This document shows positions 1 through 55,311 of a stretch of DNA of 55,311 nucleotides, in pieces. A program made the position numbers and the translations under genes. Source of the DNA: Bacillus sp. FJAT-27245 (GTDB lineage: Bacteria; Bacillota; Bacilli; Bacillales; Cytobacillaceae); the NCBI RefSeq assembly GCF_001273955.1, contig NZ_LIGI01000001.1:2633473-2688783 (forward strand). The letters run 5' to 3'. Each line of letters starts with the position of its first letter. The first letter of the stretch is position 1. A model generated the notes under the pieces. The model was not told where the DNA came from and ran no database searches. It saw nothing but the letters and a program-made list of their open reading frames with translations.

Positions 1-405
1 GTATAATTTGGCCTGGACGCTTTTCATACTGACATCATCATGGAAGTTCATTATCGCCATCGCTGATCCGAAAAAGAGCAAGAGCCATATTAAGATAAAA
101 AAAGGCAATGAGAGCAAGCGCCTTTTTTCGATTTTCACTTCAATTAAAGTCTGGGCGGGCCCGATTGCCTGAATGTCGGATCCGGGAAACACCCCTGTTA
201 TTTTTCTTATAACTTTCATGGCATCAATGACGACAAAATTGCTGTCTTTCTTCGTGATTTGGTGGATGGACAATTCCTTAATCGCCCGCTCCATGCCTTC
301 GGGTGCGAGAATCTGGGCGATATCGCCAATCATGATTTCCTGGTCCTGACTGGCAAACATTCTGTTCCTCATGCGGATATAGATTGTTTTTTCCAAAACA
401 CTCAC
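1..405 (-). CDS. spoVAA: Stage V sporulation protein AA, C-terminus cut by window edge
   Basis: This is the first gene of the spoVA operon, whose products move dipicolinic acid into the forespore. I translated it by hand because it lacks a suitable ATG start. It begins near a GTG at 405 or a TTG at 396, with GGAAG just upstream. The visible 135 residues hold a soluble N-terminal domain, then a hydrophobic helix ending in AIMNFHDDVSM, which is closely like B. subtilis SpoVAA from memory. The position directly after sigF is the conserved one. The remaining C-terminal part lies outside the window. The identity is secure, but the start codon is uncertain. Confidence 0.9.
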   Translation of the reverse strand, partial: MSVLEKTIYIRMRNRMFASQDQEIMIGDIAQILAPEGMERAIKELSIHQITKKDSNFVVIDAMKVIRKITGVFPGSDIQAIGPAQTLIEVKIEKRRLLSLPFFILIWLLLFFGSAMAIMNFHDDVSMKSVQAKLY

Positions 406-432
406 TTCCAGACATAGTTTTCCTTGTATTGC

Positions 433-463
433 TAGTATGGTTGAAACAGGCCGCCTTAATGAA
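433..463 (-). promoter_or_regulatory. Candidate SigG-type promoter of spoVAA
   Basis: On the minus strand, CATACTA at 433-439 matches the SigG -10 consensus fully. A weak -35 (TTCATT, 458-463) lies 18 bases upstream. The expected transcript start is about 20-30 bases before the spoVAA start. A perfect dyad GGCAAT-A-ATTGCC (465-477) sits just upstream of the -35. Confidence 0.45.
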
Positions 464-508
464 AGGCAATAATTGCCTCATAAATTGAGGGTAAAGCCCT
501 CTAGGGGG

Positions 509-666
509 AACAAAATGCGCAAGCGCCTTGGTCAGCCCCGACCAGCATAAGACGGGGCCCGCAGGATGGGCCTGCCCTCCGGAGGGAACTGGCTTATGAC
601 CTCGAGGGGCTAGGCGCTGGAGCTGGATTACAATAACTTAATTCGAGTTATCCACAAATGTTCAAT
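509..666 (+). repeat. Interspersed structured repeat, copy 1
   Basis: This 158-bp element lies between sigF and spoVAA. A second copy at 13340-13496, in the opposite orientation, is very similar along its whole length. Its two halves pair with each other: AGCGCC with GGCGCT, AGCCCC with GGGGCT, and CATAAG with CTTATG. This makes a long, interrupted hairpin. It has no coding capacity that I trust. It could be a miniature mobile element or a family-specific intergenic repeat. Confidence 0.8.
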
Positions 667-685
667 AGTATAATTACCTGGACAA

Positions 686-722
686 CAAAAAAAGCCATAT
701 GGATTTAATAATCCATATGGCT
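686..722 (-). terminator. Intrinsic terminator of sigF, stem inside the coding end
   Basis: A perfect 12-bp stem (693-704 with 711-722) and a 6-base loop are followed on the minus strand by seven T residues. The last codons of sigF and its stop lie in the hairpin, so termination occurs right at the gene end and separates sigF from spoVAA. Confidence 0.92.
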
Positions 723-1463
723 CTTCATTTGCTGTAATATTTTCTTTTCTAAACGGGATACCTGTACTTGGGAAATCCCAAGCCGCTGGGCTACCTCTGA
801 TTGTGTCTGGTCCTTATAATACCTCAAATATACAATCAGCTTTTCCCTTTCATCCAATTCTTGAATCGCCTCTTTCAAGGCTATTTTATCAAACCATTTC
901 CCATCATTGCCATCGTCGATTTGATCGAGGAGCGTGATGGGATCGCCATCGTTTTCATAAACCGTCTCATGAATTGAAGCCGGGGCACGGGAAGCTTCCT
1001 GGGCGAGGATGATTTCCTCGGGCGAGATCCCAAGATGGGCGGATAATTCATTGACAGTTGGAACACGGCCGAGCGACTTCGATAATTCATCCTTTGCCCG
1101 GCGAATTTTATTTCCGGTCTCTTTCAGCGAACGGCTTACTTTTACCGTTCCATCATCCCGGATGAATCTTTGGATTTCCCCGATAATCATCGGCACCGCA
1201 TAAGTCGAAAATTTAACGTCATACGATAAATCAAATTTATCCACCGACTTTAACAGGCCGATGCAGCCGATTTGGAAAAGGTCGTCCGGGTCATATCCGC
1301 GATTCAAAAACCGCTGGACTACGGACCAGACAAGCCTCATATTTTTTTCGACGATTATATCGCGGGCTTGTTCATCACCCTCGTGGCTTCTTTTAATTAA
1401 CTCCTTTACCTCATGGTCCTTTAGAAACGGCTGGTTGCTTTCTTTTTTGACCTCTACGTCCAT
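705..1463 (-). CDS. sigF: RNA polymerase sigma factor SigF
   Basis: Early forespore sigma factor of the sigma-70 family. It has 252 residues from the ATG at 1463, which is preceded by AAGGAGACCGCC. An upstream ATG at 1484 lacks such a site. Region 2 carries DDLFQIGCIGLLKSVDKFD and the -10 recognition helix with TYAVPMIIGEIQRF. Region 4 carries YYKDQTQSEVAQRLGIS, the -35 recognition helix. It follows spoIIAB with 11 bases between. Activity is expected to be held by SpoIIAB and released by SpoIIAA, as in B. subtilis. Confidence 0.98.
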   Translation of the reverse strand: MDVEVKKESNQPFLKDHEVKELIKRSHEGDEQARDIIVEKNMRLVWSVVQRFLNRGYDPDDLFQIGCIGLLKSVDKFDLSYDVKFSTYAVPMIIGEIQRFIRDDGTVKVSRSLKETGNKIRRAKDELSKSLGRVPTVNELSAHLGISPEEIILAQEASRAPASIHETVYENDGDPITLLDQIDDGNDGKWFDKIALKEAIQELDEREKLIVYLRYYKDQTQSEVAQRLGISQVQVSRLEKKILQQMKSHMDY

Positions 1464-1474
1464 AGGCGGTCTCC

Positions 1475-1915
1475 TTAATTGCAAAGCATCTTGCTTCGGG
1501 ATAAATTCTTCCGTAACCTGATTTCCGTGCCTTTTCCACGCTCGGATTGGATGTCAACTTCATCCATGAAGTTTTCCATTATCGTGAACCCCATGCCTGA
1601 GCGCTCCAATTCCGGCTTTGTTGTGAATAGCGGCTGGCGTGCCTCTTCAATATCCGCTATCCCGTTTCCTTTGTCTTTAATGGTGATTTCAACCGTTTCA
1701 GCTTCAATCGCCACGTCGATATAGACGATCCCATTCGGATCATTGTCATAACCGTGGATGATAGCATTCGTGACTGCTTCTGAAACGACAGTTTTGATTT
1801 CGGTCAATTGATCCATTGTCGGGTCGAGCTGGGCGATAAACGCGGCTACCGTCACCCTGGCAAAAGATTCATTTTGGCTAAGAGCGCTAAATTGCAGGCT
1901 CATTTCGTTTCGCAT
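1475..1915 (-). CDS. spoIIAB: Anti-sigma F factor and serine kinase SpoIIAB
   Basis: A 146-residue GHKL-fold kinase that binds SigF and phosphorylates SpoIIAA. Visible ATP-binding motifs are the N-box ([11 protein letters not shown]), the G1 box (DKGNGI) and the G2 box ([11 protein letters not shown]). The start overlaps the end of spoIIAA in a TGATG arrangement, which suggests translational coupling. Length and C-terminal KMLCN resemble the B. subtilis protein. Confidence 0.98.
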
Positions 1916-2265
1916 CAGGCAACCCCCAATCGTTGGAGCGCATAGGCTTCGGTTGGTTCCATCCTGATAATTTTAAACAGGCCTGACATGTCCAGCAATC
2001 TTTCTACCGCTGGGGAGACGGAGCATACGACCAGTTCCCCATGAAGCTGCTTCAACTGTTTATATCGCCCAAGAATGACGCCCAGGCCGGAACTATCCAT
2101 GAATGTCAGCCCCTCCAGGTTCATGACAATATGGCGGATCCCTTGCGACTCAATGGCGTCCGTTGCCTGGGATCGCAGCCCGTCAGCGGTATGGTGGTCA
2201 AGTTCGCCGCTTAACCGGATGCATAACACTTCGCTCATTACTTCCATTTCGATGTTCAGACTCAC
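1915..2265 (-). CDS. spoIIAA: Anti-anti-sigma F factor SpoIIAA
   Basis: A STAS-domain protein of 116 residues that frees SigF when it is unphosphorylated. The phosphorylated serine lies in [15 protein letters not shown] chose the GTG at 2265 because AGGAGGCC lies 7-8 bases upstream and the product then starts like the 117-residue B. subtilis protein. A longer ATG-started frame at 2298 runs through the ribosome binding site. It is first in the spoIIA unit when transcribed from the SigH-type promoter at 2363-2390. Confidence 0.97.
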
Positions 2266-2362
2266 TGTATTTGGCCTCCTAAATTGTTTCTCCGGCAATT
2301 GTCCGAAATCCGGCCCAATTAAGCCCGCCCATGTATTGGCGGGGCGCCTTACAGTGAGTTCA

Positions 2363-2390
2363 ATTCGATATCCGTGATGCCAAATCCTTC
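2363..2390 (-). promoter_or_regulatory. SigH-type promoter of the spoIIA operon
   Basis: On the minus strand GAAGGATTT (2382-2390) is followed after exactly 14 bases by CGAAT (2363-2367). This fits every position of the SigH consensus RWAGGAWWT-N14-HGAAT. It sits about 100 bases before the spoIIAA start, where B. subtilis has its SigH promoter. Confidence 0.85.
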
Positions 2391-2455
2391 TCCAAAGACA
2401 AAACTAGTGGCAATTCGCTAAAGGTAGTTGAAAAGTTTCCGAATTCGACATCAAT

Positions 2456-3625
2456 TCATTTTCCGGCTTTCGTAAATAGCCCCATTGACCTTTTGTACAG
2501 CGTCCACCAGCCAGCCTCGCCGACATTCCTGCTTGCAACCAGGTCCCTTTCCTGCAGTAGCCGGCCATCTTTCATCAGCCGGATCGTCCCCACTTTATCG
2601 CCTTTTTGGATAGGGGCCTTCAGGGTTTTGTTAATGTTGATAACCCTTTTGATATCATCGATTTTTTCTCCCTTTTTTGTGAGGATGGAAATCGGTTCGC
2701 TTGTGACAGCTTCAATCCTTTTAAGGCTGCCCTTGCTCACTGCCGCTTCCCCAACTGCAACATTCCTTTGGTAGAGCGGATGGGTTTCATAATGGCCGAA
2801 AGCATAATCAAGCATTTTCGACACCTGGGCATTCCTCGCTTTTGAAGTCGGTGCTCCAAAGACAACGGCGATGACCCTCATGCCATTTTTTTGGGCGGTG
2901 GCTGTGAGGCAGTATTTTGCTTCTGCCGTAAAACCGGTTTTCAGCCCATCGACACCTGGGTAAAAACGCACAAGCTTATTTGTGTTGACAAGCCAGAATT
3001 TTTTGTCGGTATTTTCCCGGAGATACGCTTCATACATGCCTGTATACTTTGTAATATCCTCGTATTTTAATAGTTCCTTGGCCATGATTGCCATATCCGC
3101 GGCTGTACTTAAATGCCCTTGTTCAGGCAGTCCTGTCGTATTTTTAAAAACGGTATGCTTCAGGCCAAGCTCTTTGCCCTTTTTGTTCATCCTGTCGACA
3201 AAGGCCTCCTCAGATCCCGCAATCCTCTCAGCCATAGCGACCGAGGCATCATTGCCCGACCCGATTGCAATTCCTTTCAGCAATTCCCTGGTCGTCATTT
3301 CTTCCCCCGCTTCGAGGAAAATTTGGGATCCGCCCATTGATGCTGCATATTCGCTTGCCCGGATTTTTTCGTTGATTCCAAGTTTCCCCTCATCCAGGGC
3401 TTCCATTATCAGAAGCATGGTCATAACTTTTGTCATACTTGCAGGGGGAAGGGCTTCTTGGCTGTTTTTTTCATAGAGGACAGTTCCTGTGTCCCTTTCA
3501 ATCAGAATGGCCGATTTTACCTCCTGGGCTAGGTCGGCGGCAGTTGCTTCCTTTGCGGATGCTTCCGGTGAAACTAGTGTTATGGCTAACAGTCCAGCAA
3601 GAATCAGTGAACCTAATCGTTTCAT
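2456..3625 (-). CDS. dacF: D-alanyl-D-alanine carboxypeptidase DacF (penicillin-binding protein)
   Basis: A serine DD-carboxypeptidase (peptidase S11) that trims peptidoglycan stem peptides, expressed in the forespore in B. subtilis. The start at 3625 gives 389 residues, the family's usual length, with GGAGGG 8 bases upstream. Residues 1-24 form a signal peptide (KRLGSLILAGLLAITLV...ASA). Catalytic motifs are SxxK (SMTK), SxN (SGN) and KTG (LKTGFT), followed by the C-terminal PBP5-like domain and an end suited to membrane attachment. It lies upstream of spoIIAA on the same strand, so transcripts may run through. Confidence 0.96.
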   Translation of the reverse strand: MKRLGSLILAGLLAITLVSPEASAKEATAADLAQEVKSAILIERDTGTVLYEKNSQEALPPASMTKVMTMLLIMEALDEGKLGINEKIRASEYAASMGGSQIFLEAGEEMTTRELLKGIAIGSGNDASVAMAERIAGSEEAFVDRMNKKGKELGLKHTVFKNTTGLPEQGHLSTAADMAIMAKELLKYEDITKYTGMYEAYLRENTDKKFWLVNTNKLVRFYPGVDGLKTGFTAEAKYCLTATAQKNGMRVIAVVFGAPTSKARNAQVSKMLDYAFGHYETHPLYQRNVAVGEAAVSKGSLKRIEAVTSEPISILTKKGEKIDDIKRVININKTLKAPIQKGDKVGTIRLMKDGRLLQERDLVASRNVGEAGWWTLYKRSMGLFTKAGK

Positions 3626-3655
3626 TTGCATAACCCTCCATTCTTTATAGACTCC

Positions 3656-3683
3656 ATCCTTTCCAAAAATGGTTGTTTTATAC
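3656..3683 (-). promoter_or_regulatory. Possible SigF/SigG promoter of dacF
   Basis: GTATA (3679-3683) on the minus strand and a G/A-rich -10-like GGAAAGGAT (3656-3664), 14 bases apart, resemble forespore promoters. The match is partial. Support comes mainly from the known forespore expression of dacF in B. subtilis. Confidence 0.35.
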
Positions 3684-3693
3684 AAAATGAACA

Positions 3694-3733
3694 AAAAAAG
3701 AGGCGCCTTCGGTTTCTCCGAATCGCCTCTTTA
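3694..3733 (-). terminator. Terminator of pdp
   Basis: On the minus strand the inverted repeat AAAGAGGCG/CGCCTCTTT with an inner CGG loop ends in a run of seven T residues, just after the pdp stop and before dacF. Confidence 0.9.
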
Positions 3734-3741
3734 ACGGTTTT

Positions 3742-5046
3742 TTATTCTGTTATTTCCTCATAGATCAAGGTTGGCTTCTCTACGGCCGCGCCCGAAAGCC
3801 TAATGCTTCTGTAAAGCTTATTCTTCACTTCTTCAATATTCTCGAAGTTGCTGTGGATGGCAGCCAGTGATTCGCCTTTTTTGACCTGGTCGCCAATCTT
3901 TTTCTTCAACACGATTCCAACCGCCAAATCAATTTCGGATTCCTTTGTCGCGCGTCCCGCCCCAAGCAGCATTGCAGCAGTCCCCACTTCATCGGCAACA
4001 ATTTCCGAAACGAAGCCATCTTCCTTCGCCTCTAGTTCAAAAATAAAGCTTGCTTGAGGAAGGCGGGCTGGCTCGTCGACAACAGAAGCATCTCCTCCCT
4101 GCGCGCTTAGGAACACTTTCATTTTTTCGAGCGCGCTTCCGTCCTGAATCGCTTTTTCAAGCATTCCACGTGCTTCGGAGAGGGAGCTGGCTTTCCCTGC
4201 AACGTAAACCATATGGCTTCCGAGCGTCAGGCTCAACTCCGTCAAATCCGCCGGGCCTTCGCCTTTTAATGTATCGATTGCTTCCTGGACCTCAAGGGCA
4301 TTTCCGATTGCATAGCCAAGCGGCTGGCTCATATCGGAAATGACTGCCATTGTTTTCCGTCCGACATTGTTTCCGATGCGGACCATGGCCTTAGCAAGCT
4401 CCCTTGAATCATCAAGCGTTTTCATAAAAGCTCCCGCGCCCGTTTTCACATCCAGGACAATGGCATCCGCGCCTGCCGCAATTTTTTTGCTCATGATCGA
4501 GCTTGCGATGAGAGGGATGCTGTTGACCGTAGCAGTTACATCCCGGAGCGCATACAACTTTTTGTCTGCCGGAGTTAAATTCCCGCTTTGCCCGATGACA
4601 GCTAATTTATTTTTGTTTACAAGGTTGATAAACTCGGAATTCTCAATTTCCACATGGAAACCGGCTACCGATTCAAGCTTATCGACTGTTCCGCCTGTGT
4701 GGCCGAGGCCGCGCCCGGACATTTTCGCGACAGGGACGCCAACCGAAGCGACAAGCGGGCCGAGTACGAGCGTCGTTGTATCGCCGACCCCTCCGGTTGA
4801 ATGTTTATCAACCTTGGTTCCCTCGATGCCCGACAAGTCGATTTGATCTCCGGATTCAGCCATTGCAATCGTCAAATCGGCACGTTCTTTTTCTGTCATT
4901 CCTTTGAAAAAGATTGCCATTGTAAGCGCGCTCATTTGATAATCAGGTATAGAGCCATTTGTATAGCCTTCAATAATATACTTGATTTCCTCCGTCGACA
5001 ATTCCAGTCCGTCGCGTTTCTTCTCGATTAAATCTACCATCCTCAT
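3742..5046 (-). CDS. pdp: Pyrimidine-nucleoside phosphorylase
   Basis: Splits uridine and thymidine/deoxyuridine with phosphate to give base and (deoxy)ribose-1-phosphate. The 434 residues match the family length. The thymidine phosphorylase signature is seen in [17 protein letters not shown], the phosphate loop, and in [11 protein letters not shown]. The start ATG at 5046 ([10 protein letters not shown]) matches the usual family N-terminus; the 29-residue upstream extension looks spurious. It follows deoB, whose enzyme uses the sugar phosphate produced here. In B. subtilis this slot holds the purine nucleoside phosphorylase gene pupG, which is missing here. Confidence 0.97.
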
Positions 5047-5085
5047 TACTATCACCCACTGATAAGTTTTTTCCGTACACTTAAT

Positions 5086-5123
5086 ACTAAAAGGGGAAGC
5101 TTTCGAAATCCGAAAGCTTTCCC
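5086..5123 (-). terminator. Hairpin between deoB and pdp
   Basis: The inverted repeat GGGAAAGCTTTCGG...CGAAAGCTTCCCC on the minus strand is followed by TTTTAG. It can work as a partial terminator after deoB, lowering pdp expression relative to deoB. Confidence 0.75.
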
Positions 5124-5141
5124 TAAATTTCACTGCGGAGG

Positions 5142-6329
5142 TTACTTCAACTCGCGAAGGAAGCTTTCCCCATGTTCTGGCATTGCCACGCCAAAGTTTT
5201 CCGCAACCGTGGCGCCGATATCGGCAAATGTCTTCCTGACCGGCAGTTCCTTTCCTCCGTCGAGTTTTTTGGAATAAACGAGGAGCGGTACATATTCCCG
5301 TGTATGGTCGGTTCCCGGATGGACCGGATCATTTCCGTGGTCCGCCGTGATGATCAGCAAATCATCTTCATTCATTTTTTCAAAAACTTCAGGCAGCCGT
5401 GCATCGTATTCCTCCAGCGCTTTCCCGTAGCCTTCCGGGTCTCGGCGGTGCCCGTAGAGCGCGTCAAAATCGACGAGGTTCAAAAAGCTGAGCCCTGTAA
5501 AGTCCATTTCCAGCGTATCGACAAGCTTATCCATTCCGTCCATATTCGAAACGGTCCTAAGGGATTTGGTAACGCCTTCCCCATCGTAAATATCGGAAAT
5601 TTTCCCGATGGCAAGAACGTCCAAACCTGAATCCTTCAGCTCGTTCATGACTGTCCGGCCAAATGGTTTCAATGCATAGTCATGCCTGTTCGCTGTTCTT
5701 TTGAAGTTCCCCGGCTCCCCTATGAATGGGCGTGCAATGATGCGTCCAAGCATGTACGGATCATCAAGAGTGAGTTCCCTGGCGATTTCGCAAATTTTGT
5801 ACAATTCATCCAAAGGGACAATCTCTTCGTGTGCGGCAATTTGCAAAACCGAATCGGCGGAAGTGTATACGATTAGCGCGCCGGTTTCCATATGTTCCTG
5901 GCCGAGTTCATCAAGGATGGCCGTCCCGCTCGCGGGCTTGTTTCCGATGATTTTCCTGCCAGTCCGTGCTTCAAGCTCCGAAAGCAGTTCATCCGGAAAT
6001 CCTTCAGGGAAGACACGGAACGGAGTCTGAATATTTAGGCCCATGATTTCCCAATGGCCTGTCATCGTGTCCTTTCCATTCGATGCTTCCTGCATTTTTG
6101 TAAAATAGGCAAGCGGCTTTTGCTGTTTTTCAATTCCTTTGATTTCACGGATATTGCTGAGGCCAAGCTTTGCCATGTTCGGCATATTGAGGCCATTCAT
6201 TGCTTCGGCTATATGACCAAAAGTATCCGACCCTTTATCGCCAAACTTTTCTGCATCTGGCGCCTCACCGATTCCAACTGAATCCATTACAATCAGAAAA
6301 ATCCTTTTAAATTCATGTGTATTGCTCAT
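5142..6329 (-). CDS. deoB: Phosphopentomutase
   Basis: Interconverts (deoxy)ribose-1-phosphate and 5-phosphate, feeding nucleoside sugars into central metabolism. The ATG at 6329 follows GGAGGAATTTGTA and gives 395 residues, standard for the family. The alkaline phosphatase-like metal sites appear as [14 protein letters not shown] near the start and ITADHGNDP near residue 325, with [10 protein letters not shown] after it. It is first in a deoB-pdp unit, with its own promoter and a palindrome upstream. Confidence 0.97.
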
Positions 6330-6408
6330 TACAAATTCCTCCTTCTTCATGGAGACAACGACAGGGCTAGTTTACCCTATCAGTAAATCCTCTAACCATA
6401 GGAAAAAC

Positions 6409-6422
6409 GTCAGAAGTCTGAC
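6409..6422 (-). promoter_or_regulatory. Palindromic operator candidate before deoB
   Basis: GTCAGA-AG-TCTGAC is a perfect 6+6 dyad lying just downstream of the predicted -10, over the likely transcript start. That position suits a repressor. I cannot name the regulator; a DeoR- or GntR-type protein responding to nucleosides is only a guess. Confidence 0.5.
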
Positions 6423-6428
6423 ATCTAT

Positions 6429-6456
6429 ATTTTACTAAACGGCTATGAAATTACAA
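6429..6456 (-). promoter_or_regulatory. SigA-type promoter of deoB-pdp
   Basis: TTGTAA (6451-6456), a 16-base spacer and TAAAAT (6429-6434) on the minus strand lie about 100 bases before the deoB start. Confidence 0.55.
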
Positions 6457-6487
6457 GAATAATAATCGGTTTATCCATGACAAAAAT

Positions 6488-6516
6488 AGCAAAAACCGGA
6501 CAATATTTGCCGGTTC
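6488..6516 (-). terminator. Terminator of xerD
   Basis: On the minus strand AACCGG, a 10-base loop and CCGGTT lead into TTTGC. It is located 17 bases after the xerD stop. Confidence 0.8.
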
Positions 6517-6532
6517 CCGCTCTCGTACTCTA

Positions 6533-7429
6533 TTAAGCTCTTGGATGGAATTTGCTGTATACATCCCTTAGCCTCACTTTGGTTACATGTGTGTAAATTT
6601 GCGTAGTCGAGATATCTGAATGGCCGAGCATTTCCTGAACCGCCCTTAAGTCCGCCCCATTTTCAAGAAGATGGGTCGCAAACGAATGGCGGAGTGTGTG
6701 CGGGGTAAGATCCTTTTCGATACCCGCATCGAAAGCAAGTTTTTTGAGGATTTTCCAAAATCCCTGCCGGGTAAGCCTCTTCCCCTGGTGGTTCAGAAAA
6801 AGGGCATCTTCCCTCGATTTCTGTCGCAAAAATTTTGGGCGTCCGGCATCCAGATAACTTTGCAGCGCTTCTGTTGCTGTACGGCCGACAGGAATAATCC
6901 GCTCCTTGTTTCCTTTTCCTATGCAGCGAACGAACCCCATGCTCAAGTGAAGGTCGTCCAAGTCCAGTCCAATCAGCTCGCTCACCCTTATACCTGTCGC
7001 GTAAAGGATTTCAAGCATCGCTTTATCCCGGAGCCCAAAATGCCCGGATCCTTTAGGCGCTTCAAGAAGGGTTTCAACTTCCTCCATGCTAAGCACTTTT
7101 GGCAGATTCCTTTCAAGCTTCGGTGTTTCAATATGGACGGTTGGGTCGTGGTCCGAAGCCTTGTCCCTCAGCAAAAACTGATGGAAGGAGCGAATGGACG
7201 CGACATGCCTGGCGATTGTTTTCGCCGATTTCCCCTCGTTTTTAAGCTCCCCAATAAATTGGAGGATATGGGTCCGCTGGATTTCATCAATCGCCGATAT
7301 AGTCTGTACCGTTTTCAAATGGCGCAAATATGCTTTAAGATCCCTCTCATACGATATCATCGTGTTTTCCGAGAGCCCTTTTTCCACCAATAAAAAATGC
7401 ATAAAATCTTTCAAATGATCTTCCAACAT
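6533..7429 (-). CDS. xerD: Site-specific tyrosine recombinase XerD
   Basis: Resolves chromosome dimers at dif together with XerC. It has 298 residues: an N-terminal SAM-like domain (about 1-90) and a C-terminal catalytic domain. Active-site residues are visible as Arg in ATGIRVSEL, Lys in GKGNKER, His-x-x-Arg in [13 protein letters not shown], His in GHSDIS and the nucleophile Tyr in TTQIYTH. GGGGAG lies 9 bases before the ATG. The neighbours yqzK and fur upstream and deoB downstream are those of B. subtilis ripX. Confidence 0.97.
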
Positions 7430-7435
7430 ACTGCA

Positions 7436-7663
7436 TTACTCCCCGCTCTTATAGAACAACATCAACCGGTCAAGCCATTCGGGGTTACCGGTATCCAATG
7501 GTTTGGACACTTTGACAGCGGCCCCTTTCGGTTTGTCGTACCGGTGGTAATTCTGATATTCCTCGTGTACCCACATCATACCATAATAAAAGAGGAACGT
7601 GCAGGCTATGAACAGGATCAGGACTTTTAGGGCATTGTACATGGCCCGGCAAAATACAAGCAT
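7436..7663 (-). CDS. yqzK: Small membrane protein, YqzK/DUF4227 family
   Basis: A 75-residue protein with one membrane helix (about residues 10-30, ALKVLILFIACTFLFYYGMM) and a charged C-terminal part with HEEYQNYHRYDKPKG. The family and its place between fur and xerD are conserved in Bacillus, but the function is unknown. GGGGGAGCCGCC before the ATG supports the start. It ends 6 bases before xerD, so the two are probably cotranscribed from the promoter at 7720-7747. Confidence 0.85.
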   Translation of the reverse strand: MLVFCRAMYNALKVLILFIACTFLFYYGMMWVHEEYQNYHRYDKPKGAAVKVSKPLDTGNPEWLDRLMLFYKSGE

Positions 7664-7719
7664 GGCGGCTCCCCCGAATCTTCAGGTTTTTAGTACAGGG
7701 TATGCCCAAAACAGTGAAT

Positions 7720-7747
7720 ATTATACCTGAAAAATCCGGCGCGGCAA
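7720..7747 (-). promoter_or_regulatory. SigA promoter of yqzK-xerD
   Basis: TTGCCG (7742-7747), a 16-base spacer and a perfect TATAAT (7720-7725) on the minus strand, about 55 bases before yqzK. Confidence 0.7.
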
Positions 7748-7933
7748 TTCGAAACCTTTTAAGTGTTGGGAAGGCATTGATTTTTGCATGTGTTTTTGGA
7801 GCGCAGCCGACACGGTTTTCATTGGCCGAAGCAACTGCTTGGAATATGTCTTAATAAGATTCCTGAATGCATCAAGAAATGGTAATTAACGAGCTGGCCA
7901 AAAAATGAACATTGTACTTTAACGTAGCCATAC
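7748..7933. other. Intergenic stretch without recognised content
   Basis: Between the yqzK promoter and the fur terminator I see no open reading frame with a ribosome binding site, no strong hairpin and no repeat shared with other parts of the window. Confidence 0.6.
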
Positions 7934-7960
7934 AAAAAGCCCTTCATTGGAGAAGGGCAG
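7934..7960 (-). terminator. Terminator of fur
   Basis: GCCCTTCTCC-AATG-AAGGGC followed by TTTTTG on the minus strand, about 45 bases after the fur stop. Confidence 0.9.
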
Positions 7961-8005
7961 GTTTTAAGTATTCTTGATTTTTTAAATGGTTTCCCATGGG
8001 GCACG

Positions 8006-8464
8006 TTACTCTTCAGCCGGCTCTTCCTTGTCCTGGCAGCGGTGGCAAATGCCATGGAACGTAAGCCTATGGTCCTTTATTTTAAAATTCCAGCGTCTTT
8101 CAACAATTTCCTCAACATCCTCAAGAAGGTCTTCCTGTATTTCATCAACTGCCCCGCACTCAATGCAGACAAGGTGGTGATGGAAATGGGCCGCCCCTTC
8201 CTGGCGAAGATCATATCTGGAGACACCGTCCCCAAAGTTAATTTTATCGACAATTTTCAATTCTGTAAGTAATTCCAAAGTCCGGTAAACAGTTGCCAAT
8301 CCAATTTCCGGAGATTTTTCCTTTACAAGAAGATAGACATCTTCCGCACTTAAATGGTCTTCCTCATTTTCCAATAAAACCCGAACGGTAGCTTCTCGTT
8401 GCGGAGTAAGCTTGTAGCTTGATGAATGCAGCTGTTTTTTTATTCTTTCAATTCTTGTTTCCAT
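8006..8464 (-). CDS. fur: Ferric uptake regulator
   Basis: An iron-responsive repressor of 152 residues. The winged-helix DNA-binding half holds LTPQREATVRVLLE and the recognition region SPEIGLATVYRTLELL. The metal-binding half has HFHHHLVCIECG and a second pair of cysteines in HGICHRCQD, so the structural Cys4 zinc site is complete. The position between spoIIM and yqzK marks it as the true Fur rather than the paralogues PerR or Zur. A PerR-like box lies upstream. Confidence 0.96.
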   Translation of the reverse strand: METRIERIKKQLHSSSYKLTPQREATVRVLLENEEDHLSAEDVYLLVKEKSPEIGLATVYRTLELLTELKIVDKINFGDGVSRYDLRQEGAAHFHHHLVCIECGAVDEIQEDLLEDVEEIVERRWNFKIKDHRLTFHGICHRCQDKEEPAEE

Positions 8465-8548
8465 CCGTTCGTCCTCCCTCGCAACTGTCCTTTCTCATTA
8501 TATCAGATAGGTTGCGAGAAAAAAACTAAAATAATTATCAACAACTAA

Positions 8549-8563
8549 TTGTAATCATTATTA
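8549..8563 (-). promoter_or_regulatory. PerR/Fur-type box before fur
   Basis: TTGTAAT-C-ATTATTA fits the 7-1-7 pattern of the Fur family. It differs from the PerR box TTATAAT-n-ATTATAA at two positions. It lies 85 bases before the fur start. PerR control of fur is known in B. subtilis; applying it here is inference. Confidence 0.5.
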
Positions 8564-8582
8564 GGTGTGATTGATTATCAGT

Positions 8583-9218
8583 TCATTTACCAGCGACGGC
8601 TTTCATTAATCCTGGTGACAAGTAGGCTTCGATGCCTGATGCCAGCGCCAGAAGGACAATCGCGGCCGCCAGAACAAGAACATACCGCCCAAAAAAGGGC
8701 AGGATTGGCTGGCTGAACTTTTTTGTAAATTGCCTGCCAACCATCTTGAGTGAAAACACAATCGAGACGGCCGCCATGACAATAAACACCGGAATGATGA
8801 TCACATTTTGCGGAAGAATGGAAACAAATGCGAAAACGAATCCTTTCCAGCCCATTTGGCTGACGAGGAAGCCTACTGTGAATCCGACAACCATTCCTTT
8901 TATGAATAGAAGGATGAGGATGACAGGCAACCCGATGATCGAGATGCCGAGCACCCACATCAGTGCGATAAATTTGCTGTTATGAAGGAGGCTCTGTAGG
9001 AATAGCTCTCCGGATGCATATGTTTTTCCATTGGCAATCTGGCTGAAAAACTGTGATAAATAATAAAACAAATCCTCTTTTTGATCGAAGCTCATGCTAT
9101 TGACGATTACAGCTCCGAAAATAACCCCCATCATAAAAAGAATGGATACAAACAGGAAAACTGAGGAGTTCTCGCCCAAATATGCTGCTTCGACGGACTG
9201 GTTCATACGTTTTTTCAT
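8583..9218 (-). CDS. spoIIM: Stage II sporulation protein M
   Basis: A membrane protein of 211 residues and a partner of SpoIID and SpoIIP in the peptidoglycan-remodelling complex needed for engulfment. The hydrophobic pattern gives about five membrane segments (near 20-42, 85-105, 108-125, 130-160 and 175-195). GGGGGAAATGCC precedes the ATG. Position upstream of fur is the conserved one. It is transcribed from the mother cell programme in B. subtilis; I could not identify a SigE promoter with confidence here. Confidence 0.93.
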   Translation of the reverse strand: MKKRMNQSVEAAYLGENSSVFLFVSILFMMGVIFGAVIVNSMSFDQKEDLFYYLSQFFSQIANGKTYASGELFLQSLLHNSKFIALMWVLGISIIGLPVILILLFIKGMVVGFTVGFLVSQMGWKGFVFAFVSILPQNVIIIPVFIVMAAVSIVFSLKMVGRQFTKKFSQPILPFFGRYVLVLAAAIVLLALASGIEAYLSPGLMKAVAGK

Positions 9219-9302
9219 GGCATTTCCCCCTGTAGGACGGTTTATACCATTGTATGCCTGTCCATTAGCGATATGCCTTTAATAAAGGCGGGCTAACTGT
9301 CT

Positions 9303-10466
9303 TCAAGACTCGACTTTTCCGTATTTTCCTCCACCGCCCGCTTTCAGTAAAAGCTTCCCTTCCCGGGCAAGGATGATTAGCTTCAAAAGTTTTTCGGGAA
9401 TGACTTTTTCCATCGCCTCCCGGGGAACTTCGTGCAGGATTGCCATTTCTGTTCCGAAATGCCATAACAGTTTTTGGAGCAGCTTTGGGCCAAGGCCGGG
9501 AATGAACTCAAGGGGGACTTGATGGACATAAGGCGGCCTGCCACCTGGTCCATTTTTGGCAGTCGAGAGCTCCGAAATCCGGTCGGCCACCCCCTTGACT
9601 GTTTTCCGCGAACCGCATTCCCCGCACGGCTCCCCTTCCACAGCCAATGGTGCCAGGCACTCGGCGCATACGGTTCCATGGTACTTTCCAAGGAGCGGAT
9701 CAAGCCCGTAATTGGCAAGAATCCTTCTTCCGCCTTCTCCTTTCAACGCCAGTGAAAACTCCATAAATGACGGTTCGTTCATTTCAATCGCCTGGTATTC
9801 CCGTGCGATTTTTGCGAGGGAATGGGCGTCCGAATTTGTTAGAAAAGGGTAACGGTGCAGTTCAGTGAGCCCGTCCGCCATGTTGGTGTCCGAGCTAAGC
9901 CCCAACTCAATGCCATCAATCAGATCCGGGTCGAATACTTCCTTCAGCGATTGGCTAACCCCTCTTCCGTAAAGGCTTTTGAAGGGAGTGAAAACATGGG
10001 CGGGAATGAACAGGCCGCCAAGCTGTTTCACCTTTTCCTGGAGACTGCGCCCCGATGTATAAATCCGCTGAGAGCTTAAGTTAATGTTTTTCATCCGTTC
10101 CGACAGCCAGACGGAAAACTCCTTCATTTCTTCAATACCCGGCATAAAGCAAAGTACATGAATCGGTCCTTTGCACTGTTCATCGTAAATTTCCAGTTCG
10201 GAACCGGGAATGACCGCCATTCCCCCGTACAGAAGCCCCCCGCCGGCCTGCACGGCCATTTCCCCGGATGCTATCAGACTTTCCATTTCGACAATAACCT
10301 CCGGCGAGTGGCAGTCGATAATGCCAATCATATCCAGCCCTTTTTCATTCCGTGCATGGCTGATGATATTTGAAAAAGTCAGCGATTTTGCCCCCGTTAT
10401 CTTTACAGGCCTGCCGCTCCTGGTCCGGCCGATATGGATATGGAGATCCGCGAAGTATCGGGCCAT
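9303..10466 (-). CDS. yqxK: Endonuclease Q family protein (PHP domain plus helix-hairpin-helix), YqxK-like
   Basis: A 387-residue protein with an N-terminal PHP metal-dependent hydrolase domain (YFADLHIHIGRT; later GIIDCHSPEV and a final TNSDAHS). A Cys4 zinc finger follows (CAECLAP...CGECGS), then a helix-hairpin-helix segment (FIPGLGPKLLQKLL). Characterised members of this family cut DNA next to deaminated bases, so a DNA repair role is likely. The ATG at 10466 begins 7 bases after the nudF stop; the SD-like GGAGG is rather far, at 13 bases. It is cotranscribed with nudF. Confidence 0.88.
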   Translation of the reverse strand: MARYFADLHIHIGRTRSGRPVKITGAKSLTFSNIISHARNEKGLDMIGIIDCHSPEVIVEMESLIASGEMAVQAGGGLLYGGMAVIPGSELEIYDEQCKGPIHVLCFMPGIEEMKEFSVWLSERMKNINLSSQRIYTSGRSLQEKVKQLGGLFIPAHVFTPFKSLYGRGVSQSLKEVFDPDLIDGIELGLSSDTNMADGLTELHRYPFLTNSDAHSLAKIAREYQAIEMNEPSFMEFSLALKGEGGRRILANYGLDPLLGKYHGTVCAECLAPLAVEGEPCGECGSRKTVKGVADRISELSTAKNGPGGRPPYVHQVPLEFIPGLGPKLLQKLLWHFGTEMAILHEVPREAMEKVIPEKLLKLIILAREGKLLLKAGGGGKYGKVES

Positions 10467-10473
10467 TAGTTTT

Positions 10474-11016
10474 TCAAAGCCTCCGCAGCTGAAGGTATTG
10501 GATGGCATAGGCTGTCTTAGCGTCATAAATTTTCTTCTCTTTAACATAAGCGAGCGCTTCGTCGAGGGTGAGCTCTTCGACATTCACGAATTCGTCTTCA
10601 TCAAGTCCCGCTGCCCCCTCCTTTTTCGAAAGGCCCTTCGCAATATAAAGATGGACGAGTTCATCCGCGAAGCCCGGTGAAGTATAAAAGGAAACAAGCC
10701 ATTCCATTTCCTTGCATTCATAACCTGTTTCCTCTTCCAGCTCCCGGCTCGCGCATTCGGCTGGGTCTTCGCCTTTCTCCAGTTTCCCGGCAGGTATTTC
10801 AACCATCGCCCTTTCCATCGCTTTACGGTACTGTTCAACAAGGACAATCTTTTTTTCATCCGTCACGGCAATGACCGCAACCGCGCCCGGGTGCTTGACG
10901 ATTTCCCGCTTGGACGTTTTTCCGTTCGGAAGTTCAACTTCCTCGACTCTTAAAGAAATGATCTTCCCGCTGAATATTTCTTCTGTGCTGATCGTTTTTT
11001 CTTCAAGCTTTCCCAT
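10474..11016 (-). CDS. nudF: ADP-ribose pyrophosphatase (Nudix)
   Basis: Hydrolyses ADP-ribose to AMP and ribose-5-phosphate. In 180 residues the Nudix box is complete: GKLEKGEDPAECASRELEEE continues TGYE, fitting Gx5Ex7REUxEExGU. AGGAGTGGCTTAG precedes the ATG. The nudF-yqxK pairing is as in B. subtilis yqkG-yqxK. Confidence 0.95.
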   Translation of the reverse strand: MGKLEEKTISTEEIFSGKIISLRVEEVELPNGKTSKREIVKHPGAVAVIAVTDEKKIVLVEQYRKAMERAMVEIPAGKLEKGEDPAECASRELEEETGYECKEMEWLVSFYTSPGFADELVHLYIAKGLSKKEGAAGLDEDEFVNVEELTLDEALAYVKEKKIYDAKTAYAIQYLQLRRL

Positions 11017-11089
11017 CTAAGCCACTCCTGTTCTATTCCAATTTTGGTGTTCATACATTTTATCATACTTTAATTGGGGGAGTTCACTC

Positions 11090-11239
11090 ATGAAGGCTTA
11101 TATACATGATAAAGGGTTTGTCCTATCCGGGAAGGCGGCGGAAATCCGCTATATATTGAGAGAGTGCAGCACATTGTACATGACTGTCGCTGAACTGGTT
11201 AAATCGGAGGCAGAAAAACGTAAGGGGCCACGCCGCTGA
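11090..11239 (+). CDS. mciZ: MciZ, mother-cell inhibitor of FtsZ
   Basis: A short gene of 49 codons, divergent from nudF, that fits the known mciZ locus. The product contains a KGFVLSGKAAEIRYILREC segment, similar in pattern to KGVVLVGKAWEIRAKLKEY of B. subtilis MciZ, which caps FtsZ filaments during sporulation. The B. subtilis peptide is 40 residues; this one has about nine more, charged (KSEAEKRKGPRR). GGGGGAGTTCACTC precedes the ATG. CATACATT at 11052-11059 matches a SigE -10, though I saw no good -35. Confidence 0.85.
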   Translation: MKAYIHDKGFVLSGKAAEIRYILRECSTLYMTVAELVKSEAEKRKGPRR

Positions 11240-11421
11240 TTGCGCTACATCAGGGGTTTATCTTTTATTTATACAAAACCCTCCTCAGACTGCTTTGGAA
11301 AGCCTTTTAAGCGGAAACTGTCCTTGGCCTCACTCCCGAAACCTTTGTGGATCAGTTAAAACAAACAGTTTGCCGCCTGTCCCGCGCTTTGGGTAGAATA
11401 GGAGCCAAGGAGTTGATAGCA

Positions 11422-12330
11422 GTGAGGAAAAATAAGCTTGGCAATTCGGATTTGAATGTAAGTGTGCTCGGGCTTGGCTGCATGTCGCTTGGCACCGATT
11501 TGGACAAGGCACGTTCCATTATCGATGCCGCCCTCGATGAAGGCATTAATTACTTTGACACAGCGGACCTGTATGACTTTGGCGAAAATGAAAAAATCGT
11601 CGGTGAATGCCTGAAAGGGTGCCGTGATAAAGTCATACTTGCCACGAAAGCGGGCAATCGTTGGAACGAAGCCAAAACTGGATGGAGCTGGGACCCGTCC
11701 AAAAAACATATTAAAGAAGCTGTCAAAGGAAGCCTGAAGCGACTCGGAACCGATTATATTGATTTGTACCAGCTTCACGGGGGGACGATTGAAGATCCAA
11801 TAGATGAAACCATTGAAGCATTTGAGGATTTGAAAACGGAAGGCCTGATCCGTTACTACGGTATCTCTTCCATCCGGCCCAACGTCGTCCGGGAGTATGC
11901 CGAAAAGTCGGGAATTGTGTCCGTCATGGTCCAATACAGCATGCTGGACAGACGCCCGGAAGAGGAAATCCTTCCCCTCCTGGAAAGGGAAGGAATCAGC
12001 GTTGTCACAAGGGGCCCGGTCGCCAAAGGTCTTTTATCCGAAAAAATGCTCGATAAGGCATCCGGGAAAGGCTATCTTGATTACAGCCTCGACGAGCTTG
12101 AGAGCCTCATGCCTTTGTTAAAAGAAAAACTTGCTTCCCGCCCGCTTGAAGAGGCTGCCCTGCACTATAATCTGGTGCACCCGGCCGTGGCGGCAGTCGT
12201 CGCCGGTGCAAGCAGTGTGGAACAGGTCAGGAAAAACGCCAGCGCCGTCCGCGGGGAACCGCTCTCGGATGCGGAAATCAGCCTGATTAGGGAACTGACA
12301 AGAGCAAATGTGTATGCGGAGCATCGATAA
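11422..12330 (+). CDS. yqkF: Aldo/keto reductase, YqkF-like
   Basis: An NADPH-dependent oxidoreductase of the aldo/keto reductase TIM-barrel family, 302 residues. Visible parts are the N-terminal LGLGCMSLGTD, the catalytic DTADLYDFGENE (Asp and Tyr), Lys in ILATKAG, and YQLHGGTIEDP with the catalytic His. I chose the GTG at 11422 because AAGGAG lies 9 bases upstream; the upstream ATG frame is unsupported. The physiological substrate is unknown. The neighbourhood (mciZ, YqkE) agrees with YqkF. Confidence 0.92.
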   Translation: MRKNKLGNSDLNVSVLGLGCMSLGTDLDKARSIIDAALDEGINYFDTADLYDFGENEKIVGECLKGCRDKVILATKAGNRWNEAKTGWSWDPSKKHIKEAVKGSLKRLGTDYIDLYQLHGGTIEDPIDETIEAFEDLKTEGLIRYYGISSIRPNVVREYAEKSGIVSVMVQYSMLDRRPEEEILPLLEREGISVVTRGPVAKGLLSEKMLDKASGKGYLDYSLDELESLMPLLKEKLASRPLEEAALHYNLVHPAVAAVVAGASSVEQVRKNASAVRGEPLSDAEISLIRELTRANVYAEHR

Positions 12331-12428
12331 TATGGGGGGCTTTCCTTAGAGGGAGGCCTCCTTCTAACTGTACAGGGTTCTTGTCAGGGCAGGCTCGGGG
12401 CGTTTTCATACGGAATCAGCAATACGAT

Positions 12429-12460
12429 TAAAAAGCCGGCACCTATTCCCGGATGCCGGC
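12429..12460 (-). terminator. Terminator overlapping the end of the GrpB-family gene
   Basis: GCCGGCA/TGCCGGC stem on the minus strand followed by TTTTTAAT. The 5' arm lies in the last codons of the gene, as at sigF. Confidence 0.85.
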
Positions 12461-12976
12461 CCAAACGAATGCTTCCTTTTCAATTTCAAGTACTGTCTTT
12501 TCTTTATAGGCTATGTATGAACTGATGTCACTGGGGAACAGCCCGGCCCCGGTTTCCTTCACGTTTCCATAAATTGCCGCCCGCTCTGGATGCACCCGTA
12601 AATAATCACGGAACACGAGGTGCCTCCTAATCTGCAGGCTGCCTTTTTCAAAGGCGTGGAGGTGAACAAGCCTTTCCCCATCCTCATCATATTTAATGAA
12701 ATAACGGCGGCCGGGGATGCCGTTTTCCCCACGAGGTTCATAGCCTGCCAGACGCAGCTTATCCACGGCCTTATCAAAATGATCAAATGAACCCGCCTCA
12801 GCCAATATATCTATAATTGGCTTCGCACTCAAGCCAGGTACCGAGGTGCTTCCTATATGATGGAAAACAGTATCGTCCGTCGCTAAAGCTTCTATTAAAA
12901 TAGCAGCTTCCTTCGCGAATCTTTCCGGCCAATCTTCCAGGTAAGGTACAACTTCGACTTTACGCGGCGGCTTCAC
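12443..12976 (-). CDS. GrpB family protein (UPF0157, nucleotidyltransferase-like)
   Basis: 177 residues of the GrpB/UPF0157 family, a nucleotidyltransferase-fold group of unknown substrate. Typical motifs are HHIGSTSVPGLSAKPIIDIL and the C-terminal RDYLRVHPE and SDISSYIAYK. The start is a GTG at 12974-12976 whose first base pair overlaps the stop of the YqkE-like gene, so the two are translationally coupled. B. subtilis YqkA carries a related domain. Confidence 0.9.
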   Translation of the reverse strand: MKPPRKVEVVPYLEDWPERFAKEAAILIEALATDDTVFHHIGSTSVPGLSAKPIIDILAEAGSFDHFDKAVDKLRLAGYEPRGENGIPGRRYFIKYDEDGERLVHLHAFEKGSLQIRRHLVFRDYLRVHPERAAIYGNVKETGAGLFPSDISSYIAYKEKTVLEIEKEAFVWAGIRE

Positions 12977-13230
12977 TATTTGAATTCCTTCCAGTTCATT
13001 CCGCTCTCGTTTAAAAGCTCCTCGAAGCTTTTATTTTTCTCTTTGAGCCTGCGCTCCTCACGCTTGCGTTTTTCTTCCTCTTCCGCCTTGCGCGCCTCCT
13101 CGGCCTTCAGCTCCTGTTGGCGGTTTTTCAGCTGGTTGACCAAATCCTTGTTGAGCATATCCCCAAGGGTAAGCGGTTTATCTTCTTTTTGCACCCGCGC
13201 TGTCTGCGGCTGTCTTTTTTTCTTTGCCAT
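12976..13230 (-). CDS. yqkE: YqkE-like protein, DUF3886
   Basis: An 84-residue, highly charged protein. After MAKKKR and KPLTLGDMLNKDLVNQLK comes a long Glu/Lys/Arg-rich helix (coiled coil, about 37-66), ending in NKSFEELLNESGMNWKEFK, which is typical of the family. Function is unknown. The ATG at 13230 follows GGGAGATGGATTT; an upstream ATG frame at 13269 includes this site and is rejected. First gene of a two-gene unit with the GrpB-family gene. Confidence 0.88.
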   Translation of the reverse strand: MAKKKRQPQTARVQKEDKPLTLGDMLNKDLVNQLKNRQQELKAEEARKAEEEEKRKREERRLKEKNKSFEELLNESGMNWKEFK

Positions 13231-13282
13231 AAATCCATCTCCCTCTAAGCAGATACTCCCATTATACAATATTTTTTAAATG

Positions 13283-13312
13283 CAAAAAGGCGGAAGCACC
13301 ATGGCCCCCGCC
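13283..13312 (-). terminator. Terminator downstream of scoB
   Basis: GGCGG...CCGCC hairpin on the minus strand followed by TTTTTGC. It ends the thiolase-scoA-scoB transcript after it passes through the interspersed repeat. Confidence 0.75.
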
Positions 13313-13339
13313 TGTTATGGTTTTATAACAAACTTTAAA

Positions 13340-13496
13340 ATTGAACATTTTTGATAACTCGAAATTAGTTATCGTAATCCAGCTCCAGCGCCTAGCCCCT
13401 CGAGGTCATAAGCCGGTTCCCTCCGGAGAGCTGGCTCGTCCTGCGTGCTCCGTCTTATGCTTGTCGGGGCTAACCAAGGCGCTTGCGCATTTTGTT
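13340..13496 (-). repeat. Interspersed structured repeat, copy 2
   Basis: Reverse-oriented copy of the element at 509-666, highly similar from the AACAAAATGCGC end to the ATGTTCAAT end. It begins at the base next to the scoB stop, so it is likely to lie in the 3' end of the scoB transcript, where it can fold into a long interrupted hairpin. Confidence 0.8.
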
Positions 13497-13497
13497 C

Positions 13498-14166
13498 TTA
13501 AAATGCGTTAAGTGCGACATCCCCGCTTGTATCAAGGCTTGCTTCCGTGGAATTGACGATATCGTCAATGCTGTAGCCCTCGGCGACTTCCACTAGCTTC
13601 AATCCTGATTCAGTTACATCCATTACCGCCCGTTCCGTAATGATCCGGGTAACGACTCCTTTGCCGGTCAGCGGCAGGGTGCATTCCTTCAGGACTTTGG
13701 ACTCGCCCTTTTTATTCGTATGCTCCATGATGACGATGATTTTCCTTGCGCCGTGGACAAGATCCATCGCCCCGCCCATTCCCTTGATCATTTTACCCGG
13801 AATCATCCAGTTGGCGAGGTCGCCTTTTTCGGAAACCTCCATTCCGCCAAGGATCGCAATATCGACATGGCCGCCGCGGATCATCGCGAATGACTCGGCG
13901 CTGTCAAAATAAGCCGCGCCCGGAATCGCGGTTACCGTTTCCTTCCCCGCGTTGATCAGGTCGGCATCCTCTTCCCCTTCAACCGGGAACGGACCAATTC
14001 CCAACAGCCCGTTCTCCGATTGCAGGACAACCTGCTTATTATCGGAAATATAATTTGCTACAAGCGTCGGCATTCCGATTCCAAGATTCACATAGTAGCC
14101 ATCCTGAATCTCGCGCTCTGCCCTTCTCGCAATCTTTTCACGCACGTTTGCTTTATCGTTGGACAT
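13498..14166 (-). CDS. scoB: 3-oxoacid CoA-transferase subunit B
   Basis: The catalytic beta subunit of succinyl-CoA (or acetyl-CoA): acetoacetate CoA-transferase, 222 residues. The active-site glutamate is in [11 protein letters not shown], within the conserved SENG motif. [14 protein letters not shown] and [18 protein letters not shown] are also typical. GAAAGGAGAGACAGGA precedes the ATG. It forms an operon with scoA and a thiolase for activating and cleaving acetoacetate. Confidence 0.95.
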
Positions 14167-14184
14167 TCCTGTCTCTCCTTTCCC

Positions 14185-14874
14185 CTATTTCCTGACTGTC
14201 AGTCGCTCGATCCGCTTTTCCTGGTCACCCTGGATGATCGCCTGCACATAAATGCTTGGCGTGTGGATGTTATTCGGATCGAGTTCCCCGATTTCAACGA
14301 GGTTTTCCACTTCCGCGATTGTCACCTTTCCAGCCGCGGCAATCATCGGGTTGAAATTCCTCGCTGTTTTCCGGTACACCAGATTCCCCATTTTATCGCC
14401 CTTCCACGCGCGAACCAGGCTGAAATCGGCAACGAGTGCTTCTTCGAGCAAATATTCCTTGCCGTTGAATACCCGAATTTCCTTTCCATCCGCAATCGGG
14501 GTCCCCACTCCCGCAGGCGTGTAGAACGCCGGGATCCCCGCCCCGCCCGCTCTGATTTTCTCAGCAAGCGTTCCCTGCGGCAGCAAATCGACCTCGAGCT
14601 CGCCGGCCAGAACCTGTCGTTCAAATTCCTTGTTCTCGCCAACGTACGAACCGACCATCTTTTTGATTTGCCTGTTGTGCAAAAGAAGGCCGAGCCCCCA
14701 ATCATCGATTCCGCAATTGTTGGAGATGACCGTCAAATCCCTCACACCTTTATCAACTAGGGCAAGAATCAGATTCTCCGGGATCCCGCACAGGCCGAAG
14801 CCCCCAACCATCAGGGTCGAGCCGTCCTGGATATCCGCCACTGCTTCCTGGAACGAAGTACATATCCTTTTCAT
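14185..14874 (-). CDS. scoA: 3-oxoacid CoA-transferase subunit A
   Basis: Alpha subunit of the acetoacetate CoA-transferase, 229 residues. The family signature [13 protein letters not shown] is near the N-terminus, with [12 protein letters not shown] and [18 protein letters not shown] further on. The ATG at 14874 follows AAAGGAGAATTTTT, so the longer frame from 14898 is rejected. It lies 18 bases before scoB and 27 bases after the thiolase gene. Confidence 0.95.
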
Positions 14875-14901
14875 AAAAATTCTCCTTTCATCCGGCAAAA
14901 A

Positions 14902-16089
14902 TTAAACAAGTTCTACTATGGTCGCAACGCCCTGGCCCCCGCCAATGCAAAGCGTCGCCAGGCCTTTCTTCGCGCCGCGGCGTTTCATTTCGTGGATAAG
15001 CGTAACAAGTATACGGGCTCCGCTAGCGCCAATCGGATGCCCGAGCGCAATCGCGCCGCCATTCACATTCAGCTTTTCGGGATTGAATTCAAGATCCCTG
15101 CCGACAGCGAGCGACTGGGCGGCAAACGCTTCATTCGCCTCAATTAGATCAATTTCTTCCATGGAAGTATCAGCTTTTCGAAGCGCTTTCCTGACCGCCT
15201 CGACCGGACCGATCCCCATTACGCTTGGATCGACGCCTGCACTGCCGTTTCCTTTAATCACAACAAGCGGCTTAATACCGAGTTCCTCTGCCTTCGCCCT
15301 GCTCATCACGATTACAGCAGCTGCGCCGTCGTTGATTCCCGATGCATTTCCTGCTGTCACGCTTCCGTCCTTTTTAAAAGCAGCCCGGAGGCCGGCCAAT
15401 TTCTCGGCAGTTGTCCCTTTTTTCGGATATTCATCCGTATCAAAAACAATCGGCTCCCCCTTCCGCTGCGGTATATGTATCGGAACAATTTCGTCCTTGA
15501 ACTTTCCTTCTTCAATTGCGCGTGCGGCCTTTTCCTGGCTCGCCGCAGCAAACGCGTCCTGTTCCTCCCTGGTCAATCCGTACCGGTCGCACAGGTTTTC
15601 AGCGGTAATCCCCATGTGGTAATCATTGAACGCGCACCAGAGCCCGTCGCTGATCATGCTGTCGACAAGCTTCTGGTCCCCCATCTTGAAGCCATCCCTC
15701 GCATTTTTCAAAAGATAGGGCGCCTGGCTCATGTTTTCCATTCCGCCGGCCACGACGATTTCCGCATCGCCAGCAAAGATTGCCTGTGCGGCAAGGTGGA
15801 CCGCCTTCAAACCGGACCCGCATACCTTGTTAATCGTCATTGAGGAAGCGCTTTCAGGAATGCCCGCCTTAATGGCTGCCTGGCGCGCCGGATTCTGCCC
15901 AAGGCCTGCCTGCAAAACGTTGCCGAGGATGACTTCATCTACCTGCTCCGGCTTCAGCCCTGCCTGCAAAAGCGCGCCTTTAATGGCATGCGCCCCAAGT
16001 TCGGGAGCCGGAATCCCTTTTAGGGTTCCATTAAAGCTTCCGATCGCAGTCCTCGCTGCTGCAACGATAACTACTTCCGTTCGTTCCAT
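14902..16089 (-). CDS. Acetyl-CoA C-acetyltransferase (thiolase)
   Basis: A thiolase of 395 residues that cleaves acetoacetyl-CoA to two acetyl-CoA or runs in reverse. The acyl-enzyme cysteine lies in [15 protein letters not shown]; the other catalytic parts are [19 protein letters not shown] (His) and CIGGGQG (Cys) near the end. It is first in the thiolase-scoA-scoB operon and diverges from the HMG-CoA lyase gene, consistent with leucine or ketone-body breakdown. Confidence 0.95.
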
Positions 16090-16177
16090 TTCATTACCCC
16101 TTCCCTTTTCTTTTCCCTACATAGTTTCTCGTTTGAGGTGCGAAATTCCTTTCAAATTGTCAAAATTAATCCACTAC

Positions 16178-16207
16178 TTGCATTTTTTAAAAAAATCCTC
16201 TTAAAAT
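16178..16207 (+). promoter_or_regulatory. SigA-type promoter of the HMG-CoA lyase gene
   Basis: TTGCAT (16178-16183), an 18-base spacer and TAAAAT (16202-16207), ending 23 bases before the start codon. It lies in the divergent region shared with the thiolase operon. Confidence 0.5.
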
Positions 16208-16230
16208 GAGTATGAATGGAGGGGAGTTTT

Positions 16231-17139
16231 ATGGCAATTAAATTGCCTAAAAACGCAACAATTATTGAAGTTGGTCCGAGGGATGGGCTGCAGAATGAAA
16301 AAGGCTTTGTACCGACGGAGGCCAAGGTCCAATTCATCCACGCACTACGGGATGCAGGGATCAGGGAAATGGAATTAACGTCGTTTGTTTCACCAAAATG
16401 GGTCCCCCAAATGGCGGATGCGGCTGAAGTTGTAAGCGCTTGCGCCAGTCCGATGGGACGTTCCATCGTTCTCGCACCGAACAAAAAAGGAATTGAACGC
16501 GTCCAGGAAACAAATTGCAAAGCGGTAGCCGTCTTCGTCGGCGTCAGTGATACATTCAACAAAAAGAATATCAATAAGACAACAGCCGAAAGTATGGAAG
16601 AGCTTCGCCCAATTATCGCCGACTTAAAAACAAAGGGTTTTTTTGTAAGGGCGTGCATTTCGACTGCCTGGCATTGTCCCTTTGAAGGAAAAGTTCCCGA
16701 AGAGGATACAATCAAGCTTTGCGCCGATTTTGCAAAGGCGGGAGTCGACGAACTGAGTGTTGCGGATACAATTGGCATGGCCGTACCGACGGAGGCCTAC
16801 TCACTTTTTAAACAGCTGAAAGCGGAACTTCCAGAAATCCTTCTTACCGCCCATTTCCATGATACAAGAAAGCTCGCTCTAGCGAATATCCTCGCTTCAA
16901 TGCAGGCTGGAATCGACCGTTTTGATACTTCAGCAGGCGGTTTGGGCGGCTGTCCGTTCGCACCCGGCGCAACAGGCAATGTCGCAACTGAGGATGTTGT
17001 GTACATGCTTGAACGGATGGGAATAAGGACCGGCATTTCCCTGGACAGTTTGATGGACGCCGTTGAAATCGTCCGGCCCCATGTAAGCAGGCCTATCGAA
17101 AGCACCTATTTCAAATTGCACGCCTCGGCCGGTGCATAA
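16231..17139 (+). CDS. Hydroxymethylglutaryl-CoA lyase
   Basis: Cleaves HMG-CoA to acetoacetate and acetyl-CoA, the last leucine-specific step. It has 302 residues in an HMGL/DRE-TIM barrel. Motifs are VGPRDGLQNE (metal and substrate site), TAHFHDTRKLALAN (metal histidines) and the catalytic cysteine loop GGLGGCPFAPGATGN. GGAGGGGAGTTTT precedes the ATG at 16231, better than the in-frame ATG at 16216. Its product acetoacetate is the substrate of the divergent scoAB operon. Confidence 0.95.
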   Translation: MAIKLPKNATIIEVGPRDGLQNEKGFVPTEAKVQFIHALRDAGIREMELTSFVSPKWVPQMADAAEVVSACASPMGRSIVLAPNKKGIERVQETNCKAVAVFVGVSDTFNKKNINKTTAESMEELRPIIADLKTKGFFVRACISTAWHCPFEGKVPEEDTIKLCADFAKAGVDELSVADTIGMAVPTEAYSLFKQLKAELPEILLTAHFHDTRKLALANILASMQAGIDRFDTSAGGLGGCPFAPGATGNVATEDVVYMLERMGIRTGISLDSLMDAVEIVRPHVSRPIESTYFKLHASAGA

Positions 17140-17193
17140 GCCATCCTTCCCGGGTTCATCTTAATAGTAGTGAGATGAAGGGAGTTATGCACG

Positions 17194-17325
17194 ATGAGCC
17201 AGAAGCGCGACAAAGGATACAGCCAGAAAGGCCAGCCTTCCGCAAAGGATGGACGGCAGATGATTGCCCGTGAGGATTTGGAAAAGGAAATTCATCCAAC
17301 AAACAGGCAAAATTCGAAACAATAG
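17194..17325 (+). CDS. Small hydrophilic protein, unknown
   Basis: A 43-residue frame with AAGGGAG 9 bases before its ATG and its own terminator 3 bases after the stop. The product is rich in Lys, Gln and Arg (start MSQKRDKGYSQKGQPSAKDG) and has no membrane segment. I do not recognise the family. The ribosome binding site and the dedicated terminator make it a believable gene. Confidence 0.6.
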   Translation: MSQKRDKGYSQKGQPSAKDGRQMIAREDLEKEIHPTNRQNSKQ

Positions 17326-17327
17326 CT

Positions 17328-17355
17328 AAAGCCGTTCCCCCGGGCGGCTTTTTTC
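17328..17355 (+). terminator. Terminator of the small 43-residue gene
   Basis: AAAGCCG, a 10-base loop and CGGCTTT, running into TTTT. Confidence 0.85.
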
Positions 17356-17429
17356 CTTGCAGCCGTGTTTTAAAATTGCCCGGATGGTAAAATAATGAAA
17401 GAAAGCAAATTGTGGCCGGAGGGATTCTT

Positions 17430-18368
17430 TTGCGCAAAGCACTTCGCTTGTTTGTCTCGCTGCTTACGATTGTTGCCGCAGCCGGGATTTATTTTACAAA
17501 TCGGCTTATGTACATGAAGAAAAAAGAGGACGAATTTATCCTGAAACGTGAACGCGAGGCTGGCAGGGTTATCGACACGGAGTATGAGTCCTTGAAAAAA
17601 AGGGACGTCCGCATCCCCTCCCCTTTTGGCTACGACCTTAAGGGCATCCTTGCCGAGCCGCATGAGACGAACCGTTATGTGATCATTAGCCACGGGGTGA
17701 CCGAAAACAAATTTAATTCAATTAAATACATGAATTTATTTTTATCCCGCGGTTTCAATGTGCTTATTTTCGACCATCGCCGCCACGGGGAATCCGGTGG
17801 CAAGACGACCAGTTACGGCCATTATGAAAAATTCGACCTGAAAGCGGTCGTTGATTGGCTGAAAAGGGAAATCGGGCCCGGGCTGCTGCTTGGGATCCAC
17901 GGTGAATCGATGGGCGCCGCCACCATGCTCCTTTATGCCGGGATGCTTGAAGATGGCGCTGATTTTTATATTGCCGACTGCCCTTTTTCCGATTTCAAGG
18001 AGCAGCTTGCCTACCGGTTGAAAGAGGAGATGAATTTGCCGGGTGGCATGATTTTGCCGCTTGCGGATCTTTTCCTCCGATTTCGGGACAACTATTCAAT
18101 CCGCGAGGTTTCCCCGATATCTGTAATCGATAATATTAAGCATCCAATTCTGTTCATCCATAGCGCCAAAGACGATTTTATCCTCCCATCGATGACAGAA
18201 GCGTTATACAGCAAGAAAAAGGGGCCAAAAATGCTGTTTATGGCTGAAAGCGGTCTTCACGCCCAGTCATTCAATGAAAACCGGGAAGAGTATGAAAAAG
18301 CAATCGATGAATTTCTCGAAGCCTTTGTCAGGCTGCCCAAAATGGGATTGCCTGGCTCATCGTTTTAA
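17430..18368 (+). CDS. yqkD: Alpha/beta hydrolase, YqkD-like
   Basis: A membrane-anchored hydrolase of 312 residues. One N-terminal hydrophobic helix (LRLFVSLLTIVAAAGIYF) is followed by an alpha/beta hydrolase fold. The nucleophile elbow is GIHGESMGAA, the acid probably Asp in HSAKDDFI and the base His in SGLHAQSF. I chose the TTG at 17430, which lies 7 bases after GGAGGG; the upstream GTG runs through that site. The substrate is unknown. The place near YqkE and YqkF fits YqkD. Confidence 0.9.
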   Translation: MRKALRLFVSLLTIVAAAGIYFTNRLMYMKKKEDEFILKREREAGRVIDTEYESLKKRDVRIPSPFGYDLKGILAEPHETNRYVIISHGVTENKFNSIKYMNLFLSRGFNVLIFDHRRHGESGGKTTSYGHYEKFDLKAVVDWLKREIGPGLLLGIHGESMGAATMLLYAGMLEDGADFYIADCPFSDFKEQLAYRLKEEMNLPGGMILPLADLFLRFRDNYSIREVSPISVIDNIKHPILFIHSAKDDFILPSMTEALYSKKKGPKMLFMAESGLHAQSFNENREEYEKAIDEFLEAFVRLPKMGLPGSSF

Positions 18369-18448
18369 GAGGGAGTTATTCTAAAAATTTGCGTTTTTCA
18401 TGGTTAGCATCTACCATCAAGGAGTATCATTACAAAGGGGGATTATGA

Positions 18449-18664
18449 ATGTCAAAAGTCCAAATTAAAGTAAATGACAACGGTTCAATCAGGATTACCG
18501 GGGATGTTGAACTGCTTGACGGCCAGGGAAATGTGTATCCGTCAAAGCCTGCTTTCTCGCTGTGCCGCTGCGGCCTTTCCTCAAACAAGCCGTTCTGTGA
18601 CGGCACGCATAAGGGTCAGTTCGAATCCCAGGTGCGCGTACCGGAAGAAACCGCCGGGCAATAA
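18449..18664 (+). CDS. CDGSH-type iron-sulfur protein
   Basis: 71 residues with one CDGSH zinc-finger-like motif, CRCGLSSNKPFCDGTH, whose three cysteines and one histidine bind a [2Fe-2S] cluster. GGGGGATTATGA lies before the ATG. The N-terminal part (KVNDNGSIRITGDVELLD) is typical for the short bacterial group. A terminator follows, so it is probably monocistronic. The electron-transfer partner is unknown. Confidence 0.93.
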   Translation: MSKVQIKVNDNGSIRITGDVELLDGQGNVYPSKPAFSLCRCGLSSNKPFCDGTHKGQFESQVRVPEETAGQ

Positions 18665-18683
18665 ATAACTGCATAGCAAACTA

Positions 18684-18725
18684 CAAGGCACCGGCCAAAA
18701 TGCGCAGGTGCCTTGCGTTTTGCTT
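18684..18725 (+). terminator. Terminator of the CDGSH gene
   Basis: CAAGGCACC and GGTGCCTTG form a perfect 9-bp stem, followed by CGTTTTGCTT. Confidence 0.8.
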
Positions 18726-18805
18726 GCCGCTAGCAGATATTGACACGTTTTAGCTGTCCCTCTTGAGGTAAAAGCCCAATGAAGCATATATAATGAGGTG
18801 ACAGC

Positions 18806-19285
18806 ATGTTTTCCTGGAATGATATGATTACGTTTATTTGGGCCTTCTTTATCGTTTTGCCTTTAACATCCTTCGTTCATGCCGCCGGCCATACATTCTT
18901 TGTTGTCCTTTTTGGGGGCAAACCGGTATTAACGATGGGCAGGGGAAGGAAACTATTTTCCGTTGGCACGTTTCACGTTCATAGTCTGTACTTTGTTGAT
19001 GCTTCCTGCCAATATACCGAAATTAAAAATGAGTCCCGATGGAAATACGCATTTATATATGCGGGAGGCATCCTCTTTAATGCCCTCTCCATTTTAATCG
19101 TAAACTCGCTCATCCATCTCGGAATATTGCCGAAGCACCTGTTTTTCTATCAATTTGTCTATTTCTCGGTCTATTTTATTTTTTTTGCTTTGCTGCCAAT
19201 TGATTATGGGAAGGACAACCCCAGTGATGGCAAAGCGCTTTACACTGTCCTGAAATACGGGGAAACAATAAAGGAAATTGACTGA
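18806..19285 (+). CDS. Membrane protein resembling a degenerate M50 (site-2 protease type) peptidase
   Basis: 159 residues with about four membrane segments. The first carries FVHAAGHTFFVVLFGGKP, which lines up with the M50 pattern HExxH...G but has Ala instead of the catalytic Glu. A middle segment AGGILFNALSILIV resembles the AGPxxN helix. Near the end, LLPIDYGKDNPSDGKAL resembles the NxxPxxxxDG motif with the metal-binding Asp. Metal binding may persist while proteolysis is unlikely. GAGGTGACAGC precedes the ATG. This family assignment is my reading of the motifs. Confidence 0.6.
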   Translation: MFSWNDMITFIWAFFIVLPLTSFVHAAGHTFFVVLFGGKPVLTMGRGRKLFSVGTFHVHSLYFVDASCQYTEIKNESRWKYAFIYAGGILFNALSILIVNSLIHLGILPKHLFFYQFVYFSVYFIFFALLPIDYGKDNPSDGKALYTVLKYGETIKEID

Positions 19286-19324
19286 CTGTTACATCAGGAA
19301 CATGATTGGGCCTCTATAAAAACT

Positions 19325-19370
19325 AAGCCGGAAACCATCACTATTCCAAGCGGGTTCCGGCTATTTTTTC
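19325..19370 (+). terminator. Terminator of the M50-like gene
   Basis: AGCCGGAA and TTCCGGCT arms with a wide loop, followed by ATTTTTTC. Confidence 0.85.
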
Positions 19371-19436
19371 TTTAAGAATGCTCCTGCCAGCTCCTGTTAC
19401 AGAGGAGAAAAGCGGATGGCCACCAAGTTAAAACCC

Positions 19437-19646
19437 TCAGCCTTGCCGCCCGGTTCCGCTCCGCTTCCTTCCTAAAACAAAGATTGCCGCCAGGATTGCA
19501 AATGGCACGAGCGCAACCATTTTCCATGCGTTATTCGCCCCGTAAAAGTAATAGGCAATTGGCAGCGAGGTGACAAAGCTTATGGACAGGAGAATCCTTG
19601 ATTTTGCCAAAATGCCGTAAAAGAGAGTTATTACCGCTACTACCAT
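19437..19646 (-). CDS. Small hydrophobic membrane protein, unknown
   Basis: At least 69 residues with two or three membrane segments (VVAVITLFYGIL, ISFVTSLPIAYYFYG, MVALVPFAILAAIFVLG) and a basic tail GRKRSGTGRQG, so the C-terminus is probably inside. The ATG at 19646 has no good ribosome binding site. A GGGGG run near 19678-19683 points to a start further upstream near 19670, but only an ATC codon is in frame there. It follows the GNAT gene on the same strand. Family not recognised. Confidence 0.6.
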   Translation of the reverse strand: MVVAVITLFYGILAKSRILLSISFVTSLPIAYYFYGANNAWKMVALVPFAILAAIFVLGRKRSGTGRQG

Positions 19647-19691
19647 CGACAGTTGCCACAGGAAAACGATCTTGCATCCCCCGCTTTCAGT

Positions 19692-20150
19692 CTATTCGGC
19701 TTGTCGCTTTTCAAAATGAGCAATGGAAAGTGTCCCGGCAATTATTCCTTCCCCTGTTTTCCTAAACCCATTCTTCTCGTAAAAACGAACAGCCGGGGTA
19801 TTCCTTGCGCCAGTTGATACTATTAATCTATTTGCCTCCCGATTGTTTTGCTCCAGCCAGTGCAAAAGCTGCCGGGCAATCCCTTTCCGAAAATGTTTCG
19901 GATGGACCATCAGGCGATGGATATCAATCGTCCCGTTTTCTGTTTTAAACGAAATGGCCCCGCACAGGCTGCCATTTTCAAAATAGCCATAGAAAGTTTC
20001 ACCGGACTTCATTAATGTTTCCGTTGTGTCATACAAAGCAGGAATGCCATGAAAATCAATCAGCTCCGCCTCGACCTGATAGGATGGAATCTGAATTTGC
20101 AATACGTCGAGTGCTTCTTCTTCATTTGTAATATCGATTGGCCTGATCAT
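19692..20150 (-). CDS. GNAT family N-acetyltransferase
   Basis: 152 residues with the GNAT fold. The acetyl-CoA binding loop is HPKHFRKGIARQLL (pattern R/QxxGxG/A) around residues 92-105, and the C-terminal VRFYEKNGFRKTGEG is typical. The substrate cannot be told from sequence. It lies 14 bases downstream of a second GNAT gene, so the two are probably cotranscribed. Confidence 0.9.
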   Translation of the reverse strand: MIRPIDITNEEEALDVLQIQIPSYQVEAELIDFHGIPALYDTTETLMKSGETFYGYFENGSLCGAISFKTENGTIDIHRLMVHPKHFRKGIARQLLHWLEQNNREANRLIVSTGARNTPAVRFYEKNGFRKTGEGIIAGTLSIAHFEKRQAE

Positions 20151-20164
20151 GTCTTTTCCCCTTG

Positions 20165-20758
20165 CTAGACCGCTTCTTCCATTTCCTTTTTTTGCAAATG
20201 TGCAAAGTCTTCCTTGAGAATGGCATACATTTTTAAATCGCGGTGCTTTCCTTTAATGAACGCGGCCTTCCTGTTGATTCCTTCAAACGACATGCCCACT
20301 TTTTCCATAACCCTTGCTGAGCCAATGTTTTCGGTGAAGCACCGTGCCTGGATACGGACAAGGTCCATATGTTCAAAGCCGAATTTAATGAGCTCTGTGG
20401 CGGCCTCCGTCATGATTCCCTTCCCCCACTGGCCCTGGGCAAGGACATACCCGATTTCCGCGCTGTTGTGCCTTGGCTGCCATGCTACAAAATCGATTGT
20501 TCCAATCATCTTTCCGGTTTCCTTGGATTCAATCGCCCACGGAGCAAGCTGTTTGTTTTCATATTTGCCAAGCACGAAATCGATAAAGGCTCGGGTGTCC
20601 TCAATCGTGTTATGCTTATCCCATGTCACATACCTTGCAACCTCTTCATTGGAGCCGTATGCGAACATGTCCTCCGCATCGTTCATTGTTATTTTCCGCA
20701 AAATGAGCCTTTCCGTTTCCAGCTTTGGCAAGTCCCCATAAATCATTTCAATTTCCAT
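20165..20758 (-). CDS. RimJ/RimL-type N-acetyltransferase
   Basis: 197 residues of the GNAT_3 group. The N-terminus LETERLILRKITMNDAEDM is typical, with the acetyl-CoA loop GQWGKGIMTEAATE and the later FTENIGSARVMEKVGMSFEG. GGTGGAATCTTT precedes the ATG. Members acetylate ribosomal protein N-termini or small amines; here the target is unknown. Confidence 0.92.
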   Translation of the reverse strand: MEIEMIYGDLPKLETERLILRKITMNDAEDMFAYGSNEEVARYVTWDKHNTIEDTRAFIDFVLGKYENKQLAPWAIESKETGKMIGTIDFVAWQPRHNSAEIGYVLAQGQWGKGIMTEAATELIKFGFEHMDLVRIQARCFTENIGSARVMEKVGMSFEGINRKAAFIKGKHRDLKMYAILKEDFAHLQKKEMEEAV

Positions 20759-20975
20759 AAAGATTCCACCCTTTGACTTTTGTTAAAATTATCCTATCAG
20801 AGTTTTCGGGAAATTCAAGATAATTTTTAAAAAAGGTGGCGAGTGAGTTTCGGGATTCTACGATAGAGAGAATTGGACTGGTTAACAGTTTTTACTTTTA
20901 GTGGGATGAGTGCAGATTTTCAGCAGCCAGGCAGGCTCTTGTCGAGAACCTGCTTGTCTTTGCCTGTGGCGGCAG

Positions 20976-21311
20976 CTATTTGTCAGCGAGCCGTATGTCA
21001 GCAATGTTTTCAATGGGGATGAGGCGGGCAGTGCCCGCGGAGTCAATGATGTGGAGCTTGTGGGCGAGTTCGTCCCAATAGTGGATGTTACCGATGCAAA
21101 TTTCGTAGTTGTGCCGGCGGTAGTGGGTAATCGCCACCGCCTGGTTGAATTCCATCGCTTCAGCAAGCGTTTCGTTCATCAGTTCGAGCTGCTGCTCGTC
21201 GAGTTCCGTTTTTTGTTCGTACGAATCCTCCTTCACCCAGTCTCTGAGCATTTTCACGTGCTCGGGAAGCATCATGGATGTCCATTTTATTCTGCCGCGG
21301 TCGCGAATCAT
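20976..21311 (-). CDS. YolD-like protein
   Basis: 111 residues of the YolD-like family: MIRDRGRIKWTSMMLPEH at the start and a C-terminal HYWDELAHKLHIID...IPIENIADI. Members sit next to Y-family polymerases of the UvrX/YqjW type, and this one begins 20 bases after such a gene. GAGGGGAAGAAG precedes the ATG. It is probably SOS-induced with its neighbour and may modulate the polymerase; the exact role is not established. Confidence 0.92.
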   Translation of the reverse strand: MIRDRGRIKWTSMMLPEHVKMLRDWVKEDSYEQKTELDEQQLELMNETLAEAMEFNQAVAITHYRRHNYEICIGNIHYWDELAHKLHIIDSAGTARLIPIENIADIRLADK

Positions 21312-21331
21312 CTTCTTCCCCTCTTTCCCGG

Positions 21332-22591
21332 TTACTTCTTATGGCCGCCGAGCAGCGATGCGCGGTGTTTGGCAGTTCCCGCTGCTGTATAGGAAACAGC
21401 CCGGAGCAGTGCCCCCGACCCGAACCGGCTTCGGATACGGTCCACCACATAGCCGAGGTCCCTTCTTTTCCCCGCACCCATATCAAAAAGGCTCATTTGG
21501 AGTTCAACGTCATCGACAATATTTCCAAGCGAAATGGAAATCTGGCGGACGGTTTTGCCGGAATAATGCCGGTGGAACAGGTCCAGGCAGACCCGGTAAA
21601 TATCCATCGTCACATTGGTAGGCTCGGCAACCGTCTTTGCGCGGTGGAACCCGCCACCGAATTCATCCTGGCTGTAGCCGATCCCGAGCGTGACCGTCCT
21701 GCCCGCCTTCCGGTGCGTCCGTGCCCGGCGCGCCACCTCCTCGCACATTTCAAGGATGACGTGTTTAATTTCTTCCTCGTCCTTGTAATCCCTAAGGAGG
21801 ATTTGGCTTTTTCCAAAACTGATCTGCCCTTCGATGATCGGCGCGCCCATTTCCGATAAGTCGACGCCCCAGGCATGGTAATAGAGCTGGTTGCCCATGA
21901 TGCCGAATTTCTTCTCAAGCGTTTCAAGGTCATAGCGGGCAAGCTGGCCGACCGTGAAAATTCCCATTCCATTCAGCGTTCTTTCAACCCGCCGGCCGAT
22001 GCCCCACATTTCCCTAAGCGGCGAGACGTTCCAAAGCTTTTTCTGGACATCCTCATACGTCCATTCGGCAATCCCGTGCTTCTTGGCCTCAAGGTCAAGG
22101 CACAGCTTTGACAGGAGCATATTCGGGCCAATGCCGATTGCGCACGGAAGCTGGAATTCCCGTTCGATGTCGTCTTTTATTTTTTTCGCGATTGTTTTCG
22201 CATCCCCCCAAAGGTTTTCGGCCCCGTCCACTTTGATGAAGCTTTCATCGACACTGTATGTATGGATGGCTTCCTTCGGGACATATCGGTGAAAGACGCG
22301 GCTGATTTCGGTCGAAATCCTCAGAAACATGCCCATCTTAGGCTCGACTACATGGATTTTCGGATCATCGGGAATTTCAAATTTGCGCGATCCGGTTTTG
22401 ATGCCAAATTCTTTTTTTAAAAGCGGCGAGGCGGCGAGAACGACGCTTCCTTCCCGCCCTTTGTCGCCGACTACAGCAAGATAGCAGCCAAGCGGGTCAA
22501 GCCCTTCCATAACCGCCGCGCAGCTGGCGTAAAAGCTCTTCATATCGACGCAAAGAACTTTGTGCCGCGGCAATGTGCTGTAATCGACCAT
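21332..22591 (-). CDS. Y-family DNA polymerase, YqjW/UvrX type
   Basis: Error-prone lesion-bypass polymerase, 419 residues. The catalytic palm shows LCVDMKSFYASC (first Asp) and YSVDESFIKVDG (Asp-Glu), followed by a helix-hairpin-helix part (LREMWGIGRRVERTLNGMG) and a little-finger domain. A beta-clamp-binding-like LQMSLFDMG occurs near the end. GGAGGGGAATTCA precedes the ATG at 22591. Two LexA-type boxes and a SigA -10 lie directly upstream. The YolD-like gene follows. In this group the protein differs from DinB, which is also encoded at 35422-36708. Confidence 0.95.
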   Translation of the reverse strand: MVDYSTLPRHKVLCVDMKSFYASCAAVMEGLDPLGCYLAVVGDKGREGSVVLAASPLLKKEFGIKTGSRKFEIPDDPKIHVVEPKMGMFLRISTEISRVFHRYVPKEAIHTYSVDESFIKVDGAENLWGDAKTIAKKIKDDIEREFQLPCAIGIGPNMLLSKLCLDLEAKKHGIAEWTYEDVQKKLWNVSPLREMWGIGRRVERTLNGMGIFTVGQLARYDLETLEKKFGIMGNQLYYHAWGVDLSEMGAPIIEGQISFGKSQILLRDYKDEEEIKHVILEMCEEVARRARTHRKAGRTVTLGIGYSQDEFGGGFHRAKTVAEPTNVTMDIYRVCLDLFHRHYSGKTVRQISISLGNIVDDVELQMSLFDMGAGKRRDLGYVVDRIRSRFGSGALLRAVSYTAAGTAKHRASLLGGHKK

Positions 22592-22620
22592 TGAATTCCC
22601 CTCCTTCTTTTTCCAAAATA

Positions 22621-22634
22621 AGAACATCTGTTCC
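22621..22634 (-). promoter_or_regulatory. LexA (DinR) box 2, over the transcript start
   Basis: GAAC-ATCT-GTTC keeps all eight core bases of CGAAC-N4-GTTCG; only the outer C/G differ. It lies just downstream of TATAAT (22640-22645), over the predicted start of transcription. Confidence 0.6.
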
Positions 22635-22639
22635 GTATC

Positions 22640-22645
22640 ATTATA
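22640..22645 (-). promoter_or_regulatory. SigA -10 of the polY2-yolD unit
   Basis: Perfect TATAAT on the minus strand, 49 bases before the start codon, between two LexA-type boxes. Confidence 0.6.
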
Positions 22646-22658
22646 CCCATATCTTAAG

Positions 22659-22672
22659 CGAATATGCGTTCG
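22659..22672 (-). promoter_or_regulatory. LexA (DinR) box 1, over the -35 region
   Basis: Read on the plus strand, CGAAT-ATGC-GTTCG differs from the CGAAC-N4-GTTCG consensus by one base. It covers the -35 region of the polymerase gene, which fits SOS repression. Confidence 0.75.
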
Positions 22673-22772
22673 TATTCAATGGAAATTTTACGACAGCTTT
22701 TATAAAAAAAGGGTCCATTACCATTTCAGGATGCCTTGGAAAAGAGCTATAATAAGGCTTGAGGTGCTTTTC

Positions 22773-22964
22773 ATGGACGAAAAACTGGTGAAAAAAATGA
22801 TAAAAAACTGCCTGAAGCAATATTACGGGAGTGAAAGCCAGCCGCTTGGCGAACGTGATGTAAATGACATTTGCGAACGGGTGTATAGGCTGAAAGAAGC
22901 AGAAGCTGAGGCGGATATGCGCGATATTGTAAATGACGTCGTCTATGAATTTTTAACTGGTTGA
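22773..22964 (+). CDS. yqzH: YqzH-like small protein
   Basis: 63 residues (MDEKLVKKMIKNCLKQYYG...), acidic C-terminal half with MRDIVNDVVYEFLTG, no membrane segment. It lies divergent from the YqjW-type polymerase, as yqzH does in B. subtilis. Function unknown. The ATG at 22773 follows GAGGTGCTTTTC; a TATAAT at 22748-22753 may be its -10. The longer frame from 22731 is rejected. Confidence 0.75.
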   Translation: MDEKLVKKMIKNCLKQYYGSESQPLGERDVNDICERVYRLKEAEAEADMRDIVNDVVYEFLTG

Positions 22965-23008
22965 GGATTTGCAAATCAAAATTTGGTTTTAACAGGGGGA
23001 GAACAATT

Positions 23009-23896
23009 GTGAACATTAAAGAAGGTTTTGTGGACGTAACGGGCGGAAAGGTATGGTACCGGTGGGTAAATGGCGCAGCCAACGCCGTTCCTTTATTGGT
23101 TTTGCACGGAGGGCCCGGTTCTTCATACTATGCCTTACAGCGGCTGGACAAGCTTGCCGAAGACACAGGCCGGACTGTCGTCTACTATGACCAGCTTGGC
23201 GCCGGGCGTTCAAAGGGGCCTACGGATAAAGCGCTGTGGAACCTCGACCGCTATGTCGAAGAGCTTGGGCAGGTCCGTGAGCAATTGGGGCTGAAAGAAG
23301 TCCATATTCTCGGGCATTCGTGGGGTACGACATTACTCGCGGCTTATTTGCTGACAAAGCCGGACGGCGTGAAAAGCGCCATTTTTTCAAGCCCTTGCCT
23401 TGACGCACCCCGCTGGGCAAAAGACCAGGAGCGCCTTTTAAAAGAGCTGCCGGAAGAAACCCAGGCCGTCATCGCCCGCTGCGAGGCGGACGGCACGACC
23501 GATTCTGAGGAATACCAGCAGGCGATGCGTGTATTCGCCAAAAACTTCGTCTGCCGGATTGAAATCAGCCCGGAGGAAAGGGAAATGACATCGCAACTCG
23601 CCAACCTGGAAGTTTACAACACCATGTGGGGACCGTCCGAATTTTGCGTAACCGGAAACCTGAAGGAATTCGACTGCACACCGAGGCTGCATGACCTGAG
23701 CGTTCCGTCGCTTTTCCTGTGCGGGCGTTTTGACGAAGCGACCCCGGAGTCGACAAGTTATTTCAGCAGCCGGGTGCCAGGCGCAAAGCTGCATATTTTT
23801 GAAAAAAGCGCGCATTCGCCGTATCGGGAACAGCCCGAGGAGTACAGAGAAACCGTTGCCGCATTCCTTGATGAGGCTGAGTTTGCATCGACCTAG
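23009..23896 (+). CDS. Proline iminopeptidase-family alpha/beta hydrolase (S33)
   Basis: 295 residues. The oxyanion motif HGGPGSS, the DQLGAGRS stretch and the nucleophile elbow GHSWGTTLLA identify the S33 proline iminopeptidase family. The acid is probably Asp in GRFDEATPE and the base His in KSAHSPYREQ. Members release N-terminal proline or act on amides and esters; the substrate here is not certain. Start is the GTG at 23009, with GGGGGAG 7 bases upstream. A terminator follows. Confidence 0.92.
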   Translation: MNIKEGFVDVTGGKVWYRWVNGAANAVPLLVLHGGPGSSYYALQRLDKLAEDTGRTVVYYDQLGAGRSKGPTDKALWNLDRYVEELGQVREQLGLKEVHILGHSWGTTLLAAYLLTKPDGVKSAIFSSPCLDAPRWAKDQERLLKELPEETQAVIARCEADGTTDSEEYQQAMRVFAKNFVCRIEISPEEREMTSQLANLEVYNTMWGPSEFCVTGNLKEFDCTPRLHDLSVPSLFLCGRFDEATPESTSYFSSRVPGAKLHIFEKSAHSPYREQPEEYRETVAAFLDEAEFAST

Positions 23897-23897
23897 C

Positions 23898-23940
23898 AAA
23901 AAGAGAGTATCGGGCTTGCCTGGTACTCTTTTTGTTTTTG
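23898..23940 (+). terminator. Terminator of the S33 hydrolase gene
   Basis: AAAAAGAGAGTA pairs with TACTCTTTTT, followed by GTTTTTG; it begins right after the stop. Confidence 0.9.
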
Positions 23941-23970
23941 CTGAAGGCATTTTCGGGAGCCACACTAGCT

Positions 23971-24140
23971 TCAAACCGTCTTCATAAACTGGATGAAGAC
24001 CCATTTACTCAAAAAATCCACACCAAACTGTCTTCATGAACCCGATGAAGACACTTTCACTCAAAAAGCGAGGCCAAACTGTCTTCATGAACCTGATGAA
24101 GACAGTTTCACTCCCCAACAGCACGAAAAAATGCCTTCAT
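23971..24140. repeat. Tandem array A, period 51-52 bp
   Basis: Three units start at 23971, 24023 and 24074, and a decayed fourth at about 24125. Each holds the dyad GTCTTCAT, a 7-base loop, and ATGAAGAC; in the third unit the stem grows to 13 perfect pairs (24076-24088 with 24096-24108). The rest of each unit is a roughly 25-base A-rich spacer with ACTC. The array lies between convergent genes. Confidence 0.85.
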
Positions 24141-24179
24141 AACTTATGTTCCCAACCAATCCCGAAATCGGATAGGAAC

Positions 24180-24992
24180 CTACTCCGCCTTCTCAATCAG
24201 CGCTCCATCCACTTCGTATTTTACTTCGGAAAAATTTTTAATGAGCAATTCTTCACCAATATGATTGCCTGTCACCTTGTCGATTGTCTTTCTCCAAATT
24301 TCGTTTTGCCGATAATTCCTGCCGTCTTTTTGCAAAAATTTATGGTTCCGCTCCTCGATATGATAAGCAAATGGCCAGTCGTGATTGGTGTGGATCGAAC
24401 CTTTCAGGTGTTTGTCCGTCAGCCAGACTTTAACTTGAAAAGGCTGGCTTGTTGGATTGTGAAACCGCAAATCAACATAATTGTAAAAGACCCCCGCTCC
24501 GCTTCCGAATGGCAGGACCCTTCCTTCATCGGGAAACGGGTCAAAGCTATGGTGATGCCTTTCCACAACAAGAAGTGGGGTATGGAGCGCCATCCAGTAG
24601 AGCAGGTTGGCGAGCTGGCAAACTCCCCCGCCAATTCCGGTCTTTACTTCCCCCATCGACAGAAGCATTCCCTCAATATACCCTTTTTTCGCTGAAGGGG
24701 AGCCGACAAGCTTCCAGAAGGAAAACGTCTCTCCGGGGCTGATTACAATCCCGTCGATTGCTTTTGAGGCAATTGAAATGTTGACGATTTTGTTTTCCTG
24801 AAGCTTCGGGTCGCTGTCGCCGAGTTTCCTCTTCAGGAGAGATTGATGCTTTTTACAGGCAAAAGGCAAGGTTTCATTTGAAATGCATACGGCAAACTTT
24901 TTTCCCGCACCTAAATCCTCGAGATGGCGAAAAATTTGCTTTTGCTTAATCCTCAGATTGTATAAAATTGGGTGCAATTCAGAAAAGCGAAT
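24180..24992 (-). CDS. VanW family protein
   Basis: About 270 residues with the VanW domain: SPGETFSFWKLVGSPS, then GGGVCQLANLLYWMALH with the conserved Cys, and HHHSFDPFPD. The role of VanW is unknown; these chromosomal copies are common in Bacillaceae and do not imply vancomycin resistance. The start is odd. GGGGGG at 25000-25005 is 7 bases before an in-frame ATT at 24990-24992, while the first ordinary start (TTG at 24977) is too far from it. With ATT the product begins (M)RFSELHPILYNLR. Confidence 0.85.
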   Translation of the reverse strand: MRFSELHPILYNLRIKQKQIFRHLEDLGAGKKFAVCISNETLPFACKKHQSLLKRKLGDSDPKLQENKIVNISIASKAIDGIVISPGETFSFWKLVGSPSAKKGYIEGMLLSMGEVKTGIGGGVCQLANLLYWMALHTPLLVVERHHHSFDPFPDEGRVLPFGSGAGVFYNYVDLRFHNPTSQPFQVKVWLTDKHLKGSIHTNHDWPFAYHIEERNHKFLQKDGRNYRQNEIWRKTIDKVTGNHIGEELLIKNFSEVKYEVDGALIEKAE

Positions 24993-25070
24993 CTAAAATC
25001 CCCCCTGACAAGATTCCCCTGTATAAATTCCATGAAAGCGCTATACTTATAGTCAAAAAGGTAAGGGGTA

Positions 25071-25241
25071 ATGAGTATGGTATGATTCATCCTTCTTGGA
25101 CTTTGGATGGTTTACGTGGTATTCAGCCTTTCAACCAGCAAACACAAATTGAATCTGATTATGAAGCACTTAAATATTGAGCCAGAGAAGCCGCCAAAGG
25201 TTTCAAATGAAGAGATTGAAAAGGAGTTGGAACAGCGCTGA
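25071..25241 (+). pseudogene. Small membrane protein frame with an in-frame TGA at codon 5
   Basis: ATG at 25071 follows AAGGGGTA. After four codons comes TGA (25083-25085), then 51 open codons reading FILLGLWMVYVVFSLSTSKH and onward to NIEPEKPPKVSNEEIEKELE, a membrane helix followed by a charged tail, which looks like real coding sequence. Without the TGA it would be a 56-residue single-span protein. A later ATG at 25107 has no ribosome binding site. I do not recognise the family. Confidence 0.5.
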
Positions 25242-25290
25242 AGGGCAAAACAAGCAATAAGATCAGTAGTAAAAAATAAACTTTTTTCAT
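25159..25290 (-). CDS. Short frame with signal-peptide-like start, possible gene remnant
   Basis: GGGGAGG 8 bases before the ATG at 25290 is a strong ribosome binding site. The 43-residue product starts MKKVYFLLLILLLVLPFSA, like a secretion signal, but the rest (after residue 20) runs antisense to the tail of the small membrane frame and ends at a chance stop. It may be the 5' end of a truncated exported-protein gene. Confidence 0.35.
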   Translation of the reverse strand: MKKVYFLLLILLLVLPFSAVPTPFQSLHLKPLAASLAQYLSAS

Positions 25291-25407
25291 AAGAGCAGCC
25301 TCCCCTGCAAAAACTTTTCCACCTGTATCCATAATTCGCCAAAAGAGTGCAAAATCCTTTTCTCTCTGGGGGGGGCAGTTTTCAAATTGACAAAGTGAGG
25401 AGAAAAT

Positions 25408-26466
25408 ATGGACCTTAAGTTTTTATCAAACCGTTTTATGACGTTTGCCGAAAAGGAATGCAAAGGGTCAAGTGCGCTGTACGAATATCTTTCGAAAGAA
25501 ATTGCCGGTGATACCGAACTCCTCAAACTCTGTTCGCATGCCCGGAAAGGACAGCCGGTTCCAAACCTTTTGTTTGGCGCTGTCCATTATTTGCTGCTGA
25601 AGGGCGCGGACCATCCATTAAGAGGTTTCTATGCCAGCATTGAACAGACACCGCATCCGGCCGAAGCGTCATTCCCGCATTTTAAACACTTTTGCCTTGA
25701 GAACCGGATGGAAATAATTGAACTTCTTGAAACAAGGCTGGTCCAGACAAACGAAGTCAGGCGCTGCGCCTACCTCTTTCCCCTTTTCAATTACATACAC
25801 GAACTCGCTGCCCGGCCGCTGGCGCTTATTGAAATCGGCACGAGCGCCGGATTCCAGCTGCTTTGGGACCATTACAGCTATACGTACGGGGATGGAGTTG
25901 AATTTGGCATAGAAGGAGCGGAAGTAAAAATCCATGCTGCGGTAAATGGGGATGTACAGCCGGTTTTTAATAAGCGAATTGCTCCGGTATCCGCCCGCTA
26001 CGGACTGGATTTGCATATCAATGATGTGACTAAGGACGAGGATTCCCTTTGGATGAAGGCGCTCATCTGGCCGGAGCACCGGGACAGAAGGGAATTATTC
26101 GAGGGCGCCGTACAAAGCATGAGAACCAACCGGGAAAAAATCACCTTTATCGAGGGGGATGGCGTCGAGCTCCTTCCGCGACTAATCGAACAGATTCCGG
26201 ATGACTCCGCAATTGTGGTATTCCATACGCATGTGGCCAATCAAATGCCGATGGAAACAAAATTAAAACTTCTGGAGAATGCTGAAGGAATCGCAAAAAG
26301 CCGTGATGTTTTCCACCTTTATAACAATATGAATGATGCAAATCTTCATCTGGATTCCTTCGTTGGAGGGCAAAAAAGGCATCAGCTCGCAGCCATAACT
26401 GACGGCCATGGACGATGGTTTGAGTGGAAGCTTGAAACTGGTATTGAGGCGGGAAAAACTAAGTGA
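25408..26466 (+). CDS. DUF2332 family protein
   Basis: 352 residues matching the DUF2332 family as I recall it. Visible landmarks are PNLLFGAVHYLLLKG in the N-terminal half, the central LALIEIGTSAGFQLLWDHYS, which resembles a glycine-rich nucleotide or SAM loop, and IVVFHTHVANQMP. The fold suggests a methyltransferase-like domain, but activity is unknown. GTGAGGAGAAAAT precedes the ATG. A run of eight G (25368-25375) sits 33 bases upstream. Confidence 0.8.
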   Translation: MDLKFLSNRFMTFAEKECKGSSALYEYLSKEIAGDTELLKLCSHARKGQPVPNLLFGAVHYLLLKGADHPLRGFYASIEQTPHPAEASFPHFKHFCLENRMEIIELLETRLVQTNEVRRCAYLFPLFNYIHELAARPLALIEIGTSAGFQLLWDHYSYTYGDGVEFGIEGAEVKIHAAVNGDVQPVFNKRIAPVSARYGLDLHINDVTKDEDSLWMKALIWPEHRDRRELFEGAVQSMRTNREKITFIEGDGVELLPRLIEQIPDDSAIVVFHTHVANQMPMETKLKLLENAEGIAKSRDVFHLYNNMNDANLHLDSFVGGQKRHQLAAITDGHGRWFEWKLETGIEAGKTK

Positions 26467-26523
26467 GTTGGTACTGCCAACACCACACTGCTTATAAAAG
26501 TGCGTGAAAGAGCATTCAAATAC

Positions 26524-26559
26524 AAACCGCCCATTTCCGGGATATAGAATGGGCGGTTC
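26524..26559. terminator. Bidirectional terminator between DUF2332 and SDR genes
   Basis: AACCGCCCATT/AATGGGCGGTT hairpin between two convergent genes, with T-rich sequence on the plus side (ACTATTTTT). Confidence 0.8.
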
Positions 26560-26563
26560 GAAA

Positions 26564-27355
26564 CTATTTTTGATTAAATGCCTTTTTCCCAAGCCTTTCG
26601 AACAGCCGGGGAAACAGCGCGTAAAAGACGCTGCCCGCGTTCATCCAGCCAGGCAGGTTGATTTCGCGGACCGGCTTTATCATGCTGGCGACAACCTTTT
26701 CGGCAACATATTCAGGTTTCAGCATCCAGCGTTTTACATTTTTCACGTAGGACCCGCTTTCATCAGCGATATTGAAGAAGTTCGTTTCAATCGGCCCGGG
26801 ATTGACCGAGGTCACATGAACATTGAAATCGGACAGCTCCATCCTCAGGCTGTTTGTATAACCGAGGACGGCATGTTTCGTTGCCGAGTACACGCTCGAT
26901 TTCGGCGTGGCAATTTTCCCGGCCTGGGAAGCGATGTTGATGATATGTCCCGAACGGCGGGCCGTCATTTTCGGGAGAACAGCGCTTGTACATGCCATAA
27001 GCCCGATGACATTGACGTCGAACATCGCCTTAATTTCGTCGATATCCGCTTTATGGGCGAAGCGGAAGATGCCAAATCCGGCATTGTTGACAAGGATATC
27101 AATAAAGCCCAAATCCTCATATATTCGGGCAAATACAGCTTCTACCTCAACTGTATCGGATACATCAAGTCTATAGACCAGAACCTTGCTAGCATAGGCG
27201 GACTCAAGCTCGCCTTTCAGTTTCTCAAGCTTGTCAACGCTTCTCGCAAGCAGGGCAAGGTTTGCTCCCTTGGCTGCTGACTGTCTGGCGATTTCAGCGC
27301 CGATTCCTCCCGAAGCGCCTGTTATGACGATATTCTTTCCTGTCAAATTCCCCAT
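26564..27355 (-). CDS. yqjQ: Short-chain dehydrogenase/reductase, YqjQ-like
   Basis: A classical SDR of 263 residues: cofactor loop TGASGGIGAEIA, LVNNAGFG, catalytic Ser in NIASQAGK and YSATKHA (Tyr-x3-Lys). The substrate is unknown. It lies 11 bases downstream of the MBL-fold gene, the same pairing as yqjP-yqjQ of B. subtilis. Confidence 0.93.
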   Translation of the reverse strand: MGNLTGKNIVITGASGGIGAEIARQSAAKGANLALLARSVDKLEKLKGELESAYASKVLVYRLDVSDTVEVEAVFARIYEDLGFIDILVNNAGFGIFRFAHKADIDEIKAMFDVNVIGLMACTSAVLPKMTARRSGHIINIASQAGKIATPKSSVYSATKHAVLGYTNSLRMELSDFNVHVTSVNPGPIETNFFNIADESGSYVKNVKRWMLKPEYVAEKVVASMIKPVREINLPGWMNAGSVFYALFPRLFERLGKKAFNQK

Positions 27356-27366
27356 AGCAGTTCACC

Positions 27367-28329
27367 TCACCTGATTTTATAATACTTTATTTTATCATCC
27401 AAAATTGGCTCGATTTCACCAAGGGAAAGCAAATAATCGACCTGGCCGGCTGTTTCGGACAAAGTTAGGCCAAGTTCGCGTTCAAAGGCGGCGGGGAACA
27501 GCTGCCGGCATATATCAAACACCGTTTTCGGTCTGTCCTCGAGCATATTTTTCACATTCATTGCACGTTCATGCTGGCGCGCGAGCCTTCTCTCAATCAG
27601 TTCAGGCAGCTTCGAAACATTTGCCCCATGCCCTGTGTAGACCATTCCGATCGGATAATCGCGAAGTTTTGCAAGCGATCGGTTGTATTGAAGCTGCGGA
27701 CGAGGCCGCTCGATTCCTTTGGCAATCGGCGGTTCGAGCAACGGGTTCGGTGAGATATGGGCGATTACATGGTCGCCGGCAAGAAGCACACCATCCTTTT
27801 CCCTGTACAGCGCGATATGGCTTTGGGCATGGCCCGGCGTCTCGATCACCTGCCAGTCCGGCAAACCAGGAGGCTTATCCCCTTCCAAAAGCTCTCCAGT
27901 AAGTGATCGATTGCAGGAGTATTTAAGCGATTTTTTCAGCTGGCCGGCAAGCCTGAGATACGTTTCGGGAATTCCAAATTCAGTGAACAGGCCAAGGTAA
28001 AAGCGGTCATGCGCCGCCATAAATTCATCAGTCCGGTTAATCCATCTTTCAGCGATAGGATGCCCATAAACCTCGAGTGATTTAGGAAAATAGTCGAGAA
28101 GCCCAGCATGGTCAGGGTGGTCATGGGTCAGGACAACCATCTCGATATCTTCCGGGGCAAGGCCAAGCTCCGACAGCTGGCGATTCAATGAAGCCCAAGC
28201 CTCATCCGTTTTCGGGCCCACATCGACAAGGGCGAGCCTGTCGCTTTTTATTGCGTATACATTAACATCTCCAACCGCAAACGGGGTTTGAAGCGTGATT
28301 TTAGCGATGTTTTCCTTCCATTCAGCCAT
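27367..28329 (-). CDS. yqjP: MBL-fold metallohydrolase, YqjP-like
   Basis: 320 residues with the metallo-beta-lactamase fold. The metal motif is VLTHDHPDHAGLL (HxHxDH), with further ligands in IETPGHAQSH and LLAGDHVI, then VYTGHGANV. The C-terminal part resembles the LACTB2-type extension. It may be a hydrolase of thioesters, lactones or RNA; I cannot say which. It is first in a two-gene unit with yqjQ. Confidence 0.93.
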   Translation of the reverse strand: MAEWKENIAKITLQTPFAVGDVNVYAIKSDRLALVDVGPKTDEAWASLNRQLSELGLAPEDIEMVVLTHDHPDHAGLLDYFPKSLEVYGHPIAERWINRTDEFMAAHDRFYLGLFTEFGIPETYLRLAGQLKKSLKYSCNRSLTGELLEGDKPPGLPDWQVIETPGHAQSHIALYREKDGVLLAGDHVIAHISPNPLLEPPIAKGIERPRPQLQYNRSLAKLRDYPIGMVYTGHGANVSKLPELIERRLARQHERAMNVKNMLEDRPKTVFDICRQLFPAAFERELGLTLSETAGQVDYLLSLGEIEPILDDKIKYYKIR

Positions 28330-28580
28330 GTCTTTTCCCTCGCAACATTATTTTCAAATAAGGAGCCCGCAATTTGGCGGACGCCTTTTCTTCCAGTTTA
28401 CAGATTCAGGTACATATTGTCATTATTTCCGCATAATTACGTATAGCAGAAAGAGCAGTATGCCCGGAAATACACGCCCAAGGCATTAAGGTATGTGAGA
28501 CGTCTCCGGTATTCACTCCGCTCCCCGCTTCAAGCCCCTTAAAATGGTACAATTGAGGAAAACCCAACGGAGATTATGCG

Positions 28581-29717
28581 ATGCTGATATTTTTATTATC
28601 TCTTAGTTTGTTCATTTGGATAGTTTTCCTTGCTGATGCGATGATAGGATTTAGAACGCTTGACCGGCTTGAGGAGGAACTCCCTCTTCGGGATGACCCC
28701 CTCCTTTCGGTCGTTGTTGCGGCAAAAAATGAAGAAGAGCAAATAAAGAAGAGTGTCCTCAGCCAATTGTGCCAAACGTACAGGAATACAGAATGGATTC
28801 TTGTCAATGACAGGTCGACCGACGGGACCGGCGGGGCAATGGAAGAATTAAAAACGGTTGACCCGAGGATCCGGGTCCTTCATATTACCGAATTGCCAGG
28901 CGGCTGGCTCGGCAAGAATCATGCGCTCTACAAAGGATACCTTGCCGCTAATGGCGAACGGATTTTATTTACCGATGCGGATGTTGAGTACCAGGAGGAT
29001 GCTTTTGCAAAGGCACTCGGGTATTTTGAAAGAAATAAGCTTGACCACATGACCGCGGCGCCGAATATGAAAGCAAACGGTTTTTGGCTGAAATCGTTCG
29101 TCGCCTTTTTCCTGTTCGGCTTTTCCTATTACAAACGGCCTTGGACCGCAAACAATCCGAAGTCAAAAAACGGAATAGGCATCGGCGCCTTCAATCTTGT
29201 TTCAAAAGAAGGTTACGAATCGTTCGGAACCCATGAAGCGATTAAAATGAGGCCCGACGATGACCTTCAGCTCGGCATGAAAATCAAGGAGGCTGGGCGT
29301 AGGCAGCGGATTGTCAGCGCCCTGGACCTAATGGAGGTTGAATGGTACGGCTCGCTCGGCGAGGCATTGGCCGGCCTTGAGAAAAACACCTTCGCAGGCC
29401 TCCATTACCGCCTGTCGATGGTAGTCTTCGCGGTGCTTGGCACATTTGCGTCACAGGTGCTGCCGTTTTTCACATTGTTTGTGCCCGATAGGCAAATTTT
29501 TCTGTTAAGCATCGGAAATATCTTCGGGATACTGGCGCTTTACCTGCTTGTTTTGAAAAAAATGACCCGTTTTACTCCCGTATTCTTTATTGCCTTTCCG
29601 CTGACGGCATCCATCTTCATTTACAGCATTATCCGGGCGAGCTACCTCACTTTCAGGCGCGGCGGTATTATCTGGCGAGGAACAAAGTACAGCCTGAATG
29701 AATTGCGCAAGCGGTAA
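28581..29717 (+). CDS. Membrane-bound family 2 glycosyltransferase
   Basis: 378 residues. An N-terminal membrane helix is followed by a GT-A catalytic domain: LLSVVVAAKNEEEQI, the nucleotide-sugar site VNDRSTDGTG, the metal DxD-type ILFTDADVEYQ, and PDDDLQLGMKI. Three or four C-terminal membrane segments (about 255-360) close the protein. The layout resembles carotenoid or glycolipid glycosyltransferases such as CrtQ, but the acceptor is unknown. CGGAGATTATGCG precedes the ATG. Confidence 0.88.
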   Translation: MLIFLLSLSLFIWIVFLADAMIGFRTLDRLEEELPLRDDPLLSVVVAAKNEEEQIKKSVLSQLCQTYRNTEWILVNDRSTDGTGGAMEELKTVDPRIRVLHITELPGGWLGKNHALYKGYLAANGERILFTDADVEYQEDAFAKALGYFERNKLDHMTAAPNMKANGFWLKSFVAFFLFGFSYYKRPWTANNPKSKNGIGIGAFNLVSKEGYESFGTHEAIKMRPDDDLQLGMKIKEAGRRQRIVSALDLMEVEWYGSLGEALAGLEKNTFAGLHYRLSMVVFAVLGTFASQVLPFFTLFVPDRQIFLLSIGNIFGILALYLLVLKKMTRFTPVFFIAFPLTASIFIYSIIRASYLTFRRGGIIWRGTKYSLNELRKR

Positions 29718-29828
29718 ATTTTATAAAAAGGGAAAAGCTTTGCTATACTAAAATTAGCATTTCAAGATAAAAGAGATTGGGGATTGAGGCAGAAATCCCA
29801 TCCCCTGCTTTAATAAGGAGGCTACATA

Positions 29829-30848
29829 ATGGGAGCGAAATTGTTTACCCCTTACTCAGTTAAGGGAGTTACGTTCAAGAACAGGATTGTGATGTCGCCA
29901 ATGTGCATGTATTCATGCCACAATAGGGACGGCATGGTCGAAAACTGGCACCGGACGCATTATGCTAGCAGGGCTGTCGGTCAGGCTGGCCTGATTATCG
30001 TCGAGGCGACAGCGGTAACACCCCAGGGCAGGATCTCACCGAATGACCTCGGTATTTGGAGCGATGATCACATCGCGGGCCTAAGGGAGCTCGCGGGCCT
30101 TGTAAACGAACAAGGCTCGGCCATCGGAATCCAGCTTGCCCACGCGGGAAGAAAGGCTGTTCTTGAAGGCGACATTCTTGCGCCTTCCGCCCTCGCATTC
30201 AATGAAAAATCAAAAACCCCGAAAGAGATGACGAAAGCTCAAATTGAGGAAACGATCGAAGCGTTTAAAAAAGGAGCCGAACGTTCAAAAAAAGCCGGCA
30301 TTGATGTCATTGAATTGCACGGTGCCCATGGCTATCTGATCAATGAATTCCTTTCCCCTCTTTCAAACACGCGAACGGATGAGTACGGCGGCTCTGCAGA
30401 AAACCGCTATCGCTTCCTCCGTGAGATTATTGAAGCAGTCAACACCGTTTGGGATAGCCCGCTATTCGTCAGGGTATCGGCTCACGATTACCACGAAGAC
30501 GGTCTGACTCCCGAGGATTATGTCCAGTTTGCAAAATGGATGAAAGAACAGGGCGTCGATTTGATTGACGTAAGTTCTGGCGCTGTTGTTCCAGCCCGAA
30601 TCAATGTGTACCCTGGATACCAGGTGAAATACTCGGAAACGATCCGCGAAGGAGCCGAAATTGCAACCGGCGCGGTCGGCCTGATTACTTCGGGGATACA
30701 GGCAGAAGAAATCCTCCAAAATGAGCGCGCGGACCTGATCCTCATCGGGCGTGAGTTCCTGCGTGACCCATACTGGCCGCGGACAGCTGCAAAACAGCTT
30801 GGGTTCGAAATTGAAGCGCCAAAGCAGTATGAGCGTGGCTGGAAATAG
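29829..30848 (+). CDS. namA: NADPH dehydrogenase NamA (old yellow enzyme, YqjM)
   Basis: FMN-dependent ene reductase of 339 residues that reduces activated C=C bonds and helps detoxify electrophiles. Key parts are the redox-tuning Cys and Tyr in [16 protein letters not shown], the substrate histidines in [26 protein letters not shown] and the C-terminal ERGWK whose Arg reaches the neighbouring subunit. AAGGAGGCTACATA precedes the ATG. The length and place agree with B. subtilis yqjM. Confidence 0.96.
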
Positions 30849-30859
30849 CCTAAACCACA

Positions 30860-30898
30860 AACAGGGCGCCCTTCCGTGAAGAAAAGGCGCCCTGTTGT
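30860..30898. terminator. Bidirectional terminator between namA and a membrane gene
   Basis: ACAGGGCGCC/GGCGCCCTGT stem between convergent genes, with TGTTTAATT on the plus side. Confidence 0.85.
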
Positions 30899-31186
30899 TT
30901 AATTAAATAATCTATCAGCTTCAAAGTCGGTTTTCGATTTTAAATAAAGCCCGTATTTCGCCAGCCCGATTGCAATGGCCGAAAGGAAAACATTGAAGGC
31001 CGCCGCGAAAAATGCCAGCCCGCCAAGCTCAAGCAAGAAACCAAAAACTAGCCCGGCCAATGCGCTTATGCCCAATATGTATAAAAAATGGACTCTTGGA
31101 ATAAAGAAACTGATAACGCCGCTTAACAATAAAACAATTGACCCCATAATTAAAATATATGTCCCAATGAGGATAAACGCTTCCAC
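30899..31186 (-). CDS. Small membrane protein, unknown
   Basis: 95 residues with three membrane segments (about 4-28, 33-53 and 57-78) and a charged tail KSKTDFEADRLFN. No family recognised. It is transcribed towards namA and ends at the shared terminator. GGGAGGGACTATC before the ATG supports the start. Confidence 0.75.
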   Translation of the reverse strand: MEAFILIGTYILIMGSIVLLLSGVISFFIPRVHFLYILGISALAGLVFGFLLELGGLAFFAAAFNVFLSAIAIGLAKYGLYLKSKTDFEADRLFN

Positions 31187-31376
31187 GATAGTCCCTCCCA
31201 GAAGTAATCTACCCTATCTTTTACCCCTTCCATCCTTAAGTTAAGCATGCGTTCATAAAGTTTTTCAGTTTTCCCGAAAATAAGCGATGAATGCCCATTC
31301 ATTCAGACGTCTATGGTTGATTCGTCCCCCAGTAGAGCAAACTAAGCGTTAGCAGCTTGCCGGGAGGATGATGCAA

Positions 31377-31649
31377 TTGGAGTTTCCTGTCATACATACG
31401 AACGTTTGGGATACGATTATCGCAGTCCCGGCCATCATGGCAATTACCCAAATCCTTAAACTTTATTTTGGTATTCCAAAAGAGTATGTTCCTGCCGTGG
31501 CGCTTATTGCCGGCATTCTGTTTTCCGTCCTGATCAGCCACCCTTCCAGCCTGCTTGCCGGATTGTTCATGGGCTGGTTTTACGGATATGCTGCAATTGG
31601 CAACTATGCCGCAATGAAAACCGCCTGGAAGGCGTATAGGAAAAAATAG
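31377..31649 (+). CDS. Small membrane protein, unknown
   Basis: 90 residues with two or three membrane segments (IIAVPAIMAITQILKLYF, VPAVALIAGILFSVLI, LLAGLFMGWFYGYAA) and a basic tail KTAWKAYRKK. Its size and hydrophobic pattern recall holin-like proteins, but I cannot assign a family. ATG codons at 31368 and 31371 sit directly on the GGGAGG site; the TTG at 31377, 9 bases on, is the better start. Confidence 0.65.
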   Translation: MEFPVIHTNVWDTIIAVPAIMAITQILKLYFGIPKEYVPAVALIAGILFSVLISHPSSLLAGLFMGWFYGYAAIGNYAAMKTAWKAYRKK

Positions 31650-31701
31650 AAAAAATTGAATAAAGGCGTATGCATTTTAGAGCGGCAGGACCCCTTTTTT
31701 A

Positions 31702-31733
31702 TAAAAAGAACCCGGCCCATTAATCGGGCCAGG
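31702..31733 (-). terminator. Terminator of rnz
   Basis: CCTGGCCC, a short loop and GGGCCGGG on the minus strand, followed by TTCTTTTT. Confidence 0.85.
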
Positions 31734-31743
31734 CACTTTAACT

Positions 31744-32673
31744 TTACGGCTGATGCAAAGGTATCACAATTTCTTTAAAATCTTCCGCTAATTCTGTTTC
31801 TCTGAAAAACCCCCGCGCCTCCTCGAGAAGCTCCCTTGAGGCATGGCGATCATAGCGGGAGCTGATATGGGTCAGGCAAAGTTTTTTTGCACCTGCTTTT
31901 ATTGCCACCCCGGCAGCCTGTGCGGTCGTGGAATGGAAATATTCATGTGCCATTTCTTCTTCGCCGGCAGCGAACGTCGCTTCATGGACGAGAAGGTCGG
32001 CAGCCTTTGCGAGGCTGATTGCATTTTCGCAATAGCGGGTGTCGCCAAGGATGGCAACAATCCGTCCTTTTTGGCGGGGGCCAAGGAAGTGGGAAGGATC
32101 AAGAATCGAGCCGTCCTCAAGCGTTACCTTTTCGCCGCTTTTAATCTTTTTATAAATCGGGCCAGGGGGAATCCCCGCCTCTTCCAGCTTTTCGGCAAGC
32201 AATGTGCCCGGTCGGTCCGCTTCGGTTATCCGGTATCCGTATGAAGGGATGCCGTGGTCAAGGTGAAGGGCTTCGACCCGGAACTGTCCATCATCAAAAA
32301 CCACCCCTTCTTCAATCTCCGTAATCTTTAGGGGATATTTTAAATATGAACCGCTGATGGACAGGCTTGTTTTAATATAAAGTTCAATCCCTTTTGGGCC
32401 GAAAACCTCAACCTCTGAATCCCCTCCCTGGAAAGAGCGGCTTGATAAAAGCCCGGGGAGGCCATAAATATGGTCGCCGTGCAAATGGGTGATGAATATT
32501 TTTTCTATTCGGCGCGGCTTCAGGGACGTATGGAGGATTTGGTGCTGGGTCGCCTCCCCGCAATCAAAAAGCCAGACGCTCCCCCGCTCATCAAGCAGCT
32601 TCAGCGCCATCGACGTCACGTTCCTAAGTTTCGCGGGAATGCCCGCCCCTGTTCCAAGGAATAATAATTCCAA
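31744..32673 (-). CDS. rnz: Ribonuclease Z
   Basis: tRNA 3'-processing endonuclease, 309 residues. The zinc site is [15 protein letters not shown], with further ligands in [20 protein letters not shown] and LTHISSRYD; the exosite region [18 protein letters not shown] is typical. The start is the TTG at 32673, giving [15 protein letters not shown], the standard N-terminus; the 49-residue longer frame crosses a terminator-like hairpin. It diverges from zwf, as in B. subtilis. Confidence 0.96.
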
Positions 32674-32691
32674 CGTAAAAACCTCTTTCTT

Positions 32692-32740
32692 TTTCGAAAA
32701 AGCCTGCCCCAACCGCTGTAGTTGGCCCGGGGTAGGCTTA
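32692..32740 (-). terminator. Terminator-like hairpin in the rnz leader
   Basis: AAGCCTACCCC...GGGGCAGGCTT with one A-C mismatch, then TTTTT, lies 26 bases before the rnz start and about 17 bases after the predicted transcript start. It can pair in more than one way (an inner CCAAC/GTTGG is possible). It may attenuate transcription. Confidence 0.6.
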
Positions 32741-32764
32741 CGTACTGTATTGTTATTTTTTATT

Positions 32765-32775
32765 ACTATACCATA
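32765..32775 (-). promoter_or_regulatory. Extended -10 promoter of rnz
   Basis: TATGGTATAGT on the minus strand fits the TATGnTATAAT extended -10 with one difference. I saw no good -35 at normal spacing. Confidence 0.45.
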
Positions 32776-32848
32776 CTTCACGTTCCATGCCGCCTTTAAA
32801 CGATGTGGCTTCCGGCGCACTCTACGAGGAACATCGATTGCGAATCAT

Positions 32849-32877
32849 TTGCGTAATAGGGCAGAAACGGCTACACT
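32849..32877 (+). promoter_or_regulatory. SigA-type promoter of zwf
   Basis: TTGCGT (32849-32854), a 17-base spacer and TACACT (32872-32877), about 60 bases before the zwf start. Confidence 0.55.
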
Positions 32878-32937
32878 TTTGTATTTGAATAGACATGATG
32901 CATTTGGAAAATTATTTTCGTAAAGGAGTTTTCTTCC

Positions 32938-34440
32938 TTGCCACAAAATGGAGAACAAAAATCATTGATTATGATATTCGGGGCGACGGGCGACCTCGCG
33001 AACCGGAAGCTTTATCCTTCTTTGTACAGGCTCTTCCGAAAAGGCCTTTTATCGGAGCAGTTTGCGGTAATTGGGGTCGCCAGAAGGCCGCTTACAAACG
33101 AGCAATTTCAGGAAAATGTGAGAAATTCGGTCCTTGAAGCCGGCGAAAATGGCGAGAGCATCGGCCAATTCGCTTCCCACTTCTATTACCATTCACATGA
33201 TGTCACAGACTCTGCTTCATATGCAGCATTGAAACAGATAGCCGAAGACCTGGACAATCATTATGGGCTTGGCGGTAACAGGATTTTTTACTTGGCAATG
33301 GCACCCGAATTCTTCGGCCCGATTGCCCTTCATCTTAAAAGTGATGGCCTGACGGACGTATCCGGTTTCAAACGGCTCGTTATTGAAAAGCCATTCGGCC
33401 ATGACCTTGAGTCGGCCATTGAACTGAATGAGCAAATACGCACGGCTTTCGGTGAAGATGAAATTTACCGGATTGACCATTACCTCGGCAAGCAGATGGT
33501 CCAGAATATTGAAGTTATCCGTTTTGCAAACGCTCTTTTTGAGCCTCTCTGGAACAACCGGTATATCTCAAACATTCAGATTACATCAAGCGAAACGCTT
33601 GGGGTCGAGGAACGGGGACGATATTATGAAACTAGCGGGGCTCTAAGGGATATGGTCCAAAACCATATGCTGCAGATGGTCGCGCTGTTGGCAATGGAGC
33701 CGCCGATCAAGCTTACCACCGATGAAATCCGCTCGGAAAAAATCAGGGTCTTCCGCTCCCTCCGCTCGATCGAGGGCAAGGAAGTATCCGAATATTTCGT
33801 CCGTGGGCAGTATGGTTCCGGAGTTTTGGACGGCAAAGAAGTTCCGGCTTACCGGGACGAACCGAATGTAGATAAAAACTCCAATACGGAAACATATGTG
33901 GCGGGAAAAGTTATGATCGACAACCAGCGCTGGGCCGGTGTCCCGTTCTATATTCGGACAGGGAAACGCCTTGGCGCCAAATCAACGAAAATCGTCGTCC
34001 AGTTCAAGGATATTCCGATGAACCTGTATTACCAGCCTAATAAACCATTGAATCCCAACCTGCTCGTCATCCATATCCAGCCCGAGGAGGGAATCACTCT
34101 CCACCTGAACGCCAAAAAGGCGGGCCAGGGAATGGACGCGACGGAAGTGAAATTAAGCTACGCCAATAACGAGGTCAATGAAATGAACACACCGGAAGCA
34201 TATGAATTGCTGCTGTACGACTGCATGCGCGGCGACGCGACAAATTTCGCACACTGGGACGAGGTCGCCCTTTCGTGGAGTTTCGTGGACAAGATTTCGG
34301 ATGCGTGGGAGAGCACGAAAGACGAGAGCTTCCCGAACTACGAACCGGGTGCAAGGGGCCCAGCCGCGGCGGAGGAGCTGCTTGCGAAGGATGGCTTTTT
34401 CTGGTGGCGTGTACGGGACCTGAAAGTAGAAAGATGCTAG
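32938..34440 (+). CDS. zwf: Glucose-6-phosphate 1-dehydrogenase
   Basis: First step of the oxidative pentose phosphate pathway, making NADPH. 500 residues from a TTG start preceded by AAAGGAGTTTTCTTCC. The cofactor loop is IFGATGDLANRKLYP and the substrate/catalytic signature RIDHYLGKQ. FYIRTGKRLGAK is also conserved. In B. subtilis the 6-phosphogluconate dehydrogenase gene lies close by; here a cyclase-family gene follows instead. Confidence 0.97.
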   Translation: MPQNGEQKSLIMIFGATGDLANRKLYPSLYRLFRKGLLSEQFAVIGVARRPLTNEQFQENVRNSVLEAGENGESIGQFASHFYYHSHDVTDSASYAALKQIAEDLDNHYGLGGNRIFYLAMAPEFFGPIALHLKSDGLTDVSGFKRLVIEKPFGHDLESAIELNEQIRTAFGEDEIYRIDHYLGKQMVQNIEVIRFANALFEPLWNNRYISNIQITSSETLGVEERGRYYETSGALRDMVQNHMLQMVALLAMEPPIKLTTDEIRSEKIRVFRSLRSIEGKEVSEYFVRGQYGSGVLDGKEVPAYRDEPNVDKNSNTETYVAGKVMIDNQRWAGVPFYIRTGKRLGAKSTKIVVQFKDIPMNLYYQPNKPLNPNLLVIHIQPEEGITLHLNAKKAGQGMDATEVKLSYANNEVNEMNTPEAYELLLYDCMRGDATNFAHWDEVALSWSFVDKISDAWESTKDESFPNYEPGARGPAAAEELLAKDGFFWWRVRDLKVERC

Positions 34441-34490
34441 AGTTAGTGTCAAAAGTTCTATTGAAAACTGTATCGACCGGAGGGGAAAAT

Positions 34491-35108
34491 ATGAAAATCC
34501 ATGATATTACCGCGCCAATATTCGAAGGAATGACAGTTTATAAAAACAAGCCTGAAAAACAGCCGAAGCTTGAAACAATAACAAACGGCCATGTTACAGA
34601 ATCAAGGCTGAGCATTGACGTACATACAGGTACGCATATTGATGCACCGCTCCACATGATAAATGAAGGGAAAACCTTTGAAACAATTTCGATTGAGGAG
34701 CTTGTAAGAAGCTGCAAGGTATTTGACATGACCCATGTGGCTGACAGGATTTCCGCCGGGGACCTGGAAGGGCTCGATATTGAAAAAGGGGATTTTGTCC
34801 TGTTCAAAACAAAAAACTCCTTTGAAGAGGAATTCAATTTTGACTTTATTTTTGTCGCCAGTGACGCTGCCGAACGGCTTGCAGAAATTGGGGTTGCCGG
34901 CGTGGGAGTTGATGCGCTTGGGATTGAACGCGCCCAGGAAGGCCATCCAACCCATAAAGCGTTAATGGGACGGGATATCATCATCATTGAAGGGCTCCGC
35001 CTGAAAGATGTCCGTCAAGGGGAATATTTCATGGTTGCCGCGCCCCTTAAGCTGCAGGGAACCGATGCCGCCCCGGCGAGGATATTGCTATTGGAAGGCA
35101 TCAGCTGA
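34491..35108 (+). CDS. Cyclase family protein (kynurenine formamidase-like)
   Basis: 205 residues with the metal motif SIDVHTGTHIDAPLHM, matching HxGTHxDxPxH of the cyclase/KynB family, and the later GVGVDALGIERA and HKALMGRDIIIIEGL. Members hydrolyse formylkynurenine or related amides and esters. No other tryptophan-degradation gene is near, so the substrate is open. The ATG at 34491 follows CCGGAGGGGAAAAT, 50 bases after zwf, so cotranscription is possible. Confidence 0.88.
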   Translation: MKIHDITAPIFEGMTVYKNKPEKQPKLETITNGHVTESRLSIDVHTGTHIDAPLHMINEGKTFETISIEELVRSCKVFDMTHVADRISAGDLEGLDIEKGDFVLFKTKNSFEEEFNFDFIFVASDAAERLAEIGVAGVGVDALGIERAQEGHPTHKALMGRDIIIIEGLRLKDVRQGEYFMVAAPLKLQGTDAAPARILLLEGIS

Positions 35109-35186
35109 TTAGCGGTGATTTTATTCCTAGAAGCCCGACTATTGGCAAATATATCGAACAGCAGTCGGTTGTTAGGCATTTGGTCA

Positions 35187-35313
35187 CTAAACGATGGCTT
35201 AGCGACCGAACTTCAACGGCAAGCGGGTCTTTCGGGCTCTAAACGATGACTTAGCGACCGAACAGCAACACCCAGCGGGGCTTTCGGGCTCTAAAGGTGT
35301 TTTACAGTGTTCG
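35187..35313. repeat. Tandem array B, period 52 bp
   Basis: Two full units start at 35187 and 35239 with CTAAACGATG(A/G)CTTAGCGACC and end with CTTTCGGGCT; a third, partial unit starts at 35291. A decayed copy in the same phase can be seen at 35135-35186. The dyad CCGAA...TTCGG is weaker than in the other two arrays. The array lies between convergent genes. Apart from it and the terminator, the 313-base gap holds nothing I recognise. Confidence 0.75.
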
Positions 35314-35364
35314 GTAATAAGAGTTCCGCCTAATAGTGTAGTATTGTATGAGAACCATCAAATA

Positions 35365-35396
35365 AAATGCCGCCCGGCTCTATGGGCGGCATTTTT
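35365..35396. terminator. Bidirectional terminator between cyclase-like gene and dinB
   Basis: AATGCCGCCC and GGGCGGCATT form a 10-bp stem; TTTTC follows on plus and TTTATTTG on minus. Confidence 0.9.
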
Positions 35397-35421
35397 CACA
35401 GGCTTATTTTAGCTCTAGTGG

Positions 35422-36708
35422 CTAGTCAACTTTATTCTCTTCTTCCCGGGCCCCAGGCCTGAATCCGCGAAGAAAATCCTTGTTGAAGCTTGTTTCCGTT
35501 CCTTTATTTGGATCGGTTTCCTTCAAGGTGCCCGCATTGGCAATAATGTTTTTCCCATATTTCTCTTTTAGCACGGAAAGGGTATTATAAAGCGGTTCCT
35601 TTTTCGCTTCCTTTTCATAGGAAAACAAGTCGAGCTGTTTGACAGCCTCTTCCGCTCCCGCCAAATCCGATCCCGTAATGCCCAGCAGCCTGACAGGATC
35701 GCCGTTCCAGTTCGTAATAAGTAGCTGTTTGGCAAATTCCAGTATTTCTTCCTTTCCGGCTACAGGGTTCGTAAGCTTTCTGCCGCGGTTGACCGTTTTC
35801 CTGTCCTTGTAGCGGATTGTGATGGAGAGGGAATTGGCAACAACCTGTTTCCTTTTCAGCCTTGTGGCAACTTTATCCGCAAGGCCGTCAAGCACCGCCA
35901 AAAGCTCGTGCTGGTTTGCAATGTCCCTCGGCAGCGTCGTGGAATTCCCGATGCTTTTAAAATCAGATACGGAATCAGGATCCACATGGCGCGGGTCAAT
36001 TCCATTCGCGCGGTCTTTCAGCCTGGGACCGTTAATCCCAAGAAGCATCTTCAATTGTATATCGTTGGCGGAAGCAAGCGCCCCGATCGTTTCAATCCCG
36101 ATTCCTTTCAGCTTATCCGCTGTTTTCGCGCCCACTCCGTGCATATCGCCGACCGGCCTTGGCCAAAGGACTGTCGGTACATCCCGTTTCCGGAGTACAG
36201 TTATCCCCATCGGCTTTTTCATATCCGAAGCTGTTTTGGCAAGGAATTTGTTCGGGGCGATCCCAATGCTGCATGGCAAATCAAGCTGCGCCATGATCCG
36301 CTTCTGGATCGTCTTCGCGATATCAAGCGGGCTTCCGAGTTCATAGCTTTCCGTAATATCCAGATACCCCTCATCAATTGATACCGGTTCGACTAACTGT
36401 GTAAATTGGGAAAGGATATCAAACATTGCCTTTGAGGCTGCCCGGTAACGATCAAAGTTCGGCCGCATCACAATCAGCTGCGGGCAAAGCTTTTTCGCCT
36501 CCCATAGTGGCATTGTCGTCCTGATCCCCATCTTTCTGGCTTCATAGCTGCATGTCACGATGATTCCACGCCGTTCCTCCGGATTGCCGGCAATGGCCAG
36601 GGGTTTCCCCTTCAGGGACGAATCATGGGCTGCTTCCACCGATGCATAGAAACTGTTCATATCGACATGCAAAATAACCCTGCCCTTTTTCGGATACATC
36701 TCCTTCAT
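35422..36708 (-). CDS. dinB: DNA polymerase IV (DinB/YqjH type)
   Basis: Lesion-bypass Y-family polymerase of 428 residues. Catalytic motifs are LHVDMNSFYASVE and VSIDEGYLDIT; then a helix-hairpin-helix part (DMHGVGAKTADKLKGIG) and little finger. A clamp-binding-like QLDLFSYE motif lies near residue 375. The ATG at 36708 follows GGGGGTGATGGCC; upstream in-frame ATGs lack such a site. Unlike the YqjW-type gene, I found no LexA box upstream. Confidence 0.96.
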   Translation of the reverse strand: MKEMYPKKGRVILHVDMNSFYASVEAAHDSSLKGKPLAIAGNPEERRGIIVTCSYEARKMGIRTTMPLWEAKKLCPQLIVMRPNFDRYRAASKAMFDILSQFTQLVEPVSIDEGYLDITESYELGSPLDIAKTIQKRIMAQLDLPCSIGIAPNKFLAKTASDMKKPMGITVLRKRDVPTVLWPRPVGDMHGVGAKTADKLKGIGIETIGALASANDIQLKMLLGINGPRLKDRANGIDPRHVDPDSVSDFKSIGNSTTLPRDIANQHELLAVLDGLADKVATRLKRKQVVANSLSITIRYKDRKTVNRGRKLTNPVAGKEEILEFAKQLLITNWNGDPVRLLGITGSDLAGAEEAVKQLDLFSYEKEAKKEPLYNTLSVLKEKYGKNIIANAGTLKETDPNKGTETSFNKDFLRGFRPGAREEENKVD

Positions 36709-36896
36709 GGCCATCACCCCCGTTCTCTTTTCTCTTAGTTTAACAAAAACAGGGCGTCCCCGCATCCCATCGTGAAGGCAATTCATTTCCGGATGAACTT
36801 GTGATTCCTCGGCCTATTTTGTAATATAAACGAAACATGCTAACATAAAATACGTCAAATGAGTATAACTGTTTATTTCAGCAAGGAAGTGATGGT

Positions 36897-37628
36897 ATGA
36901 GAAAGTGGCTGGCTGTAATTGGCGTGCTTTTCCTTTTGGGAGGCTGCGCGATTGGGGATACTCCCAAACAGGCCAAAGATACAAATCAATCAGATGATGG
37001 CGGTAAGGGGCAAACCCGCCCAGGCGCAGGGAAAACCCCGGATAAGAATGGGGGCAAAGCTGGCAATGGCAAAAATAGAAACGAAAATGGAACAGGCAAT
37101 TCAATCCAAACCGCTGCCTACCTGCCCACCCCCAATCAAATAAAAATGTTTAGAGGAACCGGAAATGAATTTGCTGCAGAGGTAGAAAGGGTCTTTTCCA
37201 AGGAAGGGGAATTCATTTCAACGGTAACCGAAAACGGGGGAACAAGTATCCTTAGGATTTACCGGCTTGGCAAAGAGGGAATATCGATTGTATACGAAGA
37301 GCCTGAATACTATTCGGAAGATCCTCCCGACATCGCAAAGTTCAAGCCGGATTTTAAATCGAAGCTTCTACTGCCAGGTTCCGTTAGGCTCAATCAGCAA
37401 TTCGATGGATGGATCGTGAAGGAACTGAATGCCACGGTCACAATCCCATTTGGAAAAGTTTCCAAGGCAATCATCCTTGAGAAAATTGGCGAGGATGGGA
37501 GCATCGTTCAAAACAGCTGGGCCCCGGGGCTCGGAATTGTTAAAAAATCGTTTTACCTCAAAGATGCCTCTGGCAATGAAACGAGTGTAACAACGGAACT
37601 TGACAGCATCGAACCGGGAGATTGGTAG
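36897..37628 (+). CDS. Lipoprotein, unknown
   Basis: 243 residues. A signal peptide with lipobox (LLGGCAIG, Cys at about 17) leads to a low-complexity Gly/Lys/Asn-rich linker (about 20-72). A folded domain without recognised family follows (SILRIYRLGKEGISIVYEEP; DGWIVKELNATVTIPFG). It is likely tethered to the outer face of the membrane. AGGAAGTGATGGT precedes the ATG. Confidence 0.85.
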   Translation: MRKWLAVIGVLFLLGGCAIGDTPKQAKDTNQSDDGGKGQTRPGAGKTPDKNGGKAGNGKNRNENGTGNSIQTAAYLPTPNQIKMFRGTGNEFAAEVERVFSKEGEFISTVTENGGTSILRIYRLGKEGISIVYEEPEYYSEDPPDIAKFKPDFKSKLLLPGSVRLNQQFDGWIVKELNATVTIPFGKVSKAIILEKIGEDGSIVQNSWAPGLGIVKKSFYLKDASGNETSVTTELDSIEPGDW

Positions 37629-37712
37629 GCTGCCCGAGGAATTATGCATGCAATGAATCTTCTCAAAAGCTTTCCTAGTGGAGCGAAAATTACATCCACA
37701 TCGACATTGCCC

Positions 37713-37755
37713 AAAAAAATAGGGAGCCCGGCATGTAAGCCAGGCTCCCTTTTCG
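37713..37755. terminator. Bidirectional terminator after the lipoprotein gene
   Basis: GGGAGCC(C)GGC and GCC(A)GGCTCCC form the stem; TTTTC follows on plus and TATTTTTTT on minus, between convergent genes. Confidence 0.9.
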
Positions 37756-37762
37756 CATGGAA

Positions 37763-38884
37763 TTATTGATTGGCGACTTCCTCGACAATCGCAATCGTCA
37801 TTTCAGCAAGCTTGCCAAGTTCTTCAATCGGCATCCGCTCATTTGTCGTATGGATTTCCTCGTACCCTACAGCGAGGTTGACAGTTGGGATTCCAAAGCC
37901 GGCAATCACGTTCGCATCACTGCCTCCCCCACTTTGCTGGAGCTCACAGCTGCGCCCTATCCTTGCGGCTGCCTTCCTGGCTACCTCGACAACATGGTCG
38001 CCCGCGCCAAACTTGAAACCGGGATACATGACTTTTACTTCTACTTCCGCCCTGCCTCCCATCTGTTCGGCAACCTGTTCAAATGCTTCCTTCATTTTCG
38101 CGGCCTGTGCTTCCATTTTTTCAGCAACAAGCGATCTTGCCTCTGCTAAAATATCGACACGGTCAGCTACGATATTCGTCGCCTGGCCTCCAGCAAACCG
38201 CCCAATATTTGCCGTCGTTTCGCTGTCAATCCTTCCGAGTGGCATTTTCGCAATTGCCTTCGCTGCAATTGTGATCGCAGATATGCCCTTTTCAGGTGCG
38301 ACCCCCGCATGCGCGGTTTTTCCATAAATGACCGCGCTGATTTTTGCCTGCGTAGGCGCGGCAACGACGACATTGCCCACCTTCCCGTCGCTATCAAGCG
38401 CATAGCCGTATTTGGCCGTTATCTTCGATGGATCAAGTGCTTTTGCGCCCACTAGGCCCGACTCCTCGCCAACTGTAATAATAAACTGGATTTCACCATG
38501 GGGAATCGATTGTTCCTTAAGGACGCGAATCAATTCGAACATGGCGGCAAGCCCTGCCTTATCATCCGCGCCGAGGATTGTCGTCCCGTCCGTCACGACA
38601 TAGCCTTCCTTGATTGAAGGCTTAACGCCGTTGCCAGGAGTGACAGTATCCATATGGCTCGTAAAATAAATCGGATCCACCCCGTCCTTTGTGGCGGGCA
38701 AGGTGCAGATCAGGTTTCCTGCCCCGTGCCCAGTAATGGAGGTAGTGTCATCTTCAAAAACATCCAATCCAAGCGCAGAAAACTTCTCCTTCAGAACCTT
38801 TGCGATTTCCGCCTCGAATTTTGTTTCGGAATCGATTTGGACAAGCTCAAGAAATTCATTCAACAACCGTTCGCTGTTAATCAT
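37763..38884 (-). CDS. yqjE: Tripeptidase T-like M20 peptidase, YqjE
   Basis: 373 residues of the M20 zinc peptidase family. Metal ligands and catalytic residues are visible in YFTSHMDTVTPG (His, Asp), ILGADDKAG (Asp), VGEESGLVGAKAL (Glu-Glu), YALDSDGK and the C-terminal EEIHTTNERM. The dimerisation domain lies between about 175 and 290. Likely a cytosolic aminotripeptidase. It ends the mce-pccB-yqjE operon. Confidence 0.94.
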   Translation of the reverse strand: MINSERLLNEFLELVQIDSETKFEAEIAKVLKEKFSALGLDVFEDDTTSITGHGAGNLICTLPATKDGVDPIYFTSHMDTVTPGNGVKPSIKEGYVVTDGTTILGADDKAGLAAMFELIRVLKEQSIPHGEIQFIITVGEESGLVGAKALDPSKITAKYGYALDSDGKVGNVVVAAPTQAKISAVIYGKTAHAGVAPEKGISAITIAAKAIAKMPLGRIDSETTANIGRFAGGQATNIVADRVDILAEARSLVAEKMEAQAAKMKEAFEQVAEQMGGRAEVEVKVMYPGFKFGAGDHVVEVARKAAARIGRSCELQQSGGGSDANVIAGFGIPTVNLAVGYEEIHTTNERMPIEELGKLAEMTIAIVEEVANQ

Positions 38885-38963
38885 CCATAAAACCTCCGTC
38901 GACTAAATATGTACTCGCTATTTTAGTATACCTTTCCGGGTGCTCCATCATCAACATCCCGAA

Positions 38964-40517
38964 TTATAACGGAATGTTGCCGTGTTTTTTCGGAGGTCGT
39001 GATTCGTGCTTGTTTTTTAGCATTTCAAGCGCCTGTACTAGCTTAATTCTCGTTTCTCGGGGGTCGATGACATCGTCGACCATACCCCTTGCGGCCGCCA
39101 CATAAGGATTTGCGAATTTTTCACGGTATTCTTCAATTTTTTGCTGGCGTACCTTTTCCGGATCAGGGCTGTTTTCGATTTCCTTTGCAAAAATAATGTT
39201 CGCGGCCCCCTGTGGCCCCATTACGGCGATTTCGGCGTTCGGCCATGCGAAAACGAGATCGGCGCCAATGGATTTGCTGTTCAGCGCAACGTACGCGCCC
39301 CCGTATGCCTTCCTTAAAATAACCGTTAGCTTCGGTACTGTCGCTTCCGAATAAGCGTACAAAATTTTCGCCCCATGCCGGATGATTCCGCCATGTTCCT
39401 GTTTAACCCCTGGAAAAAAGCCTGTGACGTCCTCAAATGTAATAATCGGGATATTGAAGGAGTCGCAGAACCGGATGAACCGGGACGCCTTATCGGATGA
39501 GTCGATATCGAGCCCGCCGGCCATTACTTTTGGCTGATTGCAAACAAGGCCGACTGTATCCCCTTTGATCCTGGCCAGGCCAACGACAATATTTTTCGCG
39601 AAATCACGATGGATTTCCATGAAGCTTCCCTCATCCACAACATGATTGATGACTACCCGCACATCATACGGCCTGATTGGGTCGAACGGAATGCAGTCCA
39701 CCAGGTCAGCCCTGTAATCATCCCCTGTATCCACGGTTTCGGCATGCGGAGGCTTCTCCCGGGAATTCTGGGGCAGGTAGCTTAATAGCTTCCGGACGGA
39801 TTCCAGCACTTCTTCTTCTGTTTTTCCCATGAAATGGGCGTTCCCGGAAATGGAGTTATGTACTTTTGCCCCGCCAAGGTCCTCCGGCGAAATTTTCTCA
39901 CCAGTCACTGTTTCGATGACCTTAGGGCCGGTAATAAACATTTGGCTTGTGCCTTCGACCATAAAGACGAAGTCCGTGATGGCCGGCGAATAGACCGCTC
40001 CGCCCGCGCATGGGCCCATAATCACGGAAATTTGCGGGACGACTCCTGAATAAATCGCGTTTCTGTAAAAGATTTGCCCATACCCATCCAGCGACACAAC
40101 CCCTTCCTGGATCCTCGCACCGCCCGAATCATTTAACCCAATTACCGGCGCTCCATTGTTCGCGGCCAGGTCCATCAGGTGCGCGATTTTCTTCGCGTGC
40201 ATCTCGCCAAGCGCACCGCCAAACACGGTGAAGTCCTGGGAAAACACATACACTGGCCGGCCATTGATTTTACCATAGCCAGTTACGACACCGTCCCCTG
40301 GCCCCTTCTGCCTGTCCATCCCAAAATCGGTCGTCCTGTGCTCAATGAACGGATTCAGTTCAATAAACGTCCCTTCATCAACAAGAATGTCGATCCTTTC
40401 CCTTGCTGTCAGCTTCCCTTTGGCATGCTGCCGGGCAATTCTTTCATCGCCGCCACCCATCTCAATCTCGCGGCGTTTATCATAGAGTTCATTGATTTTT
40501 TCAAAAATATCTGCCAT
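38964..40517 (-). CDS. yqjD: Acyl-CoA carboxylase carboxyltransferase subunit (propionyl/methylmalonyl-CoA type), YqjD
   Basis: 517 residues with both carboxyltransferase halves. Landmarks are GGGDERIARQHAKGKLTARE, VFSQDFTVFGGALGEMHAKK, NDSGGARIQEGV, GPCAGGAVYSPA, ITFEDVTGFFPGVKQEHGG and AVMGPQGAANIIF. It matches beta subunits of propionyl-CoA carboxylase and alpha subunits of methylmalonyl-CoA decarboxylase. No biotin carboxylase or biotin carrier gene lies in the window. It follows mce with no gap. Confidence 0.93.
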   Translation of the reverse strand: MADIFEKINELYDKRREIEMGGGDERIARQHAKGKLTARERIDILVDEGTFIELNPFIEHRTTDFGMDRQKGPGDGVVTGYGKINGRPVYVFSQDFTVFGGALGEMHAKKIAHLMDLAANNGAPVIGLNDSGGARIQEGVVSLDGYGQIFYRNAIYSGVVPQISVIMGPCAGGAVYSPAITDFVFMVEGTSQMFITGPKVIETVTGEKISPEDLGGAKVHNSISGNAHFMGKTEEEVLESVRKLLSYLPQNSREKPPHAETVDTGDDYRADLVDCIPFDPIRPYDVRVVINHVVDEGSFMEIHRDFAKNIVVGLARIKGDTVGLVCNQPKVMAGGLDIDSSDKASRFIRFCDSFNIPIITFEDVTGFFPGVKQEHGGIIRHGAKILYAYSEATVPKLTVILRKAYGGAYVALNSKSIGADLVFAWPNAEIAVMGPQGAANIIFAKEIENSPDPEKVRQQKIEEYREKFANPYVAAARGMVDDVIDPRETRIKLVQALEMLKNKHESRPPKKHGNIPL

Positions 40518-40931
40518 TTACCTCTCCATCCCTTTCTTCTCGCAAAACTCGTATAACACCCCGCCGGTTGATTTTGGGTGCATAAATGCAACCTGCGCCC
40601 CACCGGCACCCGGCTTTGGCTCGTCCTGGAGCATCCTGATTCCGCTTTCCTTCATTTCATTGATCCTATCCTTGATGGAGGTAACGCCGAAAGCGACATG
40701 ATGGATGCCTTCCCCCCTTTTTTCAATATGCCTTGCAATCGCGCTTTCCGATGAGGAAGGTTCAAGCAGTTCGAGCTTCGTCCCACCTGCATCAAGGAAG
40801 GCGACAACCACTTTCTCGCTCTCCACTTCCTCGATTGCCAAAAGCGGGAGTTTCAGGACATCTGTATAAAAAGGAAGCGCTTCCTTTAAGGATTTGACGG
40901 CAATCCCGATATGGTCCACTTTGTTGATCAT
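40518..40931 (-). CDS. mce: Methylmalonyl-CoA epimerase
   Basis: 137 residues of the VOC fold that convert (2R)- and (2S)-methylmalonyl-CoA. Metal ligands appear in KVDHIGIAVKSL (His), GTKLELLEP (Glu), GIHHVAFGV (His) and GVLYEFCEK (Glu). The ATG at 40931 follows AAAGGGGATGAAACT; the 46-residue longer frame is rejected. The stop directly abuts the start of the carboxylase gene. It supplies the isomer needed by MutAB. Confidence 0.95.
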   Translation of the reverse strand: MINKVDHIGIAVKSLKEALPFYTDVLKLPLLAIEEVESEKVVVAFLDAGGTKLELLEPSSSESAIARHIEKRGEGIHHVAFGVTSIKDRINEMKESGIRMLQDEPKPGAGGAQVAFMHPKSTGGVLYEFCEKKGMER

Positions 40932-41061
40932 AGTTTCATCCCCTTTGCATTTGTCGGCGGGTATCCGCTTTTTTTTCGAAACAGTCTCCGGTTTCCCCCT
41001 AAAATTTCGACAATTATTGTATTCTCCCAAAAGTGTCATAAATCCTTCCCAATTTGCAAGG

Positions 41062-41090
41062 TTGTCCATTGCCCTTTTTCCCGGTACAAT
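41062..41090 (+). promoter_or_regulatory. SigA-type promoter of prli42
   Basis: TTGTCC (41062-41067), a 17-base spacer and TACAAT (41085-41090), about 38 bases before the start. Confidence 0.6.
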
Positions 41091-41128
41091 AATAGTATCC
41101 CATAACTCATTAAGGGAGGAGAAATTAT

Positions 41129-41224
41129 ATGAATAACCGGAAGTCCAGAAAGGTCATTGTCTACCTGATGCTGTTCGCGATGCTCGCATCGACACTCCTG
41201 CTCGGATTATCTTCATTTCTATAA
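41129..41224 (+). CDS. prli42: Stressosome-associated membrane miniprotein Prli42
   Basis: A 31-residue gene with GGGAGGAG before its ATG. The basic start MNNRKSRK and a single helix VIVYLMLFAMLASTLLLGLS fit the conserved Prli42 miniprotein, which in Listeria anchors the stressosome to the membrane. It has its own promoter and terminator. A short repeat-like stretch (AGAAAAGCGGAAGCACC) begins right after the stop. Confidence 0.82.
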   Translation: MNNRKSRKVIVYLMLFAMLASTLLLGLSSFL

Positions 41225-41306
41225 GAAAAGCGGAAGCACCCGTTTAGTGATTGATGCTATGTTGCAGTAGTGTTGATCTAGACAAACTTTTATATTTAAA
41301 AAAACG

Positions 41307-41342
41307 AAAGGGACCGCCCATTAAGTGGACGGTCCCTTTTTT
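41307..41342. terminator. Terminator shared by prli42 and the L,D-transpeptidase gene
   Basis: AAAGGGACCG...CGGTCCCTTT stem between convergent genes, with TTTTTTC on the plus side and CGTTTTTTT on minus. Confidence 0.9.
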
Positions 41343-41343
41343 C

Positions 41344-41874
41344 CTATTGAATGGCACCATATTCAATTCCCAATTCCGCAAAAGGCCGATTTGAGGATGT
41401 GATCAAAATTTTCGTGCCGAGCGGAATGAACGGATAGAGCGATTCAATTCCTTCATTTTGAAGCCTAATGCAGCCCTCTGATACATACTTTCCGATGGAT
41501 GAAGGATCATTTGTGCCATGGAGCCCGTAAGTCCTGCCATCCGTTCCTTTGGCGTCAAAGCCGATCCATCTTGTTCCAAGCGGGTTGGCCGGGCTAGAAC
41601 CAGGAATGTCCTTCTTACGGTAATACGGATTTTCGGCCTTGACTGTTACGGTAAACAGCCCTTCCGGAGTCAGTCCGGCGCTTTTCCCCGTACCGACCGA
41701 AAGGACAGTCTGGACCCGGTTGTCATCAATAAAAGCCATTTCGTTTGTCTTTTTATTGATGATGATAAACGTATCGCCCGGGAGCGGATTTGGGCCAAGC
41801 GGCCAGATTGGTGAAACAAACAGGACAGATAAAAGCATAGCAAGTAAATTTGCCATACATACCACCCTTGCCAT
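41344..41874 (-). CDS. L,D-transpeptidase (YkuD domain), YqjB-like
   Basis: Cell-wall enzyme of 176 residues or slightly fewer. An N-terminal hydrophobic segment suggests export. The YkuD catalytic motif is complete: YGLHGTNDPSSIGKYVSEGC, with the reactive Cys followed by IRL. Both the ATG at 41874 (AGGG upstream) and the one at 41856 (GGGTGG upstream) are possible starts. It begins 6 bases after the aromatic-acid-exporter-like gene, so the two share a transcript. Confidence 0.88.
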   Translation of the reverse strand: MARVVCMANLLAMLLSVLFVSPIWPLGPNPLPGDTFIIINKKTNEMAFIDDNRVQTVLSVGTGKSAGLTPEGLFTVTVKAENPYYRKKDIPGSSPANPLGTRWIGFDAKGTDGRTYGLHGTNDPSSIGKYVSEGCIRLQNEGIESLYPFIPLGTKILITSSNRPFAELGIEYGAIQ

Positions 41875-41880
41875 TTTTCC

Positions 41881-42876
41881 CTAGTTTGCGCCAAATGCCC
41901 CGCTTCGATTCTCCTTTTCCGTTCCCTTAATCCCTTTAAAAGAGCTTTTTATGAGAAGGTAGTCCTCAAGCTCATTAACCATTTGGACGACCGCTGCCCT
42001 TGCCACAAATTCCTCTCTCGTTCGCGGAAGCTTCATCACTTCGAACTCTTTCTTCAAGTTTCTTAATTTATCAAGGTAGATGTACGCCGTATTGCCGGGA
42101 TGGATGTTCTCGCAAAGCTCCTCAATAAAATCAGCCATCATCCTGCCCTGTTCGACTGATCGGGTAAGCGAAGCAGAGATTGGCAATATCCGTTCGATGA
42201 TTCCAAACTGTTTTTCCCTCATCATAAAATAACGATAATAGTCGTTTTCCTCACGGAGCAGATGGTTCTCGACATCGCGGAAAGCGAGTGATTTCGCTTT
42301 ATTCAAAAGCTTCGAGGTTTCATCTATTTCCTTTCCATCCCAGGTGCTTTCATTCGTCCGCAAATATCGGGCCATTTCCAGAAAAATTTTCCTGAAGTTG
42401 TCTTCTATCTGGTTCCCGTATTCATACAGTTTTTTTTCAAGGCTCGGCATATACAGATTCATCACAAGCGCCACCCCAATCCCGACCATAATCACGATGA
42501 GCTCATTCAAAATAATATCTTTTGAAATATGGCCCGCTGAATAAATATGAAGGATGATGACTGAACTTGTCACAATCCCATCATTGGCCTTTAGCATCAC
42601 AATTGTAGGGATAAAGAAAAATAGCATTAAACCGATGACGAGCGGATGGTAGGCAATTGACTCAAAAAAAAGCGCGGAGAAAGGCATTGCCAAAGTGCAG
42701 GCTAGAAATCTGTCCCATGCCGCCCTAAGCGACTTTCTTTTCGTCGGCTTGATGCATAGGATTGTCAGGATCGCAGCCGAAGCGAAGTTATGGGCTCCCA
42801 ACTGCTGTGCGATGATGATGGATGCCGCTGTACCAATCGCGGTTTTGGCCGTCCTGTAGCCAATCCTGTATTTCAT
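41881..42876 (-). CDS. yqjA: FUSC/DUF939 membrane protein, YqjA-like
   Basis: 331 residues of the aromatic acid exporter-like family. The N-terminal half has about five membrane segments (up to residue 140, starting YRIGYRTAKTAIGTAASIII). The C-terminal half is cytosolic, charged and helical. The ATG at 42876 follows GGGAGGGACAAGTCT; a longer frame to 43071 runs into the art operon and is rejected. The substrate is unknown. Confidence 0.9.
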   Translation of the reverse strand: MKYRIGYRTAKTAIGTAASIIIAQQLGAHNFASAAILTILCIKPTKRKSLRAAWDRFLACTLAMPFSALFFESIAYHPLVIGLMLFFFIPTIVMLKANDGIVTSSVIILHIYSAGHISKDIILNELIVIMVGIGVALVMNLYMPSLEKKLYEYGNQIEDNFRKIFLEMARYLRTNESTWDGKEIDETSKLLNKAKSLAFRDVENHLLREENDYYRYFMMREKQFGIIERILPISASLTRSVEQGRMMADFIEELCENIHPGNTAYIYLDKLRNLKKEFEVMKLPRTREEFVARAAVVQMVNELEDYLLIKSSFKGIKGTEKENRSGAFGAN

Positions 42877-42907
42877 AGACTTGTCCCTCCCTGCAAAAAA
42901 AAACAAA

Positions 42908-42938
42908 TGAAAAAGATGATCATAGCGACCATCTTTTC
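42908..42938 (-). terminator. Terminator of the art operon
   Basis: AAAAGATG, an 11-base loop and CATCTTTT on the minus strand, continuing TTTC, just after the ATPase stop. Confidence 0.8.
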
Positions 42939-42952
42939 CTAGCATATCCTCA

Positions 42953-43675
42953 TTAAAGCATTTTTTGCAAGAATTCCTGAGCCCTTTTGCTTTTTGGGTT
43001 TGAGAAAAATTGCTCCGGAGCCGCATCCTCGACCAGGACACCGCCATCAAGGAACAGAACCCGGTCGGCAACTTCCTTGGCGAAGCCCATTTCGTGTGTG
43101 ACGATTGCCATCGTCATCCCTGTATGTGCCAACGACTTCATGACGTCTAGAACTTCCTTAACCATTTCCGGGTCAAGCGCGGATGTCGGTTCGTCGAACA
43201 GCATGACTTGCGGCTTCATCGCCAGAGCCCTTGCAATCGCGACCCGCTGTTTTTGCCCTCCTGAGAGGCGGCCAGGATACTCCCCTGCTTTTTCAAAAAG
43301 TCCGACTCGCTCTAGCAGTTCATAGCCTACTTTTTCCGCTTCGGCCTTTGTTAATCCTTTTACCTTCATCGGGCCGTATGTTAAATTTTGCAGGACCGTC
43401 TTATGTGGGAATAAGTGAAAATGCTGGAATACCATCCCGACATTTTCACGTACCTTGTTGATATTGGTCTTCTTGTCCGTAATTTCGCTTGGCCCGATCC
43501 AAATCCGTCCGCTTGTAGGCACCTCAAGCATGTTCATGCAGCGCAGGAATGTTGACTTCCCGGAACCGGATGGCCCGATAATGGCGACCACCTCTCCATC
43601 CTTTATAGAGGTCGTTATTCCTTTGAGAACCTCAAGCTTTCCAAAATTTTTGCGCAAATCCTCAACTTTAATCAC
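42953..43675 (-). CDS. artR: Amino-acid ABC transporter ATP-binding protein, ArtR-like
   Basis: 240-residue ATPase. Walker A is GPSGSGKST, the signature [15 protein letters not shown], Walker [15 protein letters not shown] and the switch His in VTHEMGFA. It is of the polar amino acid group and closes the artPQR-type operon; its start overlaps the end of the permease gene by 8 bases. Confidence 0.95.
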
Positions 43676-44327
43676 CGCGCCTCATCCTCCTTTCAACCAG
43701 CTTGCCAAGGAAGGTCAAGATAATGACCATGAGGTAATAGATTAAGCCGGCAACAATAAGAGGTTCAAAGTATGAATAATACTGGGCCCCTACCTGGTAG
43801 GAACGGCGCATGATATCCATGACCCCGATGGTTGTAACAATGGCTGATTCCTTGGTGAGGGTTATGAATTCATTCATAAGTGCAGGCAGAATATTTTTCA
43901 ACGCCTGCGGCAGGATAATATCCCACATCATTTGCCTGTATGGAACGCCCAGCGCAAGGGCTGCTTCCCTTTGTCCTTTGTCGACCGCAAGAATCCCCGC
44001 CCTGATGATTTCGGAAATATACGCCGCGGAGTTAAGCGCGAATGAAATGATGGCTGCGGTATAAGGCTCAATCTGAAATCCAAGAATTTGAGGGGAGCCA
44101 AAATAGATGATCATTAGCTGTAGGACGAGCGGCGTACCCCTAAAAATACTTGTATAGGCATCCGCCAGCCAGCCCAGCGGCTTAATTGTGCTTATTTTAA
44201 ATAGTGATAAAACAATTCCAAATGCGAATCCGAGTATGCCCGCTATCAATACAATGCGCAGCGTAACAAGGATCCCTTCCAATATATACGGAATAGAGGG
44301 GACAATTTGCCCAAAATCCAATCCCAT
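43668..44327 (-). CDS. artQ: Amino-acid ABC transporter permease, ArtQ-like
   Basis: 219 residues from the ATG at 44327 with about five membrane segments. The EAA loop that contacts the ATPase is [21 protein letters not shown]. The N-terminus [18 protein letters not shown] is typical of the family. Upstream ATG codons at 44354 and 44339 are possible but less like relatives. It is probably the arginine-type permease by synteny with yqiY. Confidence 0.93.
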
Positions 44328-44357
44328 TCTAAAAACCATTCCTCTCTGCTTCAACTG

Positions 44358-44394
44358 TAAAAACGTTCAGAGAGGACATGCCTCCTGAACGTTT
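44358..44394 (-). terminator. Hairpin between artP and artQ
   Basis: AAACGTTCAG...CTGAACGTTT followed by TTAC on the minus strand. Such hairpins after the binding-protein gene commonly lower read-through and protect the upstream mRNA, giving more binding protein than permease. Confidence 0.75.
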
Positions 44395-44407
44395 ACATGC
44401 TTTCCCT

Positions 44408-45199
44408 TTATTGTTCCCCGCCAAACCATTTTACAACCAGTTTATCGAGTTCACCATTTTCTTTCATTTTTTGCAGTTCTTTGTTGAATTTCTCAGTCAG
44501 TTCGCTATTCTTAGGGAACGCGATTGCGGAGCCGGCTTCTTCCGGATCATCCGAAATGGTAAACCCTTCAAGGTTTTTTTCGTGTGCGAAGAATCCCTTG
44601 GCAACTGTGTCCTCAATGATGGCGGCGTCGAACCGGCCGGATTTGATTTCCTGGATCAGATCAGGAATCCTGTTCCTGTCTTCGATTTTAATTTTCACTT
44701 CTTTTTGGATTTCCTCGGCTTTTCCTTGCTGGATCGATCCAAGCTGGACGCCGACTGTCTTGCCTTCAAGATCCTTCAGTGATTTAATGCCGCTGTCCTT
44801 TTTCGTAACGATCATATGGGAAGCGGTGTAGTAGATATCGGTAAAATCAACATTCTTCTTGCGGTCTTCCGTCGGGGTCATACCTGCAAGAACAAAGTCT
44901 GCCTGGCCGGATTTAAGCGCCTGCACAAGTCCGTTGAAGTCCATGTCTTTCACTTGCACATCGTAGCCAAGCTTACTGGCCAGAGCTTTCGCCAGGTCAA
45001 CGTCGAACCCAATAATTTCATTGCTTTTTTCAGTTTCGATATACTCAAATGGCGGGTAATCGGCAGAAGTACCCATGATAAGAGTTTTCTTATCTTCTCC
45101 TCCGTCCCCGGTTTTCGCATCGTCTTTCTTCGTCCCACAAGCTGAAAGGACGCCCGCAAGCAGGACTGCGCTTAAAAATAAAAGAATGCTTTTTTTCAT
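44408..45199 (-). CDS. artP: Amino-acid ABC transporter substrate-binding lipoprotein, ArtP-like
   Basis: 263 residues. A lipoprotein signal ends at LSACG (Cys at 21). The mature part has the SBP family 3 fold: TSADYPPFEYIE, GFDVDLAKALASKLG, DFVLAGMTPTEDR and GKTVGVQLGSIQQ. By order and similarity it matches B. subtilis ArtP (YqiX), the arginine-binding component; ligand choice is inferred. It starts the operon. Confidence 0.94.
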   Translation of the reverse strand: MKKSILLFLSAVLLAGVLSACGTKKDDAKTGDGGEDKKTLIMGTSADYPPFEYIETEKSNEIIGFDVDLAKALASKLGYDVQVKDMDFNGLVQALKSGQADFVLAGMTPTEDRKKNVDFTDIYYTASHMIVTKKDSGIKSLKDLEGKTVGVQLGSIQQGKAEEIQKEVKIKIEDRNRIPDLIQEIKSGRFDAAIIEDTVAKGFFAHEKNLEGFTISDDPEEAGSAIAFPKNSELTEKFNKELQKMKENGELDKLVVKWFGGEQ

Positions 45200-45296
45200 T
45201 GAAGTTGACCTCCCTAATTTACTGAAAATTTTCTATCTTCATTATTACTACCCATTTTAAACGTGAAAAATCCCTTTTTACAAGTAAAAACACCGG

Positions 45297-45311
45297 GTAA
45301 TAATTATTCAC
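45297..45311 (-). promoter_or_regulatory. Candidate arginine-repressor (ARG) box before artP
   Basis: Minus-strand GTGAATAATTATTAC keeps the TGAAT-N4-ATT core of ARG boxes but not the last two bases. It sits just downstream of the predicted -10, so a repressor bound there would block transcription. Confidence 0.4.
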
Positions 45312-45319
45312 ATTAATGA

Positions 45320-45347
45320 ATTTTAACACGTATAAATAATTATGCAA
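45320..45347 (-). promoter_or_regulatory. SigA-type promoter of the art operon
   Basis: TTGCAT (45342-45347), a 16-base spacer and TAAAAT (45320-45325) on the minus strand, about 120 bases before artP. Confidence 0.5.
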
Positions 45348-45683
45348 TAGTATTTTTAAAAATCACATTGGAAATTTAAAGAAAAGTTGGTGTGGAAGGA
45401 TTTTCAGCTGTAGCGTTGTAGTATGAATGGATTTCGGATGGTTTTTTTGGGGTGTGACATATTAGTTTGGGTATTTAGCTGGGGTATTTTTGCAAGTGGC
45501 TCCTTTGGGTAGCGGCATTGAAGTATGGGGTATGCTAGCGGGGTCCGATTTTGCGAGAGATGAGCGGTCCTGGTTTGCGGAGGATAAACAAGTCATGGCT
45601 TTTTTATAGGGATGAGGAAATCCAATGGCCGCTCGTTTTTCCAGATCCAGGACCAGGTGCCGTGAAATTGCCGCCATGCACCC
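45348..45683. other. Gene-free stretch with possible decayed repeat
   Basis: No frame with a ribosome binding site. GGGGTATTTTTGCA (45481-45494) and GGGGTCCGATTTTGCG (45539-45554) look related and lie 58 bases apart, so this may be the remains of another tandem array. Nothing else is recognised. Confidence 0.35.
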
Positions 45684-45723
45684 CAAAAAACGGCCTGTTG
45701 TGCAGGGGCACAACAGACCGTTA
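45684..45723 (-). terminator. Terminator of brxB
   Basis: AACGGTCTGTTGTGC pairs with GCACAACAGGCCGTT (one G-T pair), followed by TTTT, on the minus strand. Confidence 0.92.
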
Positions 45724-45760
45724 AAAGCTTCTCGAAACGTAAGGGTTTTTCCCTGCAGCG

Positions 45761-46198
45761 TTACAGCTCTTCGCAGTACTGGTCAAAGCTTTGCTGCAAC
45801 TTCTGGATAACATTCATTGGGTCAAATCCTTCAATATCATGGCGCTCAATCATCGTGCAGATTTTACCGTCCTTCAAAAGCGCGAATGAAGGAGAAGATG
45901 GCGGGTAGCCGGTAAAATAGCTCCTAGCCTTCTCAGTGGCTTCCTTATCCTGGCCGGCAAAAACGGTAACAAGGTGGTCCGGGCGTTTATCATAATGGAT
46001 TGCATGCGCCGCAGCAGGCCTCGCGATGCCTCCCGCACATCCGCAAACCGAATTGATCATAACAAGCGTCGTTCCCTTGCGGCTAAGCGCTTCATCCACT
46101 TCTTCAGGGGTTTTCAGCTCAGTATAACCCGAAGCCGAGATTTCCTGGCGCGCCTGTTGGACAACGTCGTTCATAAACAAATTAAAATTCATATTCAA
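45761..46198 (-). CDS. brxB: Bacilliredoxin BrxB (YqiW)
   Basis: 145-residue thioredoxin-like protein that removes bacillithiol from S-bacillithiolated proteins. The active site is the CGC motif in [18 protein letters not shown]. The family ends with [14 protein letters not shown] and IERHDIEG. Start is the TTG at 46198, which gives the standard [13 protein letters not shown] and lies 8 bases after GGGAG. A GTG at 46207 overlaps the ribosome binding site. Confidence 0.95.
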
Positions 46199-46360
46199 TG
46201 GAATCACTCCCTGTAAACTGAAATAAAAATACCTATTTCTATCATACAGGGCACGGAAGGGGTTTTCAATTATTGAGAAAAATTGTGCAGACAGGTTTAT
46301 TTCCTTCCCGCTCGGGGAAAGGTAGAACTACAGCTAGATCCATACCCCTAAACTCCCTAA

Positions 46361-46398
46361 TTTTTTGGATAGCGCATTTGCGCTATCCGCTTTTTTTG
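46361..46398 (+). terminator. Orphan plus-strand terminator
   Basis: GGATAGCGCA and TGCGCTATCC form a perfect stem, then GCTTTTTTTG. All genes around are on the minus strand, so no known transcript uses it. An unannotated small RNA upstream is possible. Confidence 0.7.
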
Positions 46399-46463
46399 TT
46401 TCTGCGATGACAGCAGCACAAAATAAAGTGATTTTGGCAGCCTGCTAACGTGGTTCCCACTTT

Positions 46464-46690
46464 GCTGTCCAGACATCGGGCATCTTTGGACACACTTCCC
46501 TCGAAAATTCTATTTGCTGTCCAAACATGAGGCATCTTTGGACACACAACCCTTGAGAATTCACTTTGCTGTCCAAACATGAGGTATCTTTGGACACACA
46601 GCCCTCGAAAATTCTATTGGCTGTCCAAACATGAGGCATCTTTGGACACACATCCCTCGAAAAATTAATTTGCTGTCCAAACAGGTGACA
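46464..46690. repeat. Tandem array C, period 52 bp
   Basis: Four full units start at 46464, 46516, 46568 and 46620, and a fifth partial unit at 46672; every step is exactly 52. Each unit carries the dyad TGTCCAAA, an 11-base loop, and TTTGGACA, then a conserved spacer (CACA-CCCTCGAAAATTCTATT). The first unit has one change in the stem. Frames read through it are artefacts of the repeat. It lies between brxB and the broken NERD gene. Confidence 0.92.
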
Positions 46691-46756
46691 ACAGAATTTT
46701 CTTTCGCAAAATTATTCTTCTAACGAATGAAGTATATAACGCGTTTTGGATAGTAA

Positions 46757-47665
46757 TTAAATAAAATATGTGTTACTTGTACTTCCTACTAAATTAAAAT
46801 TCTTTTTTAAGGCTCTAGTAATTGTTCGTTTAGCCAAGTCAATGTTACACCACTCATGAATACCACTAGTCGTAACCTTCCGCTCCGGAAACAGCAGCTT
46901 AAATTCCTCGGTATGACGCAATATAGCGGATTCGAACTTTTCATGCCCGCCGCAATTTCCGCATACCAAATCGAAATGTTCAATAATCGAAAATAAACAT
47001 CCGCAGTTTCCACAAAGCATCCCTTTCCTTAGCTGCTCATACCGATAAACTGGCAGCTTTTGAAATCGGTTTTTGGTCTGGTGGAGTGATTGAAGGGTCT
47101 GCGCGAGTTTTCGATGGCCATCGTTTAGCCTGGATGGCAATTCGTTCACTTCCCGGATAAATCGGTTAGCCTGTGTTGGGAGAAAGAATGGTTGATTCAT
47201 AGGAGCCTGGTACAAGGTGAATTCAGGATTGATGAAGATAACGTAGGGTTCGATGAGGAAATTGAAGTTATAGGTCTTGAAAAGCTGGCGGAGGAGCAGC
47301 GCACTTCTTTTTAACTGGTCAAGAGGATTTTTGTATTCCTCCCCGGTTCTAATGGAGATAAATTTGTCGCCGTCAATGTAAAAATCACCATAAAAGTTTT
47401 TCACATCTCACAGGTACGAAATGCCCTGCGAAATGATTAATGAATCAATTTGTAGTTCCATATTGTTTACTTCCAGCCGCAAATCATTGAGGATATACCG
47501 TTCTTCGACGATATTTTTTGCGAGGAGGTCAAACTGCATTTCCCCTTCGAACCCTCTTTCCAAATTGGAGAGTCGCTTCCTATCATCTGGAGCAAGATCC
47601 ATCCGTTTACTCAAACTCCTTAAAACCAGTAGTTCCTCTGGTTCCGTTCTGTTTTTTAAAAACAT
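46757..47665 (-). pseudogene. NERD (nuclease-related domain) protein gene broken by an in-frame TGA
   Basis: The ATG at 47665 follows AAAGGAAGTGGCTT. The first 85 codons give an NERD N-terminus (GFEGEMQFDLLAKNI, LEVNNMELQIDSLII). TGA occurs at 47408-47410 after GISYL. The same frame then goes on with DVKNFYGDFYIDGDK, the usual continuation of an NERD domain, and ends with a zinc ribbon (CGNCG...CGNCGG) at 46757. Without the stop the protein would have about 302 residues, a normal length for such proteins. There is no frameshift. Likely a recent nonsense mutation, or read-through. Confidence 0.85.
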
Positions 47666-47800
47666 AAGCCACTTCCTTTCCAAGTCGGTAAGCCCATTCT
47701 ATTAAAAAAATTCCCTTATTGCTGTGAAATTTTTGTTAACTTTTTCCTGCCCGTGGAAATGGTTTGAGGCTTTTCCCCAATATTCATCTAAAAGCTAAAT

Positions 47801-47828
47801 AAAAAGAAGCGGGTTACACGCCCCGCTC
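47801..47828 (-). terminator. Terminator of the mutA-mutB-meaB operon
   Basis: AGCGGG, an 8-base loop and CCCGCT on the minus strand followed by TCTTTTT. It lies about 115 bases after meaB. Confidence 0.8.
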
Positions 47829-47944
47829 CATGTTAAAGTTAAAAATCTAATTGAAAATCGATATGACTCTCCATATTGTACACCGGCCTGGTTGACCAAC
47901 AAACTAACTAACTTCCTCCCTGGACAGCGCCTGGTTAACAACCC

Positions 47945-48988
47945 CTATTCTCCCCGCCCATAAAAAACCCCAAAAAGTTGTTCCGCAGCGCTGGCCGCCG
48001 TTTTTCTTCCAGCCAGGATATCATTCTCCAGCCCGGGCAAAAGTTGCTTAACCCCTTCATTTTGATAAAAGCTGTAGTGGAGCTGGTCGGAAATGACGGT
48101 GTGGAACCAGTCGCGCATTTGCGACTTGCGCCTTTCCTCGAAAAAGCCTGTACTTCTGGTTACCTTACTGAACTCCCCGATAACCGACCAGATTTCCGAT
48201 ATGCCTTTATGGGTCAAGGCCGAGCATGCGAGTGCCCGTGTGTCCCAGCCTGGGGTCGCCTGCTGCAGGAAATGGAGGATCCGCTTGTATTCCATCCGGG
48301 TCTGTTCGGCGAGCGGTTCATTCAATCCGTCTGCCTTGTTCACCACTATGGCATCGGCAAGCTCCATGATCCCTTTTTTCATACCCTGAAGCTCGTCGCC
48401 GGCGCCAGTTAGGACGAGGAGGATGAAAAAATCGACCATTCCCCTGACTGTCACTTCGCTCTGCCCGACCCCGACTGTTTCAACAAGGATGACATCAAAC
48501 CCGGCCGCCTCGCACAGCAGCATTGATTCCCTCGTTTTCCGATGGACCCCGCCAAGCTTTCCGCCGGATGGGGATGGCCTGATGAATGCATTCGGCTCAC
48601 GGGACAGGTTTTCCATTCTCGTTTTGTCACCGAGGATGCTGCCCCCGCTTACTGTTGAGCTTGGATCGACGGCTAGGACGGCCACTTTATGGCCTTGTTC
48701 GCAAAGAAATGATCCAAACGCTTCAATAAATGTGCTTTTGCCAGCCCCGGGAACACCTGTAATACCAATTCGGACCGAGTTTCCGCTGGACGGGAGCAAT
48801 TTTTGCAAAAGCTCCTGGGCTTCCTTGAAATGATGGCCCGCATTGCTTTCGATGAGCGTTATCCCGCGTGCAAGGGCGCTTCTTTCCCCCGCAAGGATAC
48901 CGCTGGCTAGGCTATCAACCGACATTGAAGACCCGGCTTTTTTCCGGAAGGCGCTCCTGCCGCCCCTTTTTCCAAAATCATTCCCCAT
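47945..48988 (-). CDS. meaB: Methylmalonyl-CoA mutase-associated GTPase MeaB
   Basis: A G3E-type GTPase chaperone that guards and reactivates the B12-dependent mutase, 347 residues. P-loop GVPGAGKSTF, Walker-type VDPSSTVSGGSILGDKTRM, ETVGVGQSE (switch) and the base-recognition NKAD are visible. The start ATG overlaps the mutB stop (TGATG), so it is translationally coupled to the mutase. Confidence 0.96.
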   Translation of the reverse strand: MGNDFGKRGGRSAFRKKAGSSMSVDSLASGILAGERSALARGITLIESNAGHHFKEAQELLQKLLPSSGNSVRIGITGVPGAGKSTFIEAFGSFLCEQGHKVAVLAVDPSSTVSGGSILGDKTRMENLSREPNAFIRPSPSGGKLGGVHRKTRESMLLCEAAGFDVILVETVGVGQSEVTVRGMVDFFILLVLTGAGDELQGMKKGIMELADAIVVNKADGLNEPLAEQTRMEYKRILHFLQQATPGWDTRALACSALTHKGISEIWSVIGEFSKVTRSTGFFEERRKSQMRDWFHTVISDQLHYSFYQNEGVKQLLPGLENDILAGRKTAASAAEQLFGVFYGRGE

Positions 48989-51183
48989 CAAAGCTCTACT
49001 TCCTCGTACCCTAGTGCTTCGTAAATTGCCTTGATCACTTTCTGTGCGGCAACAGGGATGACAGTGCCTGGTCCGAAAATCGCAGCCGCGCCGTGGTCAT
49101 ATAAATACGCGTAATCCTGAGCCGGTATAACCCCGCCAACAACGACGAGAATATCCGGACGCCCAAGTTTCCGAAGCTCCTCGACCAGCTGCGGCAATAG
49201 GGTTTTATGGCCGGCGGCAAGCGAGCTGAAGCCGACAACATGGACGTCGTTTTCCACAGCCTGCATCGCCGTTTCGGCCGGGGTCTGGAATAGCGGGCCG
49301 ATATCAACGTCGAAGCCGAGGTCGGCAAAAGCGGTTGAAATGACTTTCGCGCCACGGTCATGGCCGTCCTGGCCCATTTTCGCAATCAGGATCCTCGGCC
49401 TTCTTCCCTCATTTTCTAGGAATTCATCGGCCATTGCCTTAACCCTGGCAATCTCTTCTTCATTTGAAAATGCCGAGCTGTAAATTCCGCTAATAGAACG
49501 AATCGCAGCACGATGGCGGCCGGCCGCTTTTTCAATCGCATCTGAAATCTCGCCGAGGGTGGCTCTTGCCCTCGCGGCTTCAACAGCGAATTCGAGCAGA
49601 TTGCCTTCGCCAGAACTGGCCGCTTCCTCAAGGGCGGACAGGGCTGCTTCAACCGCACGCGCATCCCGGTTCGCCTTTAATTGATTCAATCTTTCAATCT
49701 GCTTGTTCCGGACGGCAGTGTTATCGATATCGAGGATATCCAATGGCTCCTCTTGCTCAAGCCTGTATTTGTTAACGCCGACGATTGTTTCCTTGCCAGA
49801 ATCGATTTTTGCCTGCCTCTTGGCCGCTGCTTCTTCAATTTTCATTTTCGGCAGCCCGGTCTCAATCGCCTTTGCCATCCCGCCGAGCGCTTCAACCTCT
49901 TCAATATGGGCGGTTGCCCTTTTGATCAGTTCAGCCGTAAGCGCCTCGACATAGTAGGAGCCTCCCCACGGATCGATGACTTTTGTAATCCCGGTTTCCT
50001 CCTGAAGGAATAATTGGGTATTGCGGGCGATCCGCGCCGAAAAGTCTGTCGGCAGCGCAATCGCTTCATCAAGCGCGTTCGTGTGCAGCGACTGGGTATG
50101 CCCCATTGCTGCGGCATGCGCCTCAAGGAGCGTCCTCATTACATTATTGAACGGATCCTGTTCTGTCAGGCTCCATCCTGACGTTTGAGAGTGGGTCCTG
50201 AGCGCCAAAGATTTTTCGTTTTTCGGATTGAATTCCTTTATCATTTTCGCCCAAATGAAACGGGCTGCCCTCATCTTCGCGACTTCCATAAAATAATTCA
50301 TGCCGATTCCCCAGAAAAAGCTGAGCCTTGGTGCGAACGAGTCAATATCAATTCCAGCCTTCAAGCCAGTCCTTACATATTCAAGGCCGTCCGCGAGCGT
50401 ATAGGCAAGTTCGATATCCGCTGGCGCGCCCGCTTCCTGCATATGATAGCCGGAGATCGAAATCGAATTGAACTTCGGCATATACTTTGATGTATAGGCA
50501 AAGATATCGGCGATAATCTTCATCGACATCTCAGGCGGGTAAATATAAGTGTTCCGGACCATATATTCTTTTAAAATATCATTCTGGATCGTCCCCGCCA
50601 GCTGCTCACTGCTGACGCCCTGTTCCTCGGCCGTAACAATGTAGAATGCCAGAACAGGCAGCACGGCACCGTTCATTGTCATCGAGACGGACATTTGGTC
50701 GAGTGGGATGCCATCGAACAGGATTTTCATATCAAGGACGGAATCAATCGCAACACCGGCCTTACCTACGTCGCCGACTACCCGTGGATGGTCGGAATCA
50801 TAACCACGGTGGGTCGCGAGGTCAAATGCAACCGAAAGCCCTTTTTGCCCCATCGCCAGATTCCTTCTATAAAAAGCATTGCTTTCCTCGGCCGTTGAGA
50901 AACCTGCATACTGCCGCACTGTCCACGGCCTGTTGACATACATCGTCGGATAAGGTCCGCGTGTAAATGGCGGCAGGCCAGGCTTCCCGTCCAGGTGTTC
51001 AAGTCCGTCAAGATCCTCTCCGGAATAAACAGGCTTCAGGCCGATCCCTTCATTCGTCTCAAACAAAAGCTGGTCAATTTGTTTCCCAGCAAGCTTTTCG
51101 CATTCAGCCTTCCATTCTTCTTTTCTGGAAACGCGGCGGGCACCGAATAGGTCCGCCGTCTGAAAATCGGGTTTTTTACTCAT
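48988..51183 (-). CDS. mutB: Methylmalonyl-CoA mutase large (catalytic) subunit
   Basis: Interconverts methylmalonyl-CoA and succinyl-CoA with adenosylcobalamin; 731 residues. The substrate barrel (about 50-420) has [20 protein letters not shown] and [16 protein letters not shown]. The C-terminal cobalamin domain (from about 590) has the B12 motif [11 protein letters not shown] with the cobalt-binding His. The ATG at 51183 follows GGAGGCGGCAGGAA. It overlaps the end of mutA by 8 bases. Confidence 0.97.
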
Positions 51184-52996
51184 TTCCTGCCGCCTCCAAT
51201 TCACCAATCACATTCGCCAAAAAGTCGTGGCAATTGCTTCTGATATGAATAAAATCCTTCAGCCCCGCTTCCAGCCATCGATTTTTTTCATCCGGCCCAG
51301 GCTGCCCCGCAAGGTAAAACAACATCTTCGGATACCGCCGCTTCATTTCGGTTAACATCCCAAGCCCTATCTCCGTGTACCGCTCATCCGTCGAGCAGAA
51401 GCAATAACGGGTAAGCCCGGATTCGGCGATAAACGCTTCTGCATCCGCCACGGAAAGAACCTGTCCGCTCCGAACAGCCCTAATGCCGCCAGGAGCCAGA
51501 AAGCCCTCAACAAAATCCGCGCGTAGCTTGCTTTCTTTCAGGGTGCCCAGGCAAATGAGGCCAATCGAAGCCTTTTTCCCCGATTGTTCAAGAATGGCCG
51601 CTTTCAACCGTAATTCCTCAAATGGAATCGAGAGCCGCGTTCCCCGGATTCCATAATCCGCTACATCCCGGTGCTCCGGTATTGCCTTCGCTGTTTCAGC
51701 CAAGTTTGCATAAACATTTGTGCCAACGATACTCTGCTTTCTCGCCTTTGCATCGGCCATCCTTTGAGCGAGCGTTGCGGCAATTTCCTTTTCCAGCCAT
51801 CCCGACTCAAGGACAGCAGGCATGCCTCCTAGGGCATCCATTTTTCCAAAAAGCTCCCACGCCTTTTCCGCCAATTGCTCGGTCAGCTCTTCAATATACC
51901 AGGAACCTCCGGCCGGATCCGCAACTTTATCCACGTAGGCTTCCTCCTGAAGGATCAGCTGGATATTCCTCGCGATCCTTTCAGATAGAGGAGTGGCACC
52001 CTCAAGCGAATCAAACGGCTCTACGTGCACATACTGGACGCCGCCCAGCACTGCGGCAAATGCTTCATTGCCAGCACGAAGCAGGTTCACATGCGGGTCG
52101 TACAGCGTTTTTGTAAACCTTGATGTCTCAGCAGCAATGACCATTCCACGAACAGATTCCGAAGCGCCATATAGTTCCCTGATCCTGTCCCACATGATTC
52201 TTGCTGCGCGAAGCTTTGCAATTTCCATGAAGAAGTTTGCGCCTATAGCAAAGCTAAAAACAATTTTTGAAAAAACGGCCTCTAAGTCCATGCCAGCCTT
52301 CAGGAGCTGTTCAATATAGAACACACCTGATGCGGCAGCCGCAGCCAGTTCCTGGACCGCATTGGCGCCTGCATGATGATAGACGCCCGCATCCACGAAG
52401 ACCGTCCTTAAACTCGGGTGCTTCACGGCTGTTTCGAAAATAGTTTTCTCCCAGCCGGATTCCGACGGGTTGCCCCCAATCTTTTTTGCAAAATCAGCAA
52501 GCGGGTCATACCCGATGTACCCGGTTAACCCGCCTGCCCCATTGGCTTCTTCCAATACGGCAATAAATTCCGCCTGTCCCCCGCCTGCATTCACCGCGAA
52601 CGGATAGGATGCCGAAAAACGGGCCGTGCCAAGGGCAGCTTCCCGCTCAAGCCCTTTCTTCATTTTAAAAGAAATTGCGGTCTGTCCTTTCGCAAAAGCA
52701 TCCACTAGCTTATGGGCCAGTTCTTCTGGTAACCCCCAGGAGATTTGCTGGGCGATATGCCATTTCCTGTCTCTGAAACCGAGCGGGTTGATTCCCCTCC
52801 TAAAATCAGGGCTGCCAGGATAACCCGGCATTTTTCCATCCTCTCGGTAGTAAAGCGGTTTCAAAATAATCGATTCATATGTATGGCTGTTTAAAGAGTC
52901 AATTGATTTGCCCTTTAAGGTTTGTTCGGCTTTGTTTTTCCAATCATCGATTGTTGTTTCGGGAAAGCGATAAGCCATTATTTTGTCCATCCCCAT
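51176..52996 (-). CDS. mutA: Methylmalonyl-CoA mutase small subunit
   Basis: 606-residue non-catalytic partner of MutB. The barrel half aligns with MutB ([40 protein letters not shown]). The C-terminal B12-like domain has lost the DxHxxG motif, as is normal for this subunit. The ATG at 52996 has GGGGACGAACGAGT before it; a start at MAYRFPE (52975) is also possible. It heads the mutA-mutB-meaB operon behind a good SigA promoter. Confidence 0.95.
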
Positions 52997-53072
52997 ACTC
53001 GTTCGTCCCCAGGCGCGGAGACGGTCCCCCCTTTCATTGCCGTTCCAAAAATTCTAAATAGTCGCTGCTTTT

Positions 53073-53101
53073 ATTGTAGTATAGCGGCCGGGTTGAGGCA
53101 A
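53073..53101 (-). promoter_or_regulatory. SigA promoter of the mut operon
   Basis: TTGCCT (53096-53101), a 17-base spacer and TACAAT (53073-53078) on the minus strand, about 80 bases before mutA. Confidence 0.65.
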
Positions 53102-53194
53102 CGCAGAACCGGCACTGCCTTTTTGATAACCAAAACCCCTCTGTTAACGAAATGTACCTTATGTAAACATCTTTCGTTGTGGTTCCTAGCCCAG

Positions 53195-53227
53195 TTGAAA
53201 ACCCGCCTCCAACCGGAAGCGGGTTTT
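53195..53227 (-). terminator. Terminator of the bkd operon
   Basis: AAAACCCGC, a loop and GCGGGTTTT on the minus strand, right after bkdB, then CAACTGG. Confidence 0.85.
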
Positions 53228-53236
53228 CACATTTTA

Positions 53237-54550
53237 TTAATAAACGGACGTATTCGATTTCGATGTGTTTTCAATTATTTCCTTGACCCGCTGCAGGAAG
53301 CGGCCGCAAACCAGGCCGTCCAGTACACGGTGGTCGAGCGACATGCACAGGTTCACCATATCCCTAACAGCAATCATGCCATTGTTCATGACAACAGGGC
53401 GCTTAACAATCGATTCTACCTGAAGGATTGCCGCCTGCGGATAGTTAATGATGCCCATTGACTGCACGGAGCCGAAAGAGCCAGTGTTGTTAACCGTGAA
53501 GGTACCGCCCTGCATTTCATCCATTGTCAGCTTGCCGCCGCGGGCTTTTGCCGCGAGCTCGGTAATTTCACGGGCGATTCCTTTGATCGTCTTTTCATCG
53601 GCATGCTTGATGACAGGCACGAAAAGCGCGTCCTCTGTCGCCACCGCAATAGAAATATTAATATCCTTCTTTTGGATGATTTTGTCGCCTGCCCACATGG
53701 AATTGATTTGCGGGAATTCCTTCAGCGCCTGGGCGACCGCTTTTACGAAAAACGCAAAGAATGTAAGGTTGAAGCCTTCCTTCTTTTTAAAATCGTCCTT
53801 TAGCGAATTGCGGTATTCAACGAGCCCTGTCGCATCGACTTCAACCATTGTCCAGGCGTGCGGGGCTTCATGCTTGCTTCTTAGCATATTGGCCGCGATT
53901 GCTTTCCTAACGCCTGTTACCGGTATTTCAATATCGCCAGGCATTGAAGGTATGCTTATCGGCGCAGCAGCAGCTGCCGCAGGCTTTGCGTCTTGGGCTG
54001 CCGGTTGGGAAACCTGTGCACCCGGGGTTTGACTGCCAACCGCTTCGGCTTTTTGTTCACTCGCTACTGGAATATTTCCGGATTCGATCAATTTCAAAAG
54101 ATCCTTCCGGGTAATTCGCCCGCCGGCTCCGGAACCCTTCACCCGGCCAAGGTCGATTCCATGCTCCTGGGAAAGCTTCAGGACCGCTGGTGAATAGCGC
54201 AATTTGCTACCAGTTTGTTCATCCGCTCCCGCCTCTGACAAACTACCGGCTTGTTCTTCGGCATTTGCTGAAGCAGGCTGGGCAGCAGCGGCGGGAGCTT
54301 CATTTTCCCCGCCAGCATCTATCGTACAGATTACTTCTCCTACCGCGAGTGTGTCACCCTCCCCGGCAATCAGTTCCTTGATTGTCCCTTCAAAGGAGGA
54401 TGGGATTTCGGCGTTCACTTTATCTGTCATGACCTCTGCAAGCGGATCATATTTATTGACTTTGTCACCAGGGGATACAAGCCATTTGCTGATTGTGCCT
54501 TCCGTTACGCTTTCTCCCAGCTGCGGCATTTTAATTTGTTCAACTGCCAA
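53237..54550 (-). CDS. bkdB: Branched-chain 2-oxoacid dehydrogenase E2 (dihydrolipoyl acyltransferase)
   Basis: 437 residues. An N-terminal lipoyl domain carries the modified Lys in EVMTDKVNAE. Then come a flexible Ala/Pro/Glu linker, a peripheral subunit-binding domain (RYSPAVLKLSQEHGIDLGRV), a second Ala/Pro linker, and the catalytic domain ending in MSLDHRVLDGLVCGRF with the catalytic His and Asp. It is the core of the complex that turns Val, Ile and Leu oxoacids into acyl-CoAs. It follows E1-beta by 38 bases. Confidence 0.95.
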   Translation of the reverse strand: MAVEQIKMPQLGESVTEGTISKWLVSPGDKVNKYDPLAEVMTDKVNAEIPSSFEGTIKELIAGEGDTLAVGEVICTIDAGGENEAPAAAAQPASANAEEQAGSLSEAGADEQTGSKLRYSPAVLKLSQEHGIDLGRVKGSGAGGRITRKDLLKLIESGNIPVASEQKAEAVGSQTPGAQVSQPAAQDAKPAAAAAAPISIPSMPGDIEIPVTGVRKAIAANMLRSKHEAPHAWTMVEVDATGLVEYRNSLKDDFKKKEGFNLTFFAFFVKAVAQALKEFPQINSMWAGDKIIQKKDINISIAVATEDALFVPVIKHADEKTIKGIAREITELAAKARGGKLTMDEMQGGTFTVNNTGSFGSVQSMGIINYPQAAILQVESIVKRPVVMNNGMIAVRDMVNLCMSLDHRVLDGLVCGRFLQRVKEIIENTSKSNTSVY

Positions 54551-54588
54551 GTGAGGTCACTCCTTCAAACATATTCGGGTGCCAGTCC

Positions 54589-55311
54589 TTAAAATTCGGC
54601 AAGCTCCCGCATGGCTTTTTCAACTTTTTCAGGATTCATCATAAAAAACTTCTCCATTGTCGGTGCATAAGGCATCGCCGGTACATCCGGGCCGGCAAGC
54701 CTTTTGATTGGCGCGTCTAGCTCGAACAGGCAATGCTCGGCAATAATTGCCGACACTTCGCTCATGATGCTTCCTTCCTTATTATCTTCGGTAACAAGCA
54801 GGACTTTGCCTGTTTTGGAGGCCGCTTCGATAATTGCCTCTTTATCCAGCGGATAGACCGTCCTCAAATCGAGGATATGGGCGGAGATTCCATCCTTCGC
54901 CAGCTTTTCTGCGGCTTGGAGGGCGAAATGGACACACAGGCCATATGTAATGACCGTAATGTCCTCCCCTTCCCTTTTTACATCGGCCTTGCCAATTGGA
55001 AGTGTGTAATCGTCCTCCGGCACTTCACCCTTGATGAGGCGGTATGCCCGTTTGTGCTCAAAGAACAAAACAGGGTCCTCATCTCGGATTGCCGCCTTTA
55101 ACAAACCTTTAACATCATATGGAGTTGACGGCATGACGATTTTCAGGCCGGGCTGGTTCGCAAAAATAGCCTCGACCGACTGGGAATGGTACAAAGCGCC
55201 ATGGACTCCTCCGCCATAAGGAGCGCGGATGACCATCGGGCAGCTCCAGTCATTATTTGAACGGTACCGGATCCTGGCTGCCTCCGAAATAATCTGGTTA
55301 ACAGCAGGCAT
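54589..55311 (-). CDS. bkdAB: Branched-chain 2-oxoacid dehydrogenase E1 beta subunit, N-terminus cut
   Basis: The last 240 residues of an E1-beta transketolase-like subunit. NQIISEAARIRYRSNNDWSC, MVIRAPYGGGVHGALYHSQS and the C-terminal KRLAGPDVPAMPYAPTMEKF are typical. The frame is open to the window edge, and about 85-90 residues are missing compared with the normal 325-330. The methionine at the edge is internal. Together with bkdB it marks the 3' end of the bkd operon. Confidence 0.93.
   Translation of the reverse strand: MPAVNQIISEAARIRYRSNNDWSCPMVIRAPYGGGVHGALYHSQSVEAIFANQPGLKIVMPSTPYDVKGLLKAAIRDEDPVLFFEHKRAYRLIKGEVPEDDYTLPIGKADVKREGEDITVITYGLCVHFALQAAEKLAKDGISAHILDLRTVYPLDKEAIIEAASKTGKVLLVTEDNKEGSIMSEVSAIIAEHCLFELDAPIKRLAGPDVPAMPYAPTMEKFFMMNPEKVEKAMRELAEF

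Follow-up and report, generated by a model that had tools for sequence, protein, structure and literature searches.

A 52-bp unit length recurs among the noncoding tandem repeats of the soil bacterium Bacillus sp. FJAT-27245, and it is a rule across its genome and its order. Within the units, AT and GC content oscillates once per helical turn, with GC on the center of a palindrome and AT half a turn away. From this geometry, we infer that the arrays are probably shape elements at the DNA level, i.e., curved or wrappable spacers that would handle supercoils between genes. This reading builds on what was observed: the shared period, the palindrome, a phase that replicated in further arrays, a preference for sites behind a terminator, and turnover.

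RESULTS

Three tandem arrays with a 52-bp unit

The window is a 55,311-nucleotide stretch of contig NZ_LIGI01000001.1. Its three tandem arrays with a unit of about 52 bp, proposed in a preliminary description of the sequence, were confirmed by Tandem Repeats Finder (TRF), which lists no other row in the window with a period above 21. None has an assigned strand. Array A (positions 23972 to 24113; TRF period of 51, 2.8 copies, units of 51 to 52 bp) carries a 25-nt palindrome, TGTCTTCAT-N7-ATGAAGACA, whose cores (GTCTTCAT..ATGAAGAC) are at 23978, 24030, and 24081. Array B (35187 to 35295; TRF period of 52, 2.1 copies) is followed in the sequence by a degenerate third copy up to approximately 35313, and its 32-nt palindrome, TTCGG...CTAA-N8-TTAG...CCGAA, starts at 35179 and 35231. 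Array C (46461 to 46683; TRF period of 52, 4.3 copies) has a 27-nt palindrome, TGTCCAAA-N11-TTTGGACA, with the frame TGTC-N19-GACA, starting at 46466, 46518, 46570, and 46622. Neighboring units are 51 to 52 bp apart in all three arrays. The dyads of A and B are GC-rich, with the AT peak 5.2 and 4.9 bp away, respectively; in C, the AT peak falls at unit position 8.3 to 9.1 and the dyad at position 14. Hairpins had been ascribed to the units of two arrays; all three in fact have one palindrome per unit. The arrays had also been called mutually unrelated, which holds for B only, since A and C carry the same palindrome ends, TGTC...GACA. Array C has 31 matching places in its own genome, itself included, and this genome holds several repeat families (A, B, and C) of one unit size.

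All three arrays lie in gene-free gaps, as described earlier, and those of A and B are the two between convergent genes. Array A is flanked by an alpha/beta hydrolase gene (22961 to 23896, plus strand; Pfam PF00561, 2.5e-34) and a VanW-like gene (24180 to 24977, minus strand; PF04294), with a hairpin and T run resembling an intrinsic terminator (23897 to 23935, plus strand) between the upstream gene and the array. Array B lies between genes for a putative cyclase (34275 to 35108, plus strand; PF04199) and a Y-family DNA polymerase (35422 to 36786, minus strand; PF00817), the latter serving as the anchor for finding orthologous sites; downstream of the array is a bidirectional terminator-like hairpin (35364 to 35396, no strand assigned). 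Both hairpins were read from the sequence. Array C shares its gap with an sbrA-like small RNA gene (46328 to 46395, plus strand; Rfam RF01489, 59.6 bits at a gathering threshold of 45) that ends in a terminator just before the array. On its other side, a minus-strand ORF (46757 to 47404), whose NERD-domain match is weak and falls short of the Pfam cutoff, has its stop approximately 74 nt from the array.

The 52-bp length across the genome and the order

Within 0.8 Mb of the strain's own genome, noncoding arrays with a period of at least 30 bp have periods of 42 (one array), 51 (one), 52 (seven), 57 (one), and 63 (one). An even spread of periods, which would have refuted the earlier proposal, was not found. 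Among arrays of any period, the unit length differs from a multiple of 10.4 by at most 1 bp in 48 of 62 noncoding arrays, against an expectation of 11.9, and in 5 of 19 coding arrays, and the repeat classes of 20 to 22, 40 to 42, and 104 nt are likewise phased. None of 48 arrays lies inside a called gene, the largest overlap with a gene being 10 bp.

Tandem TGTC-N19-GACA palindromes were found in 138 of 193 genomes of the family, being absent from the other 55, and in 76 of 397 genomes of the order. The TGTC/GACA ends are constant and the inner arms variable. Neighboring palindromes are 51 or 52 bp apart, with the exception of one pair at 68, although steps of 39 to 69 were permitted. The composition-matched motif CTGT..ACAG gave one match in 20 genomes with TGTC pairs. 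Genomes beyond the order seldom carry the pair pattern (12 more among 299 searched), and a 52-bp step occurs in none of the matches listed; in one of these genomes (G830), the step is 44 bp, not an integral number of turns. Among the genomes outside the order, a reversed control pattern matched three, one of them nine times. For the single palindrome, 0.8 Mb contained 22 instances at N19 and up to 20 at other gap lengths; given the lack of a clear peak, it is undiagnostic, and the tandem pair is the diagnostic form. Phage carriage was considered and rejected: a viral collection of 2.9 million contigs holds the exact pair pattern in 19 stretches, which, judged from collection size alone, we read as approximately the chance level. 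The proposal that the arrays do not descend from one repeat is half right, as the TGTC...GACA palindrome is common to A and C, and its 27-nt form to C and many arrays in relatives.

Helical phase of the units

Across 68 arrays, the mean AT profile over the 44 nonfixed positions is best fitted by a sine with a period of 10.45 bp (R2 of 0.74 at 10.4 bp), and AA/TT steps have 63% of their power at approximately 10.4 bp. Spacer identity between these arrays is 27.9%, versus 26.0% for shuffled sequences. Of 26 harmonics, the one at 10.4 bp ranks first in the 45 TGTC arrays, with a share of 0.097 versus 0.0385 after permutation (0 of 2,000 as high), and it keeps a share of 0.0835 (0 of 2,000) with TGTC/GACA masked. 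The same harmonic also ranks first in nine period-52 arrays without the 27-nt TGTC frame (share of 0.122), as it does in 18 consensus units taken from the literature (0.103). The phase resultant equals 0.964 for the 45 arrays and 0.958 for an independent set of 23 further arrays. When the phase was set in advance, the spacer by itself scored positive in 43 of 45 arrays of the first set and in 22 of 23 of the second. Among 21 units lacking the TGTC frame, 12 of them published, 17 have GC on the dyad and 4 do not. Masking of the whole palindrome takes the per-unit power test below significance (z of 1.3; 217 of 2,000 permutations), although the phase-locked tests are significant. The arrays are not fully independent, as six loci of the first set represent one orthologous site.

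The AA wedge is 8.7 degrees, the value used in a first array-level test of AA/TT bending. The null of that test breaks the repeat, and we relied instead on a fairer null in which columns are shuffled. Under this null, the summed AA/TT bend exceeds the shuffle median in 36 of 37 arrays and the 95th percentile in 15. Arrays A and B pass individually (0.15% and 0.2% of shuffles as high), and array C alone fails (7.4%). A similar but weak signal is present in ordinary intergenic DNA (k5 share of 0.048), with an AA/TT phasor of 3.37 versus 2.88 when shuffled; for the arrays, this value is 4.91. The earlier suggestion of a common constraint of about five DNA turns is strongly supported by a 10.4-bp AT/GC oscillation in fixed phase to the palindrome center.

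Position behind genes and turnover between species

Arrays tend to follow the terminator of the upstream gene. Among 33 arrays between co-directional genes, 29 are nearer the upstream stop (24 of 28 after removal of five that represent one orthologous site), and in 23 of the 33 a terminator-like hairpin comes before the array. These counts come from a homemade and crude gene finder and terminator test; the finder missed the ORF at 46757 to 47404 and labeled array C "divergent."

Array presence is patchy between species, and copy number varies by whole units. Site B has two units in its own genome, one in N. piezotolerans, and none in N. notoginsengisoli. The phase is conserved at site C between two species that have approximately 25 of 52 letters in common there. 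A site can retain an array while its letters change.

DISCUSSION

Relation to known repeats

The preliminary description had taken the arrays for an undescribed system, which they are not: tandem repeats of 52 nt with constant size and variable sequence were published for Bacillus by Subirana and Messeguer in 2021 (PMC8161180). The arrays belong to this class, and what is added here is a reason why the length may be fixed. Both sets have units of 51 to 53 nt with variable sequence and several families per genome; both are noncoding and patchy between species, with copy number variable between strains in the published work. That study describes species-specific short signals, often with their reverse in one repeat, and its main text does not contain the terms "palindrom," "intergenic," or "terminator." It calls the 52-nt length unexplained and notes two helical turns only for the 20- to 21-nt class; for B. 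subtilis, its Table 4 gives no repeat of 51 to 53 nt. The present analysis adds the dyad, its TGTC..GACA frame, and the phase of 10.4 bp. Its cutoff of at least four repeats in 800 nt is reached by array C (4.3 copies), and arrays A (2.8) and B (2.1) lie below it.

Other systems resemble the arrays in part. According to the portion of the Topo-Seq report considered here (PMC6379681), the Escherichia coli gyrase motif has phased G/C approximately once per turn, symmetric about its center, and gyrase is enriched downstream of transcribed operons and binds BIME-2. Phased G/C is common to this motif (period of 10.75) and the arrays (10.4 to 10.45 bp). However, the motif as given there spans 130 bp around a single center with the cleavage site, whereas the arrays have a dyad every 52 bp. 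BIME-2/REP elements, in the sections of PMC3733652 considered, are also intergenic palindrome arrays often located behind genes. As a structural twin, BIME-2 was rejected for lack of a match in the one region checked: in the sucB-sucC gap of E. coli K-12, a single example, the dyad spacing is 38/51/38.5 with a repeat of approximately 89 bp, and no 10.4-bp AT signal was found. REPs also carry GTAG or CGTC tags, absent from the arrays here, and BIME palindromes alternate in orientation, whereas the arrays run head to tail (in the window and 30 loci). CRISPR arrays differ in having unique spacers between identical repeats, the spacers here being similar within an array. Plectoneme tips pin at intrinsic curvature (eLife 2018, PMC6301789); in the part of that study considered, curvature over approximately 70 bp predicts supercoil position and is reported upstream of promoters, not for tandem repeats.

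Alternative explanations

The arrays could be operators at which a dedicated dimeric protein reads TGTC half-sites set at a constant spacing and polymerizes along the array at five turns per dimer, for instance in nucleoid structure, the AT/GC phase being a side effect of bending around the protein. The constancy of TGTC/GACA over variable inner arms, the narrow choice of steps, and the near absence of the CTGT..ACAG control favor this explanation, and a polymerizing protein is among the proposals of PMC8161180. We nevertheless regard it as unlikely, as palindromes without the 27-nt frame (array B, GGTAA..TTGCC, GTCACA..TGTGAC, and 9 of 12 published units) show the same period and phase, if not in every case. 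Of the candidate readers, RemA-like (PF04025) and HU (PF00216) proteins are uninformative: each of 31 genomes has both, whether rich in arrays (15 genomes) or lacking the TGTC pair (16). Neutral duplication, in which slippage in harmless gaps multiplies a functionless founder that sets the length, would account for the whole-unit copy changes (as at site B), the patchy presence, and the near absence of overlap with called genes (at most 10 bp in 48 arrays). It appears quite improbable, because a dyad-locked phase is not expected to outlast spacer decay to near-random identity or to survive at site C with about half the letters changed, nor would different palindromes be expected to share one phase or units of 21 and 42 nt to measure whole turns as well.

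If the arrays were transcribed, their hairpins could be small RNAs, attenuators, or message protectors. Transcription of 52-nt repeats is reported for B. coagulans (PMC8161180 and, in the part considered, PMC8625621), and array C adjoins the sbrA-like RNA. This is very unlikely, given that most co-directional arrays lie behind a terminator-like hairpin, that arm pairing is at background level inside position 10, and that a 10.4-bp phase has no obvious RNA meaning. RNA hairpins are further disfavored by the lack of a preference for G.U over A.C: in transcript sense, the 33 co-directional arrays have 10.0 G.U against 12.8 A.C cells, with A.C in excess in 17 arrays, G.U in 9, and ties in 7. Also very unlikely is that the palindromes are mobile elements of REP/RAYT type that a Y1 transposase spreads and that gaps tolerate. 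They are indeed palindromic, intergenic, often behind genes, and patchy between species, and the single RAYT-like gene of this strain is accompanied by a separate hairpin array. Yet TGTC pairs occur in 25 of 44 genomes that match this RAYT-like protein and in 10 of 17 that do not (61 genomes of the family), and TRF periods of at least 50 beside RAYT genes, at 3 of 30 loci, are 54/108, 117, and 130; on this co-occurrence and these differing periods, the transposase was rejected as the driver. The units are in direct orientation, and in 77 arrays the 6 nt flanking the first palindrome contain no GTAG or CGTC tag on either side.

A candidate shape-coded spacer

The reading as DNA-level shape elements starts from a 52-bp unit that spans five helical turns and includes a palindrome. 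AA/TT-rich and GC-rich stretches alternate once in every turn, with GC on the dyad and AA/TT approximately 5, 15, and 26 bp off. With units of whole turns, small bends would share one direction from unit to unit and add up along the array. Since bends add up only at whole turns, the length would be forced while the letters are free. The array could then be a stretch of curved DNA that wraps easily, placed in the gap that follows a transcription unit. There it would localize supercoils, either by pinning plectoneme tips or by offering gyrase or a nucleoid protein a platform for wrapping. Given the symmetry of the ends, which are TGTC/GACA in the commonest class, a dimeric protein may contact the dyad as well. 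Gyrase is named by analogy only, as BIME-2 has other spacings and no 10.4-bp signal and the gyrase motif has a period of 10.75.

More tentatively, it is possible that the noncoding satellites of these Bacilli (approximately 21, 42, 52, and 104 bp) form one class set by helix geometry rather than by sequence. Their units, each a whole number of turns, would have phased bends that add up to curved or wrapped DNA, every 52-bp unit would hold a symmetric protein-contact dyad, and the class as a whole would be maintained to insulate and to handle supercoils in the stretch from a terminator to the promoter that follows. The geometric rule would answer, without shared sequence, why differing repeats all have 52 nt, and it makes their function testable. 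If the role in supercoiling is true, bacteria would possess shape-coded intergenic elements that are invisible to sequence-homology searches.

Tandem arrays of the window and of the whole genome

Tandem Repeats Finder (TRF) recovers all three arrays with a unit of about 52 bp that the preliminary description had reported, which are real and lie where it had placed them: array A at 23972-24113 (TRF period 51, 2.8 copies), array B at 35187-35295 (period 52, 2.1 copies), and array C at 46461-46683 (period 52, 4.3 copies). No other TRF row in the window exceeds period 21. Directly before array C, at 46328-46395 (+), lies a gene for an sbrA-like small RNA (Rfam RF01489, Listeria), with a terminator at its end.

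The genome of Bacillus sp. FJAT-27245 contains 4,606,627 bases in five contigs, two 400-kb samples of which were scanned with TRF. Among rows with a score of at least 60 and a period above 50, nine fall at 51 to 52 (two of them overlapping) and the remainder at 57, 63, 84, 87, and 103 (one each), the last overlapping a 52 array. By inspection, the sampled period-51/52 arrays comprise three palindrome families, each represented once in the window, and same-family neighbors are spaced by 52, with few exceptions (51, 48, and 206). Array C has 31 matching places in this genome, itself counted. The spread is uneven, as all sampled period-51/52 arrays of contig C1 lie in 2600001-3000000 and none in 1300001-1700000. 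The fetched stretches of C1 include N runs of 570 and 4535 bases (~2906130-2906699 and 2939204-2943738).

The genome also encodes one RAYT-like Y1 transposase (locus L051, 1300-1872, minus strand), where a hairpin array at 2023-2500 has a period of 54/108 and bears TCACTAGTGA and GGGGTCAGACCC; for arrays at the RAYT genes of two sister genomes, the values are 117 (locus L059) and 130 (locus L063). Its two IS200-like Y1 transposase genes (loci L049 and L050) are equal in score and length.

A palindromic frame recurs across the Bacillales

Several published consensus units and family C have a common outline, consisting of TGTC, a variable arm, a loop, the complementary arm, and GACA (27 nt), followed by 25 nt; family A is a 25-nt version of it. 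Because of this common outline, it was searched as a tandem pair (TGTC-N19-GACA, a gap of 12 to 42, TGTC-N19-GACA). The pair is present in 138 of 193 Cytobacillaceae genomes (at most 632 matches per genome), in 76 of 397 genomes sampled from the order (33 of 136 genera), and in 13 of 299 sampled from the phylum, the FJAT-27245 genome counted; among the matches listed outside the order in this last sample, none has a 52 step. The reversed pattern produced three single hits in the family, one hit each in six genomes of the order sample, and hits in three genomes of the phylum sample, one of them 9 times (genome G845, ACAG-N19-CTGT pairs). A control motif, CTGT..ACAG, matched once across 20 genomes carrying TGTC pairs. 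With 39 to 69 permitted, the adjacent steps were 52 (86 steps) or 51 (4) at 30 family loci, and 52 (80), 51 (32), or 68 (one) at 30 order loci.

The frame is not universal among period 50-54 arrays. At least 7 of its 8 letters occur in 16 of 27 such TRF arrays (score at least 80, from 2.77 Mb of sequence), compared to 2.2% of shuffles, and most of the remaining arrays carry other palindromes. In a phylum relative (G830, locus L275), the frame recurs at a 44-bp step, which does not correspond to whole helical turns; these arrays are possibly another class. In two genomes of a distant family (G761 and G634, loci L276 and L277), TGTCAATGGGGACGGTTCT-type repeats ending in TGTC/GACA are dispersed at steps of varying length.

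Arrays lie between genes and tend to sit closer to the upstream stop codon

None of 48 positioned arrays, 30 of which stem from pattern-fetched loci, lies inside a called gene, the greatest overlap being 10 bp. They occupy co-directional (33), convergent (7), and divergent (6) gaps or contig edges (2). Median distances of the co-directional arrays are 107 nt to the upstream stop and 234 nt to the next start; 29 of 33 are closer to the stop, which 4 of 20,000 random placements equal, and a terminator-like hairpin with a T run precedes 23 of 33 (other side, 9 of 33). Five of the 33 represent one orthologous site, without which 24 of 28 are closer to the stop. At this site (Mesobacillus, Cytobacillus, and Bacillus sp. 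loci), the stop, terminator, array (3 to 10 exact palindromes), and promoter-like region follow in order; a sixth copy (locus L121) is interrupted by a contig end.

AT content follows the helical turn along the unit

The preliminary description had named about five DNA turns as one possible constraint, and rightly so: AT content oscillates once per helical turn, with a 10.4-bp AT/GC phase across the 52-bp units. In 45 of 48 arrays (three with only 51 steps were left out), the 10.4-period harmonic is the largest of 26, with a share of 0.097 compared to 0.0385 in permuted units (0/2000) and a phase resultant of 0.964. AT peaks at unit positions 9.0, 19.4, 29.8, 40.2, and 50.6, with the dyad at 14. 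The share equals 0.0835 when the eight fixed letters are masked (0/2000) and 0.045 when the whole palindrome is masked, which is not significant (217/2000). The signal extends to nine period-52 arrays lacking the 27-nt frame, three of them from families A and B (share, 0.122; 0/2000), to 18 published consensus units (0.103; 0/2000), and to 12 published units without the frame (0.092; 0/2000), in comparison with 0.048 for 5,428 ordinary intergenic 52-mers.

The order search supplied a validation set of 29 arrays (52 step in 23), and this set has a share of 0.099 and peaks at 8.6, 19.0, 29.4, 39.8, and 50.2. With the phase fixed beforehand, 22 of these 23 arrays are in phase over the 25-nt spacer alone, as are 43 of the 45 first-set arrays, from which the phase was derived. 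Across all 68 arrays, a sine fitted to the mean profile of the 44 non-fixed positions has a best period of 10.45 bp (R2 of 0.74 at 10.4), AA/TT steps place 63% of their power at the 10.4-bp harmonic, and spacer identity between arrays is 27.9% (shuffled, 26.0%).

Of 21 frame-less units, 17 have GC at the centre of the palindrome (offset, 4.4 to 5.2 bp) and 4 do not; since a symmetric pattern permits only AT or GC there, at most 4 stand against the 17. The three window arrays likewise have GC on the dyad (offsets of 5.2 for A, 4.9 for B, and ~5 for C). In a column-shuffle test of the summed AA/TT bend, 36 of 37 arrays exceed the median and 15 the 95th percentile; A (0.15%) and B (0.2%) are individually significant, and C (7.4%) is not. 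Most of this summed bend is lost when the step is set in silico to 47 or 57.

Whole-turn periods extend beyond 52. Among 62 noncoding TRF arrays (score of at least 60, period of at least 15) from sequence not chosen by pattern, the period of 48 lies no more than 1 bp from a multiple of 10.4 (expected, 11.9), and the same holds for 23 of 35 with the 50-54 class removed and for 5 of 19 coding arrays. The 20-22 nt (n = 10; 3/1000 permutations), 40-42 nt (n = 6; 4/1000), and 104 nt (n = 6; 0/1000) classes are AT-phased at about 10.4 bp, with periods 104 and 156, as multiples of 52, not independent of it.

Array sites turn over between relatives

The closest listed relative is N. piezotolerans, at 89% for the anchor protein. 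At site B, FJAT-27245 carries two units plus a remnant, N. piezotolerans a single unit, and N. notoginsengisoli no unit. At site C, FJAT-27245 carries four full units and N. notoginsengisoli about seven; the stretch fetched from Bacillus sp. EB01 has none. The FJAT-27245 and N. notoginsengisoli units have about 25 of 52 letters in common (spacer, 9.2 of 25, compared to 6.3 by chance), and their AT phase is the same despite the differing letters. Site A in EB01 holds two copies of a related, longer palindrome (step 51); the stretch examined in N. notoginsengisoli holds none.

Possible role and relation to published repeats

Read in the direction of transcription, the 33 co-directional arrays contain 12.8 A.C cells compared to 10.0 G.U, with A.C exceeding G.U in 17 arrays, the reverse in 9, and ties in 7. 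Arm pairing is 73 to 79% at positions 5 to 8, 54% at 9, 44% at 10, and background beyond. Given these counts and this decay, symmetric DNA half-sites fit the pairing data better than an RNA stem.

Curved, wrappable DNA classically carries phased AA/TT. Unit bends would sum only with a whole number of turns per unit, which would give a reason for 52 without common letters. A rough wedge model predicts that each 52-bp unit bends by about 43 degrees (shuffled, 24). Intrinsic curvature is reported to pin plectoneme tips (PMC6301789); in E. coli, G/C is phased in the gyrase motif, and gyrase accumulates downstream of transcribed operons (PMC6379681). On the basis of these parallels and the phased AA/TT bends, we favor a role as a supercoil-handling spacer that may separate transcription units, either via curvature itself or via a wrapping protein. 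The analysis shows the geometry, position, and turnover of the arrays; from these we infer bending in solution, a partner of any kind, and any influence on supercoils or genes. RemA, a proposed DNA-wrapping protein in B. subtilis (PMC8481266), and HU were considered as partners and do not discriminate between array-rich and array-free genomes. BIME-2, checked in one region, differs in geometry from the 52-bp arrays.

The preliminary description had seen a candidate for an undescribed system here, yet the class is already in print: 52-nt repeats whose size is constant and whose sequence varies have been described in other Firmicutes and in about 30% of the Bacillus species examined (Subirana and Messeguer, PMC8161180), and the window arrays are new members of this class. 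That paper leaves the 52-nt length without explanation and offers nucleoid proteins or small RNAs as possibilities; by term search, it contains "turns" once, about the 20-21 nt class, and no "palindrom," "intergenic," or "terminator." The authors' 2019 paper (PMC6749651; term search) contains none of "52 nt," "turns," "helical," and "hairpin." Among the titles and abstract openings of a literature search on how such repeats are curved or phased with the helix, the same claim was not recognized. The fixed 52-nt length of the published class now has a geometric, testable explanation.
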